From contig NC_089458.1 in assembly GCF_026210795.1 (NCBI RefSeq), positions 1,814,001 to 1,878,000 of the forward strand: DNA of 64,000 bases. Direction: 5' to 3'. The translations under genes were made by a program, and so were the position numbers. Numbering within the stretch: position 1 is the first letter of the stretch; each line of letters begins with the position of its first letter. Shown here piece after piece: positions 1 to 64,000 of the stretch. The stretch comes from Rhizophagus irregularis. Its lineage: Eukaryota; Glomeromycota; Glomeromycetes; Glomerales; Glomeraceae. Below the pieces are notes generated by a model. That model was not told the origin of the DNA, did not search any database, and saw only the letters and a list, made by a program, of their open reading frames with translations.

Positions 1-826
1 ATTGAATCACAAGTTGCTGAATAATTACGTTCAATGTATTTGTTTTTAACTTTTGACTTTGATCGTTAATATCTTCACATCTAGTAATTCAATTTGAATG
101 ATCTTTTTTCGTTCAGGTAGTTTAGGTTCTGGCCTTTCATATGAATATAAATATATGTGTTTAGCATGTATTTACGCTGATATATTAACGATTTTGTTAA
201 TTGAATAAAACTCTGATACAAAAATTTTTAAAATTATAATTCTTACCAAAAGATGATCTTTACAGGTATTATTGAGCTCTTTTTACTTTACTTAATAAGG
301 TTTTATTTGCAATTTCTGTTTTAAATTGAATAAATTAATAAAATCAATTTTAAAAAGTAATTAACAAGTAGAATAAAATCAGTATAGTAAAAAACAAAAA
401 AAAACATCTCAAAAACTCTAAAGCATAACTCACATTTTTATTTTGTATATTTTTACTAAAAAAAAGAAGGAACTAAGGTTAAAAATAAATGAAAAAAGAT
501 TTTTCTTATTAATATAAATTATTAATATTTGTTTTCTTAATTATTGATTAAAAAAAACCTGCTATATATGCCTATAAACTTTTCTAAGTCACCTAACAAA
601 AATCTGATTGAAAAGTGATTGAAAAGTGATTGAAAAGTGATTAAAAAAGAAAGTAGTTGCCATTGTTATTTTTGAATAAACATTAAAAAATTTTTTTTTA
701 TTTTTTGATAGATTTAGATCATCTGATTATGTAACACATATAATTTAAGCTTGTGAAACATAATTCTTGTTAAAATGTGCAAATCTTTATGAAAATCTTA
801 ATTTTGGCTAATTCCACAAATTGGCG
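1..826 (+). mobile_element. Truncated, diverged copy of the 1.5-kb inverted-repeat element (family A)
   Basis: This stretch aligns by eye with 30,170-31,677 and, inverted, with 17,330-18,160. Shared landmarks are a segment ending GTGATTCAATTTGAATGATC-like, then CTGCTATATATGCCTATAAA, three GAAAAGTGATT copies, and a terminus resembling CCACAAATTGGCGAATA. The left part lies outside the window. I see no coding capacity. It is more decayed than the two copies further right. Confidence 0.6.
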
Positions 827-829
827 AAT

Positions 830-1100
830 AAGCAGTATTAAGAAAAATTCGCAAGAATTTTCCTTGATACTGCTTAATTTTTTAAACTAAAGCCTTAATA
901 CTACTAAATTAGTTAAATTAGAATTAAGCAGTATTAAGAAAAATTCGCAAGAATTTTCCTGATACTGCTTAATTTTTAAATTAAAGCCTTAATACTAAAT
1001 TAGTTAAATTAGAATTAAGCAGTATTAAGAAAAATTCGCAAGAATTTTCCTTGATACTGCTTAATTTTTAAATTAAAATCTTAATACTAATTTATAAAAA
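830..1100. repeat. Three tandem copies of a ~91-96 bp palindromic unit
   Basis: Units begin near 830, 926 and 1017. Each starts AAGCAGTATTAAG, passes through AATTCGCAAGAATT and ends CTTGATACTGCTT, so each is an imperfect hairpin. Related sequence resumes at about 2,740-2,790, beyond the element at 1,137-2,709. The array was therefore probably one element that was later split by that insertion. Confidence 0.75.
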
Positions 1101-1136
1101 TGATTTATAATTGAGTTTTGAATTTAGTATTATCAA

Positions 1137-2709
1137 TAAGGATGGTGCCGCAAATATGTAATTGCGGAATAATTGCGATTTACGGTATTGCGGAACATTG
1201 CGGATTTTTAAATCTAAAAATCTGCAAATCCGCAAATCCGCAATTATCCGCAATCCCGCAAATATTCCGCAAATCTGCAAATATCGCAAAGTACCTCAAA
1301 TATTCCGCAATTGAATTGCGGTACTTTGAGGATTTGCAGAATATTTGCGGATTTGCGGAATGTCCGCAAAAAAAACTTTCTTTTTTTTAATAAAATATAA
1401 TTACTACTAAAAAAAAAAATATTTCTATTTATTATTAATAATAAAAGAAATTATTTTACATAAAAAAAAATTAAAAAAAACGCTGGAACCTATAGTTCCG
1501 GCGTTTTTACATAAAAAAAAATTAAATAAAACCGCCAGAACTTATAGTTCCAGCGTTTTAATTAAAAAAAGTTTAAAGAAAATGCCGGAACCTATAGTTC
1601 TGGCGTTTTTATTAAAAAAAATTTAAAGAAAACGCTGGAACCCATAGTTCCAGCGTTTTTACATAATAAAATTAAAAGAAAACGCTGGAACCTTAGTTCC
1701 AGCATTTTTATTAAAAAAAATTAAAAGAAAACGCCGGAACCTATAGTTTCGGCGTTTTTATTAAAAAAAATTAAAAGAAAAACGCCGGGAAGCTTGGATT
1801 CCGGCGTTTTTATTAAAAAAACTAAAAAGAAAACGCCGGAACCTTAGTTCTGGCGTTTTTATTAAAAAAAACTAAAAGAAAACGCCGGAACCTTAGTTCC
1901 GGCGTTTTTACATAAAAAAATTAAAAGAAAATGCCGCAACCTATAGTTCCGGCGTTTTTTATGTAAAAAAATTAAAAGCAAAAAACGCCGGAACCTATAG
2001 TTCCAGCGTTTTTACATAAAAAAATTCAAAAGAAAACGTCGGAACCCATAGTTCCGGCATTTTTACATAAAAAAAATTAAAAGAAAACGCCGGAACCCAT
2101 AGTTCTGGCGTTTTTATATAAATAAATTAAAAGAAAATGCCGGAACCTATAGTTCCGGCGTTTTTATATAAAATAATTAAAAGAAAATGCCGGAACCTTA
2201 GTTCCGGCGTTTTTATTAAAAAAAAATTTAAAGAAAACGCCGGAACCTTAGTTCCGGCGTTTTTACATAAATTAAAAAAATTAAAGAAAACGCCGGAACC
2301 TATAGTTCTGGCGTTTTTACATAAAAAAAATCAAAGAAAACGCCGGAACCTATAGTTCCGGCGTTTTTCATAAAAAAATCAAAGAAAACGCCGGAACCCA
2401 TAGTTCCGGCGTTTATATAAATAAATTAAAGAGAAAACGCTGGAACCTATAGTTCCGGCGTTTTTATATAAAATAATTAAAAGAAAACGCCGGAACCCAT
2501 AGTTCTGGCGTTTTTATTAAAAAAAATTAAAAAATATGCCGGAAGCAATAGTTCCAGCATTTTTGTATAAAAAACCTATTAGTTCTGGTGTTTTTTGTAT
2601 GTAAGAAAACACCAAAACTGAATTGCAGAATTACAGGCTACTAACCGCAATTCAACTTCAAAATCCGCAATATTGCGGAATTTGAAAATCATTTGCGGAC
2701 CCATCCTTA
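1137..2709. mobile_element. hAT-like non-autonomous element with ~22 CGCCGGAACC hairpins
   Basis: The termini are inverted repeats starting TAAGGATGG and followed by a cluster of CCGCAAT/ATTGCGG motifs (1,150-1,370 and 2,645-2,700). The 8-bp duplication ATTATCAA flanks it exactly (1129-1136 and 2710-2717). Between about 1,480 and 2,585 lie roughly 22 copies of a ~50-bp unit whose core is the palindrome CGCCGGAACC-TATA-GGTTCCGGCG, flanked by A- and T-tracts. No transposase is present. An 8-bp duplication is the hallmark of the hAT superfamily; the assignment is inference. Short open frames inside it are repeat artefacts. Confidence 0.85.
1480..2585. repeat. Tandem hairpin array, ~50-bp unit, ~22 copies
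   Basis: Each unit is A-rich DNA plus a 10-12 bp GC-rich stem (AACGCCGGAACC and its complement) with a loop of about 2-6 bases, often TATA. Several units carry changes on one arm only (for example TGG for CGG), while others keep both arms paired. The GC content contrasts sharply with the AT-rich surroundings. Confidence 0.9.
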
Positions 2710-2864
2710 ATTATCAATCAGACTTTGAACTTAAAAATTAAACAGTATTAACAAAAATTCTTGCGAATTTTTAATAATTGTGATTTTACATCAGTGAGTT
2801 TTTGGGTAGTATATATTAGTGGATACTAGTATTGTTTGATGCTTTAAAGTGTAGAAAAACTTAC

Positions 2865-4959
2865 GTCAAATAAATAAAAACTGGCAAAAAAATCAGATAG
2901 CCAATTTTTGGCTATATTTGTCCGATTTGTAACTTTTTGTAGCTGATTTTTAGTACGAATTGACAAAAATTGGATATGCCAATTTTTAAATTGCATATTC
3001 AAATCGGATTGCTGATTTTAGCTATATTTGTCTGATTTGTGACTTTTTACAGCCGTATTACCAATTCTTAACTACATTTTTCAGTTTTTTCACTATACAA
3101 AAAAATTGTATATACTGTACATTATGAAATATATATTTTTATAAAAAATTATATTGTAATATTGAATTAAATTTTAAAAAATATTTTATTAAGCAATATT
3201 AAATAAAAAACTAATCTTAAATAATTAAATTTTAAACAAAATACATTTAAGAATATAAATTTACTTGTAATTCAATGTAATATGCACAATTATAAAAATT
3301 AATAATTCCACAAATATTAACTGTACCTTCATTAAAATAAATATTCAAGTAGATTCTAAGCTGCTAAACAATTTTCAATTAATAAATGAAGTCGATTTGC
3401 TTTGGCTAAAGTGCTCAAAATACGCTCTGAAGTGACAAAATGGAAAAAAATAAAATTCGTGAATGAGTACCGTTGTGAAAATCGTGAATAACTCATCAAG
3501 TATTAACTGTACCTTCGTGAAAATTAATACTCAAGTAGATTTTGACATGCTGAACAATATTCAATTAATAAATGAAGTCGATTTACATTGGCTAAAGTGC
3601 TCAAAATACGCTCTGAATTGACAAAATGGAAAAAATAAAATTCGTGAATGAGTACCGTTGTGAAAATCGTGAATAACTCATCAAGTATTAACTGTACCTT
3701 CGTAAAAATTAATATCCAAGTAGATTTTGACATGCTGAACAACTTTCAATTAATATAAGAAGTCGATTTACTTTGGCTAAAGTGCTCAAAATACGCTCTG
3801 AAGTGACAAAATAGAAAAAATAAAATTCGTGAATGAGTACCGTTGTGAAAATCGTGAATAACTCATCAAGTATTAACTGTACCTTCGTAAAAATTAATAT
3901 CCAAGTAGATTTTGACATGATGAACAACTTTTAATTAATATAAGAAGTCGATTTACTTTGGCTAAAGTGCTCAAAATACGCTCTGAAGTGACAAAACGGA
4001 AAAAAATAAAATTCGTGAATGAGTACCGTTGTGAAAATCGTGAATAACTCATCAAGTATTAACTGTACCTTCGTGAAAATTAATATTCAAGTAGATTTTG
4101 ACATGCTGAACAACATTCTATTAATATAAAAAGTTAGTTTACTTTGGATAAAGTGCTCAAAATACGCTCTGAAGTGACAAAACGGAAAAAAATAAAATTC
4201 GTGAATGAGTACCGTTGTGAAAATCGTGAATAACTCATCAAGTATTAACTGTACCTTCGTGAAAATTAATATTCAAGTAGATTTTGACATGCTAAACAAC
4301 TTACAATTAATATAAGAAGTTGATTTACTTTGGCTAAAGATCTCAAAATACGTTCTGAAGGTAAAAAAATTTGTAACTTAATACTACTGTATTATATAAA
4401 AAATGTAAATAATTCCAAAAATATTAACTGTACTTTTATGAAGATTAATATCTTAACAGTTTTAAACTTACTGAACTACTTTTAATTAAAAGAATAAGAT
4501 TTACTTTAACCAAAATGCTCAAACAATACTTTGAAATATGTGTAAAAAAAATATAATATTTGTTTATATTTTAAATTATGAGTTATTTAATTTAAATGTG
4601 TTTATATTTAAGAAAAAAAATATTTTAATTCTATTTTATAAAGTATTTAAAAAGTATTTTAGTAAAGTTTTTGAGGCAAAAAAATAATTATAACTGAAAT
4701 AAAAAAAAAAATCTAAGTTAATAAATAAATATTAAACCGTAATACATAATCACATGTTATATATTAAAATTAGAAATTTTATATTAAAATCGAAAAATCC
4801 TACTACAAATAGCCAAAAATCGGCAATTTCATGTTAAAAATCAGAAATATTATATTAAAATCAAAAATATTTATTAAAATCGGAAATATTATATTAAAAT
4901 TGCCAAAAAATCAGATAGCCATATTAAAAAGGGAAAAATCTGATTTTTATTTATTTGAC
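2865..4959. mobile_element. Inverted-repeat element carrying a 185-bp tandem array
   Basis: The ends share the inverted repeat GTCAAATAAATAAAAA (2865-2880 and the complement ending at 4959). Next to each end is a cluster of AAATCGG / GCCAATTTTTGGC / ATCAGATAGCC motifs (2,882-3,060 and 4,780-4,945). The core is the 185-bp array listed separately. I could not find a clean target duplication, so the exact ends are tentative. Confidence 0.6.
3315..4500. repeat. Tandem array of ~185-186 bp units, ~6.5 copies
   Basis: The landmark TATTAACTGTACCTTC recurs at 3315, 3501, 3686, 3871, 4057, 4243 and, degenerate, 4422. Spacing is 185-186 bp until the last unit. Units share GTGAATGAGTACCGTTGTG and AAATACGCTCTGAAGTGAC and are nearly identical in the middle of the array, with decay at both edges. 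The small open frames on the minus strand repeat with the unit and are not genes. Confidence 0.92.
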
Positions 4960-4963
4960 CTGT

Positions 4964-5285
4964 GTATATCTGTAGAAAATACGTTATAAACGTATGAATT
5001 TTAATATACTGTAGAATAATACGTATACCGTATCCTTCATTTACAATATTTTTGTGAACCGTATACAAAATACTGATATACAGTAGAAATGGTATACGTT
5101 ATAGACGTATGAATTTAATATACCGTATCATACAGTATGTTTACCGTATACTTTATTGTATTTTTTACTAAACACATTTTGCAAACAGTATACATTATAC
5201 TGATATGCCGTATGTAAAAATGCGAACTGTATCAAAAATACGTATATACAGTGTAAAAACCGTATACATATTTTTTATAGGGTTA
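4964..5285. repeat. CGTATAC-motif cluster
   Basis: About 15 copies of CGTATAC, GTATACGT or close variants occur in both orientations within 320 bp, with no tandem period. A related TGTATATACTGTAC lies at about 3,100, so this could be one end of an element that holds the 185-bp array, or a separate small element. Confidence 0.5.
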
Positions 5286-5289
5286 CCAT

Positions 5290-6355
5290 TCTTTTACTTT
5301 TTTTAAAGACTAAAAAAATGATATATTAAGTCACAGAAATATATAATTTAAATTTTATTTTTATCATTAAAGTTGTTAAATTGTTGTATAATTAATACTT
5401 TTATTTAAACAGTTTATTTCTTTTAACTTAATTCAATATATTTACAAAATAAACAACTAATAATATTTATTATACAAGAACTAATATGTATTATTAACAA
5501 AATTATTATAATTATAAAAAAAATTAAAATTATGTACAAAAAATTGAATTACAAAAAAAATTAAAATTGAATTATGAAATTAAAAGAAAAAAAATGAATT
5601 ATGATTTACGATCATTTTTTTTTTCAATTCTTAAAACACATATATATTAAATTAAATTTGAATTAAAAAAAAGTTACATATTCTCATCTAAAATACCTAA
5701 GTAATCACATATCATAATTAAAAGTTGTAGATAGCTAATTTCATTTAACTATCATGTATAATAACATGTGAATTTAAATTATTTGAAAAGTAAAAGATAA
5801 ATAATAAATAAAATTACTCTCCATTATTCTAAAGGATCTATCTTAGGTAATATAAGCACTTTGCAGTAAAAAAGAACAAAACTACTAAAAAAAATAAAAA
5901 ATGAGTTAATATAAAATCATCTGAACAAATTATAGCATTTAGAATATTTTTAGCATATAAAAGAAAATTTGAATTTTTTCAGTAGTTTCATTTTTTTTTA
6001 CTGCAAAGCATCTATATTACAGGTTTATAAAGATAATCTTCAAGTTCATCAATATTCACAGTATTATTTTCATAATCAAATAATCCAAGTAAAAAAATTA
6101 TTTTCACTTATATTGGTGGTGAAGTTAGTATTAATATTAGTTTGTAAATTAGAAATATTTTGATATTTTTCTTTATTTTTTTATAATAATTCAATTTACG
6201 CTGTGAATCGAAAACTAATTGTTAATAAGATTTAAAGACTTGATTAATAAATAAATTTAAAATATTGTAAAAATAAAAATACCAATTTGTCACAATATAA
6301 TACAACTTTGACTTATCTGTTTTAGAATAATAAGATGATAGCTTATTCTAATAGC
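5290..6355. other. AT-rich intergenic stretch, nothing recognised
   Basis: Low-complexity AT-rich DNA. I find no convincing coding frame, RNA gene or terminal repeat. Confidence 0.6.
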
Positions 6356-6363
6356 TAATCCAA

Positions 6364-6540
6364 TATACATGCCACCCAAATTATTTTGGACTGCCGTAAT
6401 TATAAGTAAAATCCCAAATTCAATTATGACATCCCAAATTATTTTGGCACTTTACATAGTAAATTATATATAAACTGAATGAATTATGACATCCCAAATT
6501 ATAATTATGGCATCCTAAAATAATTTGGGCAGCATGTATA
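6364..6540. mobile_element. 177-bp hAT-like MITE, CCCAAATTATTTTGG motif
   Basis: The ends are inverted repeats starting TATACATGC and running into CCCAAATTATTTT. The exact 8-bp duplication TAATCCAA flanks it (6356-6363 and 6541-6548). The CCCAAATT motif occurs about five times in both orientations and fills most of the element. No coding sequence. Confidence 0.85.
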
Positions 6541-6649
6541 TAATCCAATCTCTTCAATATAACAATACTTGGTACTTTTTTCATCAATTAATTTTTCAAG
6601 ATAATCAAATAAAACATTGTAAATTGAAATAGATGATGATAATGTAATG

Positions 6650-6883
6650 CAGTGTTGTAACTGGGACTAGGACATGTCCTTGGATAGGATAGGACGAAAT
6701 AGTCCAGGATTTGAACAAGATGTTGTTGATGTCCAGGACAAAAATTCATTATAAGAAAATATATGATTTATATATAATATTAATAAATTGGACAATATTT
6801 TAGACGGGCTAGGACGGGACAAATGAAATTGGACTTGGACAGGACATCAAAATTTTGTGGGACACTGTCCTGCTACATCACTG
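6650..6883. mobile_element. 234-bp hAT-like MITE, AGGACA motif
   Basis: The ends begin CAGTG, a common hAT terminus, and continue TTGTAAC / ATGTAGC. The exact 8-bp duplication ATGTAATG flanks it (6642-6649 and 6884-6891). The interior repeats GGACA, AGGAC and GTCC about fifteen times in both orientations, with no fixed period. No coding sequence. Confidence 0.88.
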
Positions 6884-6891
6884 ATGTAATG

Positions 6892-7900
6892 TATTATGAA
6901 AATGACATGAATTCCATTACTTTGTAAAATTTCTAAAAATTATAATAAATATATGACATATATTATTTTGTAATAAAAAATTAAATAAAATATATAAACA
7001 AACTACCTCTATTATATAACAGAGTTCTTTAATTATATCCTATTCTTCAGATGTAATTATAAAACTGTTAAAATCATGTTGAAGAATTATAAAATCATCA
7101 AATAAAAGCCTATATAAAATATAATAATTAAAAAAAAATATTAAAACTTAAAATAATTTAACCATATTTATATATAATTACATAAATTTTAATAATTACC
7201 TTTCATAATACTAGTATATGTTTTAGCATCAAGTGGGTGGAATTCCATCAGATTTTTATGTCTAGTATTATTTATATGATGCAAATAAACTATATTCAAC
7301 AATCACGTGATGATGTTTCAATTTTCTGGTACAAATTTTCATATCATTGTCCAATAAAAAATGAGAATTTTTATATTACACTATTTCGTACATAATATTT
7401 TATGTCAAGATGAAAATTTTATTTATTGAAACTCTTCAACTTGTTGTTATCATTTTATTTTATGTGACATCAGTAAAGCCAGATCAAAATTTTCTCATTC
7501 ACGTATGATGATTTTCTCATGAATCAGAAGGTTTTCTCATTGTTAAAGGAATTTTCTCATGATCAAATGAATGTAATAATTTGGGCCAGCATTGAAATAT
7601 CATAATTTCAGCCTGAATTATAAAAATTTTTGATCAATAAGATAGAGCATATGTGATTTGATTTATTTCAAATTTAGGGCTGATCATATAAAAATCACTT
7701 AGTTTTAAATGCCTATAACTTTTTATATAGATTTTTTTTTCAAATATCTGACCGGTAATTTAATAGTACTTGTCTTGAAGAATAAAACTACCAGTTTATT
7801 TTCTTTAAAATTTATTTTTTAAATTTTTATAAGATTTTTTAGTACTACAATTTTATTGTTGAATATAGTTTACTTAAACCATAGTAAATTAAAAATATGT
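6892..7900. other. AT-rich intergenic stretch, nothing recognised
   Basis: No convincing coding sequence or terminal repeats. Weak coding-like composition on the minus strand begins beyond 7,900. Confidence 0.5.
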
Positions 7901-7989
7901 GTACCTAATTTATACTTTGTTTAAATTTTGTGATTTTAAGATCTTTTATGATCCTATTTATAGTTTATAGTACTTTTATAATAATGTAA

Positions 7990-8445
7990 TATATATACGT
8001 TAGGTTTAAAGATTTTATTTCAGAAAATATATTAAGATGTTGTGAAAATCATTCTCTTCTTTGTGGTGAAGAGTTTATTTTTATGATGAGTTTTCTTAAT
8101 TCTAGTATTATACTACTGTTTTCATCAAAATTATCCTTTAAAATCATAATTTTCTGATTTTTCTTAATTGCCTCTCTAGTCTTTACATATTTTAAAATTT
8201 TTATTAATTATATATGCGAGATATCACACATAATTTTTATAATGAAAAATCAATTTCATTTTGAGTACAAGTTCTTTCACAAATATTTTTTACAAACTAA
8301 TATATGAATAAAAAAATTCTAAATTAATTCATTTGCTACATTTGGTTCATCTATCACATGCTTTAAATTTTTTTTTTGTTTTATTATTATTATCCCTTTG
8401 TCTATAGGCCTTCACAGACATATTTGCCTGCGAAAATTCTGAATT
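7990..8445 (-). pseudogene. Decayed gene fragment, possibly a hAT transposase
   Basis: Reading down the minus strand, 8,440-8,310 gives MSVKAYRQRDNNNKTKKK followed by FKACDR, a stop and TKCSK, like a Cys-pair DNA-binding motif. About 8,185-8,030 gives ENSSIILELRKLIIK, INSSPQRRE, a stop and FSQHLNIFSE. Charged stretches of the form LRKLIKKI-SPQRREKF occur just before the DVRTRWNST region of hAT transposases; that part was not found here. Stops and frameshifts show it is dead. The hAT assignment is from memory of the family and is weak. Confidence 0.35.
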
Positions 8446-8949
8446 TTCAGTTTATATCATATAAAAATTTAATGTGTAATACAAAAACAAATTATATATT
8501 TTTGGATATCTTAAGTTCTGGACTTTATACCTATAACAATTTTTTCATCTAAATATGTATAAATAAAAGTTTTCTATATACTAAATTTATTTATTATTAA
8601 TAATATTATAAATTTAAGAAATTTCTCTTTAAACTTGTAAATTTCTCTTAAAGGGTGCAGTTCAAAAAAGCTTAAGCTGTTTCACTTATAAAAGTAAAAT
8701 AAAACTGATTAGTACTGTGATTTCAGCATTAGCCATCAGTCACATGACTTACTGATCTAACTATCGATCATTTTTTTTAAAAAAGTTTTATTAGGTTTAG
8801 CTATTATTGCAACAGTTTTCAACTTTAATATTTCAACAAAAAATTAATAAAAATATTTATTCTTTATCAAGAGTATGAAATTTTATAATTTTTGTTATAA
8901 TATAATGGAATATCGCATTTATAACACCAAAAATTTAATTGAGAAAAAT

Positions 8950-10625
8950 TCTGTAAAGTAGTTCCATTATTCTTTTTTTGTTAATATCTACATCACAAAC
9001 AAGCCTTTCTTTTATTTCTATACTTCACATAATGATTATTTCCTAATAATCTACATAATAGTAATTCATATAAACTTACAACTCAAATACCACCACCTTT
9101 CATATCATTACTCCTTGTACTTTTATTATATTTTAGGAAAGAATAATTATCAATTGTATCTTTAATTAACTAATGAATCAAATATAGCTGAAAATTCTTA
9201 TGGTTATTTATTAAATTCAATTTTTTGCTAATTAGATAAAAGTTTATGATCAATGTATTCAACAGCCAAAAAAACAATGGCATCCAAGTTCAAAAAACAG
9301 TTAGTTGTGTTGAATAATAACTGTATAGTTAATCAGCAACATCAACACCTCCCATATAATTGTTATAGTTATTGATAAACTTTGGAATTGGCAAGATTTT
9401 ACAAGAAGTACTCTCAAATACAGAACTGACTTTTTTGCTGTTAGTACTTATTTCTCTTAGTCTTCTTCACTTCTTTTGTACTTTATTATCAATATTATGT
9501 ATTGTATTTAACATTATTACAGAACCGCTATCTACCCATAACATTACCAACACATTATCTACTACAATACTAGTTAAAAAATTCCACTTCAGTTATTCTT
9601 TTTTTCTTTTTCTTTTTTTAAAAATACTGGATATTTTAATGTATTTGTTCAGACAGTTCCATATGCATCAATACCTTTTTCACAAAAAAATGAAAATAAG
9701 TTTATGCTAAAGAAATAATTATCTATAAATATATTGAAAGTCTTTTATGATACTGGTAACTAGTGAGCTAAATAATACACTTCAGTACCAATTTTGTTGA
9801 CATTAATAATAGCAGTAATATTAGAAGCTTTACAGCTGATTGCAAAATTGTAAGACCATCCTATGATTTTCAATTTAAAAATTTGAAGTTTAAATACCTA
9901 TTTTGGTAATAACTTTAACTCCTTAAAATTAATATAGATTTTAAAGTAATTTATTTATATTGAATCATATGATATATTTCTATTTTTATTTAAGGAGTTG
10001 AATAAACAGATTTTTAACTTGATTTTTTACTGGTTTTTGAAAAATTCAAAATATCAAATTTTCAAATTAAAAAATCATAGGGTGGTCTTACAATTTTGCA
10101 ATCAGCTATAACTTTAGTTGGTTTGTTCTTTATTCGAAATATATATGCGCTTCTATCTGAAAATCATACTATCATTTTGTTTACTGAAACGTTTGATGCT
10201 AGTACATAAAGTTTTTTGGAAATATTACAACATTTGAAGCAAGTGGTTCTAATTTTGAGAAGACATTGGATTGTTTAGTGATATCTAATATATGTAAATA
10301 TTACTTTATGTATAAAAAATATAAAAAAAAAATATTTATTGTTAGCTTTTTTAATTATTTAGTATTTTTTAATTAAAATTAAATTAATTTACTTATCTGT
10401 TAAAACTGAAATAAGGACATCAACTTTGTAATACTGTGAATAGGATAGATATTATCAGTTTTTCAATAATCTTCTACAGATGAAAATTTAAAAATACCCA
10501 TATATATAACAAGAGCAAGCCATATTTTTAGCTCATTGATACTTGATTCTGTCCATTTGCAACCCTTGTTACTTTCTTCAGATGAATTACTTTCTTTTGT
10601 AATTTAATAATAAACATAAATGTTC
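8950..10625 (-). pseudogene. PiggyBac transposase relic, split by a TA-inserted MITE
   Basis: Successive minus-strand blocks follow the PiggyBac order. About 10,560-10,400 gives NELKIWLALVIYMGIFKF. About 10,250-10,110 gives VFSKLEPLA, then VSVNKMIV, a stop and FSDRSAYIFRIKNKPTKV. About 9,750-9,700 gives FNIFIDNYFFSINLF. About 9,590-9,490 gives VLVMLWVDSGSVIMLNTIH. About 9,400-9,250 gives IPKFINNYNNYMGGVDVAD and TWMPLFFWLLNTL. About 9,010 gives a Cys-rich tail (YRNKRKACL, stop, CR). The MGGVD-DQL block and the catalytic Asp regions (VDE-like, FIDN) are diagnostic of PiggyBac (IS1380-type) transposases. At least six in-frame stops and several frameshifts show it is dead. The MITE at 9,833-10,108 interrupts it. 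A 112-residue plus-strand frame at 9,372-9,710 is only the shadow of this relic. Confidence 0.85.
9833..10108. mobile_element. 276-bp TA-flanked MITE with ~38-bp terminal repeats
   Basis: The left end runs CAGCTGATTGCAAAATTGTA and on for about 38 bases. The right end is its inverted copy with about two differences. TA flanks both ends (9831-9832, 10109-10110), as in Tc1/mariner-type elements. The interior is AT-rich with no coding sequence. It lies inside the PiggyBac relic and is therefore younger. Confidence 0.85.
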
Positions 10626-10639
10626 GTATTTTTGACAAT

Positions 10640-11095
10640 GGATTTGATTTGTTGTGAAGAAAAAAATTGAGAAAAAATAGAATATAAAGTAAGATTTTCA
10701 AATTGAAGGGAATTTGGTAATATTACATCTGAACTATGTAAAAAATAAGTATGTTGATAGAGTGTAAATTCTAATGAAGGTTGTGAATTTTTATCCTTTT
10801 TTTTGATCTTTTATTAATTTTAGAATTACTTCCATTATCTTTATAAATATCTCTATCTTCATCATCTAAATTTCATGTTCATATAAACTACAAATATATA
10901 TAGTTTTCAAAATTATTTTTATTTTCTTTAATTATACTAGTCATTATTATTGAATAAAAAAAACAACATTAAAAAAAAAGATTGATAAAATTTCTGATCA
11001 AATTAATGATAAATTTCAATTATACAAAATTTGCAACATTGTTGCATTATTTTTGGTGATTTTAATACAAAAATTTGAATTTTAGAGCCTATTTT
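10640..11095. other. AT-rich stretch, nothing recognised
   Basis: No convincing coding sequence. It may include the decayed N-terminal part and end of the PiggyBac element, but I could not locate a terminus. Confidence 0.4.
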
Positions 11096-11096
11096 T

Positions 11097-11310
11097 ACAC
11101 TGATTTTGTAAAAAAAAAATTGAAAAATAAAGAGTTTTATAAATCATTTTTTACAAAAAAGTGCATTTTTAAATTATTTTAACACAAAATTAACGCTTTT
11201 TGTAGATCATTTTACATAAAAACAACTTTTTTTATACATTATTTTATATAAAAAATGCTTTTTGTAAATCGTTTTAACGTAAAAAGAAAAACTTTTATAG
11301 TACAACTTTA
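11097..11310. repeat. Degenerate ~55-60 bp tandem repeat
   Basis: Three or four decayed copies of a unit containing GCTTTTTGTAAATCGTTTTA or variants, with ACATAAAAA spacers. Confidence 0.55.
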
Positions 11311-11338
11311 CATGTTACAATACTGATAGAAATTACGT

Positions 11339-11723
11339 ATTACAGAAAATTGCAGTAAATTATAAAATTCCCAGGCAAATTTACCTGCAATTTTGTAATA
11401 CATAACACAAATTACATTTCCCTATATGCTTGTAGTTAAATATTTTAATAACTTTTATATAAAAATTTAAGTAAAAAACTTTATAAACCAATTCAAAAAT
11501 TTTGCAGGCAAATTTGCCTATGAGAATTTGCGATAAAAATTTATTGCTATTTTTGCTTATTACATAGAAATTTAAATTTTCTAAATTTTGCAACCAAAAT
11601 TAGTTTTATTATAGATGAAGGGTTGTAGTATAGTATTTTGTCAATTTTTGCCATATTTAATATGCTTATTATATAGTAATCTAAGGTTAAAAAATTTGCA
11701 GGCAAATTTGCCTGCATTACAGA
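11339..11723. repeat. GCAGGCAAATTTGCCTGC palindrome cluster, possible element
   Basis: Three palindromes of the GCAGGCAAATTTGCCTGC type lie at about 11,372, 11,503 and 11,698. The 8-mer ATTACAGA occurs at both edges (11339-11346 and 11716-11723) and could be a target duplication, but matching terminal repeats directly inside are poor. It is probably a motif-rich element like those nearby. Confidence 0.45.
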
Positions 11724-12245
11724 TAAGAGGATACTCAATGCTCTTTATTTAAACAAAAATCTATCCTATTATAAATAATTTACTTCTATCTACTTAATAT
11801 ATAAAAAAATAAAAAATAAAATAAAATAAAAAGCAAAAATTATTCTTTATCTTTTAAATAATCAAATTATAAATCAAAGCTTTTAAAATTCTTTTTTTTT
11901 TTTTTTTATTATACTCAAAGAAATCACATTAAAATTCTAAAAAATGATTTTGATAGTTTATATCATCTTGGATTGTATAGTAATAGTACTATTAAACCAC
12001 TTTTAAATTTATTTACTACTGCAATTGATGTATTAATTATTGCGGTTTTTAAAATGGTTGAAATCGATATCAATCATGTAACACAAAAAAAATTTTATAT
12101 ACGAAAAAAAATTTTCGTTCTTTATATTTAAAGTCTAAATTTTTTATAGTTTTACTAAATTTTTTTTTTAATATTTCAATAAACACATGTGTATACTATG
12201 AGTTTGTAAGGTTTAGTCAAAAATAGACTGGTATTTTTACTTTTT
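11724..12245. other. AT-rich stretch, nothing recognised
   Basis: Homopolymer-rich DNA with no coding signal. Confidence 0.6.
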
Positions 12246-12249
12246 AACT

Positions 12250-12345
12250 CCAAGATCTCACTTGAATCACACTTGAATCACACTAGAATCACACTTAAAT
12301 CACAGTAAATAAAAAAAACACTACACTAGAATCACACTACAATTA
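12250..12345. repeat. GAATCACACT direct-repeat cluster
   Basis: Six or seven copies of GAATCACACT or a close variant occur within 95 bp, spaced 10-30 bp apart on one strand. Confidence 0.7.
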
Positions 12346-12349
12346 AACT

Positions 12350-13350
12350 AACCAAAGTATTTTCAGTCCTTTTGGGAAGCAGTAAAATGGTATTTTATGG
12401 CACTACTTTACATATTTATGTAGAAATACTCTATCTATATAATTTTTTTATTTAAAAGCTTATTAACTAATTAATAATTAAAATCTTATATTTATGTTTT
12501 GAAATAGAAAGAAAAGGGAGGAATATTTTTAATAAGTAGCTACAAAGTTTGTTTATTTATTGTTATGTCATATTATGGGATTTTGTTTTAATAAAATTTA
12601 TTTAATTGATTAATCTTTTTTATCTTGAACGTTATTTAAGTGAAATTTGGTGTAATAAACTATAGTTGGTATAGGTAAATATAATTAAAATTTAACCTAA
12701 ACAACATATTCGAATTCTTTATTAACTTGGATTATTCATTTTGTGCATAGGCTTTAAATTTTATATAAAAATAAATAAAAAATGAACGTCAATTAAATAT
12801 TATCTTGGTCACGTGATCATAGATCATTTATGACTTAGTGTCAATTCCAACCTTTTAAAAGCTTTTAGTGCAAAAAAAAACTTAAGATTTTGTGATCTTG
12901 TATTACATGACACACATTACATGTGTTTTTTTGAGTGTGTTTTTTGATATAATTTTTTGTGTATTTTTTTTGTGTGTTTTTGTCATCACCTCATATAAAT
13001 TATCAAATTTCAACCATTTTGAAAATGGCAATAATTGCCATTCTGTATTTCTGTTTTCCTTTATAATTATCTATATCAGATTTCTATTTATTAATAATCA
13101 AGATTGATTATAGTTATTGTAAGTTTATGATATTTGCTTTAAATTTTAAAAAATAAAAAAAATGTTATATTCATATAAATTTATTATCTATTATTTACAT
13201 AATGTTAAATTTGTAAAATTGTTTAATTTTTTAAGGATTTCTTTATTTACAATAACTACTTTTTATCATTTAAAAGTCAAGTTCATTTCATGAGGCGCTC
13301 ATCAAGTTTTTCAATACAAGCTGAGCCCCAATTCGCGAAAATTAAAATTA
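12350..13350. other. AT-rich stretch, nothing recognised
   Basis: No coding sequence that I can support. The short frame at 12,892-13,107 has low-complexity hydrophobic content typical of T-rich noise. Confidence 0.5.
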
Positions 13351-13352
13351 TT

Positions 13353-14400
13353 ATGGCTCTGACAGCTTGAAAAGAGCTCAAGCTAAGCTAGTAATAGACT
13401 TGATTCAAAAAGCTCAAGCCAGTAATAGGCTCAGCTCAAAAAGCTTGAGCTGGCTTAAGTTATCATATAAAAAATATTGCGAAAATGTTTTTTATATAAT
13501 GAATAAATCTAATTGTAACAGTCTGTTACACACCTTATTTGTAATAACCCCCAATTTTATCCAATTAAAATTTAAGATCAGGCATAATGTAAACAAAAAC
13601 AAAAGATTAGTCGTATAATTAAGACAAAAGAATTTTTTAAAAAATTTCAAGAAACTGCTTATAACTTGAAATTTTGTCTATAAAACTGTCTTAAATACAT
13701 TAAGTAAAAGTTTTTCAAATTAAATTTTGCATATAAAAATTTTATTTGTAAACCACATACTAAATTTATTATTAAAAAAAAATAAAAAAGAATGTTACAA
13801 ATAAAATATGTAACAGGCTGTTACAAATACATTTATTCTTATATAATATTATATTAAAAAAAATGTTTCACAACTTTTTTTTAATTCTTTAGTAAAAAAT
13901 ATTGCAAAAACGTTTTTTCACTATATTATATTAGAAAAAAACGTTTTACATCATTTTTTTTAATTCTTTAGTAAAAAAATGTTGTGAAAACATTTTTTTC
14001 ATTATATTATATTAGAAAAAAATATTTTGCAACATTTTTTTTAATTTTTTAGTAAAAAAATATTGCGAAAACATTTTTTTCACTATATTATATTAGAAAA
14101 AATGTTTCATAACATTTTTTTTAATTCTTTAATAAAAAACATTGCGAAAACATTTTTTTCCATAAAATTATATTAGAAAAAAATGTTTATTTCAGTGCTT
14201 TAATAAAAAATGTTGCAAAACATTTTTCTGAAGATAAAGCTTAAGTCTGGCTTGGCTTGAGCCATGATTTTCATGGTTCAGCTCAGCTCACTTCAGCTTA
14301 AGCCAAAATTTTTATAGCTCAGATTATTCTGACTCAGGCCAAAATTTGTTTTTTCAAGCTAAGCTGATCAAAACTATGGCTTAACTCAAGCTGGCTCATA
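13353..14400. mobile_element. AGCTCAAGC-motif element with hairpin array
   Basis: Clusters of AGCTCAAGC / GCTTGAGCT variants occupy 13,355-13,460 and, inverted, 14,230-14,400. The ends pair approximately (CAGCTTGA against TCAAGCTG). Between them lie AT-rich DNA with two GTTACA palindromes and, at 13,860-14,225, five or six hairpins made from AAAACGTTGCGAAAACG-like and TTTCGCAACATT-like arms. I found no clean target duplication, so the ends are approximate. Confidence 0.65.
13860..14225. repeat. AACGTTGCGAAA-type hairpin array in the AGCTCAAGC element
   Basis: Alternating arms TATTGCGAAAACATTTTTT and AAAAAACGTTTTACATCATT, with ~65-80 bp spacing, form successive imperfect hairpins. The core is the same as in the arrays at 15,620-15,870 and 25,780-27,235. 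Confidence 0.8.
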
Positions 14401-14504
14401 CAAAACTTTACTTTTTATATAAAAAGTTGATTAAAAAATATTTTACAAGAAGGTGATACTGAACATAATATTCTTAAATGATAATATAGGACCTTGCCTA
14501 CTAC

Positions 14505-14783
14505 CACTGGTAAAAAAATGATTTATCCTACACATATCTTACACATATTGGGTACTCAAAATGTAGAAAATCATACACAAATAATACACATATCATACAC
14601 ATATCGGGTACTAATATATATATCATACATATATCAGGTACCTGATAGGTATACTATATATATAAGTACCCGATATGTGTATGATATGTGTATTATTTGT
14701 GTATGATTTTCTACATTTTGAGTACCTGATATATGTAAGATATGTGTAGGATATGTGTAGGATAGACCATTTTTTTACCAGTG
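14505..14783. mobile_element. 279-bp foldback element with ~120-bp arms
   Basis: Two nearly complete inverted arms start CACTGGTAAAAAAATG and meet near 14,650. They carry repeated CACATATC / GATATGTG and GGGTACT motifs. The whole element can fold into one long hairpin with a short loop. TACTA occurs just outside both ends and may be a target duplication. The 70-residue open frame in it is an artefact. Confidence 0.85.
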
Positions 14784-15079
14784 ATACTAAGATATATTAC
14801 CAGTAGAAATTTCATTTTCATATGAAACCTTACCTTAGGATTTGTTTAAATTTTATTGAAACAATGTAACATAAAATTTTCTTTTATAGTAGATTAGTAG
14901 GATCTTTAAAGAGTTTTATATGTAAACCTTACCTTAAGCCACAGGGTGACCTATAGAGCTCCGAACAGGTCAGCCAAATTCAGGTAACCTGACCTGACCT
15001 GACCTGAAATTCAGGTCAGGTATGAAGATTGACCTGACCTGATTGACCTGTTGACCTGAAACTATTGATTTTACTATAT

Positions 15080-15600
15080 AATAAAAGTGAGTTGCAGTAT
15101 TGCGATTCACTTTTTTATATTGATTTTATATAATAAAAGTGAGTTGCGATATTGCGATTCACTTTTTTATATTGATTTTATATAATAAAAGTGAGTTGCG
15201 GTATTGCAATTCACTTTTTTATATAGATTCTATATAAAAAAAGCGAGTTGCGGTATCGCGATTCACTTTTTTATATTGATTTTATATAATAAAAGTGAGT
15301 TGCGATATTGTGATTCATTTTTTATATTGATTTTATATAATAAAAGTGAGTTGCGATATTGCGATTCACTTTTTTATATTGATTTTATATAATAAAAGTG
15401 AGTTGCGATATTGCGATTCACTTTTTTACATTAATTTTATATAATAAAAGTGAGTTGCAATATTGCGATTCACTTTTTTATATTGATTTTATATAATAAA
15501 AGTGAGTTGCGATATTGCGATTCACTTTTATATATTAATTCTATATAAAAAAAGTGAATTGCAGTATTGGTATTCACTTTTTTATATGATTTTAATATAA
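15080..15600. repeat. Tandem hairpin array, ~52-bp unit, ~10 copies
   Basis: Each unit contains AAAGTGAGTTGCGATATTG followed by GCGATTCACTTTT, arms of a hairpin, and an ATTGATTTTATATAATA spacer. Spacing is about 52 bp. The copies are very similar. Confidence 0.9.
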
Positions 15601-15619
15601 AAATGTTGAATCGCAATAT

Positions 15620-15870
15620 TTCGAGAAAAAACGTTGCGAAAACGTTTTTTTCATAATATTATATTAAAAAAATGTTTCATAACATTTTTATTTTGATATT
15701 TCAATAATAACGTTGCGAAAACATTTTTTTCGTAATGTTATATTAAAAAAAACGTTTTGCAATATTTTTTTTCAATATTTTAATAAAAAACGTTGCAAAA
15801 ACGTTTTTTTTCATAATATTATATTGAAAAAAAAAGTTTTGTACTGTTTTTTTTCAATACTTTAATAAAA
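15620..15870. repeat. AACGTTGCGAAA-type hairpin array in the GACCTG element
   Basis: Three to four units with arms AAAAACGTTGCGAAAACG and ATGTTTCATAACATT, separated by ATAATATTATATT spacers. Confidence 0.8.
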
Positions 15871-16153
15871 ATAGTCCTGAAATTTTTCAGGTTTCAGGTC
15901 AGGTCAAACAGACAACCTGATATAACCTGACCTGACCTGACCTGAAAAAAAATTTCAGGTCAGGTTTATCAATTAACCTGACCTGACCTGACCCATTCGG
16001 AACTCTAGTAACCTATCTTAATAGTAGGCAGGATTTTAATAATATATTAGGTTATATTATATATGATAAAAACTTTTACATATGCCTAATTAATTTCATG
16101 ACTTTTTTATGAAGAGAACTTTGAACTTTCATGAAAATTAGTTATTCTTATTT

Positions 16154-16540
16154 GGGCGGACTTATAGCAAAAGGTGGGGCTCGGACAATCACGTGATTTT
16201 GAAAAAATCGAACTTTAATATTATTGGTTAATTTTAATAAATTATAACTTATTCCATCATTTTTAAAGATTTTTAAAATCAATTTTTTGCAAACTAAGGT
16301 AAAATTTTGCAAGGAATTCATTAAAAGCATTAGTTTTTTTCTAGAGCATCTATGTTATTTGTTAAATGCAATAATAGAAAAATACAAAATTTGCAAATTC
16401 TTAAATAAAAAATTTTTTTATTAATATATTATAAACAAAATTTTTTTTTTCTAAAAAGTTAAATAAAGTAATATATAATTAAAATAAAATTTCAAAAAAA
16501 AATTTTTGGCCAAGCCCCCCCTTTTGCTACAAGTCCACCC
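16154..16540. mobile_element. 387-bp MITE with ~33-bp terminal repeats
   Basis: The left end GGGCGGACTTATAGCAAAAG pairs with the right end (read inverted) GGGTGGACTTGTAGCAAAAG; both continue into GGGGCT(C/T)GG. The interior is AT-rich with no coding sequence. I could not identify a target duplication. Confidence 0.75.
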
Positions 16541-17325
16541 ATTTACTGAATTATTTTACTTCTATTGAAATATTTAAATAGTTATTAGTGAAGTGTTTAT
16601 ATCAAAAAGTATAATATAAATAAATAATCTCATAATGACTGTTTAATACTTGTTTATCCTGTTTAGTATAAGTTCTTCATATAAGCAATTTAGGCCTATT
16701 ATCCAAATTTTCATTTTTTTATTTTTAAACATTGTAGTAAATCATTATCTAGATGATTATTTTTCTTTTTCAAATTTCAGAAATTATGGAGGTTATGGAA
16801 ATTGTTTCATTTTAGAAATTTCAGTAGTTTTAGATTTTTAATCAATGGTGCATAGCATAATAAACATTAATAATATATTCAAATAAATTAGCATTTATAA
16901 TATCAAATTATTGTAAAATTATTTTCTTCAATATATTTTAATATTCTAAGTTATTCTTATACTTTATAACAGCTGATTGGAAAAATTAAAGCAATTAATA
17001 TTTAAACTCATTATATAACTAATGGATTACTTATTGTCATTAATATATAAAATTATAGAAAATTTTTCTGATTAGCCAATAATCTATATACTATTTCTTT
17101 AAAATTTTTTCTTAAATATATGTTTTTTATACTAAATTAACATATAAAATAACACATGAAATATCTGATTAATCAATATATTTATAATTTTACACTTATT
17201 ATTTAGAAATAGATCTTTATAAGATATTTTTATTTTTAAAATTAAAAATAAAAATACTAACTTATCCATTTATACATTTCTAAAAAATAATTTAAAATTA
17301 CTTTTAAATGGAAAGAAATAATTAG
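16541..17325. other. AT-rich stretch, nothing recognised
   Basis: No coding or repeat structure that I can support. Confidence 0.6.
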
Positions 17326-17327
17326 TA

Positions 17328-18805
17328 CATATGTGCCGATTTTTGGAATTAATTTAAATTAAGATTTTTATAAAAATTTAATATTTTAGTAAGATTAACA
17401 TTACACAAATCTAAATTAAATATGTGTTACATATTTACGTAACTCAGATTTAATAAAAAATAAAAAAAAATTTTTTAATCAATATTCAAAAATAACGGTA
17501 ATAACCACTTCTTTTTCCCCATCACTGCCCATCACTTTTCCATCATTTTTCTATTCACTTTTATTAAATATGACAAAAAAGTTTATAAGCAAATATAGCA
17601 GTTATTTTTAAGTAGTAAGTAAAAGAAAAAACTTAATATTTTATATACATAGATAAGACATATTTTTTCATAATTTTTAGCTTTAATTTATTGTTTTTTC
17701 TTTGTAAAAAATACATGCAAATAAAAAATAATTATGATGTAAAATAGTTGTAAAATGAATAATAAGATATTTTTTTTTCAAAATAACTAATTATATATTT
17801 GTTTTTTATCTTTTAAAATTATTTTATTAGATTTATTCTACTAAAATCCTTAAATGGCAAATAAAATCTTTTAAATAAAGTAAAAGAATTTGGGATTCTC
17901 TTATGAAAGCATTTTTTGGTAAGAAATAAAATTTTCAGATCAGACTTTATGCAGGTGACAAAATAGTGCATTATTATTCCTGGAGATATGCTAACGTCAT
18001 CATTTTACATTCATTTGAAAGCTGAGAATTTGCTCTATCGTAAGAATCAAAGATCAGGAAAATTGGATCACTGGATGAGGCGTAATTAACGATCAAAGTC
18101 AAATCAAATTTAAAAATTAAAAATAAATATATTAGACGTAATTATTCACAATCCAGTGATTCAATTCATTCAATTTTAGGCTTATTAGATAGACCTCAAT
18201 TTTCTCTTTCAAATGAATATAATTTCATTCATGTAGCTTGCATCTACAGGTATTTAATAAATTTTTTATATCAGATTTTATCAAACTTATAAAATTTTAT
18301 ATTAATAATATAATTGATGATTCCTAAACATCTACATATATTAAACGAATTATTTTAAATTCATTTTAAAGATAAAAGTTGGCATCACCTTAGGGAGCAA
18401 AGATCATTCAAATTGAATCACTACATGTGAAGTAATTAATGATCAAATTTAGATAAAATTCAATAAATATACTGAACGTGATTACTGAACAACTAGTGAT
18501 TCAATTCACTTGATTTTAGATTCATTAGATAGATCTCGATTTTCTCTTTCAAATGAATGTAAATTTATTTGTATAGCTTATTTCTACGAAGAATTATCAA
18601 TAATTTTGTCATGAGAGTTATATTTGATCTTTTAAATTTTAATGATATCTTATATTAAAAAAAAATTAAAAATTATATAATTAATTAGTTTTTTTTGCAT
18701 TATCTAGTATAAATTTATTATTCTTATATAAATGATAATTTATATTTGCTTTAATAAAATTATTTTTGTGTAAAAAAATTAGATTCCAAGGATCGGCCCA
18801 TATGA
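17328..18805 (-). mobile_element. Complete 1.48-kb inverted-repeat element (family A)
   Basis: The ends CATATGTGCCGATTTTTGGA (17,329) and the inverted copy of CATATGGGCCGATCCTTGGA (ending about 18,803) pair. Nearly the whole length is matched, inverted, by 29,727-31,677. It contains two internally related ~300-bp halves with TAGATAGA and AATCACTG landmarks. No protein of its own is evident. This copy keeps the empty target site (17601-17609) of the insertion present in the other copy. Confidence 0.8.
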
Positions 18806-19703
18806 TGTACTTTTTTTCTCTTTTTCTTTAAAATGAAATAGCTTTAGAAAATTACTTTTTAATTTTTATTAAATGGTAATTTATTAATACTTTTGGATAA
18901 TTACAAATTATTTGACATATTAGTTAAAATTTTAACAATTTTAACAGTTTCATATAATTTTAAAATTTTATATATAAATTATATAATAAAAATAGATATC
19001 AAAATAGTATATTTTATTATGTAGCTTTTATGGTTTAGAATACAACAATTTATTAAATAAAATTACCCAAATTAAAAATTTAATAAAAATTTTTTGGATG
19101 TATATATTTAGAATATCTTAATATAATTTAATTGTTACTACAAAATGATATTGAGATTATTTATTTTAATGATTACATCCTACTGGGTGGAGATAATTTG
19201 TTTGTATGGTATATAAACTATATATCAATAAAGCATATATAAATCATTAAAAAAAAAAAAAAAGATATTGAAATTATTCTGATCAAATATTTAAATTAAA
19301 TATTATTAGCCTGTAAAATTCAGGTATTTCTTAATAAAAGGCAGAATTTAAAACATTTAATTTTGGCCAGAATTTGCTAAAATTCTATATTTTAAGCTAG
19401 ATTTATAAGTTATATAAATTTGGCTATATGGTATAAATATAGATTATAAGATTTTTTTCATATTATAATAATTAAAAAGATTATTATAAGATAAACACAA
19501 TACTGTCAAAAAATAGCTAAAAAAAGAAAACAAGCCATGGAAAATATTAATAATTCAAATTTAAATGATAATGAAAAATTGAAAATGAGGCAGAACAAAT
19601 TTTTTCAGTTTTAATGAAAGTATAAAAATATTAAAAATATCTAAGCATCCATTAATAAATTTAGAAAATTCTCATACAACTTAGTATCAACAAAAAATCA
19701 AAG
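18806..19703. other. AT-rich stretch, nothing recognised
   Basis: No coding frame that I can support. Confidence 0.6.
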
Positions 19704-19790
19704 TACAGTTAACTCTTGTTATAATGAACCTTAGGGTCTAGACCTCAACTTTACTATAAGACTATAGTGAAGATTTTAAGAGATAAAAAT
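19704..19790. mobile_element. Pogo-like terminus fragment
   Basis: TACAGTTAACTCTTGTTATA followed by ATGAACCTTAGGG resembles the TA-CAGT...ATAACGAACC ends at 31,756 and 33,237. The other end was not located. Confidence 0.4.
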
Positions 19791-19862
19791 AGTCAAACAT
19801 TTTTTCAACTATTTTTTTAAAAAAAAGGTTAGGAAAATTTAAATAGTAACATACAAGATACG

Positions 19863-19975
19863 CAGGTCGAAAAGTGAAAAATCGGGCATGATCGATCGCG
19901 ATGCGGGCCAGCAGTAGCTGATTGGTGACCGATTGGTGACTGATTGATGCCTGATTTTTCACTTTTTAACCTGTG
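19863..19975. repeat. Foldback with GC-rich centre
   Basis: The arms CAGGTCGAAAAGTGAAAAAT and, inverted, CAGGTTAAAAAGTGAAAAAT flank a GC-rich core with three GATTGGTGAC-type repeats. It is a small inverted-repeat element. Confidence 0.65.
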
Positions 19976-20179
19976 ATATTAATATTCATGATAATAGGAA
20001 ATTAGTAAAAAAAATAATAATTAATCTATAAAATATAACTCTTTTATTAATTAGATTGAAAATAAATTAAAAATGCAGTTTAAAGCAATTCAATATTACT
20101 TTCAACTTCTAAGAAAAAGGTATGTAAAATTAAAAGCAAGCCAGATTGTTGCAGAAAATTTTAAATCATAAATTATAAT

Positions 20180-21440
20180 TTGCATTTTGCATTTTGCATA
20201 TTAAATTAGAAATTGGGAAATCTCTAAAAATAATTGTAAACAACATTTAAAAGAAACAGTATTTTTGGTGATAAAGATATTCAATTAAAAGTAGCTTTAT
20301 ATTTGCAATAACACAAATTTGATATTACTATTAATAACTATTATAATTTTATTAGCAAAGAAATTCTTTCTTCTGTTAATATAAAAAATAAAATAATAAT
20401 TAGATATAAATTAATTTATTTATTCTACATATTTAATTTTTTTTTTTAATTATTAGAATTTCTAAATATCTGATTATATTTTTCAGCAAAAAAAACAGCA
20501 ATTTAATGGTTAAAAAAAAGGGATTTATATTTAACTGATACTCAAAAAATATATATATTGATGGACATGAAAGGTTAAAGTTATAGATAGGTATTATATT
20601 AATTTTCATCAATAAAGATAAATTGATTTTTATTTATTTTTTTTAATTAACATAATTTTATTTACAGATATCAAAAATTAATGCCAAAATTTATTGGTAA
20701 AAAATGTGAAATTCAAGTTAATTTTGAATTAAAGGATGGTGAATACTTATATATTCTTGTTACTCATGATAAAACGACTTTTCAATTAAATGATAAATAG
20801 AAATCTGGTTGGATACCTAAAATTTACAAGGACAATCTATTTATATTAGTGATTTTTTAACAGATACTATTGGTAGATTAGAATAAGTGAAGATGATGTT
20901 ATAAAGCATATGTTATAATTAATTCTGAAAAAAATTTTTAATAAATGGTAAAATGTTAATCAATTAATTTAATCAGATATATATATTAAAAATAATCAAA
21001 TCAAAGCAAATATCTAAATTTTTTTGATTCTTATTTATAACTATACCAATTTTTTAAAAAATACATTCTGGAATGGTCACAATATTTGCATTTGATAATT
21101 CCTCCAGTCATGTAAAATTAGCTAATGATATTCTTAATGTAATGAACATAAATCTTAATTCCAGTAAGAAACAGCCAATTATACGTAATACTATTTTTTA
21201 ATGGACAAATTAAGAACGTGGCTTATAAGGATCTGGATTAAAAGGATTTTGTGATAATAAATAGAAAATCCAAGATGTTATACATATCATATTTTGGCTG
21301 CTTAAGAGGATTTTCTTAATCAAAAACCAATCTTACAAGTTATTGAAGAATTTGGACATAAAATTATATTTTATTTCAAATTTCATTGTAAACTCAATTA
21401 TATTGAAATATACTGGAAAGCTGCAAAATATTATAGACAG
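20180..21440 (+). pseudogene. Decayed DDE-type transposase gene
   Basis: Plus-strand blocks appear in order: about 20,535 IYIDGHERLK; about 20,680-20,800 RYQKLMPKFIGKKCE then ILVTHDKTTFQLNDK, a stop and KSGWIPK; about 21,075-21,190 VTIFAFDNSSSHVKLAND, ending near KQPIIRNT; about 21,320-21,430 LQVIEEFGHKIIFYFKFHCK then LNYIEIYWKAAKYY. HDxTTF, FDNSxxH and NxIExxW correspond to the three acidic catalytic positions (D, D, E) of a transposase family common in Glomeromycota and Basidiomycota genomes. Stops and frameshifts are frequent, so it is inactive. The superfamily name is uncertain. Confidence 0.8.
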
Positions 21441-21449
21441 AATTTTTTC

Positions 21450-22080
21450 GAAGTGTGAAATAGTATTTGTCACGCACTTATTTGTCATATGGTCAATTTC
21501 TTTAATGCCGTAATGCCGGCCAAATGTCACGTGGAGTGAAAAAAATTTGTGGCGACACTGGGTAGTTAAATACTTATTAAAAATGAAAAGTGGAGGGGGG
21601 TGACGCGATGTGACAAATATCGTTGGTGATCCTAAAACGCTTGAATGCATATTGACGATAAAAAAATTTTTTCTTTTGCAAACTTTGTAAACACTCTTTC
21701 AACTCTATCAAATTTCCATCTAGTTATTTTACATTAAATACAACCTGTAGTAATTATTTTTTAATTAAATTTTTCGTTATATATTCTGAATTTTTGGGGT
21801 TTTTTATTCTTCAATAAACTAACTAATGATATTTTCCTTTTTTTAGAATATTTTTTTACTGGCTTTAGGTTAAAGAAGTAAAATTTTGTAGATAAGTTTT
21901 AAGAGGTTTTACATATTTTTTGACTTGTTTTTTAACTGATACTACGCCACACAGCTGATGACTGGAGAATTCCGTAAATGAATATTAATAGCAAAATATA
22001 TGAGAACACTTATTAAGCAAAGAATTCACCGTGAAAGCCCAATATCTTTCTTTGAGATCTTAATTCCAACTCTTACAACA
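21450..22080. other. Upstream region of the LRR gene
   Basis: 21,460-21,650 is less AT-rich than its surroundings (GTCACGTGGAGTG, GGAGGGGGGTGACGCGATG) and may be a small decayed element. The rest is AT-rich and presumably holds the promoter and leader of the LRR gene. Confidence 0.4.
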
Positions 22081-22111
22081 CCATTATCTCATAAAGACAA
22101 AATAAAATATT

Positions 22112-22939
22112 ATGGCAAATGCGCAAGATCGATTTAATGAGAGATATGACGACGATAAGGATACATATGAAATTATTCTTGATCATAATCAAAATGGTAT
22201 ATTTAAAGGAGAATTAATTATCGAAAATTTTACCGAGTTGCAGTATGTGAAAGTAGCGGGAGAACCATCTTGTAGAGGAGGTTTAACTAAACTAATAGTT
22301 AGAAACTGTGAAGAATTGACTCGTTTAGATTGTAGTATTAACAGTATTGATAAGTTAATTGTTACTGATTGTTCGAAATTAGAGGAACTAGATGTATCTA
22401 GTCAATATCGTATGGTCAGTAATGATTTGGAAGTGAAAACTTTAAGTGAAATAAACATAGGAGAGATAGGTCACAAATTAAAAAAAATCAATGTCTCTGA
22501 CAATAAATTGAGAAATGCAGATCTTTTAGATCTTTTAGGCAGTGATAATCCAGATTTAATTGAGATCAAATGTTCAAGTAATAGTTCATTGAGCCATATA
22601 AATGTTAAAGGTTTTCGAAAACTTAAAAAGTTATACTGTGGTGGTAACCAGCTTTCCAAATTAGACCTTACGGAAAATTCAGAATTGGAAGAGCTGTATA
22701 TCGAGAACAATGGAATTTGTGAAGATGATTTAACCTTTTTATCACATTTAACGAAGATGAAAGTTCTCTCCTTAGGAAACATAAGGAGTACTAATTTATC
22801 ATTTTTCAACAATTTCGGTGGTTCCTTGGAACCTTTAAAAAGAATGCGAAGATTAGAGAGACTTATTATTATTGGCATCAATATTGATGATAGTGATCGA
22901 CATTTGTTGCCAAGGAATTTGAAAATTATTAAAGAATAA
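22112..22939 (+). CDS. Leucine-rich-repeat protein, MANAQ type
   Basis: Single-exon gene of 275 residues with an ATG start and a clean TAA stop; codon use and GC content are clearly above the flanks. After a short acidic N-terminus (MANAQDRFNERYDDD) come irregular leucine-rich repeats, best seen at residues 57-76, 78-96, 122-135, 148-165, 167-185 and 189-201, with the L-x-L/C-x-x-N pattern (LKKLYCGGNQLSKLDL, LEELYIENNGI). The last third (residues 215-275) is less regular. There is no signal peptide or membrane segment, so a cytosolic protein-binding role is likely. MANAQ-starting LRR proteins, some fused to kinases, form a large family in Rhizophagus; this one has no kinase. Partner unknown. 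It is the only intact gene in the repeat-rich half. Confidence 0.85.
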   Translation: MANAQDRFNERYDDDKDTYEIILDHNQNGIFKGELIIENFTELQYVKVAGEPSCRGGLTKLIVRNCEELTRLDCSINSIDKLIVTDCSKLEELDVSSQYRMVSNDLEVKTLSEINIGEIGHKLKKINVSDNKLRNADLLDLLGSDNPDLIEIKCSSNSSLSHINVKGFRKLKKLYCGGNQLSKLDLTENSELEELYIENNGICEDDLTFLSHLTKMKVLSLGNIRSTNLSFFNNFGGSLEPLKRMRRLERLIIIGINIDDSDRHLLPRNLKIIKE

Positions 22940-23032
22940 GAGATTATGCCTCTTTTTTAATTGCCAAAAGGGAATACTGTATATTGTATTTTTATAGTAG
23001 TATCAATGTAATTTATTATTAAACGAATTATC

Positions 23033-23038
23033 AATAAA
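23033..23038 (+). promoter_or_regulatory. Probable polyadenylation signal of the LRR gene
   Basis: AATAAA lies 94 bases after the LRR stop codon, followed by T-rich sequence. It is the first canonical hexamer downstream. Confidence 0.5.
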
Positions 23039-23102
23039 GCATTTTTATATTAACATTCTGTTTATTCCTCATCCATATAAATAATAAAATCTGACCCGGT
23101 CG

Positions 23103-23152
23103 TTCTAAATTTAGCCAATCTTTAAATGATGATTGGCTAATTTAGAACTTGT
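23103..23152. repeat. Small palindrome
   Basis: GTTCTAAATTTAGCCAATC and its inverted copy GATTGGCTAATTTAGAAC are separated by about 12 bases. Function unknown. Confidence 0.6.
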
Positions 23153-23654
23153 AATTTAAATTTTTGTCACGAGAATATATCGTAAAGCGTTAATTACGTT
23201 AATAACATAGCATCATAATGTAATACCGTAATCCAATTATACCATAATTTTATAGTGTTAGAGCGCGTATAAAAGTACATTATGTATATGGACGTCGGAA
23301 TAGGATTGGCCAATTTGATTTTGGGGATAAAAAATGAAAATTTCCAAAACCACATAATTCAAACAAAAAATATAAAAAAATATTTTAATTCCAAAAGCTA
23401 AATAAAAAATGATCTAAATGCTGGTAACTAGCTACTTCTTGATAAACTCTGAGATATCGCCAGATAATAAATAACAAACTTATTGAATCCTAAGCATCAT
23501 AGTTAGAATTCACTAATAAGTAAATCAAACCTTATACATTTCGTAATCAACTTATCTAAAAATACAAAATAAATATATGTACATACTATATATTAACTGT
23601 TAAAAACCAATTTATGAAAATAACTGATATTATTTACTTACTGTTATTAAATTT

Positions 23655-24235
23655 CATTTATTAATTTTGAAATTGCAATCGAAGGTCCAATTTGCAAACC
23701 TTCTTGATCCGATGTTACGTCCTTTACGCTCCACTTAAGGAGTTTTGACTCATCCTGCACGAATGTTTCTGACTCTATAGCTTTCTGATAATATTATTTC
23801 TGAACTTTTACTGCATACAGTAGATTTTTTCGTAATTAACGCTCACTGGAAACTTCGGTTGATTACACTACATCATCATCGTTAAATATAGCAGTGTATA
23901 TATTTTTGCACTTGTTAAAATGTATATAAATATGGAAAATTTTGTTTTGACTTGTTGCAATTCCGCGCTTGCAACACCGCTAATATTTTCGATCCCAGTA
24001 AATCAATTTCGTCAGATTTCATTACATGAATTTGTACAGCATCAACTGAATGAAAGTAGGTCCAAGATATTCTATTACAGGAACTCTTTAAACAAATTTT
24101 GAAGGTATGTTGCAGGAGTTGGTTCTGGTACAGTGTGTTATTAAATTGATTTCGAAATATAGTAATTTTCGTAATCAGGTTTGTGAGGTGCGTATACTTT
24201 AATTTCAGACATATTCGAAGTTTGGTAATTTAGAA
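23655..24235 (-). pseudogene. Coding-like minus-strand relic, unidentified
   Basis: Composition is richer in GC than its surroundings. Minus-strand pieces read like protein. From an ATG at 24,212, MSEIKVYAPHKPDYENYYIS runs to two tandem stops and then, in the same frame, continues HTVPEPTPATYLQNLFKEFL to two more stops. About 24,040-23,940 gives VDAVQIHVMKSDEIDLLGSK and more. About 23,790-23,650 gives SETFVQDESKLLKWSVKD, VTSDQEGLQIGPSIAISK and LINEI before a stop. I do not recognise the family. It could be a decayed gene or a real gene with introns that I could not resolve. Confidence 0.35.
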
Positions 24236-24239
24236 CATA

Positions 24240-24765
24240 AATTTCGCGAATAAACCGAGTTTATGTTAAGTATTTAATTAATTTAATCAACGCGACTTTG
24301 GATCTTTCGGTCCAGTTGGTGGTCATTTAGATGACGTAATATCATCTGGTTTTTCATGTTTTTAATAAAATTTTTTATTTCATTATATTATCAAAATTTA
24401 TTATTCATATTGTTATTATAATAATATAAAATAATAAAGAAAAATTTATGGTTTTAATATATAATATTCTACACAATAACACAGCATTAATAATATAATG
24501 ACAAGATAAATATAAATAACTGTGTTATTTATAATATTTTTAAAAATTAAGAATTTTTTTGAAAATATGTGAAAAACTTTATTTGATAAAATAAATGATT
24601 TGCAAAATAGAATTAACATTAAATCATTATTAAAAAAATTGAAGAATGCATATTAAATCACTATATATATATAAGGCATGTTACTCTTCTTAAATAAGGC
24701 ATATAACATAAATTATACATAAATTATACATTATGTCTTATATATATAATATTATGTATATGGGC
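24240..24765. other. AT-rich stretch, nothing recognised
   Basis: No supported coding sequence. Confidence 0.5.
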
Positions 24766-24835
24766 CAATTCTTGGAATCTAATTTTTTTACACAAAAAAA
24801 TTTTGTTAAAGCAAATATAAATTAGAAAAAATGTA
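24763..24835. mobile_element. Solo terminus of family A element
   Basis: ATATGGGCCAATTCTTGGAA then TCTAATTTTTTTACACAAAA matches the inverted right end of the copy at 17,328-18,805 for about 70 bases, then stops. Confidence 0.7.
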
Positions 24836-24863
24836 CGTTATACCGGAGATACCAGTATCTTAT

Positions 24864-24999
24864 ACATGTAGCCGAAACTTCTATGAAGTTGGATAAGGTT
24901 TCAGACTTTCAGTAATTTAATTATAATAAATTATTAAAAACTATTCAGAAATCCATCTGAAACTCTAAAGACTTTATATTATAGTTTCGGCTGGATGTA
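24864..24999. mobile_element. Small GCCGAAACT-ended MITE
   Basis: ACATGTAGCCGAAACT on the left pairs with ACATCCAGCCGAAACT read from the right end. GTTTCAGA motifs recur inside. It is about 136 bp. Target duplication not resolved. Confidence 0.5.
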
Positions 25000-25500
25000 G
25001 AAATTAATTTTTATCATTTTTTAAACTTAATTTTAATTTAAAGATATGGCCAAAAATCACGTGAAAAGGTTTCAGACCCCAAAATATGTGATTAAACTTT
25101 TTGATTTATAATACATACAATAATCTCTTTTTATACTCGAACAAAACTTTTTTTATATAAAAACTATTTTTCTTTCTATTTAAAATGTGAATTTTTTAAC
25201 AAATATTTTTTCTTATTTAATAGATATTTCACTTAAACACAATTTCATGAACTTTTTCTGAACATGAAAATTTTACTTAAACACAATTTTATGAACTTTC
25301 CTGAACACAAAAATCAATTTCATGAACAACTTTTCCCAAATATAATAATTTAATAATTTTTATACATGGTGAGTGAGAGTTGCGTTTGCTATAGAATTGC
25401 TTAGGGTTAGGATTAGAGTTAGGTGCATTAGTTTATGTGATTATTTAGAATTAGGATTAGATATGTTTACTAGAGGATTGTTTACTAATTGTTTACGCTT
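25000..25500. other. AT-rich stretch with a short direct repeat
   Basis: Two or three copies of ACTTAAACACAATTT-CATGAAC occur at 25,230-25,335. No coding sequence seen. Confidence 0.5.
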
Positions 25501-25779
25501 ACTTTAATTTTTTTAGATATTTGAAAAGATTAATGATCTTGACTTTAAAAATCCATCAGTTGATATACCACTTGAAGATGAGATTAATTTATTTGAATAT
25601 AATGATTTTGTGAAGATGAAGTTGAAGATAGTCCTTTAAAAGAATTGTATAGTGGGTAAGGATGGTGCTGCAATTGATTGATCAAATCCGCAATATTGCG
25701 GATTTTGGAGTTGAATTACGGTTAGTGATCCGCAATTCCGCAATTCACTTGGCACTAGTTTACCAAACCGATTTAATAA

Positions 25780-27235
25780 AAAAAATGTTTACGCAACATT
25801 TTTTTAACCAATTTAAAGAAAAAATGTTGCGAAACATTTTTTCAAAGTGCTTTTAATTAAAAGAACGTTTGCTCAACGTTTTTTTAATTAATTTAAAGAA
25901 AAAATGTTGCAAAACGTTTTTTCAAAGTATATTTAATTAGAAAAAACGTTTCACAACGTTTTTTTAATTAATTTTTAATGAAAAACGTTTAATGAAAAAA
26001 CGTTTTTTCAAAAGATATTTAATTAAAAAAAATGTTTCGCAACATTTTTTTAATTAATTTAAAGAAAAAATGTTGCGAAATGTTTTTTCAAAGTATATTT
26101 AATTAGAAAAAATGTGTCACAACGTTTTTTTAATTAATTTAATGAAAAAATGTTGCAAAATGTTTTTTCAAAGTATTTTTAATTAAAAAAAACGTTTCGC
26201 AACATTTTTTTAATTGATTTAAAGAAAAAACGTTGCAAAACATTTTTTCAAAGTATTTTTAATTAAAAAAAACGTTTCACAACGTTTTTTAATTGATTTA
26301 ATGAAAAAATGTTGCGAAATATTTTTTCAAAGTATATTTAATTAAAAGGGTATTGCTAAATATCACCAGTGGTGATCATCATCACATGTAAAATATTTTT
26401 TGAATTTTCAAAAATTTTTGACTGTGACATTATTCTAATTATAATATAAATATCATTAGTATATGTAAATTTATGGGTAGAACAAGTTTGCCTTAAATTA
26501 TAAAGGCTATTGTTTAGATAGTTTTTGAGAAAAATAGGAAAGTTTGATTTTATAAGCAAAATACAATTTTTTGTTTTAAAAAAGATTTTTTTTAGTCAAA
26601 TTTTCAAAATTTTAGTGATTAGTATCTACTTAGGTTTGTTTTACGCATTTATTATTTAAATTGAAATTTTTGAAAAAAAAATTATGATGTATTTTTAATT
26701 CTGGCCAAAATTATAATTTTTGGCCAGAATTAAGTGGTGAGGTGACGATCACCACTGGTGATATTTAGCAATACCCTAATTAAAAAAAACGTTTCACAAC
26801 GTTTTTTTAATTAATTTAAAGAAAAAACATTGCGAAATGTTTTTTCAAAGTATATTTAATTAGAAAAAATGTTTCATAACGTTTTTTTAATTAATTTAAA
26901 GAAAAAATGTTGAGAAACGTTTTTTCAAGGATTTTTAATTAAAAAAAATGTTTTGCAACATTTTTTTAATTGATTTAAAGAAAAAATGGTGTGAAACGTT
27001 TTTTCAAAGTATATTTAATTAGAAAAAACGTTTCGTAACATTTTTTTAATTAATTTAAAGAAAAAACGTTGCGAAATATTTTTTTAATTAATTTAAAGAA
27101 AAAACGTTGCGAAACATTTTTTCAAAGTATTTTTAATTAAAAAAAATGTTTCACAACATTTTTTTAATTAATTTAAAGAAAAAACGTTGCGAAACATTTT
27201 TTCAAAGTATTTTTAATCAAAAAAAAATGTTTCAC
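25780..27235. repeat. AACGTTTCGCAAC hairpin array, ~80-bp unit
   Basis: About a dozen units read AAACGTTTCGCAACGTTTTT, then a TAATTAATTTAAAG spacer, AAAAAACGTTGCGAAACG, then TTTTTTCAAAGTATATTTAA. C/T and G/A differences at CG sites are very common between copies (CGTT against TGTT, CGAAA against CAAAA). Confidence 0.9.
26348..26776. mobile_element. 429-bp MULE-like MITE with perfect 30-bp terminal repeats
   Basis: The ends are GGGTATTGCTAAATATCACC and on for 30 identical bases at 26348-26377 and, inverted, 26747-26776. The 9-bp duplication TAATTAAAA flanks it (26339-26347 and 26777-26785), the size typical of Mutator-like elements. Because the host array is itself rich in TAATTAAAA, the duplication needs care. 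Perfect ends imply recent insertion. The interior is AT-rich and non-coding. Confidence 0.85.
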
Positions 27236-28030
27236 AATGTTTTTTTGGGATTGCTTTAATAATAAATATTGCGAAATTGCAAATAATTTGCAATTACGCA
27301 AATGTTTCACAATTTCGCAAATGTTCCGCAATTCTGCAATTATTCCGCAATTGAATTACAATACTTTGCAGAATTGCGGAATTGCAGAATATTTGCATAA
27401 TTGCAGATGCGTAATTGCGATTCGTTGAGATATTTAGGTTTAAAAATCTGCAATATTTCGCAATACCGTAAATCGCAATTATTCTGCAATTGCTTATTTG
27501 TAGCACTATCCTTAATAGTGGGCAAACTTTTGCTTCATTTGACATACTTGAGCAATGTTTAAAATGATATGCAATTCAAATGGGATTTAAAACAATAATC
27601 ATTCATATTGAAAAAAAAGATGATGTATATGCTCAAAATACTTACAAATGTTGTTATAGAAGTAAGTATGAACCTAAAAAAAGGCTTGATCCTACAGAAA
27701 ATTAAAAGCAAGAATTAGCTTGTATAAGATGAAGATGTAGTTTTTTGTTAAATGCTTCATATTAAATTAGTTTTTATTAACAAATTTGTTGAAGAACATA
27801 ACTATACGTTAAGAATTACTTCATCAATTTGCTCCATCTTTGTGTAAAATACCTGTTGATGTAAAAGAAGAGATTCTATATAAACATCTTATGAAATTAC
27901 AATAGGAGGATTCTGATTGGTATTTTAATGTTGATTTTGAGGGTATAAAGGTTGAAAAAGAAGAACAAGCGGCAATGTGGTATATGCAAATCTTGATATC
28001 ATGACTCCTAAAATTGTTCTTTAAAGAACA

Positions 28031-28630
28031 ATAAAGAAGGCAATGCGATCAAGAAAATTTAATGGTTGAATCGAACATATAATTAGTATAATCTAAAAAT
28101 TTATGTTTCATTATTTTTTCATTTGTTGCTTATCAATTTGCGTTTTTATTCTTAATTAATATTTATTTAAGAAGTTTGTAAATAAAAAGTGTTTTTAAAA
28201 AAAATTATTAAATCAGAATTTGAATATTTAAAAATCAGAGTTTAAATTTGAGGAAGGATACTAGTATTTCCCGATATAAAATATATAAAAATTTTCTATA
28301 AATTATTATTTATATAAGAATAATAATTAACAGTCATCACTGGATATAACAAACCTGCCATTCCAAGCGTTTTGGTTCAGTATATGGTGAATTTGATATA
28401 TGATATTCATATTATATACCAAACTGTTTGGTATATAAATTTTATCCAATTAAATTATAGCAGCATATACTGTAATATTTAAAGTTCAGATGATTACATG
28501 ACTTACTATAACAGATAACACTATGTTTTATTTAAAATTTATGTGTTCATCAATTTTTTAAGTATTTACCAACTATTCAAATGAAAATTTTATCTGATAC
28601 TAGCAGAAATAATTTTTTCGGTAGTCCATT
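28031..28630. other. AT-rich stretch, nothing recognised
   Basis: No supported coding sequence. A small ATATGGTGAA...TATACCAAAC imperfect palindrome lies at about 28,380-28,440. Confidence 0.5.
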
Positions 28631-28637
28631 CTTTTAT

Positions 28638-29491
28638 CTAGGGGTGTGGGGGGGTCCAACTGGTTGGTTACACAATATAATTTCGTATTACCAAACTGTC
28701 CCACTACCGTCACCCCTGAATTTTATTATTTTAATATATCGAAACAAGCATTCAAGCTAAACTTTTGAAAACTTTTGCTTATGAACGTTTTAAAAGCCGA
28801 TGTTCGAGAGTAGATTAGTGTTGGTAAGAGTCATATATTGGCAAATTTTCATGACTATTAGAGCGTTATTGGGTTTCTCAGGTCAAAGTTTTAATATAGC
28901 TTATTAGAAAAACTATTATTTCGAAATATGTATTAAAAAAATTTTTTTAAAAAACAATGAAAAATATGTTTTTAACAATAAATATCACTTTTATATTAAA
29001 ATTTTATTAAATACATTCTCTGTTATTAGTGAAAACTGCATACAACTATTTATTGTAGACATTTACTATAGACAATATTTTTTTCAGTTTTTTTTAAAAA
29101 AAAAGGTTTAAAAGTTATTATAAATTAAAAGTCTATATAAATAACGTTTTCTTGTAATAAATAAACTTGTTTTACTTGTTTTAGACTTCTAAATATTGAT
29201 TTATTCATCATAAATACTAAAATAAAACCGCCGATGTTGTTTTTTTCTTTAGAGAAGGTCCAAACATTATTTAAAGTACTTGGACGCGACAAAACAGATG
29301 TAAAGATGATCACGTTTCAAGGATGACATAATTGGGTGGCTGGTTTTTTTAATTGCAGGGGTATTTTGTTCACCGATCATCATAATTTACTAATAACGTA
29401 TATGAATTTATATGGAGGACAGTTTTGATTTATTAGACTTATTGTATATTATATTGTGTAACCAACCAGTTGGACCCCCCCACACCCCTAG
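28638..29491. mobile_element. 854-bp element with perfect 44-bp terminal repeats
   Basis: The left end CTAGGGGTGTGGGGGGGTCC and on for 44 bases is identical to the inverted right end. The 7-bp duplication CTTTTAT flanks it (28631-28637 and 29492-29498). The (C)TAGGGGTG start resembles hAT termini, whose usual duplication is 8 bp. The interior is AT-rich with no intact gene; the short minus-strand frame at 29,125-29,313 has no recognisable family. Perfect ends imply recent movement. Confidence 0.85.
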
Positions 29492-29498
29492 CTTTTAT

Positions 29499-29726
29499 AT
29501 TACTAATTAAAGTCACGTGATAGTTCAGTATACTAAATATGTAACTGATATATTTGGACTGGCTAAAATAAGTTTGGATGCAGTATATAGTAATTTATTA
29601 TGTGATTTCGTTATATCCAGTGCAATTAATTATAAAAAAATCAGTTCTGTGAAACTTGGTTCAATACAACAAGTTTTCGGTACAAATAGGTTCGTTATAA
29701 CCAGTAGCGACTGTATACTAGATAAA
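29499..29726. mobile_element. Pogo-like sequence interrupting a family A copy
   Basis: The right end GGTTCGTTATAACCAGTAGC followed by GACTGTA resembles pogo/Tc1-type termini. Another CAGTATA...TTCGTTATATCCAGT is at 29,581-29,620. It replaces the expected end of the family A element, so an insertion or recombination occurred here. Confidence 0.45.
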
Positions 29727-31677
29727 AGATCAAATATAACTTTCATGACAAAATCATTGATAATTCTTCATAGAAATACTAAGCTATATAAATAAATTTA
29801 TATTTACTTGAAAGAAAAGATCAAGATCTATCTAATGAATCTAAAATCAAATGAATTGAATTGCTAGTTGTTTAGTAATCACATTCAGTATATTTATTGA
29901 ATTTTATCTAAATTTGATCATTAATTACTTTACATGTAGTGATTCAATTTGAATGATCTTTACTTTCTAAGGTGATGCCAACTTTTATCTTTAAAATAAA
30001 TTTAAAATAATTCGTTTAATATATGTAGATATTCAGGAATCATCAATTATATTATTAATATAAAATTTTATAAGTTTGATAAAATCTGATATAAAAAAAA
30101 TTATTAAATACCTGTAGATGTAAGCTACATGAATGAAATTATATTCATTTGAAAGAGAAAATTGAAGTCTATCTAATAAATCTAAAATCAAATGAATTGA
30201 ATCACTGGATTGTGAATAATTACGTCTAATATATTTATTTTTGATTTTTAAATTTGATTTGACTTTTATTGTTAATTACGTCTCATCCAGTGGTCTAATT
30301 TTTCTGATCTTTAAATTTCTACAATAGAGCAAATTCTCAGCTTTCAAATGAATATAAAACGATGATGTTAGTATATCTCCAGAAATAATAATGCACAATT
30401 TTATTACCTGTATAAAATCCAATCTGAAAATTTTATTTTTTACCAAAAAATGCTTTCATAAGAGAATCCCAAATTCTTTTATTTTATATAAAAGATTTTA
30501 TTTGCCATTTAAGGATTTTAGTAAAATAAATCTAATAAAATAATTTTAAAAGATAAAAAACAAATATATAATTAGTTTTTTGAAAAAAAAAATATTTTAT
30601 TATTTATTTTACAACTATTTTACATCATAATTATTTATTATTTGCATGTATTTTTTATAAAGAAAAAACAATAAATTAAAGCTAAAAATTATGAAAAATA
30701 TGTCTTTTCTATGTATATAAAATATTAAGTTTTTTCTTTTATTTATTACTTAAAAATAACGGGATCCTCCTGAAATCCCGATAACCATAATCCCGATGTG
30801 ATAAAATCTTGACACTCCTATTTCCGACTAAGACAATATCCCGAATGATTAAAATACTGAAAGAAATATATCCTGAATAGTCCAAAATCTGGAATTCAAA
30901 ATTCCTAAAAGTTCAAGTTACTGATGAGTCAAAATCCCGACACAATAAAGAAAAGATCGTAGTGATTGCACAATTGTTAATAATTTGCATAATTTGCCAA
31001 GAAGTTATTATGTCAATTACTACTGCGTGATCTCACTATATATTATATTGTAACATGTAAGTCATAAATCAAAATTGCAATTTTTTATCATTTAAATTGA
31101 AAATAGTGCATATGTATTGTATATATGATTGTATTAATTGTCGCAAAATATAATCAGTAGGATCTTCCTAGTAAACAAAAATCAAAGAGATACTCAAAAT
31201 TATAATATTGTGTCAGGATTTTGACTCATCAGTAACTTGAATTTTCAGGAAATTTAAATTCTGGATTTTAGACCATTCGGGATATGATACTTTCAGGATT
31301 TTGATCGTTCAGTATATTGTCTTTATTTGGAATACGTGCCTTGGGATTTTATCATATCAGGATTGTGCTTGTCGGAATTTCACGGTAAACCCAAAAATAA
31401 CTGCTATATATGCTTATAAACTTTTCTGTCATATTTAATAAAAATGAATAAAAAAATGATGGAAAAGTGATAGGCAGTGATGGGAAAAAAAGAAGTGTTT
31501 ATTACTGTTATTTTTGAATATTGATTAAAAAAATTTTTTTATTTTTTATTAAATTTGAGTTATATAAATATGTAACACATATTTAATTTAGATTTGTGTA
31601 ATATTAATTTTACTAAAATATTAAATTTTTATAAAAATCTTAATTTAGACTAATTCTAAAAATCAGCATATATAGTA
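29727..31677 (+). mobile_element. Family A element copy containing a nested 632-bp insertion
   Basis: This is the inverted relative of 17,328-18,600. It ends near 31,677 with AATTCTAAAAATCAGCATAT, the counterpart of the CATATGTGCCGATTTTTGGA end. It is truncated on the left at about 29,727 and split by the element at 30,761-31,392. No coding sequence. Confidence 0.8.
30761..31392. mobile_element. 632-bp MULE-like MITE with ~190-bp terminal repeats
   Basis: The left arm begins GGGATCCTCCTGAAATCCCG and the inverted right arm GGGTTTACCGTGAAATTCCG; they stay similar for about 190 bp. The exact 9-bp duplication AAAAATAAC flanks it (30752-30760, 31393-31401). The family A copy at 17,328-18,805 has a single AAAAATAAC (inverted, 17601-17609) at the matching place, an empty site that proves insertion. 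ATCCCGA/TCGGGAT motifs are clustered in both arms. Non-coding. Confidence 0.92.
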
Positions 31678-31757
31678 TTTTATATTTTATATAAATACAG
31701 TATAACTATTTCATAATTTAATTTCTTTTAATAAGTAATAAATACTTAAACTTACTA

Positions 31758-33235
31758 CAGTCACCCCTCTCTACAGCGAACCTCGATATAGCGAATAACA
31801 CGATATAACGGATCATACAGTGTGGTACCGATTTTAAATATGAAAAAAACCTTGATATAACGAAGTTTACTATTTATTTACCGTATAATGTAGTACGAAG
31901 TAAAGTGTGTGAATTTCTTATATAAAAATGCCTCTCGATATAACGGATTTTTTTTATAACGAATTTTTTTTCAGTTATAATGAAGAATTTCTTTATAATT
32001 AAATGTAATTATTAATAAATATTGATGCATTATGACATTAAATATCACCCCTGTGTTTTATATTTAAATTATGGATCAGGATTGTATCAGGATCGTATCA
32101 GGATTAATAATTCTGGCTATTTTATTTAATATTTAGGCAGAATTACATTAATTTACATTAATTCGGTTGTATTAGGATTCGATGTGAATTGTTATTAATT
32201 TATATTTATCACAGGGGTAAGGACACTCCTAGTTAAATTAATATATCATTAATAATTTATTTATTATATAGTCAGTTATTGTTAAACAGTATTCCTACAA
32301 AAAAAAGGAATTATAATAAACATTTTTATATAGAACACTTCAGGAAGCATTCCCTATAATAAAAAAATAAAAAAAGAACATTAGTAAATGTTCTTAAACG
32401 AAATTAAAAGAAAAAATTGAGTTGTCCCACTTACTTCTTATCTCAAGCGTTCATTTTGAAGTCCCTACAATAAAAAAAATAAAAAAGAACATTAGTAAAT
32501 GTTCTTAAACGAAATTAAAAGAAAAAATTGAGTTGTCCCACTTACTTCTTGTCCCAAGCATCCATTTCGAAGTCCCTACAATAAAAAAAATAAAAAAGAA
32601 CATTAGTAAATGTTCTTAAACGAAATTAATAAAAAAAATCGAGTTCCCCACTTACTTCTTGTCTCAAGCGTCCATTTCGAAGTCCCTACAATAAAAAAAA
32701 TAAAAAAGAACATTAGTAAATGTTCTTAAACGAAATTAATAAAAAAAATCGAGTTTCCCACTTACTTCTTGTCTCAAGCGTCCATTTCAAAGTCCAGGAA
32801 GTTCCCTATAATAAAAAAATAAAAAAAGAACATTAGTAAATGTTCTTAAATAAAAAAAATTGAGTTCCCCACTTACTTCTCGTCTCAGGCGTCCATTTCG
32901 AAGTCCAGGAAGTTCCCTACAATAAAAAAAATAAAAAAAGAACATTAGTAAATGTTCTTAAACGAAATTAATATAAAAAACCCCCAGTTCCCACTTACTT
33001 CTCATTCTAGGCATCTATTTTGAAGTTTAGAAAGCACCCCTATAAAAAAAAGATTAAAAAAAATGTTAAATTATCGGTAATCAGATCAACAAGTCACATG
33101 ATCTGTATAACTGATATTCCTATACCGAAGAATTCGTTATACAATACCGAATAATTCATTATAGTGTTAACGAAGTTGCTTATAACGAAGCCCTGATCAG
33201 CTGGAACCTAGGGTTCGTTATATCGAGAGGGACTG
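31758..33235. mobile_element. 1.48-kb pogo-like element with tandem array
   Basis: The ends are CAGTCACCCCTCTCTACAGC and, inverted, CAGTCCCTCTCGATATAACG; both run into GAACC, and TA flanks each end (31756-31757, 33236-33237). CGATATAACG / CGTTATA motifs cluster near both ends (31,795-31,985 and 33,125-33,230). The middle holds six ~111-120 bp repeats (32,340-33,020). TA target and CAGT ends fit the pogo/Tc1-mariner superfamily. No transposase. Confidence 0.85.
32340..33020. repeat. Tandem array of six ~111-120 bp units
   Basis: The palindrome GAACATTAGTAAATGTTC recurs at 32376, 32487, 32598, 32708, 32828 and 32940. Each unit also holds CCCACTTACTTCTTGTC, CATTTCGAAGTC and CCCTACAATAAAAAAA. 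Confidence 0.92.
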
Positions 33236-33418
33236 TATATGAACTTTACTTAAAAATATATTAATATATTAGAATTTTTGCTAATTCTTTAATTATAAAT
33301 GTTACTAATATGATTTATTGTATTATAAATTTTTTAATAATAACAATAATGACTTAAAAAAAAAAAAAGTTTAAGTAAATCTATACTACTAAAAAACTAA
33401 AATAATATTTCAAAAATA

Positions 33419-33822
33419 CTTTACAGAAATTGCAAGATCGTAGCGATGGCTTAATGCGCAGTAACTGCATATATGTAATTTCTTTACGATTACATAATGT
33501 GATCACTATGTATTTATAACTAAGGTTGCTTGCCGAAACCTAGGGGTTTAGGTAAGATGGCGTTTCGCCGAAAAGCGAAATTCTGCTGAAACTATATTAA
33601 AGTTATATTAAAAAACTGGCGAAACTTTGGAGAAAGGTGAAACTGCCAAAACTTATTATAAATGCCGAAACTGCCGAAACTCTGCCGAAACTATAATAAA
33701 TCTATAGTAAAATTTTGACGAAACTAATCGTAGGATTTTGAGGAGGTTTAGACAAGCAACCTTATTTATAACGCAGTTACTACGTATTAAGTCATCGCTA
33801 CAATCTTGCAGTTTCTGTAAAG
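33419..33822. mobile_element. TA-flanked MITE containing a hAT-like MITE
   Basis: The arms CTTTACAGAAATTGCAAGAT and, inverted, CTTTACAGAAACTGCAAGAT continue for about 50 bases with a handful of differences. TA flanks both ends (33417-33418, 33823-33824). The centre is split by the 244-bp element at 33,521-33,764. Confidence 0.8.
33521..33764. mobile_element. 244-bp hAT-like MITE, GCCGAAACT motif
   Basis: The ends TAAGGTTGCTTG pair, and the exact 8-bp duplication TTTATAAC flanks it (33513-33520, 33765-33772). GCCGAAACT, GCGAAACT and related motifs recur about ten times. No coding sequence. Confidence 0.88.
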
Positions 33823-33977
33823 TACAGGGATAAAAAATAATAAAATCAAACATTAATATCATTCTAAAGATATAAAACGCTAAATTAAAAATAGTATTAT
33901 ATTCTAAAATAAAAAATGTAAAAATAAAAAATTAATATAAGATTAAAAGTAATATTATATTTTAAATAAGATTAATC

Positions 33978-35092
33978 TGCTAAAACTTATTTAACTTAAT
34001 GCTAAAAGTTGAAACTTCTTACATAATGCTAAAATTTCTGAAATACTAAAATGCTAAAACTGCCAAAAGCTGTTTTAGCATTTTAGTATAATTTTAATAT
34101 AAATAATATTAATATTTTAATAGAGTTTCAATGAAGATCCTACTTACTTATACTGATAAAAATTACCATAAAAATTAGCTCTTTACTAATGATTTTTATT
34201 TTACTTTTTTCTTAAATTTTATTAGTTAATTAGCTAAAAAGGAAAAAAATTATAACAATGTAATATAAAATTTCCTTTTATAATAGAATTTGCAAAGAAT
34301 TTTATATATAATTTTTACCTTAGGTCTGAAAGTAACCTATCTTATAAGTAAGCAGAATCTTATTTTAATATAATTTTGTATTAGTATTCAAAATCAAATT
34401 ATAAAAAAAAAGTATTAGTTATTTTATTTATTTTTTTATTTTTTTTTAAAAAAAAGAGCCTAATTTATTATTAATAGTTAAATATAATTCTAATTAATTT
34501 GATTTTAACAAACAATTTAAAAAATAAAAAAAAATGTATTATTTATACTGATTTCTTAATACCATTAGTATTACTATATTCAATTATATATTACTTACTT
34601 TCAAGAATTATCTAAGAAGTTATTAAAAGTTTAGAAAATAAAAAAAAAATTGGTATTAGTTAAGTTTTCTAATATCAATTAATACTTATTTCAAGGTTCA
34701 AAAAGTTTTTTAAGCTATATATTTCTAAAGAATAAAGAAAAGAGAAATATTAAAAGTAAAAGCAAATAAAAAAGTATCTACTGACAAAATTTATTTTAAA
34801 AAACTGTTCTTAATAAAGAATAAAAAAAAAGGAACATTAAAAGTTATGAAAAATAAAGAAAAAAATGAAATTACTTTTATTCATTTAGGTACTATTTGTT
34901 TGGAATTTTTAAAAAATTAATTAATTTTTTTTAATTTTTTTTTTTTAAAAAAAAATAATTATCAAATGTTAATATTATATAATATATAATGCTAAAACTA
35001 TATGTATATTATATAATATATAATGCCAAAATACTAAAATAATTTCAGCAGTTTTAGCAGTTTTAGTATACTGAAATTTTTTAGTTTCAGCA
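33978..35092. mobile_element. Probable GCTAAAACT-motif element holding family T MITE
   Basis: Clusters of GCTAAAACT / AGTTTTAGC lie at 33,990-34,090 and 35,020-35,092. The right end reads, inverted, TAAAGTTGCTTGCTGAAACT, close to the terminus at 33,521. The left end is less clear. It contains the MITE at 34,134-34,361 and long AT-rich DNA. Confidence 0.5.
34134..34361. mobile_element. Family T MITE, 228 bp
   Basis: The ends AAGATCCTACTTACTTATA and, inverted, AAGATTCTGCTTACTTATA pair. Internal landmarks match pieces at 14,800-16,020 and 37,225-37,400. Non-coding. Confidence 0.75.
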
Positions 35093-35099
35093 AGCAACT

Positions 35100-35650
35100 T
35101 TAGTTTTAAAATAAAGAATATAAAGATAAATAATAAAAATATTATCTTAAAAATATAAAACATTAATAAGATCAAAAGTAATATTATATTCTAAAATAAA
35201 GAATATAAAAATAAATAATGAAATTAAAAGTTAATATCATTTCAAAATAGGTTCTGTAATTACCAGATATTAAAGATAGGGCTTTTATAACTAAGATAAC
35301 CTATTACTAAATGAAGTCTATCTACAGAGTCAAATGATCACTTGATAGTACATATGTGAGGTACTATTAGTATAACGATGTTAGAGTAGTTATTAAGGAA
35401 TTTTACTTGATATATATTTTCTTTATTTTTTACTTTAATAAAATTGCAATGCGCTGCGAAAAAAAAACATTATTTCAAAAATAAAAAATACTAGAATTAA
35501 GAATAATATTATATTTTAAATAAAAATATAAAAGTAAAACAATTACAAAGATAATTATATTTTAAAAACAAAAAATAAGAATAGTATTAAAAAGAAAATA
35601 TAATTTGAAAATAAAGAATACAAAATAAAAAAATAAAGTCAAAGGTAAAG
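35100..35650. repeat. Degenerate AAAATAAAGAATATAAAAATAAA repeat region
   Basis: Decayed repeats of TATTATATTCTAAAATAAAG and ATATAAAAATAAA occur at 33,880-33,975, 35,100-35,245 and 35,480-35,650. Insertions break up what was once a continuous stretch. No genes. Confidence 0.5.
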
Positions 35651-36079
35651 ATGCTATTTTTAAAAATTTTAGTTTAATTAAATTCAATCTGAAGCTATTT
35701 TTTATAATAAAATTAATTGTTTAAATTGTTTTTATATTTTTCTGAAACTAATTATAATTTAAAAAGTTTTAGATTTATCAATCATTAGAAAAACTCCACC
35801 TACTATTGAGATAAATTACTTTATGTACTAACGGCTATTCTATTAGCTGCAATAAGTATTATAAGAGTTAAAATTACATCATAATTATCATATAAGTAAA
35901 ATAAAAAGACTATTTTATTATACTTAATGTAAAGTAAAAATAGGAGGGTAGTATAATTTTAGATAAGTATAATTATTGTAAAAATTAATTAAATTAATTT
36001 ATTATCTATCTAATCAGTATAAGTTTTAGTAAAAATTAATGATAATATCTAATTATACTTTAGTACCTGTTTAATTTTT

Positions 36080-36790
36080 TGTTGATAAAAATGCTAGTAT
36101 ACTAAATTGCTTAACCAGTTACTTAACGCTAAAATAGTCTTTAATTCTGTGCCAGCATTTTGCATAAAAAAGGCTAAAAGAATCCTTATATTTTTAGCAG
36201 TTAAATCAGATGAAAAAATCTTAATAATAAATTTAATCTAGTTTGCAATAGCGTTTACAGCAACTAGAATATGTAGTTCTTCTATTATCAAGTACTAATC
36301 TAGAATAAAAATGCTGAAATTACTTCATAAGGGCACAGTTAAGTTTCATCTAAAAGAAACTAATTTTAAATTATCTTTTTCTTTAGTTTTTTTTGAAACT
36401 TAAATAAGTAACAGTAATATTATATTTTAAAGCAATATATTTAAAAACAAAAGAGTGACATATCCTAATGTAATTTCTGATATTGATTCCATACAAATCT
36501 AAAAGATAACAAGCTGAAACTAATATTATCAAAAAGGTAGTTTTGCAAGTAAAATCTTTAATTGACATTAAAAAATTATCAGTGAGGCCCACAATGTAAC
36601 CAAAAGAAGGAATTATATCAATAGTTTCATCAGACTTAGAAGCAAGACTCTGCAGACGAATTTTTCATTTAAATTGCTTATATAATCTTAATGATATCTA
36701 GATGATTTTTTATAAAAATATTATCAATCTGTGTATGAATTTCACTAATTACAGATTTATAATCAGCAATTGTATTTTGATTTTAAAAAT
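36080..36790 (-). pseudogene. Unidentified protein relic, possibly of a mobile element
   Basis: Minus-strand reading, with frameshifts, gives ISEIHTQIDNIFIKNHLD (about 36,760-36,700), RLQSLASKSDETIDIIPS and FGYIVGLTDNFLMSIKDF (about 36,660-36,540), then LVSACYLLDLYGINI, and further on SRLVLDNRRTTYSSCCKR (about 36,300-36,245). The amino-acid content is protein-like but stops and shifts interrupt it. I do not recognise the family with confidence. Confidence 0.4.
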
Positions 36791-37224
36791 TATTGTTATA
36801 CTCTCTTCTTCTAAAAGAAAGTTTTATTAAATAATTTATTGAGTTCATTTTTTTTACAACCATCTCTATAAGCTTATTTCCAAAAATATCTTTTTGATTT
36901 ACAGACCTAAAATAATATTGAATTTTAGATTTATCTAATTAGTTTTTCTAATTGAACAATTTTGAACTATTCAAAATCAGTTTTAGACATACTAGTTTTG
37001 AATGTAGTTTTAAACAGTATAAAATTGTTCAAAAATTCTAATATTTTATTAACTGAAACTAAAAATAAAATATAAATATAATATTGAAATGTTAAAAAAG
37101 TAAATATTTAGTAAATTAAATAATTTGATTTTAAATAAATTTTATACAGGTTTTGAACATTTAAGTTTAAACAAATATCCAAAATATTTAATTATCCAAT
37201 TGCCTAATACTTGCTCAATACTGG

Positions 37225-37400
37225 TTTAAAATAAAATTTATATATAAAATTCTTTAAAGATTCTACTATAAAAGAAAATTTTATATTACATTGTTATGAT
37301 TTTTTTCCTTTTAGTTAATTAACTAATTATATTTACGAAAATCCTAAAGATTTCATATAAAAGTGAAATTTCTACTGGTAATATATTTTAGTAGTAGATA
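37225..37400. mobile_element. Decayed family T MITE relative
   Basis: Matches the inverted 34,134-34,361 copy at AAATTTTATATTACATTGTT, TTAGTTAATTAACTAAT and flanking segments. The ends are not preserved. Confidence 0.5.
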
Positions 37401-37713
37401 GAGTTCTGTTTCATACAACAATACTAGTTAAAGGTAATCATATTTCAAATCAAAGTTAAAAATAAAAAAATAAAAGTGTAAATCTTAAAACTAACAATAA
37501 AAAATAAAAATAAAAAATAAAAAAATAAAAAAAATAAATATTTGCATTTAAGTTATATTAAATTAAAACTTCAAAAATCTGAATTTATAAATAAAAAATG
37601 CAACTAAATGATTTAACAAAATTAACAAAAATAATAAAGTAGCTGTAAAAATAAAGTTAATACTGTAATGTTTTTAATAAGTAAATAAATTTTTATTGGC
37701 TAATTATAGTGAT

Positions 37714-37921
37714 CTAATCGTAAAGCTTTAAATGATTCAATTCAGCTGATCCATTTGCTACTTCCCATTCTTTAAGTTTATCTTCAGTTAATTTAATAAA
37801 AATACAACCAGAGACCTTTTTCTCATGAATAATATTTAAATTATCCTTATCTAAATATATTTCTTCAAATAAAAATTTGATAAGTTTTTTGGTATTATTA
37901 ATACAGTTGACATTATTAAAT
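37714..37921 (-). pseudogene. SAM-like domain fragment
   Basis: A minus-strand open frame of about 68 codons ends in TAG (37714-37716), lacks an ATG and is preceded by an in-frame stop. It reads KKLIKFLFEEIYLDKDNL, NIIHEKKVSGCIFIKLTE, DKLKEWEVANGSAELNHL and KLYD. The pattern LI-FL--E---DK-NL-II---KVSG--FIKLTE-KLKEW matches the SAM-like domain very common in Rhizophagus hypothetical proteins. There is no evident splice acceptor or rest of gene, so it is a relic or a captured exon. Confidence 0.6.
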
Positions 37922-37924
37922 TAG

Positions 37925-38365
37925 AGTATGCAATACAACTTTTCATTATTATATTAGATATAAATGTGGTTTTAATTATAAAGGTGATTATTAAAAAAAA
38001 AATTCTATTAGTTTTGATTATTGATTATTAATATCATTTTTGATTATTTAATAATATTACATAGTCATATATATAGATTCACATTTACACATCAGAGACT
38101 TTATTTTTAATAACACTAAATAATTTCAAATTATTAATTATTATTTTTATTTCCTTATTATTTGGTATTTCTTATATATTCTTTATATTAAACTAGTTAA
38201 AATAATGAATTGCTAACATTCATATATTATAAATTTAATCTGTTTATTTTTTTAAAATTTATTTTTAATAAACAATAGTATTAATCAATCATCTATTAAT
38301 ATATACTTCAAATTCAATATAGTGCAAAACCTCTATACTCAACTACTTATGTATAATAACAATTG
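37925..38365. other. AT-rich stretch, nothing recognised
   Basis: No supported features. Confidence 0.6.
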
Positions 38366-38371
38366 ATTGAT

Positions 38372-38690
38372 TCATCATGACATCACGGCGGATTTATGAA
38401 TTTGTCTGTCATGTCAAATTAAATAAATATTTGACAGTCTTTTAGTCACCAAATTTTCCAAATTTATTAGTGAACAGTCAAAAATGAGCTCTGAAAAATT
38501 TTTTTGTACCCAAATCTTACGTTTAACCAATTTTTCCATTACCTAACCAATTTTTCCAGTGTTAAAGGTGCGTCACATTTAACATTTTTTAGGAAAAAAG
38601 CTTAATGTTTCTGTAAGTCAATTTTAATTTCCGAGGGCGCAGCAGAATTTTTTTCAAATTTCATAAATTTGCCGCAATGATGTTGGTTAA
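38372..38690. mobile_element. Possible ~320-bp MITE
   Basis: CATGACATCACGGCGGATTT (about 38,378) and the inverted right end CAACATCATTGCGGCAAATT (about 38,690) pair imperfectly for about 28 bases. The interior has AACCAATTTTTCCA direct repeats. Target duplication not found. Confidence 0.45.
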
Positions 38691-40965
38691 AGTAATTTAT
38701 TAATATTTATTATTAGCACTTATAAAATATAAGGTATGTTGGTAAAATGCATTTAAGTATTTACTTAAAATACTAATAAAATGCTTAATAAATTAAATGG
38801 TTAATAAATATTAAAATTTAATACTTATTTAATATATTAAGCATTTATTGCTTAATAAATATAAAATTTTAATGCTTATTAAATATTGTTATTTAGTAAA
38901 CATAAGATTTCAGTTGGTTTAACATCGTGATGTTATAAATTTCTAAAAAAAAATTTTTTTATATTAAGTAAAAAATTTAACTGATAATTTTTATTGATAT
39001 GATCATTAGCTTTAAAAATTATCAGTTATTTTTTTTCTAAATTAAATTTTGGCTAAGTTTTAGCTGTTTAAAAATCTGTAATTTGAATATACTGACCAAA
39101 TTTAGTTAAAATTGAGACTAGTCTAATTTTGCATTACAGATTTTTTTTAGTTACATTTAATGTAATATTAATTGTTATTATACTTCAGATTTTTTTTCAA
39201 TATGTTAAGAAGAAAAAAAAGTTCTAATATTGCAAAAAAAATATTTAATGAACAAAATTGTTTAAGTATAAGTCAATTTAATGTTATAAATAATGATATT
39301 TAAAAGACAGTTCAGATGATAAATTTATAAACAAAAGAATTCAAAAACTAAGTAATTTTACTTTAATTTGGTCAAAAAATGCACATAATAAAATATAAAT
39401 CTCATCATCATATATCTGATTCATCAGTTTATAATAAAATACAATAAACAAATATATTATATAAATTTTTATATCATATAATTAATAAGATAGGCTAATA
39501 TATGTATCACGTAATGCTTACATAATTTAAAAAATTGAGACTTTTTTTATTTTTTAAATCAATTCCTTAATTCTTTTTATAAAATTAAAATTCAATTATA
39601 AAATCAAATTTTATTTAAATTTTTTAAGTTCCTATTATAAAGGTTTTGCACCGTACTATCAGTTAAAATTTCTTTTACATCTTTAAGTATTATACTATTA
39701 TTATGATTTTCTTGAATCAGAGTAATATTACTTTTGATACTAAAACTTCGTAAATAAAATCTATAGAGTCTAATAGGTATATTTGGTCTTTATGATGAGA
39801 TTATTAAAGTTAACAAATAAATCTATTAAAGTATTAATAATAGTATATAACCCATTAAACCTATAGTAACTTGGCTGTAAATTAGTAAAGTTAGTAAAAT
39901 ACAAAAAAAATTGGTAATTACCAATCTGAAAAACTTTAAATCAATTTATGAGTTCTTTATTATATATTGGAGATATAATATCTCCATAGTAACTTGAGAT
40001 ATTTTTATTAATAATTTTAACGAGATTTTTTTCAAATTTGATATTTTGATTATATATAATAAAAGTACATTAAAATTGATATATTCAGAATATTCTTTTA
40101 ATAATCTATATAGAATAATATTTCTATAATGCATTATACAAAGACTAACATTTTTCTTTTGTAATTGGCTTGTTTTATATTACAATAAGGCATAAATTGT
40201 GAGAATTAGATACTAAATCCAAATTTAAGTTTAAGTCTAAATTATCATTAGATAACTATCCTAAATTTTATAATTGTCTTAAAAATGAATTCATTATAAG
40301 GAAAAATTTGTCCTAAATTTCATAATATACCATACAGTAATATCCCTTAAACTGTAGGGGTTAAAATTAATTTTAAAAATTTTTGAATTTTTAAAATATC
40401 TTAAGATCTAATGATCATAAAAAGATGAAATTATATTTGTTAGATTCCTCTTATTAAAGTGCATTTAATGGTAATAAAATCATAACTCTAAAATTGGTAA
40501 ATAAAAAGTTATATTGATTTATAAATTTTTAGATTTTATAAGTTATCCTGTCACATAATATTTGTAGAAGGACAATTTTATTTCTATCAGATTTTTCTTA
40601 TTAAGACACATCAATGGTGGTGATTTTATATTTCTAGAGTTATTAAATGGATAAAAAGATATTTCAATTTGAAAAATTTAGCTACTATTTGTTATAATTT
40701 GTCAATCATTTACTTTTAAAAAATCATTAATTAAATTGAACTTTTTTTTCGATTTTTACTTAGAAAATACTATAGAATTTATTATAAAAATATTGGTTTA
40801 TATAATAAAACATTTTAAGGTATTTAAAAGTGTCTTTAATTAAAAAATAAAATTGCAGGCAAAAAATTTAGTTGCGAAAACAGTTTAAGGGATAGTACAT
40901 AATTATATCGAAAGATGCTGAAAATACATTGTAGATGAGACATCCGTAAATGATGATAATGATAC
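38690..40965. other. Very AT-rich stretch, nothing recognised
   Basis: Only short spurious frames; no terminal repeats that I trust. Confidence 0.55.
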
Positions 40966-40970
40966 GAATA

Positions 40971-41132
40971 CAGTCGAAAACGATATAGTGAATCTTGATA
41001 TAGTAAATTTTCAGACAACTATAATCAATTTCCCTTGCTATAACGAATTAATCAATCAAATCTCTTAAAATCTTCATATAGCTATAGCGAATTGAGGTTT
41101 AAAAGCTAGTTTGTTTATATGAAGATTGACTG
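40971..41132. mobile_element. 162-bp pogo-like MITE
   Basis: The left end CAGTCGAAAACGATATAGTG and the inverted right end CAGTCAATCTTCATATAAAC sit between TA dinucleotides (40969-40970, 41133-41134). GCTATAACGAA and TATAGCGAATTGAGG motifs inside resemble the 31,758-33,235 element. Confidence 0.6.
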
Positions 41133-41286
41133 TAAAAATATATTTCTTTTATCTATTAAATAAATATAAAGAAAGTTAATCGAATTATTTATAAAAATTT
41201 GTTTTCGTTTATTTCATCATTCTGTATCCGATAGTATGTACATACAGCTTTTTTAATAAAGAAAGAATCATAAACTACGTTATTTA

Positions 41287-41469
41287 TAACGTAGTAAAAA
41301 AGAGGAAGAAAAGCGGTGCAGTATTAGCGGTAAAGATAAAAAAGCTAAGTCACATAGTAAACGCACTGAAGTGGATGTTAAAAATGTTGACTGTAATATG
41401 TTAGAAAGTAATTGGAATAAATGGAATGATTTGGCATTCCATCGTGGCGGTCACTGGGCAAATTTTTAG
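41287..41469 (+). pseudogene. Unidentified coding-like fragment
   Basis: An open frame of about 60 codons ends in TAG (41467-41469) and has no ATG near its start. It reads RSKKEEEKRCSISGKDKK, AKSHSKRTEVDVKNVDCN and MLESNWNKWNDLAFHRGG. GC content is above the surroundings, and the residues are charged and varied, unlike AT noise. It may be a last exon or a relic. Confidence 0.35.
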
Positions 41470-43650
41470 GTAGATCATGACGTCATTTGAATTTGAGGTC
41501 GCATCATGGTTTTTAACAATGATATGATCGTTTAGGTGACAGGTCGACTTGTTCTTTATGAAAAGTAGTCTTGTTTCATAATGCTTAATTCTTATATGTA
41601 TTTGTTTATCTTATATTTTGTAAGTTTATATATGTAAGTAAGTGTGATTAACTGATTATAATAAGACATGATCGCATCTATAATAAAGTTTTAAAAAAAA
41701 AAATAAAAATAAAAATAAATATAAGTAAAGAAATTAATAATACAGATATTAATATTATTACATTCAGTTAAATATATTTACCAGTAATTGAAGATAAATT
41801 AATTATTTTCTCATTTTCGTTTAAGATTTCAAATTTGTTTTATTTTTTTTTGTTATATAGAAATGGTATTACCAGATTGTGATTAGGTTAGTAAATTTAT
41901 TTTATAAAACAATCAAAGTTTAGCAAATAATTTAGAAGGTATACTTAAATTTAATTTTTTAATTTTACTGGCTGAAATAAATCTTTAATCTTCTGAGATG
42001 ACCATTTAAATGAATAAAATATTTTATTACCTAATAAGAAAAAGTAAGATTAATATAATAAATAATAATAATTCTTTAAAAAAATTATTTCAAATATTTT
42101 ACCTTGTATATTTATATAACTGTAAATTAATTAATAATTATTAAAACTAAAAATTTTATAAAATTAATTATATAGAATATTAATAGTTTAAAAAACTGAA
42201 ATTTAATACTTTAATAAGTTAATTAAAATTAATTAATTAATTAAAAAATTTTATAAATAATTACTATATAGAAATATAACAAATATTTATTTATAAAAAA
42301 TTAAAAACAATATAAAATTATATATATATAACTAGAAATTTAATATTTTTTTATTTATATTAAATAAAAATTACTTTATATTATATATTTGTATTTTAGT
42401 AAATATTAAAATTAAAAAAACAAAATTATTACTGTATATGGTGTAAATTTATTAAATTTGAATTATTAGGTAAAGTTTTTGAAAAATACCTTTAAAATAA
42501 GTAATTTTTTGAAAATTTTATATAATTAATAAGTAAATTTTTAACTTATTTAAGATTTTTCAGTGGTTTAATATAATTAATATTATTATTTAAATAAAAT
42601 AAATAAAAATTATATATAAATTATATTTAATGAATTATATAACTCTTTCATTTATATAATAAAATAATAACATTACAAATAATTTTAAAATAAATAAAAA
42701 TAAAAATAAATAAAAATAAATTAAAAAGAAATTTAAAATATTAAAAAATTGAAAATAAATTTATATAATTTTACTATACCATATTTTCTTTAAAAAATAG
42801 CTGATTTTAAAATTGTACAGTATATATTAATTCTATATAAATAAAGTTTATTTAAACTACTATTTACTTTATTCTTACTTTTGTTACTTTAATAATAGAA
42901 AGTTGAAATTACACTTTTTTTAAAAAAAAATATTTTTTTTTATATAAATAAATAATTTAATAAAAAAATCAATTATAACAATTTTTTATTTATCATAATT
43001 TAATAAATAAAGTAAATAAAGTAAAATTTATTGTATTAAATAATATTCAATAAGAATATTATTAAAAGTAATTTTATCAAATAGTTAATTTTTTTTATGA
43101 AAAATTATAATTATTAAAAATTCTATTAAAATATTTCAACCACATTGTATAATTTAAAATTATATATTTCATATTCATATAAATATAGCATATACTATTG
43201 TTTTATTGTAATTTAAATTATTTAAATTGCAAAATAAAAAAAAAATGTTATTTTTAAAATTCTAATATCATATCAAATTTATTAATGAAATATATTATTT
43301 TATTCATATTTTTTTTATATTTATATATTCTTCAAATTTATAATCAAAGTTAATATTGCATATTAATTGAATTTTATTTTATATTTTACTATAAAAAAAA
43401 TATTCTTTAAATCTTTTTTATAAACTTTAAATTTATTTTTTTTCCTTTTTAAAGAAATCGTAATTTATAAATGTACAGTACATAGTTTGAAAATTTTGTA
43501 AAAAATTGAGACTAACTTTTATAATGAATATACTGTCATGTAAGATCAGGACAACTTTTTTTTAAAGTTATAATTTCATTAGTTTTTTTTTATTTTTTTA
43601 AAAAAAAATAAAAAAAAATTTCGGTTTATGCATACAGTATAAATTTATTA
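41470..43650. other. Extremely AT-rich stretch, nothing recognised
   Basis: Long runs of A/T-only sequence with no coding signal or terminal repeats. It separates the repeat-rich part from the gene block. Confidence 0.6.
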
Positions 43651-46061
43651 TTATGATTATGATATACACAATATATTGTCTTAATAGTTTACTAAATGGT
43701 CAGGGGACCAAGTCTATAGCGCATATTCTATTTACCTTGTAAGATCTAATTTTTTCTCCATTCATTCTATTTTATCCAGTGAGAATGGCAGAATATTATA
43801 AAACGTATGCAGTAAATCGCGACACGTTCTACATTGGTCCCTTGATTTCCACAATTTCATTCACTTTAAAATAGATTTTTTTTTTTTTTTACCTCGTTTT
43901 CGTTTACTTTTGATAACGTTGAATGAACCCTTATAAGTTAATAACTTTTAGTAACATATTAATTAGATATTAATGGATGAGATGTCAATATATCTTATTT
44001 AAAATTGCATCACCGCAGTGCAGGATACATAATGTGTACTGTACAGTAGCGCCAACATTTTTTTTTTTATTTAGGCCAACAATAGGCATTATTACATGCA
44101 CAAAGTAAATAAACTTGTAACTAAACTTGTTTATAAGAAATTTGTTAATTTCGGAAGGAATCCCGTCATCCGCGATTAACAGAAAATTCAATTGACTGAC
44201 TATAAAAAAAAAAAAAATGATAAGCTATAAATATACTATAATCACATTCTAAATTTTCTCATTTGTGTTATAGTTTATACTTTAACACATATTTGTTTTT
44301 TATACAATTATGCATCACGTCGTTTTATAAATTTCTTTTTCCCATTTTATATAATTATACTACGCGGGTTATTGTATAATTAATATCTATCATTAATATT
44401 CGGAATAAATATCTTAAAAATTACGGAATTTTATTTTATGCACCATCAAAAAGAATTGTAATTATTTATTTTCATTATGTAGAATGGCGTAAAACCTATT
44501 TTTTCTTTCTTATCATTTTAATTTAGATATTAACATAATCGTTTCAATTAGAGTCGATTAAGATTTAATTAAAAAGATTTTAAAGAAACGTAACAAAGAT
44601 ATTATAAAACGCGCACGAGTCTATAAAATGTATTTTTTAGCAGAGGGGGAAAACACTGGGAAAAAACGCCCAAGCTAACTGCAAGGCGTTAAAACTTTCT
44701 CAATGTTTATTCGTGTTCACTTTACGATTTATTAAGTTTAGTAAAAATTTTCGTGTGCCCAATTTGATATATTTTGACTTGTTTGTGTTTTTCGTCTCTT
44801 TTTATGGATAAAGTGGTCATACAAAATTTTGCATGAAAAAAAAATATTATTTTTTTTTTCCTCTTTTTTTTTTTTCTTTCTCTTCACTCTCTCTCATTTT
44901 TTTTTTTTTTTTGCAGTACACTGCAGAAATGGATCGTAACACTATTGTACTACACGTAACATTGTACAGCATTTTTTAAGTCATGGAGATAAAACCAAAT
45001 CGTAATTGGAGAAATAATTTGTATGACAAATCTAACTTGGCTTGGAAGTTGGGAATCTGTCAAATGTTACTTTTATTATTTAAAAGGATGGGATCCAGAT
45101 CCACGATAGACGATGAGCATACAAAAGGTTTCTCTTAGAACAATCCTAGAAACCTGTATACTGTTTTATGCAATTATATGTAATTATATGTGCAATTTTG
45201 TAAATAATCGAGATTGGTAAACTGTCGTGAAACAAAATAAGCCCTGTAATGATTCTTTGCGCCACCCGTTCTCCGTTTATTATTATTATTATTATTATTA
45301 TTATTTTTTCAATTTGTTCTATCCTGGCAAATCTTTTTTTATAATAATTATTGTAAATCGGTCAAAGGGTAAATTTTTATGATGTTCTTTCCCCTTTAAA
45401 GAATTATTTATATTGTGCGAAAAAAAAAAATTATAATAATAATTTTTTTTTTTATTTAACCGGAAGGTAATATACCCGGTTTTTTGTCACATTGAAAGGT
45501 TCAGCTAAAACCCTCACAATGAAAAAAACAAAGTAGGTATCACAGTTAAAATTTTCCGACTATGAAAATTATCATTTAAATATATACAATATTACTATAT
45601 TTGTAAAGAGACGCGCGGGGATGAGCCGTGGGATATAATGGAATTAACCGCTGTTATGATATCAATACCAAAAAAAACACAACAAAAAATCGAACAATGT
45701 CAATAAATGTCAACATGTTGTCATTCATTGCACTTGAATTCTAATTTTTTCTGTTATGTTATTTGTTCTCACTTTTTCTCTAACAATAATATTGTTCTAA
45801 CTGACTCCAGCCTAGTTTGAACCCGCCAATAACTGGAATTTATTTGGAAGATATTGTAAAAAAAAAAAAATAATAATATATTATTTTAAAATAAACTTTC
45901 AAGTAACTCATTGTTGTATTTACACTGTTGACTGTTTGAGTAAAGAGCACATAGATATCTGAGTTTCAGAAAATGAATCAGACCCTGTTACTCCTATTTC
46001 ACACATTTTTTTTTTCTTCTCCCTATTTTATGATTTAATATTATTATTATTATTTTATATA

Positions 46062-46102
<41 letters not shown>

Positions 46103-47730
46103 AAAATTAAATTATATATATTATTACTTATTTTATTTATTTATTTTTATTTATTTTTATTATTTATACAATTTATTATAAATAACATTTGATTTATCCT
46201 CTCTTGTAGAAGTTAGTTTAAATTCTTGCAATGTAAAAAGTTTATCCCAACTCAATTTGGTATATTTGACACTTGTATTACATGGATACAAACAGGAAAT
46301 GCACTGTTAGTTTTTCTCTCGATACTAAAGATTAAAAAAAAAAAAAGTTACAAACACGCATTTTTTAATATGCGCGTAGCACAACAGTGGATCAAAAAGG
46401 GCCCGAAAAATACTTGACGAATAAACAGAATAAATTACCGTGAAAATTCTTCAACCATCATCTCACACAAAACGATCAATGTTTCAACTGTTGTCGCTTT
46501 GTTGAGACGTTAGGGTGTCCTTTAATCCCCTTCTATTAGCTGTTAAAGAAATTTCAAACTTACGAATAACGTATATATAAAGAGATCTCTTATTTCTTCG
46601 TCACGCTCTCTCCTATTATATCGCAAAAAAAAAAAAAAAATTTTTTTTGTTTTTTTTTGAAAAAAAAAAAATAATAATTTTATTAATTGTTTCTAGAACA
46701 AAACATCATTTTCTCGGACCTTTGCGGATAAAACTCCAATATCCCTTGTTTCTGGATATCGCTATAATCCGTATATTTTTATTATTTTAATGGTCTTTGC
46801 GATATTATAGATTATTTTTTTTATTTATTCCTTTTCATATTGTGCATGAGTCACTTGTAAAAAAAAAAAATATTATAATATTATCTCTTCTGATTTTATT
46901 TCTTGGTCTCTGAGAAGATAATATTCTTTCTATTATTGATTATATTTTTCATTTACTGTGTTTATTAGAAATCCTTTGCTTTCTATATTGAAAAAAAGAA
47001 ATCACGATTTTTTATATTTATAATTATTATTTATTCAATTCAAAATCAAATATTTTTTTTTTTTTTTCGTTGGCACATTCTCCTTTCTTCATCCCCCCCT
47101 TTTCGCTCCTGCAACTAAACCAAACTTCACCCCCACTTTTCTTGAACTCAAGTGTACACAATCTGCTATTTGTCATAGTTGACAAATATACTTTAAAAAA
47201 AAAAAAACTGGTTCATATTATCAATATATCATAATCAACACATAAATTATATATATATATATATGTATGTGTATATATATATATATATGTGTATATAATT
47301 ATATATATATTACTGATAAATACCAGGTACTGTAAAATATAATTAAAATATCTAAAAAAAGTCGTCACACAAAGCCTGTTCTGTACGCATATAAAACAAA
47401 CATCCCCCCGTTGGACGGTCGGAACAACCCAACCTCAAATTTTGATACTTTCTTTCTTGATAAAAAATCTAAAAAAAAAAAAATTTATATATATATAAAA
47501 AAACAAAAATATATAAAAATATAAGGAATTTAAACCATTTCTTTCGTATAAATTATACTTATCATAAAGTCGCGTCAGGAAAGAAAAAAGTTTTATTTTC
47601 TCCCGTTCTTGATGTAAGTTGCAATTTTCAGTTTGTTGAAAGAAAGAAAGAATTGTTGATAAATATTTTATCATTATTGTTTTAACTAAAATAATTTGAT
47701 ATCCTTTACTAAATAATTTAGTATTAAAAC
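43650..47730 (+). promoter_or_regulatory. Long upstream region/leader of the WOPR gene
   Basis: Four kilobases free of recognisable mobile elements and rich in poly(T), poly(A), TA and ATT runs, with islands of higher GC (44,590-44,810, 44,980-45,240, 46,440-46,600, 47,090-47,170). I see no convincing exon. A 51-codon ATG frame at 44,983-45,138 is described separately. WOPR master regulators such as Candida WOR1 are known for very long upstream regions and leaders, so regulatory DNA or a long 5' UTR is likely; this is inference. Confidence 0.4.
44983..45138 (+). CDS. 51-codon ORF upstream of the WOPR gene (uORF or unsupported small gene)
   Basis: ATG to TAG, 51 residues, starting MEIKPNRNWRNNLYDKSNLA and ending RMGSRSTIDDEHTKGFS. 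The residue content (W, R, K, D, S) and GC content are more coding-like than the T-rich surroundings. No family recognised. It could be an upstream ORF in a long WOPR leader or chance. Confidence 0.25.
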   Translation: MEIKPNRNWRNNLYDKSNLAWKLGICQMLLLLFKRMGSRSTIDDEHTKGFS

Positions 47731-49560
47731 ATGAGCATCGAAGCAACTTTTCGAGGTTATATTGAAACGACACAAGATACTTTACTTATATTCGAAGCTT
47801 GTAGACGTGGTATACTTCCGAGGATATGCCGACGTCTTCAAGAAAAAGAACGTAAAATCGTAACGTCAGGAAGTGTATTTGTTTTTGATGAACGCGAATC
47901 CGGAATAAAACGTTGGACTGATGGTTTAGTATGGAGTCCTTCACGAATCCTTGGAAATTTTCTTATTTATCGTGAGCTTGATAAGAGAGCTCCAGCAGGT
48001 AAAAAAGATTCGACTCCAGTAGAAAGACAACGAAGTAATAGTGCAGATATGGAATCTCAAGCTGAAAAGAATAAAGAGCGCGCTTTAGTTGGAAGTTTGA
48101 CAAATTCTTATCGATTTAAAAAAGGTGGATTGATCAAAAAAACAATGTCAATTATGGTTAATGGTGTTAGTCAACATATGATCAGTTATTATACAAAAGA
48201 AGATGTCCTGGCCTGTAAACTCAAGACTCCTTCCTCTATACCAAGTTTGGCCATTCTCGAAATTGCTCCTGAATTTTTATTAAAACAAAATTTTAGGATA
48301 CCGCCCGTGATAGAGTCGACTTATGAACAAGGTGAACAAAACTCACCAAATACAGTTGTTTCAACTGTCACAACTCCCGTAAATATGCACGTAGGTTCAT
48401 CACTGACGATGAACTTTCAATCCAATGATCATTCCATCTTCATTGCAGAATTGGAAGGGATGACTTATGGAGGAAAACAATCTTCGGTATCTTCTACTTC
48501 TCCACATGCTATTCTTCCTAAGCCTGGTGCTGGAGGCACAGTAAGCCCAACAAGATTAACAAATATGGAATTTTCTCCTACTTCTCGTATAAAGGTTGAA
48601 ATGGAACCTTCGAATCAAGATTTATATCGTTCAGCATATTCAACTGGTTCAAACCCATCCGGTTATTCTTCAGCTATGCATCCTTCTTCTCATTATACAT
48701 CTTATGCTACACCTGGTCATCCTGTCACAAATGGCCCTGATGGATCTCATACATTACCGATGCCACCTATGAGACCTTTTATGAATCGTCAACATTATGA
48801 ATTTCCTCCAATTACATCTCATGTTAATACTTCAGTTCCACCAAGATTGTTAACACAACCACCTTTAATACCAAGTATAGGATCTAATCAAAATGAATAT
48901 AATAATTATTATCATTCACCTCCACATAGTGGGAATTCTCAAACTAATGGTAGTTGGTCTGATTATCAATTTTCTTCGTATTCATCGTCAAATTCAAATC
49001 ATTCACATGGAAATGGAAGTCAACCTACTACACCAGGGAATTTGGCATCAATTACTCATCAAGCACAATCGAGTAATAATCCTCAAGTAGGATCAGATAA
49101 TGATGTGTTTTATACTACCGCTACTAATGGTAATGAATCTGCCACCCATCCCATCAACACACTTAGTCAAGTTCCATTATATACAACTGGGTATCATGAT
49201 TTATCACCATCCCTTCCCGAGTTATATAATTCTGCTCACTCTCCTACTACAGCAAGTTCATCAAATTCTCAATCAAATCAGCATGAACACCTAACTTCTA
49301 CTCCATCTCCCACACTTCCCGCTATTTCATCGCCTTCCAGTACTGCGAGTAATAATAATGGTTCAAATAATGCACCAGTAACACCTCCACTTAGTTCTCC
49401 TAATACTAGTAACAACGCTACAATCGTTAATCCAGGAAATGGTGGTACAAATCTTTTCAATTCAAATTATCCCCCATATTATCAATCGTGGATAAAAAAT
49501 GAAGGGTATCCAACAGTCTCAGTACCCCCTAACACATTTGTGTACGATCCCTATTTTTAG
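47731..49560 (+). CDS. WOPR-domain transcription factor (Gti1/Pac2 family)
   Basis: Intronless gene of 609 residues with an ATG start; the family N-terminus starts exactly here (MSIEATFRGYIETTQDTLLI). WOPRa spans residues 5-85, with the hallmark GSVFVFDERESGIKRWTDG (47-65) and WSPSRILGNFLIYREL (68-83). WOPRb spans about 125-190, with YRFKKGGLIKKTMSI and HMISYYTKEDV. The rest (200-609) is a disordered S/N/T/P/H-rich tail ending YDPYF, typical of the family. Members (Wor1, Ryp1, Sge1, Gti1, Pac2) are sequence-specific DNA-binding regulators of morphology, host association and nutrient response; this one should act in the nucleus. The unusual upstream length suggests complex regulation. Assignment to Gti1/Wor1 rather than Pac2 is likely but not proven. 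Confidence 0.96.
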   Translation: MSIEATFRGYIETTQDTLLIFEACRRGILPRICRRLQEKERKIVTSGSVFVFDERESGIKRWTDGLVWSPSRILGNFLIYRELDKRAPAGKKDSTPVERQRSNSADMESQAEKNKERALVGSLTNSYRFKKGGLIKKTMSIMVNGVSQHMISYYTKEDVLACKLKTPSSIPSLAILEIAPEFLLKQNFRIPPVIESTYEQGEQNSPNTVVSTVTTPVNMHVGSSLTMNFQSNDHSIFIAELEGMTYGGKQSSVSSTSPHAILPKPGAGGTVSPTRLTNMEFSPTSRIKVEMEPSNQDLYRSAYSTGSNPSGYSSAMHPSSHYTSYATPGHPVTNGPDGSHTLPMPPMRPFMNRQHYEFPPITSHVNTSVPPRLLTQPPLIPSIGSNQNEYNNYYHSPPHSGNSQTNGSWSDYQFSSYSSSNSNHSHGNGSQPTTPGNLASITHQAQSSNNPQVGSDNDVFYTTATNGNESATHPINTLSQVPLYTTGYHDLSPSLPELYNSAHSPTTASSSNSQSNQHEHLTSTPSPTLPAISSPSSTASNNNGSNNAPVTPPLSSPNTSNNATIVNPGNGGTNLFNSNYPPYYQSWIKNEGYPTVSVPPNTFVYDPYF

Positions 49561-52022
49561 TAAGGGAATTAATTATAATTAAATTGCTTGAAAAAAAAAA
49601 CAAAAATTTTAATAAAATAAACTTTGGGTGGGTTTAGGTAATTTTTTTAAAAAAAAAGAAAAAAGAAAAAAAAAAAAAAATACGGAATAATAATATAAAT
49701 ATATATAAAAAAGGGAATAACATATTCTTTAATTTTTTTCCTTTTTTTTTTTTTTTTTTAGAAAAAAAAGAAAAAAAAAAAAAGGAAAAGAAGAAAAAAA
49801 AAATATATATAATAATAATAATAATAATAAGAGACTTTAATATAAGTGGTAGTGAGTATTTTCGTGTAATATAGTCATTTTTTTTCCCTTTCCTTTCCGC
49901 TTATATTGTCAAAAATAATACTTTTTTTTTTATTGTAAAGATTGAATCATATAATAGTTTCTTGTTATTCCTTTCTAAAAAACTAAAAAACAATTTCTTT
50001 ATTTTATATATTTTTGTAATTTTTTGTATAGCATCCTTTCACCTTTTGTAAAATTTTCTCCTTTTTCTTTAATCCCGTTTTATTTTTTTTTTTTAAAAAA
50101 AAAAATAAAAATATTTCATCTTTTCGTTTCTTAATCTCCAAAAAAAAAATTAAAATATTACAAAAAGGAGGAGATTTTATTAAGAATTTTTTATATATAA
50201 GGAACAATGTCGCCACACACGAAAAAAAAAAAGTTAATTCTATAATATTACGTCGTTTCGTGTCAAAAATCTCTTTTTATTAACATCAAAAAAAAACATC
50301 AAAAAAAAAAAAAAAAAAAAAATTATTATTGTACAGTTTCTCGTGTAGTGTCGACGTTTATTACTTGAATTTTTTTTTCTTTTAGGTTTATATTAGCTGT
50401 TTATTTTTATGTGGGATTAGTTTTTTTTTAAACACATACAAAAAAGATACATATCTTTATATATCAAATATTTTTTATGGATGTATGTTAAAAGAAAAAA
50501 AATGCCCTTTATAAAAGTCATTTTTTTTTAGGGAATATTTGGGTTATCGAGATAATTTCATTAAATATCGTTAGTTTTTTTTTTTACCTATTAAAAAGAA
50601 AATTATTTTCGTAGAAATTCTGTAGGGTATTAATTGTTGATTCAACAATACCTAATTAACACAATTTAACAACTTTTTTAATAAAACGCGACGTTCTCAC
50701 GGTCAGAAACTTTGTGTTTCATTTACAATATTAAAGTTGATACGCGTGTAATTTAAAAAATTTGACAGGTTTTTATATATAATGTGGTGGCTTACATACA
50801 TAACAGAACTTAAATATTTATTTAGTTTTTATTTATTTATTTCCCGTAAAAAAATATCCGTTAATTTGTCCCACAATTTTTTTTCATTCATTATAAAAAC
50901 TTAATTAAAAACGCGAATCTAGAAATAAGACAAATACGCGAAAATAAATAAAAATAAAAATAAAAATATTCAAATTTGTCAAATTTGGATAATTTATTTT
51001 TATAGTTGAATAATTTTCTTGCTTGAGAACCTGTTTAAAATTTATTAAAAAACTGAATTTTGTTTAAAAAAATCTAAATTGAATGTGTGTAAATTTTACC
51101 TAAACTAAAAAACCATTATTTAAATTTCATTGTTGTTTTTTAAATTGTAAAACGTTCGGCGCAGTTTTGTACAGTTTTTGTACAACTCGTATAATAATAA
51201 TAATAATAATCAGGACGCGATAATCAAAAAAAAAAAATTTTTTTTTACTTTATTATAATTAATACATTTTGATTTTATATAATTCCATAAATTTCATAAA
51301 TTTTAATTTTTGAACTTTTCTGAAATTTTTGAACTTTTTGAGCGTGAATTAATTTCGCGTTATTTGAAAATTTTTTTTTTTTTAAAAAAAATAACATCAA
51401 TATTACAATCTGAATCTGAAACATTTGTTATGTAAAATTTGAAACTGGAAAATTTTTTTATTCGTACAAAAAAATTTCTTTGTTCTATGTTAAATATATT
51501 TTTTATATATATAAAAACATTAACTTTAAGCGGGCGTATCCGCGTATATGTAATTTATCAGTATTCCTTAATTAGAAATGTATTTTTTGAGTTTCCATTG
51601 TTTATTTAGATAGATGTTCATGTGGTTTAATTTTTGGGCGCAATCTTGCAAAAAAAAAAAAAATTTTTTTCTTTAACATGCAAGATTATGATTGAAGATT
51701 GAAAGAATTTCTGGCGCCAATTAAGTATTATATTAAACGTTCATTATTCATTTCATATTTTATTGACGTATTTAAATGTAATTATTCCGAATTTAATAAA
51801 AATTATGGCACTATATATATTAAATAAGCATAGAAAATGAATTTATTTATCCGCAGCAAATGATCATGTGATTATATGATTCCACGTGACAATATAGTGA
51901 ATTTAGATGAGATTTTTTTTTTAAAAAAAAAATATATACAATTTGTTACGTTTCTCTTTCTCGTTTAAGCTATAAATAATTCACATTTACAGGCGGGCTT
52001 ATTGTCTCTAAAATATTAATCA
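49561..52022. other. Intergenic region between WOPR and ATP15 genes
   Basis: Homopolymer-dominated: poly(A), poly(T), ATA and AAT runs with several T-tract to A-tract junctions (50,085-50,105, 51,228-51,246, 51,368-51,390, 51,910-51,932). It presumably holds the WOPR 3' UTR and ATP15 promoter. AATAAA hexamers near 49,612 are candidate cleavage signals. No genes seen. Confidence 0.5.
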
Positions 52023-52388
52023 ATGGCCTTTTCTTGGAAAACAGCAGGCATTACGTATGTCCTTTTCGTTTTAAAATAAATTGAAATAAGACTTTAAAAA
52101 AAAAAACTTTCTTTGTAACCTTTTTTTTTGTTTTTTTTAAGTTATCTCAAATATACTCAGATTTGTGCTCGTGCAGTTCGTAATGCGCTTAAAGAGGAAC
52201 AACGTTTGATAGCACAAAAACGAGACGAACAAGGAATCAAATACGCAAAATGGGAAAATGGTAAACAAGGGGAATTGGTGAGTGAGGAATTTTTGAAATA
52301 TTTCAATTACCTTAATTACCTTCAATTACTTATATTAAAAAAATTCTTTTCATATTAGAAACCAATTGTACCCCAACAACATTCTTAA
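52023..52388 (+). CDS. ATP15: Mitochondrial F1-ATP synthase epsilon subunit
   Basis: Three exons, 52023-52054, 52142-52277 and 52359-52388, join to 65 residues; introns of 87 and 81 bp have GTATGT...TTAAG and GTGAGT...ATTAG borders. The protein starts MAFSWKTAGITYLKYTQICA and ends KPIVPQQHS. The W-x-x-AGI-Y--Y-QICA-AVR-ALK signature matches the eukaryotic epsilon subunit (yeast Atp15, human ATP5F1E), and the length fits this tiny family (51-62 residues in those). It sits on the central stalk of F1 with gamma and delta on the matrix side, and as usual lacks a cleavable presequence. It ends 20 bp from the stop of the convergent thiamine kinase gene, so their 3' UTRs must overlap. Confidence 0.95.
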
Positions 52389-52408
52389 TGAATTTAAGAA
52401 CGTTAAAT

Positions 52409-53673
52409 TTATTTAAATTGTAATTCTACAGTCCAAATAACTGGAACATCAGTTTCAATTGTTATAACATCATTGATCAAAATATTTGAAGTGCTAATCA
52501 TAACTCCAAAAGATGATGTAACATTTGCTATTAAAATAAAAAAGAAAGAAAGAAAGAAAAAGATAATGATTTATATTTAATTTATTATTATTATTTTTTA
52601 TTTTTTATTTTTTATTTTTTATTTTTTATTTTTTATTTTTTATTTTATTTTATTTTTTTTTAAAAAAAAAAAAATGATTAAGTGATACACATACTTATAT
52701 TCCATTTTAAACCGGTCGTTGTTAAAATGGCTCTTTGAACACCGATTGGTAAAATTCCACACGTTGGACCTTCTATTTCTCTATCACATAATATATTATG
52801 TTTTCCCTATCAATTAAAATGAATTAAATTATTTTACCTTTTACAGTCAAGTTCCGATATAACGAAATCTTTAATCTTTTATATCAAAATTATATCATGT
52901 TCTCTCATTATAATGGTAAAGTAAAATTTTATCATTATATCGAATTTTTTTTGAAAAATATGTTGATATATCGAATATTGGTATATTGAAGTCGTACTTA
53001 CTTTATCAAGCAAAAAAATCAAGTTTTTTTCAGACAAGAGATAAATTTTCCTTTCATCTTTAAGTTTATATAGATAATGAATATTTGACATTATATGATC
53101 AAATCTACCTCCAGATGCTCCTATTGCCAATACATCATACTTTGAAGACTTTTCTTCTTCTTCTTCTTTGATGCTAATAAGATCAATACATTTCATGAAA
53201 TCTGTAGATTCTTGTCCGGATTCAAGTTGAATGACTGTTCCTTGAGAATGAAAAAAATGTCGAACATCATCTCTTAATGAGTCTAAATCCCCTCTAATAT
53301 AATGAGGAATATATCTAAGACAGATAATTTATAATCATTTTAATATATTTTATATATTTTTCATACAAATAATCTTTTTACTGACATTCCTTTAAATTCA
53401 TCGTACAAATGATTTGCACCACCATCTGCACAGATTCTTAAATAAGCTTAAATAAATATGAAACTTATTCAATTATAATGAATTAATTGTCAAATTTAAA
53501 TATTCAATAATACAAATAATTAAAAACTTACCATTTTCCCATAGTGTATGAAATATATCATTTGAATATTGAATTGGTTGATTTAATATGATTAGAATAT
53601 ATGGTGAACCTTTAAAATGATCTTTTTTATTTAGAAATTCCGTAAATTTCCAATTAAAAGTTACTACTTCCAT
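52409..53673 (-). CDS. THI80: Thiamine pyrophosphokinase
   Basis: Five exons on the minus strand: 53532-53673, 53386-53446, 53002-53314, 52695-52806 and 52409-52527 (747 nt, 248 residues). All junctions are GT-AG and keep phase. It transfers pyrophosphate from ATP to thiamine, making thiamine pyrophosphate in the cytosol. The catalytic half has CADGGAN (53-59), GDLDS (76-80), STDFMKC (104-110) and GASGGRFDH (133-141). The C-terminal thiamine-binding half (about 173-248) has GKHNI, CGILPIGV, TTTGLKWNIT, MISTSN and IETDVPVIWT. The order and length match yeast Thi80 and human TPK1 (243 residues). Intron 3 (195 bp) holds a pogo-like insertion and intron 4 an (ATTTTTT)-type simple repeat. It is divergent from the UBE2J1-like gene across 299 bp. 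Confidence 0.95.
52586..52660. repeat. TATTTTTTAT simple repeat in intron 4 of the thiamine kinase gene
   Basis: Seven or more tandem TATTTTTTAT-like units lie wholly within the intron. On the gene's strand they read as an A-rich tract. Confidence 0.85.
52844..52994. mobile_element. Pogo-like 151-bp insertion within intron 3 of the thiamine kinase gene
   Basis: CAGTCAAGTTCCGATATAAC on the left and, inverted from the right, CGACTTCAATATACCAAT are flanked by TA (52842-52843, 52995-52996). ATATCGAAT and ATAACGAA motifs match the larger element at 31,758-33,235. The terminal match is degenerate, so this is an old copy. Without it and one TA the intron would be only about 42 bp. Confidence 0.5.
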
Positions 53674-53972
53674 GTTTATTTTAAAAGAGAATAGATTAAA
53701 ATTAGACCCATTATTTTATTATTTTAATTTTATTTGTTTTATCGTGATTAATCTCACTATCTTTTGTTTTGCTTATCAGAAAATCAGTAAATTTGTAATT
53801 GTGGTAATTGTTTGTAATTGTTATAATTGTTATAATTATTAAAAATTTCACCAATCATCATGTGACAGATATCCAGTTTCACCTATTTGGTCATGCTTTT
53901 AATTATTGTTTGAAACTTTAACTAAGCCTCTTTCAAAACAAAAAAGCAATTTTAAACTTTCATTTGAACAAA
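53674..53972. promoter_or_regulatory. Bidirectional promoter region, 299 bp
   Basis: This is the whole gap between the two divergent start codons (thiamine kinase and UBE2J1-like). It contains several TAATTGT-type repeats (about 53,793-53,832), a CATGTGACA and T-rich stretches. No TATA box stands out. Confidence 0.6.
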
Positions 53973-55017
53973 ATGGCAAATACAATGTCTTATAACATGA
54001 GAAGTCCAGGTATAGGAAACTTTATTCAAATAATTTTTAAAAAACTTTTTTGTTTATAAAAACCTTTTTTTGATTTTATTATATTAGCTGTTAAACGACT
54101 TTTGCAAGAAGCTCGTGAATTACAGCAAGATAAATGTAACGATTATACTGCTCAACCTCTTGAAGTAAGTACATTTAAATACTTTTTTTATTAAATGTTT
54201 TAATTTATTATATTATATTAAAATATATATAAATGAATATTTTTAGGATAATCTTTTTGAGTGGCATTTTGTTATTCGAGGACCCGATGGTACTGAATTT
54301 GAAGGTGGAAGATATCATGGACGTATTCTTTTACCATCAGAATACCCGTTCAAACCACCGAATCTTATGCTTATGACACCAAATGGACGATTTGAACTCA
54401 ATAAGAAAATCTGTTTGAGTATTACCGGATATCATCCAGAATATTGGTTACCAGCATGGGGAATTCGTACCGTACTTTTAGGATTACTAGGATTTATGAC
54501 AACAAAATCTAATGGAGCGATAGGTGGAATTGATTATACTGAATCTGAGAGAAAAATTTTAGCTCAAAGATCTAGAAATTGGAAGTGTCCTACTTGTGAG
54601 TTGAATAATATTGAGACTTTACCAGATGATAATAACAATAACAACAATAACAACAATAATATAGTAAAAAATGATCCAGATATGCCTCAATTTTCTTTTG
54701 TTTACGAAGAGCAACAAAAGAATCCGATCATTGCAAATTCTAGTAAAAGTGTTAATTCAACAGAAATAATAAACTCTGAAAATACCACATCATCTGACGA
54801 ACAGCAACAACATCATCATCAACAACAACAACAACATCATCATCACCAACATCATAATCAAAATCAACATCAAAATCAACATCAAAATCAACATCATAAT
54901 CCACAACAGCAACAACAAAATCCAACACTTTCGCAAGTATCCATATACTTTATTGATGCAGGAATTTTCATACTAGTATCAATTGTAATCGCTTTGTTGA
55001 CAAGAAAATTTTCATGA
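53973..55017 (+). CDS. UBE2J1: UBE2J1-like tail-anchored ubiquitin-conjugating enzyme E2
   Basis: Exons 53973-54009, 54088-54164 and 54247-55017 give 294 residues; introns are 78 and 82 bp with GTATAG...TTAG and GTAAGT...TTAG borders. The start MANTMSYNMRSPAVKRLL fits the family N-terminus, though Met5 and Met9 are alternatives. The UBC fold spans about 10-150. The catalytic Cys is residue 94 in NKKICLSITGYHPEYW, and TPNGRF replaces the usual HPN motif, as in all UBE2J enzymes. Then come a CPTC pair (about 152-155), an Asn run (167-177), a His/Gln tract (220-266) and a C-terminal membrane anchor (about 272-290). It should sit in the ER membrane with the E2 domain in the cytosol and serve ER-associated degradation. 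AQPLEDNLFEWHF favours UBE2J1 over UBE2J2/Ubc6. Confidence 0.96.
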
Positions 55018-56520
55018 ATTATTTTTGATTTTTAAATGTATTTTATATAAATTATTATTTATAAAAAAAATGTGTACACAATTATGAAATTATGAAAATT
55101 GTTTCTATATCATCAAAAAGATTTGTCAACTAGTATTAGATTTTTTTTTTCCCTTTTTTTTCAAATTTGTTAGTTATAATAAAAAATGAATTTTTTTCGG
55201 AAAAAAATAAAATCATGTGTGACATGTGTGATTTGTGTGACAGGAAAACTGCGCCAAACCACATTTTCAAGTAGATCAAAAAAAGAAAATGGAAAAAGCT
55301 AAAAAAAAAAAATCTTTCATTGTAATTTTTTTTTTATGCATTTAATTTAGTAATGCAAAACCTAACATGTAAATTTTAATCAAAGGAATGATTTTAACTT
55401 TTTAAATTTTAACACGCACATAATATTTCAAATATAATTTGTTCCTTTCGTTAAGGTAATATGACTAACTTTTTTTTTTTTAAAAAAAAAAACAATAATA
55501 ATAAATAAAATTAAAATTTCGCTAAATGCCGTGGGCTTTTGCATTTATGTGCTTAAATTGAAATTTCTTGGGGTTATTGTTTTACGCCGGTTAATGTAAA
55601 TGATCGCTTAATAAAAGACCAATAAACACATGTAAATATCGTTATCTATTGCATTTATTGCATTGACGGCATTCCTTGCTTTAATTACGATAAATAACTT
55701 TGGTAATTAAATTAATTAAATTAATTTATATAAGCTATTCAATAACCAAAATAGGAAATTTTTACTCCGAAAGATAAGATAATGATTGATCTGATATGAT
55801 AAATTTGATATATTTGACGGTTTGTTTTGATAAACAGCATAGCATATAACATGTTGTATCAATATAATTGATTACGAATGAATATTTATTTTGTATTTTT
55901 TTTTTATTATTATTTTTTTTTTTGGCGCTTTATCTTGCGTCTGTTGGTTCTTTTTGTTATCAATGAGCCATGGGCTATGATTTATTCATAATTGTTAATG
56001 ATTTTCTAAACACTAAACAAGTTCGAAACAAACGCGAGAAAAGATAACAAAATTTTTACCATATTCATTTTAAAAGAGAATTCATTAGATTAAAAAAAAA
56101 AACAAACAAATCTATCATTCATTATTATTGAATATTCATTTCTTATCTTATCAGTTTGCATGGTCATACAATCAATTTGTAACACATTGATAAGATTTTA
56201 TTGCATAATATTTATATAATACGTCAGAGTGCATATAGATAACGAATTTTATTTAAATAATATAAAAAAAAAAAATTTTTTTTTTATACATACGATTCAA
56301 ACCGCACGTGAAATATAAACGAAAGAAAAAGTCCAGCCTTTTGACCTTTATTTGGTTTAGTAATAGACATCAACGAGAGGTATCACGTCAACCACGAATC
56401 AACCACATGGTGGTGACATGTGACGTTTTGCATTTTTTTTAACATTTTATTAAATTTATTATTATTGTTATTGTTGTTGTTGTTGATATTATTATTATTA
56501 TGATGTATGTATGTATGTAT

Positions 56521-56558
<38 letters not shown>

Positions 56559-59500
56559 AAAAAAATAAACTCACCTGTTTACATTCCTGATATAAGAACA
56601 GGTATTTTACCGTCCGTGGCTATATTCATTCATTGTGCATTCTTTTTTTTAAAATTACACGGACAAAAAAAAAATGGGTGATATTCATTTTTGAACTAAC
56701 CGAATTTGGGGAAATTAAGTATTTATTTATTAAGTAACACCAAACATTTTAAACAGGTTTTTCATTAAAAATTAAAAATTATTATCGTATGGTAAATTTT
56801 AAGTAAATCCGCAATTTTTTAGTGTCACATTTCATTACATTCATTGAAAAAAAAAAATTGAGAAAAAAATGAAAAAAAAAAAAAAGGTTTTTGTAATTTC
56901 GAAATACGTAATAAAATTAAATTAATAATTTCGATGCAAATATTAATCATAATTATTTTTTAAATGAAAATCACGTCAAATTATAATACAAACTAATCTA
57001 TATTTATTTATGTGGTTCAAATGCATTAATGTGTAAAGACGCACCGGCCTCAAACCATTATTTTTTAATATTACCAAATTCAGTTATACAAAATATATTT
57101 AAAAAAATAAAATAAACCTTGAAATAACATTTTTTTTTTTACCCCAACGTGATTTTTTTTTAGAATTTTTCTTTGTGTTCAAACAATTCTAATAAGGAAG
57201 TTGAGAAAGAATTGTAGGAAAAAAGGCGCAAAACCTATCTTCAACTTTATTTCTCTCCTGTCACTCATTGTAGATCATTTACCCAGTTTAGCAGGCGTGT
57301 ATCTTATGTTTTTAGGTAGTGTAACTTCCCTGCTTTCACCTCTTTGTTGCATTTCAAATGTTAATGTTGAACAAAAAAAAAAAATTTTTTTTTTTAAGGA
57401 TTTTTTTTTTTCAATAACAAAAATTTCATAAGCAACAACAAATCGGCGTTAGTTGTTTACTCTTGTACAAATAAAGAACTTTCTCCAAACAATTTAATTA
57501 TTAACCGAAGAAAAAAAAAAAAAAAAAAAAAAGGTTTAATAATCGTAAAATTTTTTAGGAAAAAAAATAACTGTTTATTTTTAACAAGAATGGTTACAAG
57601 ATTTTTTGTTTTTTTTTTAATAAAATTTCCCCCCCACATTAAACTAAAAGAACGTTTTATTAAGTTAAAGAAATTATTGGACTTTTTAAAATGTCTGGCG
57701 TTATAATTCGCCTGCTTTAGGAGTTTTGTTTAACCCTTTCTCTGCGGTTAGGTACCCCTCTTATGTTTCATGAAATTTTTTTTTTTTTTTAAAAAAAATA
57801 TTTTTAGAAAAAACGCCGTGCAAAAAAAAAATTATAAATTATAAATTAATAAAAAATGGTTGGGTGTTTATCACTGAATATCGTTTATATTATATAATTA
57901 TGGAAAAGTATACTATGATGTGTAATGATACTCTCATTGTTTTATATCTGGTGACGACTCTATTTTTTGACGTTATTAATAACGGATTAATGTTTGGTAT
58001 AGATTTGAGGTTTCTCCGTCCGCCCAAAAATTTATTTGAATTGTAATACTGTATATCCTGTTTTATTATACGGAAATTCCTTTGTTACTCCCGAGTAATT
58101 GAAGGAAAATCATTTTTAGAATAGATAAGAGAAAAAAAAATCGGCTTAGCAAATCCCGTTTTAAAAAAAAAAAAAAAACCAAATAAATAAAAAAAAAAAT
58201 TTTTTTTTTTAAAAAAAAAAAAAAAATAAAATAATTTTTTTTTTAAAACAATAGTAAAATATCACTGTACTTCTAACTTATGTGGTGCAACGACTGAATC
58301 GGGAAGAAACGGCCCTCAAAAAGAAAAAATAAAGTTAGTTCGCCGTAGAAAATCGTCTTAGTTATCTTATCTCGCAGTGTCGTACAAACTTTAAGGAGCA
58401 AATTTTTTTACTCTAGGTAACAAAAAAAAAAATCAATTCAATTGGATTCTGACAGCGAGAATCATTCCATAAAAGGTTTATCAAAAAAATCGCATTGCAT
58501 GACTATTACATAGTGGGCTTAAATAATAACATTCTTTTCTTTTCGCTTTAATGTTTTAAAGTCTGTGTGGCCATTGCCGTTGTGATAATAAGAATTTCTG
58601 TTAGGGATAAGCCTTTGGCTGAAAAAAAAAAAAGGTAATCGCCAAGTTTCTATTTTTTTTTGGGGAAAATTTTTTTCCTTCTTAAAATATTTTGGTTTAA
58701 TTTAAAAGGGAGGTTTAGTCATTACTTTTGTGATAATTCTAATTTATATTGTGACGAACAAAAAAAACATTTCAGTCAGGTGAAAATGCTCGTGGATAAT
58801 TATTACTGCGTCAAAAAAAAAACAAATAATGTGAAGATTAAAAAAATGTGCTTAAATTGAGAAACCACCTTATTTATATTATTTCTTCACCCATTAGGTT
58901 TGAGAAATCCAAACGAAAAAAAAAAAATTTTTTTAAAAAAAAAATAATAATAATAATAAAATATGTCTTATAATAATGACTTTTTACATATTATTATTCT
59001 ATAGAATTTAGAAGTTTTTTCCTGTATGCAGCATGTGCAAATGACATTTCCAAAAAAAAAAAAAAAAAAAAATAAATTTCTCTTTTTTTTATTTTTCCCA
59101 AAAAAAAAGTGATATCATACTGAGTTACTAATATATGTTATACCGAGTTGAAAATTTTAGGGGTCCTGATTGGAGCTTCTAGTAGTGCTTTTTTTTATTG
59201 GTTCAAACTAAAAAAAAATATACTATTCTAAGCCAGCCCTTTCAGTCATTTTTGAAATGATTTATACTAGTATAGTAGTATGTATTCTATGTATTCCGAA
59301 TAAGTCCGTAATTCTTTTGTGTTACGATGAGTATAATTTTTTTTTCTTATAAAAATAACGCTTCAAGCCTTTACAAGCTTTCCTCCTCAGCCTGGAACTA
59401 AAAAATTCGGCTTTAGCAAAAGAGTAAGTAGAAATCCTACTAAGAATATTAAAAAATACGCGAAAATACTTTTCTTTTTGCCTGAAGACAAAAATATATT

Positions 59501-60218
59501 GGAAAAAATATTGTTATATTTCTGAAATCGCTATATAAACACGCTTGTTTTTTTTCATTTCAAAAAAAAAAAAAATTTATTATTTTTTTTTTAAAAAAAC
59601 AATTTCTATTACAAAAAAAAAATTTTTTTTTCTTTTTTTCCCTTAAAAAAAATTCTGTTTGTCTTAATTATAGATAACATTTTTCTTTTATAACTCCTTA
59701 ATAACTCATTATTATTTAAAAGAGAGAAAACGAAAAGCTCTTTTTTTTTTTTTAATTATTTATTTATTATAATTATTGTTTTTTTTTTTATTTATACAAA
59801 CAATGAATTATTTTTACATGCACAACGGCAATCACGTTGGAACCGATGTCGATTGAACCGCAAATTCTTTTATAATTATTATTAAATTTTTTTTTTTTTT
59901 TAAAAAAAACCATCACACAATCTTATAATTATTTCTATTAGCGCAAGAGAAATTTTCACTTCAAAAAAAAAAACAACAATCAAGCGATATCAATTAGTTG
60001 CATACCATAGCAAAAAAAATTTTTTTATATTGAGCATAGAGCCGCATAATTTTTTATTCTTTTATATAGTTAGTCACATTTGTGTAGCAAAAAAAAAAAA
60101 AAAAGCAAATCGCCTAAAAAGAAAGCATTCCTAATTTCCTTTTCTTTTTTTGTTAAACAATCAATTTTATTATTATTTTCCACCAATCGCATCATCAAAT
60201 TCAACAAAACTACCTACA
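55018..60218. other. Long intergenic region upstream of the GATA gene
   Basis: 5.2 kb without a supportable gene. It is dominated by poly(T)/poly(A) blocks, with a GATGTATGTATGTATGTATT microsatellite near 56,500, a (TTA)n run at 56,523-56,556 and CACGTG-containing or CACGTCA islands near 56,300-56,420. Open frames at 57,201, 57,864 and 58,660 have no family features and lie among homopolymers. It probably holds the UBE2J1-like 3' UTR and a long GATA upstream region or leader. Confidence 0.45.
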
Positions 60219-62093
60219 ATGGGTCCAAATCATATTGTGATGAACGTCGATAGCGCTTTTTTCTACGCACCAAATCTTTCAGGCGCCTACGATACAGTTC
60301 CAGAGTCGCCCGATAACAAGGTTTTGCAGGTGCAAATTCCTAACTATCAGATGATAAATTCATCTATCGTTGAGTCTATGCCAGATAACGATATCATGTC
60401 GTCTCTTGCTCTTACGAACGGAATGACCGAACAAAAATTTCAGCAGTGGTTATTAAACGGTTCTTTAACTACAACTCCTGTAATGCAACAAATATCAAAT
60501 CCACTTGATGATTCTTTTATGATGGATGAAGCTCTATTTGATCCTTCTGATGTTATGCTAGGCAGCCCGACAGAAGATAAAATGTCGCCTTCTTGTTTAG
60601 ACTCCCCAGTAAACTCGAATTTTGGCGAGAGCGAAAGTCCTGAGATGATGAGTGGTACTTTTGATGACAACATCCTTTTAGATGAATTACATAATTCTTT
60701 GGATTTCTTTGCTGACGGTTTTCCTACCTTAGCTGAGGCTAACGCTTTAGCTATGGTTTCACCTATACAATGTCATCCAACTTCATCTCGAAATAATAGG
60801 AAAAATAAACAGAAAGATGAAATTGAAACTTATATCAAGCTTGAACCCGATAATGAACAACAAAATTCACATTCTTCTAGCAGTAAGTGTTTAATTTTTT
60901 TTATAAAAAAAAAGAAAAAATTATGTATATGTGTGATATTTATTAACTTATATATATTTATCCTTTACAATTTTTTAGGTGATACTTCACGCCATGAATC
61001 AGACTCATCACCTATTAATTCAACATCGTCTCATACTTCACCTTTATCTTCACCACCACTTTCACCTATTCAACAGTCAAATACATCATCATCATCAGTA
61101 ACAACAACAGTCGTCGCTCCCTCAGCTGTTAATCCTCCACCTCCATCTCAAAAATCAAAATCAACTACGACTAAGAAACACACTAGTTCAAAACCACCTC
61201 GTAATCTTGAATGTTATAATTGTGGTGTTAACAAGACCCCCCTTTGGCGTCGAACTCCTGATAGAATGCATTCTTTATGCAATGCGTGTGGTTTATATTA
61301 TAAACAATATAATACTCACCGTCCTTTGCATATCAGAAATAAACCAAGTTCTAATACCGGTCCTTATACCCTTCCCGCTTCAAGAAAGAACACAGCTTCA
61401 AGCACATCGAGTGAAGTTACAGTTCAACAACAGGTTCAACCGCAGTCACAGCCTCAACATCAGCATCAGCCCCAAGTTCAACCTCAACCTCAACATCAAC
61501 CTCAACAGGTTGTTGCTACTGTTGTACCTGCAGCAACCGAAGCACCTATCCGTTGTGTTAACTGTGCTCAAACTCAAACACCATTATGGAGAAAGAACGA
61601 GAAAGGTCAACCAATTTGTAATGCTTGTGGCTTATATGCTAAACTACATAACCGGGATCGACCTGTAGCTATGCGAAAGGCTAAAATTCAACGTCGTCGT
61701 CGTGATTGGGGTGCTGCAAATGGAAATCCAAATGGTAGCCTTGATGGCTCAGGATCAGAATCTTTGGACTCAAATCCACAAAGTCCGACTACACCTCAAC
61801 ATCTTACAATTCAAACCCTTTTACCAGGTCAACGACCAATTATGCCTTTAATGATCCCTCAATCACAACTTGTTTCTTCACCTGTCTCAATGGTGCCGCA
61901 AGCTACCATTCATCAACAGCAAACTTATACAACAACTGTTCCTTATATGCCACCACAATTCGATTTTGATGATTCTCGATTCAAGGCATTGGTTGGAAAA
62001 ATGTCACGAAAACAAGTTGAAGGTTTTCTTGGGGTTTTGGAACGAAGGTGTGATATCTTGAAACAGGTTTTGTCTGAAGATCATGAATGTTGA
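60219..62093 (+). CDS. Two-finger GATA transcription factor
   Basis: Exons 60219-60882 and 60979-62093 give 592 residues. The first ATG (MGPNHIVMNVDSAFFYAP) is used; the open frame extends upstream to 60,135 but only with a TTG. The 96-bp intron (GTAAGT...TTTTTTAG) is a multiple of three with no stop. Finger 1 is C300-x2-C303-x18-C322-x2-C325 (CYNCGVNKTPLWRRTPDR), finger 2 C414-x2-C417-x17-C435-x2-C438 (TPLWRKNEKGQPICNACG), followed by basic KAKIQRRRRDW. The linker of about 88 residues is Gln/Pro/His-rich. The N-terminus (about 70-200) is acidic with many MM/DD/F residues, like an activation domain; the last 35 residues may form a helix. Fungal GATA factors control nitrogen, iron and light responses; finger spacing here does not place it with one named regulator. 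Confidence 0.95.
   Translation: MGPNHIVMNVDSAFFYAPNLSGAYDTVPESPDNKVLQVQIPNYQMINSSIVESMPDNDIMSSLALTNGMTEQKFQQWLLNGSLTTTPVMQQISNPLDDSFMMDEALFDPSDVMLGSPTEDKMSPSCLDSPVNSNFGESESPEMMSGTFDDNILLDELHNSLDFFADGFPTLAEANALAMVSPIQCHPTSSRNNRKNKQKDEIETYIKLEPDNEQQNSHSSSSKCLIFFIKKKKKLCICVIFINLYIFILYNFLGDTSRHESDSSPINSTSSHTSPLSSPPLSPIQQSNTSSSSVTTTVVAPSAVNPPPPSQKSKSTTTKKHTSSKPPRNLECYNCGVNKTPLWRRTPDRMHSLCNACGLYYKQYNTHRPLHIRNKPSSNTGPYTLPASRKNTASSTSSEVTVQQQVQPQSQPQHQHQPQVQPQPQHQPQQVVATVVPAATEAPIRCVNCAQTQTPLWRKNEKGQPICNACGLYAKLHNRDRPVAMRKAKIQRRRRDWGAANGNPNGSLDGSGSESLDSNPQSPTTPQHLTIQTLLPGQRPIMPLMIPQSQLVSSPVSMVPQATIHQQQTYTTTVPYMPPQFDFDDSRFKALVGKMSRKQVEGFLGVLERRCDILKQVLSEDHEC
60883..60978 (+). other. Stop-free 96-bp intron of the GATA gene
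   Basis: GTAAGT at 60883 and TTTTTTAG ending at 60978 are good splice sites. Read through, it would add 32 residues, Lys-rich then hydrophobic (CICVIFINLYIFILYNFLG), which look like intron. Removing it joins SSS to DTSRHES in phase. Confidence 0.85.
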
Positions 62094-63685
62094 ATTATAA
62101 TAATAATAAAAGGAGTTATTGTGACGGTGTTTGAATTTAGAAAAATTAAGAATAATAATAATAAAAAGAAAAAAAAAAAAAAAAAAGAAAAAAAGAAAAT
62201 GAAAAAAATTAGAAAACATGATGTAGATATGTAGATATTTTTTTTTTCCTTTTTTCTTTTTTTAAAGCATATTCACGAACAATTTTTATTTTATTTTTTT
62301 TTTTACATATTATTCCATTAGCGAAGCAATTTTTTTTTTTTACTATTTACGTATAAAATATAAATATTATGAAGTTTAAGATTAAAGATTTATACGGTGT
62401 ATAGCAAATTATTATTTTTTTTAAAAAACTTGTATGTCTTTTTTTTATAAATTTATACTTGCATTTTTTTCTTCCCTTCTTGATTGTAAATTTTTTTTTC
62501 CTTTCCAAATATATCAATTTAATGCTTAAGTTAAACAAATCATTCTTAAATTTGTTCATTTTAAGCATTTTGAATTCACTTTTTTTTCTTTTCTTTTTCT
62601 TTTTGCATGTAGTTATTTTCTTTTCTTTTCAGTATACAAATTATATAAATCAAATTCATTTTTTTCCTTTCTCCCACACCACCACATCATCACTTTTACT
62701 TGTTGATGTAAATTTCAACCAAAAAATACTAAAATACAAAGTAAATATAATTCTCAAAAAAAGATGAAAATTTTAAGTTATTTAATTGAAAGCTTTTTTC
62801 CAAGTGAAAATATTATCGTGAATAAACCACGTGAAGTTGTATAAAATTAATACATAAATTAAGTTTAAGTAAAATTTAAATAATTCCGGTCATAATTTTA
62901 TTATAACCAACTTGAACAAATTAAACGAAGATTTACTATAATCCAAAAGATTTACGTGATTTCTGATATTAAAAAAACAACTTTCAATTTTTTTTATTTT
63001 AAAAATTGAAAAACTTCGTTTTTTTTACTTTTACAGGATATACATTAATCAATATTACAATATTAAATCCAGCCTACTCAAATTCTGATTAAGTACCATT
63101 ATTTACGTATATATGGATTTTAAAGTTAAAATTAGAAGTAAAAGATTATTAGGATTGAATATATCTTTTTTTTTTTTAATTGTTGTATAAACTTTGTTTT
63201 TTAAATAATAAAATTAAAATTATATAAATTATTAAATAAAACTAAAATATTATTAAATTGCAAAACAGTTTAAATGATATTTTATCTAATAACCAATATT
63301 TATAATAATTATACTATTATATATATATTATAGTATTTTTATTTTTCCTTTACAACTTTTTTTTACATTTTTTTTTTATATTTATATATTAAAAAGTAAA
63401 AGAAATAAGAAATTATATATTTAGTTTTTTTAATAATATTTATATTTTTATATTTTAAATAATTTGAAAATAATTATAAGCTATTGTACTTTGCAATATT
63501 TAATTTTACAATTATTAATCAATAATATCAAATAATTAACAAAGATTTGGCTATATAGTAATTAAATCTGTTAAATCAGAATGCTAAAATTAGCTGTTAG
63601 TTAATAATTATAATATCTATCTAAAGTTACTGGAAAAATTAAAGGGTTTTGATAAGTTGGCAAAATGCTGAAATAGTAAAACTAA
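62094..63685. other. Downstream region of the GATA gene
   Basis: AT-rich DNA with A- and T-tracts; it contains the GATA 3' UTR and then unstructured sequence. No gene supported; the frame at 62,459-62,767 is T-rich noise. Confidence 0.5.
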
Positions 63686-63689
63686 AGCT

Positions 63690-64000
63690 CTAATTGGTCT
63701 GGTTTTAATCTGGCAATTTGGACTGAAAATTAGGATTGGTTCAGTCTGAATTGATATTTCAACCCAAACCAAAATATTTGGTCTAATCTGATCCAGTCCT
63801 AGATTATAAATTTAACCTGAACTGAATTAAACAGGTTGGGACTGAACTGGATCAAGTAATTGTTTTTGCAATAATTTTATATTAAAACCATTGTAGTTGT
63901 TTAATTATTAAATAAAAAAATGTTGAAAATATTTTTTCAAAATAATTTAATTAAAATATATTTTTGCAATATTATTTTAAAATATTTTTCAAAGTAATTA
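63690..64000. mobile_element. Start of a motif-rich element cut by the window end
   Basis: From about 63,690 the motif GGACTGAA / TTCAGTC / GGTCTGG / CTGATCCAGT recurs roughly twelve times in both orientations to 63,860. It is followed at 63,915 by AAAAAAATGTTGAAAATATT and TTTTGCAATATT arms, the beginning of a hairpin array like those at 13.9, 15.7 and 26 kb. The other end lies outside. Confidence 0.55.

Follow-up and report, generated by a model that had tools for sequence, protein, structure and literature searches.

Probable non-autonomous hAT elements with family-specific ends and hairpin-array interiors in Rhizophagus irregularis

Described systems and the elements of the window

Typically, hAT elements have short YARNG-type terminal repeats, CACTA elements have CACTA ends with a 3-bp duplication, Helentrons have rolling-circle ends without an 8-bp duplication, and the Tc1/mariner-pogo type has CAGT ends with a TA duplication; bivalve tandem-repeat-containing MITEs, small elements with central tandem arrays, are similar by description to the Rhizophagus elements reported here. 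In the maize hAT elements Ds2 and Ds-l4, common ends enclose unrelated or variable filler, as set out in passages of PMC3260210, and the Rhizophagus elements are like them in their 8-bp duplications, their shared ends or terminal repeats and their unrelated or variable filler, and like Ds-l4, with its AAACGG repeats, in the presence of subterminal repeats. In those passages the maize filler consists of varied DNA, at times gene fragments, whereas the Rhizophagus filler is in many cases a tandem hairpin array, with one such array appearing between the ends of different families (PMC3260210). The non-autonomous Cg_HINE Helentrons of the Pacific oyster, in the part of PMC7492417 devoted to them, likewise combine flanking modules with central tandem arrays, some being related in either component, but as Helentrons they are without the terminal repeats and 8-bp duplications of the Rhizophagus elements. 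Coral CMITEs are comparable in that the interior is better conserved between families than are the terminal repeats, but they are piggyBac-related, and the passages of PMC2872659 on them do not present the interior as a hairpin array. What is new is that hairpin arrays make up hAT filler and that different families share them. PMC11075540 calls two-thirds of R. irregularis transposable elements unclassified. The elements described here offer a test bed for which portion of a hAT end is required, how non-autonomous elements acquire filler and how tandem arrays get seeded through a genome.

The window, the whole stretch of 64,000 nucleotides of R. irregularis DNA that was analysed, contains the following features (no strand is assigned unless given).

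829..1094: E0, a 91-bp palindromic array adjoining E1 on its outside
1137..2709: E1, hAT-type element of the TAAGG family, with flanks ATTATCAA on either side
1464-2574: A50 hairpin array, the interior of E1, about 22 units (TRF)
2865..4959: E2, with a 16-bp terminal repeat GTCAAATAAATAAAAA and the motif AATCGG/AATCAG
3311-4360: array of E2, with a non-palindromic 186-bp unit
13353..14400: E3, with the motif AGCTCAAGC and less clear ends
13846-14188: A80-type array of E3
14954..16007: E4, of the TAGAG family, with the motif GGTCAGG/GACCTG and flanks GTGACCTA/GTAACCTA
15075-15600 and 15614-15871: A52 and A80-type arrays of E4, respectively (TRF)
25657..27514: E5, of the TAAGG family, as E1, with flanks ATAGTGGG on either side
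25772-26347 and 26777-27246: A80 hairpin array, the interior of E5 (TRF, A80 units)
26348..26776: second element nested within the E5 array, with a 22-bp TIR and a 9-bp duplication TAATTAAAA
31758..33235, minus strand: E6, with CAGTC...GACTG ends and a TA duplication
32351-33002: array of E6, with a 111-bp unit that on the minus strand reads like a repeated mini-exon plus intron
63683..64000, plus strand: start of a TAAAG-family element that runs past the window end

E1 and E5 share the terminus TAAGGAT and each has an identical 8-bp flank pair, the 8-bp target duplication of E4 contains one mismatch, and at E2 and E3 a target duplication was looked for and none was found. With slightly trimmed motifs set against a first-order Markov expectation, the private motifs are enriched in E1 (CCGCAA, 19 copies vs 1.40 expected), E5 (CCGCAA, 7 vs 0.66), E4 (GACCTG, 17 vs 0.05), E3 (AGCTCAAGC, 3 vs 0.01), E6 (ATATAACG, 4 vs 0.13) and E2 (AATCGG, 4 vs 0.27). 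The six elements had been read as variants of a single plan, with a terminal repeat, motif clusters near both ends and a central array; E1, E4 and E5 conform to it cleanly, in two hAT-type families, but E2 and E3 fit it more poorly. The motif copies occur near each end in both orientations, which contradicts the simple inversion between ends that had been part of that plan. A further element on this plan begins at 63683 and extends beyond the window.

Family ends, private motifs and coding relatives

Each family has its own end module, composed of a terminal repeat and a private subterminal motif, together with 8-bp duplications. Specifically, the 8-bp flanks are identical in 27 of the 32 end pairs of the TAAGG, TAGAG and TAAAG families, admitted with at most two flank mismatches, and such flanks are missing from five further end pairs (L017, L028, L031, L042 and L044), of which L044, matched by the end pattern but devoid of motif and array, was set aside. 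The three families have the 8-bp target duplication of the hAT superfamily, and the starts of their terminal repeats fit the short YARNG-type hAT repeats; the same duplications and repeats separate them from Helentrons, and the ends and duplication of CACTA elements are not found in the Rhizophagus elements.

Motif copies were counted within 250 bp of each terminus in 33 elements, namely the 32 end pairs and L042. CCGCAA is present in 6-21 copies in all 11 TAAGG elements and in at most one copy in the other 22, GGTCAGG in 7-15 copies in all four TAGAG elements and in at most one in all others, and CGGTTC in 12 copies in L006 and 0-2 in the others; exact GGTCCGG has 1-9 copies in 14 of 17 TAAAG elements and none in the other families, its absence from L021, L022 and L029 making the TAAAG case weaker. 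The association of each terminus with a private motif, anticipated by the sequence-only reading, is thereby clean for TAAGG and TAGAG and extends to those 14 TAAAG elements. Within the interiors of the TAGAG elements L013, E4 and L047, 1-3 copies of CCGCAA are found. Moreover, the outer bases TARAGCTC are common to TAGAG and TAAAG ends and the inner motif varies (GGTCAGG, GGTCCGG, CGGTTC), a combination of constant and changing parts that would allow transposase specificity to be mapped by comparison. It is plausible that the subterminal motif is a candidate transposase-recognition code, by analogy with the hAT element Herves, in which one short motif lies near both ends and, according to the passages of PMC3143072 that deal with it, is bound by the transposase.

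Coding relatives with the same ends, suggested earlier as a check, are found. A TAAGG-ended element, L042, encodes a hAT transposase, with DUF659 (1.1e-23) and Dimer_Tnp_hAT (5.6e-8) domains between left and right ends that are homologous to those of the TAAGG family and carry its motif; matching 8-bp flanks were looked for at its two ends and none was found. The 206-codon dimer piece of L042 has 15 genome matches of at least 90% identity, L042 counted among them; a TAAGG end lies within 10 kb on the same side and points outward in 10 of them (3221-3284 bp away in seven), and in the remaining five no listed TAAGG end lies within 10 kb. The evidence that a TAGAG-ended element encodes a hAT transposase is weaker: L046, with TAGAG ends and flanks GTCCTCAC, contains hAT-like coding pieces that match two frames in a small local set, one with a BED finger and a weak DUF659 (E 1.5e-20), the other with Dimer_Tnp_hAT (4.7e-15), and its own Pfam matches to Dimer_Tnp_hAT and zf-BED are under the curated cut-offs. 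No coding TAAAG element was found among the loci examined.

L047, in which TAGAG ends enclose a MULE gene with an A80 array on one side and an A52 array on the other, was considered as an autonomous parent with ancestral arrays. The MULE turned out to be an insertion of 3198 bp nested in the element and bounded by a 9-bp duplication of its own, TTTTTAATA, and the empty site is intact in E4, so both the autonomous-parent reading and a sharing of A80 between hAT and MULE elements were dropped. On the evidence of L047, the TAGAG family has no MULE transposase of the element's own, as a Mutator-like element would; on C25, a MULE gene situated 1.6 kb inward of a TAAGG end may count against the hAT explanation.

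E1, E4 and E5 are likely to be non-autonomous hAT transposons with their own end modules and with interiors that are replaced now and then; the same probably holds for the TAAAG element at 63683 and possibly for E3. A hAT transposase would act in trans on the ends and read the motif, and the interior may occasionally be swapped during repair of a broken or excised copy on another template, after which the arrays would expand or contract by slippage or unequal exchange and be inherited together with the ends.

Interiors and the sharing of arrays

Unrelated interiors, often tandem hairpin arrays, lie between TAAGG ends, as they do between the common ends of Ds2 and Ds-l4. Specifically, A50 is found in eight cases, A80 in five, a mini-exon type in three and the hAT gene in one, and L004, L008, L009 and L045 have another interior or none. 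In agreement with the earlier proposal of different interiors between the same ends, at least four unrelated kinds are joined to the same ends, which share about 90 bp on the right and mostly 100-240 bp on the left, where a module of about 135 bp stays alike across them. Between elements with different interiors, right-end alignments mostly extend over 62-100 bp, the longer exceptions being L014-L043 (180-198 bp) and L014-L027 (173-180 bp), and between elements with the same interior they extend over 369-420 of 420 bp; for E1, L048 and one L041 element the left-end match to L043/L003 runs to about 340-406 bp, and certain A50 left ends are alike over only 135 bp.

A80 is enclosed by three or more different sets of ends. 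By blastn, E5 matches E3 and the TAGAG and TAAAG elements from 115-120 to 1620-1622 of its 1858 bp, that is, over its array, and matches L010, of its own family, from 1 to 1858; E4 matches other families over its A80 part only. In the unit comparison, hits with fewer than 66 query bases covered were discarded, and removal of overlaps reduced the 502 others to 259; the nearest unit outside the locus mostly belongs to the same family. The exchangeability claimed for the interiors is supported in that A80 lies between different families' ends, but free exchange is not supported.

E6 is a separate, TA-duplicating element, with the TA duplication and CAGT ends of the Tc1/mariner-pogo type, and its array resembles repeated mini-exon/intron units. 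A strict end pattern matched eight places and gave the impression of an E6 array mostly without E6 ends; this was overturned by a 196-bp end module, with which E6-type ends adjoin the array, within 1.2 kb, at 33 of 35 loci among the matches listed. A looser end pattern yields noise (102 matches vs 97 in the reversed control). With regard to a matching transposase, L082 combines an E6-type end (one mismatch) with a 206-aa open frame that has no Pfam match at 0.05. The modular view is largely right, but interior exchange looks rare, given that most A80 units group with others of their family and that the E6 array is mostly found beside E6-type ends.

A more far-reaching version, in which the interiors are modules in their own right that pass between unrelated families, A80 among the hATs and a mini-exon/intron cassette with units of 27-41 nt between E6 and the TAAGG elements L043 and L003, is tentative; if it were true, the splicing of the cassette may matter. 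Descent of A80 from one hAT ancestor, with ends that diverged and nothing exchanged, would agree with the 8-bp duplications in all three families and with the nearest outside-locus unit being of the same family for 39 of 45 TAAGG and 185 of 199 TAAAG units, but only for two of five TAGAG units. It appears unlikely, given that most TAAGG elements, in a non-random sample, have other interiors, that blastn finds no match between families outside the array, yet TAAGG and TAAAG units have a mean difference of only 0.193, and that the hairpin arms lack covariation suggesting constraint. Independent capture of A80 by each family from one genomic satellite is likewise improbable: among 32 A80 loci, drawn from the listed part of 398 matches, three (L033, L036 and L038) have no recognised end, as a satellite would, but at the remaining 29 one or more recognised family ends lie close to the array; free arrays may exist elsewhere.

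Folding and variation of the hairpins

Folding z-scores of single units against dinucleotide shuffles were adopted because, in sequence this rich in A and T, the best-stem count failed to distinguish hairpins from chance. The units of A50 (E1), A80 (E5), E3 and E0 fold better than their shuffles (z -4.1 to -6.2; -5.4 for E0), two A52 units of E4 have z-scores of -1.8 and -6.9, the E6 unit has a stem of 9-10 bp within 111 bp (z -2.4), and the 186-bp unit of E2 lacks palindromic structure (z +0.39 for 142 bases folded). The central palindromic units ascribed to all six elements are therefore confirmed for A50, A80 and E3, but not for E2 or for E6, which has a small stem only.

A function of the hairpins, for instance as two-way transcription terminators, insulators or transposition enhancers, would explain why the non-homologous A50, A52, A80 and L042 GGACAATTTTGTCC arrays all follow one plan, in which short palindromes adjoin A and T tracts, and why the L042 hAT gene has such arrays on either side. 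It is nonetheless quite doubtful, because the A80 arms vary independently (144 paired vs 141.7 expected in 444 hairpins, a count that leaves out L012 and L001-L009; permutation p 0.43) and A50 covaries at only one of three variable positions (p 0.002, 0.67 and 0.41, permuted within element and leaving out L007, which overlaps L048), so that covariation was rejected as a sign of selection; moreover, the arrays vary mainly at CpG sites, as expected from decay. Most likely, the arrays are filler without a sequence-specific role. Lastly, the undescribed class of transposon, defined by a self-expanding array, that the sequence-only reading had proposed from a plan common to several families is very improbable, being already disfavoured by an element with the same ends that encodes a hAT transposase: termini, duplications and coding partners indicate hAT, TRF reports no long array in 1.5 kb at the TAAGG ends L004 and L009, and hAT ends with unrelated filler (passages of PMC3260210) and modular ends with central arrays (part of PMC7492417) are already published.

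Terminal families, private motifs and coding partners

The window corresponds to C30:1814001-1878000 in a 146.7-Mb assembly with 32 contigs. Across that assembly, the end TAAGGATGGTGCNGCAA occurs at 91 places with at most one mismatch (1 in the reversed control), TAGAGYTCCGAAYRGGTCAG at 677 places with at most two mismatches (0 in the control) and TAAAGCTCTAAWYGG at 87 exact places (4 in the control); the third family was discovered because the A80 hairpin array, found in window element E5, sits in it. Families are named by the start of their terminal repeat: TAAGG (E1, E5), TAGAG (E4) and TAAAG. The fetched loci include 32 end pairs whose 8-bp flanks differ at two positions or fewer, the flanks being identical in 27 of them; such flanks are absent for the end pairs in L017, L028, L031, L042 and L044. 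Within the window, the 8-bp flanks are identical in E1 and in E5 and differ by one mismatch in E4, E6 has CAGTC ends with TA duplications, and a target duplication looked for at E2 and E3 was not found.

The sequence-only reading had proposed that each terminus carries its own motif, and this association is borne out by 33 elements (the 32 flanked pairs and L042; 11 TAAGG, 4 TAGAG, 18 TAAAG), in which copies were counted within the outer 250 bp at each end and Markov expectations were computed for 20. Specifically, CCGCAA has 6-21 copies in 11/11 TAAGG elements and at most one in the other 22, GGTCAGG has 7-15 copies in 4/4 TAGAG elements and at most one elsewhere, and GGTCCGG has 1-9 copies in 14/17 TAAAG elements and none elsewhere, being missing from the outer 250 bp of L021, L022 and L029. 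The TAAAG-like element L006 holds 12 copies of CGGTTC, which has 0-2 elsewhere. The outer bases TARAGCTC are common to TAGAG and TAAAG ends, which diverge from there inward. In the window, the motif exceeds a first-order Markov model in all six elements (E1-E6), with few copies in E2, E3 and E6; the clusters at the two ends are not simply inverted, as both orientations occur near each end.

The sequence-only reading also suggested a search for relatives that encode a transposase with the same ends, and L042 is a coding relative: its TAAGG end modules (left at 723, right at 7664) enclose a gene on the minus strand whose product has the domains DUF659 and Dimer_Tnp_hAT, and palindromic GGACAATTTTGTCC arrays lie to either side of this gene. 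At >=90% identity, the 206-codon piece that includes the dimer domain matches 15 places in the genome, L042 itself counted; 10 of these have an outward-pointing TAAGG end within 10 kb on the 3' side, for a chance expectation of ~0.006 per gene copy from the density of listed TAAGG ends, and the other 5 have no listed TAAGG end in that range. The ends beside the gene copies are mostly of a CCGTAA variant, and 7 lie at 3221-3284 bp. For the TAGAG family, L046 has TAGAG ends with identical 8-bp flanks, and its collinear pieces match a BED finger plus weak DUF659 frame and a Dimer_Tnp_hAT frame; its own BED and hAT domain hits are sub-threshold. L047, a candidate MULE parent, was rejected, since the MULE is nested: it occupies 877-4074 within an E4-like element and encodes a 757-aa FAR1/MULE transposase as a single open frame.

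The TAAGG, TAGAG and TAAAG elements are best read as hAT elements of the type of maize Ds2/Ds-l4, a type already known (PMC3260210); what differs from it, and is new here, is that the filler is often a hairpin array and that one array is common to elements of several families. A limited literature search, judged from titles and listings, found no publication on hairpin arrays in hAT elements of R. irregularis or on mini-exon arrays in transposons.

Different interiors between like ends, and the sharing of A80

The interiors between TAAGG ends comprise the A50 hairpin array (E1, L002, L006, L041 twice, the right part of L042, L048, L049), A80 (E5, L010, L011, L012, L027), mini-exon-type arrays (L003, L043, L014), the hAT gene (L042), and other or no long arrays (L004, L008, L009, L045), in a non-random sample for which A80 loci were sought via the array and the rest via end pairs. 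Taken in contig order, the first eight hits to the end (L002-L009) comprise three with A50, one with A80, one with a mini-exon type and three with another type or none. Right ends align over 369-420 bp of 420 when the interior is the same and over 62-100 bp when it differs, except for L014-L043 (180-198 bp) and L014-L027 (173-180 bp). For left ends the aligned stretch is ~100-240 bp when interiors differ, with the exception of E1, L048 and one L041 element, whose match to L043 and L003 extends over ~340-406 bp; the left ends of A50 elements form two variants, and some pairs align over just 135-136 bp.

A80 was followed at 32 loci: E5 itself, plus 31 drawn from the listed portion of the 398 A80 matches. 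With ends sought at <=4 mismatches, 29/32 of these, among the matches listed, carry one or more family ends close to the array (24 TAAAG, 5 TAAGG), and 3 lack a recognised one; the A80 units in TAGAG elements (E4, L013, L047) and in E3 are more diverged. In blastn, E5 matches its own-family L010 over 1-1858, and elements of other families from 115-120 to 1620-1622 of 1858, which is the E5 array. In the reverse comparisons, matches reach no further than ~45 bases from the array (for E4 and L013, from its A80 part); E3 is the exception, its matches extending also to a lone unit near the left end. The nearest neighbour of a unit outside its locus belongs to the same family for 39/45 TAAGG, 185/199 TAAAG and 2/5 TAGAG units, and the mean distance is 0.147 within TAAGG, 0.166 within TAAAG and 0.193 between the two. 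Taken together, the array-limited matches across families and the mostly family-wise clustering of units indicate that the sharing is real and that transfer between families looks old or rare.

Folding and probable CpG decay of the hairpin units

Central units had been described as palindromic, which folding against shuffles upholds for A50, A80 (E5) and E3 (z -4.1 to -6.2, a range that includes the E0 array beside E1) and does not uphold for the E2 unit (z +0.39, not better than shuffles). The other values are -1.8 and -6.9 for two units of A52, the array of E4, -4.35 for the L042 array, -2.7 for one A80 unit of the TAAAG element L026 and -2.4 for the E6 unit; one L043 unit folds no better than shuffles (z +1.2). 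In 174 A50 hairpins, with arms admitted at <=3 changes, 17-30% are changed at three of the four CpG positions per arm, 3% at the fourth and ~2-7% at non-CpG positions. This concentration of changes at CpG fits CpG decay; PMC8647823 reports CG methylation at transposable elements of R. irregularis, and that no sign of repeat-induced point mutation was detected in another arbuscular mycorrhizal fungus. Arms covary at 1/3 variable positions in A50 and are independent in 444 A80 hairpins (p 0.43).

The E6 array and other features of the window and of fetched loci

Features of the window
14509-14779, between E3 and E4: long palindromic element built of TACACATATC repeats
22106-22939: open frame, leucine-rich repeat domain
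26348-26776 (429 bp): nested element in the E5 array, perfect 22-bp terminal repeat GGGTATTGC..., 9-bp duplication TAATTAAAA
32351-33002, minus strand: E6 array, tandem mini-exon/intron-like units, GTAAGT donors, TAG acceptors
33420-33821: element with terminal repeat of ~29 bp (TTTACAGAAAYTGCAAGATYGTAGCGATG), central CCGAAAC motifs, 10-bp flanks that differ
47728-49560: open frame, Gti1/Pac2 domain
54247-55017: open frame, ubiquitin-conjugating domain
60135-62093: open frame, GATA zinc finger

Palindromic units of the E0 type lie at 829-1094 before E1, and a similar stretch at 2741-2780 after it; because they lie on both sides, E1 may have landed within, or next to, a second array element. 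At L011, a TAAGG element has its A80 array interrupted by a TAAAG element (1063-1681, duplication GTTGCGAA), so that one array element has inserted into the array of another.

Units of a T-rich acceptor ending in TAG, a stretch of 30-41 nt and GTAAGT occur six times on the minus strand of E6 (0.33 expected) and not on its plus strand, although tandem copies do not count as independent evidence for splicing; an ACTAAT stretch lies inside the intron hairpin of this array. Such units number six in L081, two in L080, four in L003 (0.5 expected), six and seven on the two strands of L043 (0.7 and 1.0 expected, some overlapping), one in L014, three in L046 (1.1 expected) and one in E2 (0.3 expected); none were found in E1, E4, E5 or L006. 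Alignment to the E6 unit scores 82 for L043 and 85 for L003 (maxima of 300 shuffles, 46 and 44), and is weak for L014 (47 against 41) and L046 (40 against 34). Among the matches listed, 33/35 E6-array loci have the E6 end module no further than 1.2 kb from the array, with a spacing of 242-249 bp in 24, and 7/40 listed end modules have no listed array. In E6 the array thus belongs to a single family, though two TAAGG elements contain a unit related to it. At L043, a 4.35-kb TAAGG element (674-5023) holds mini-exon-like arrays of several kinds, with both strands represented.
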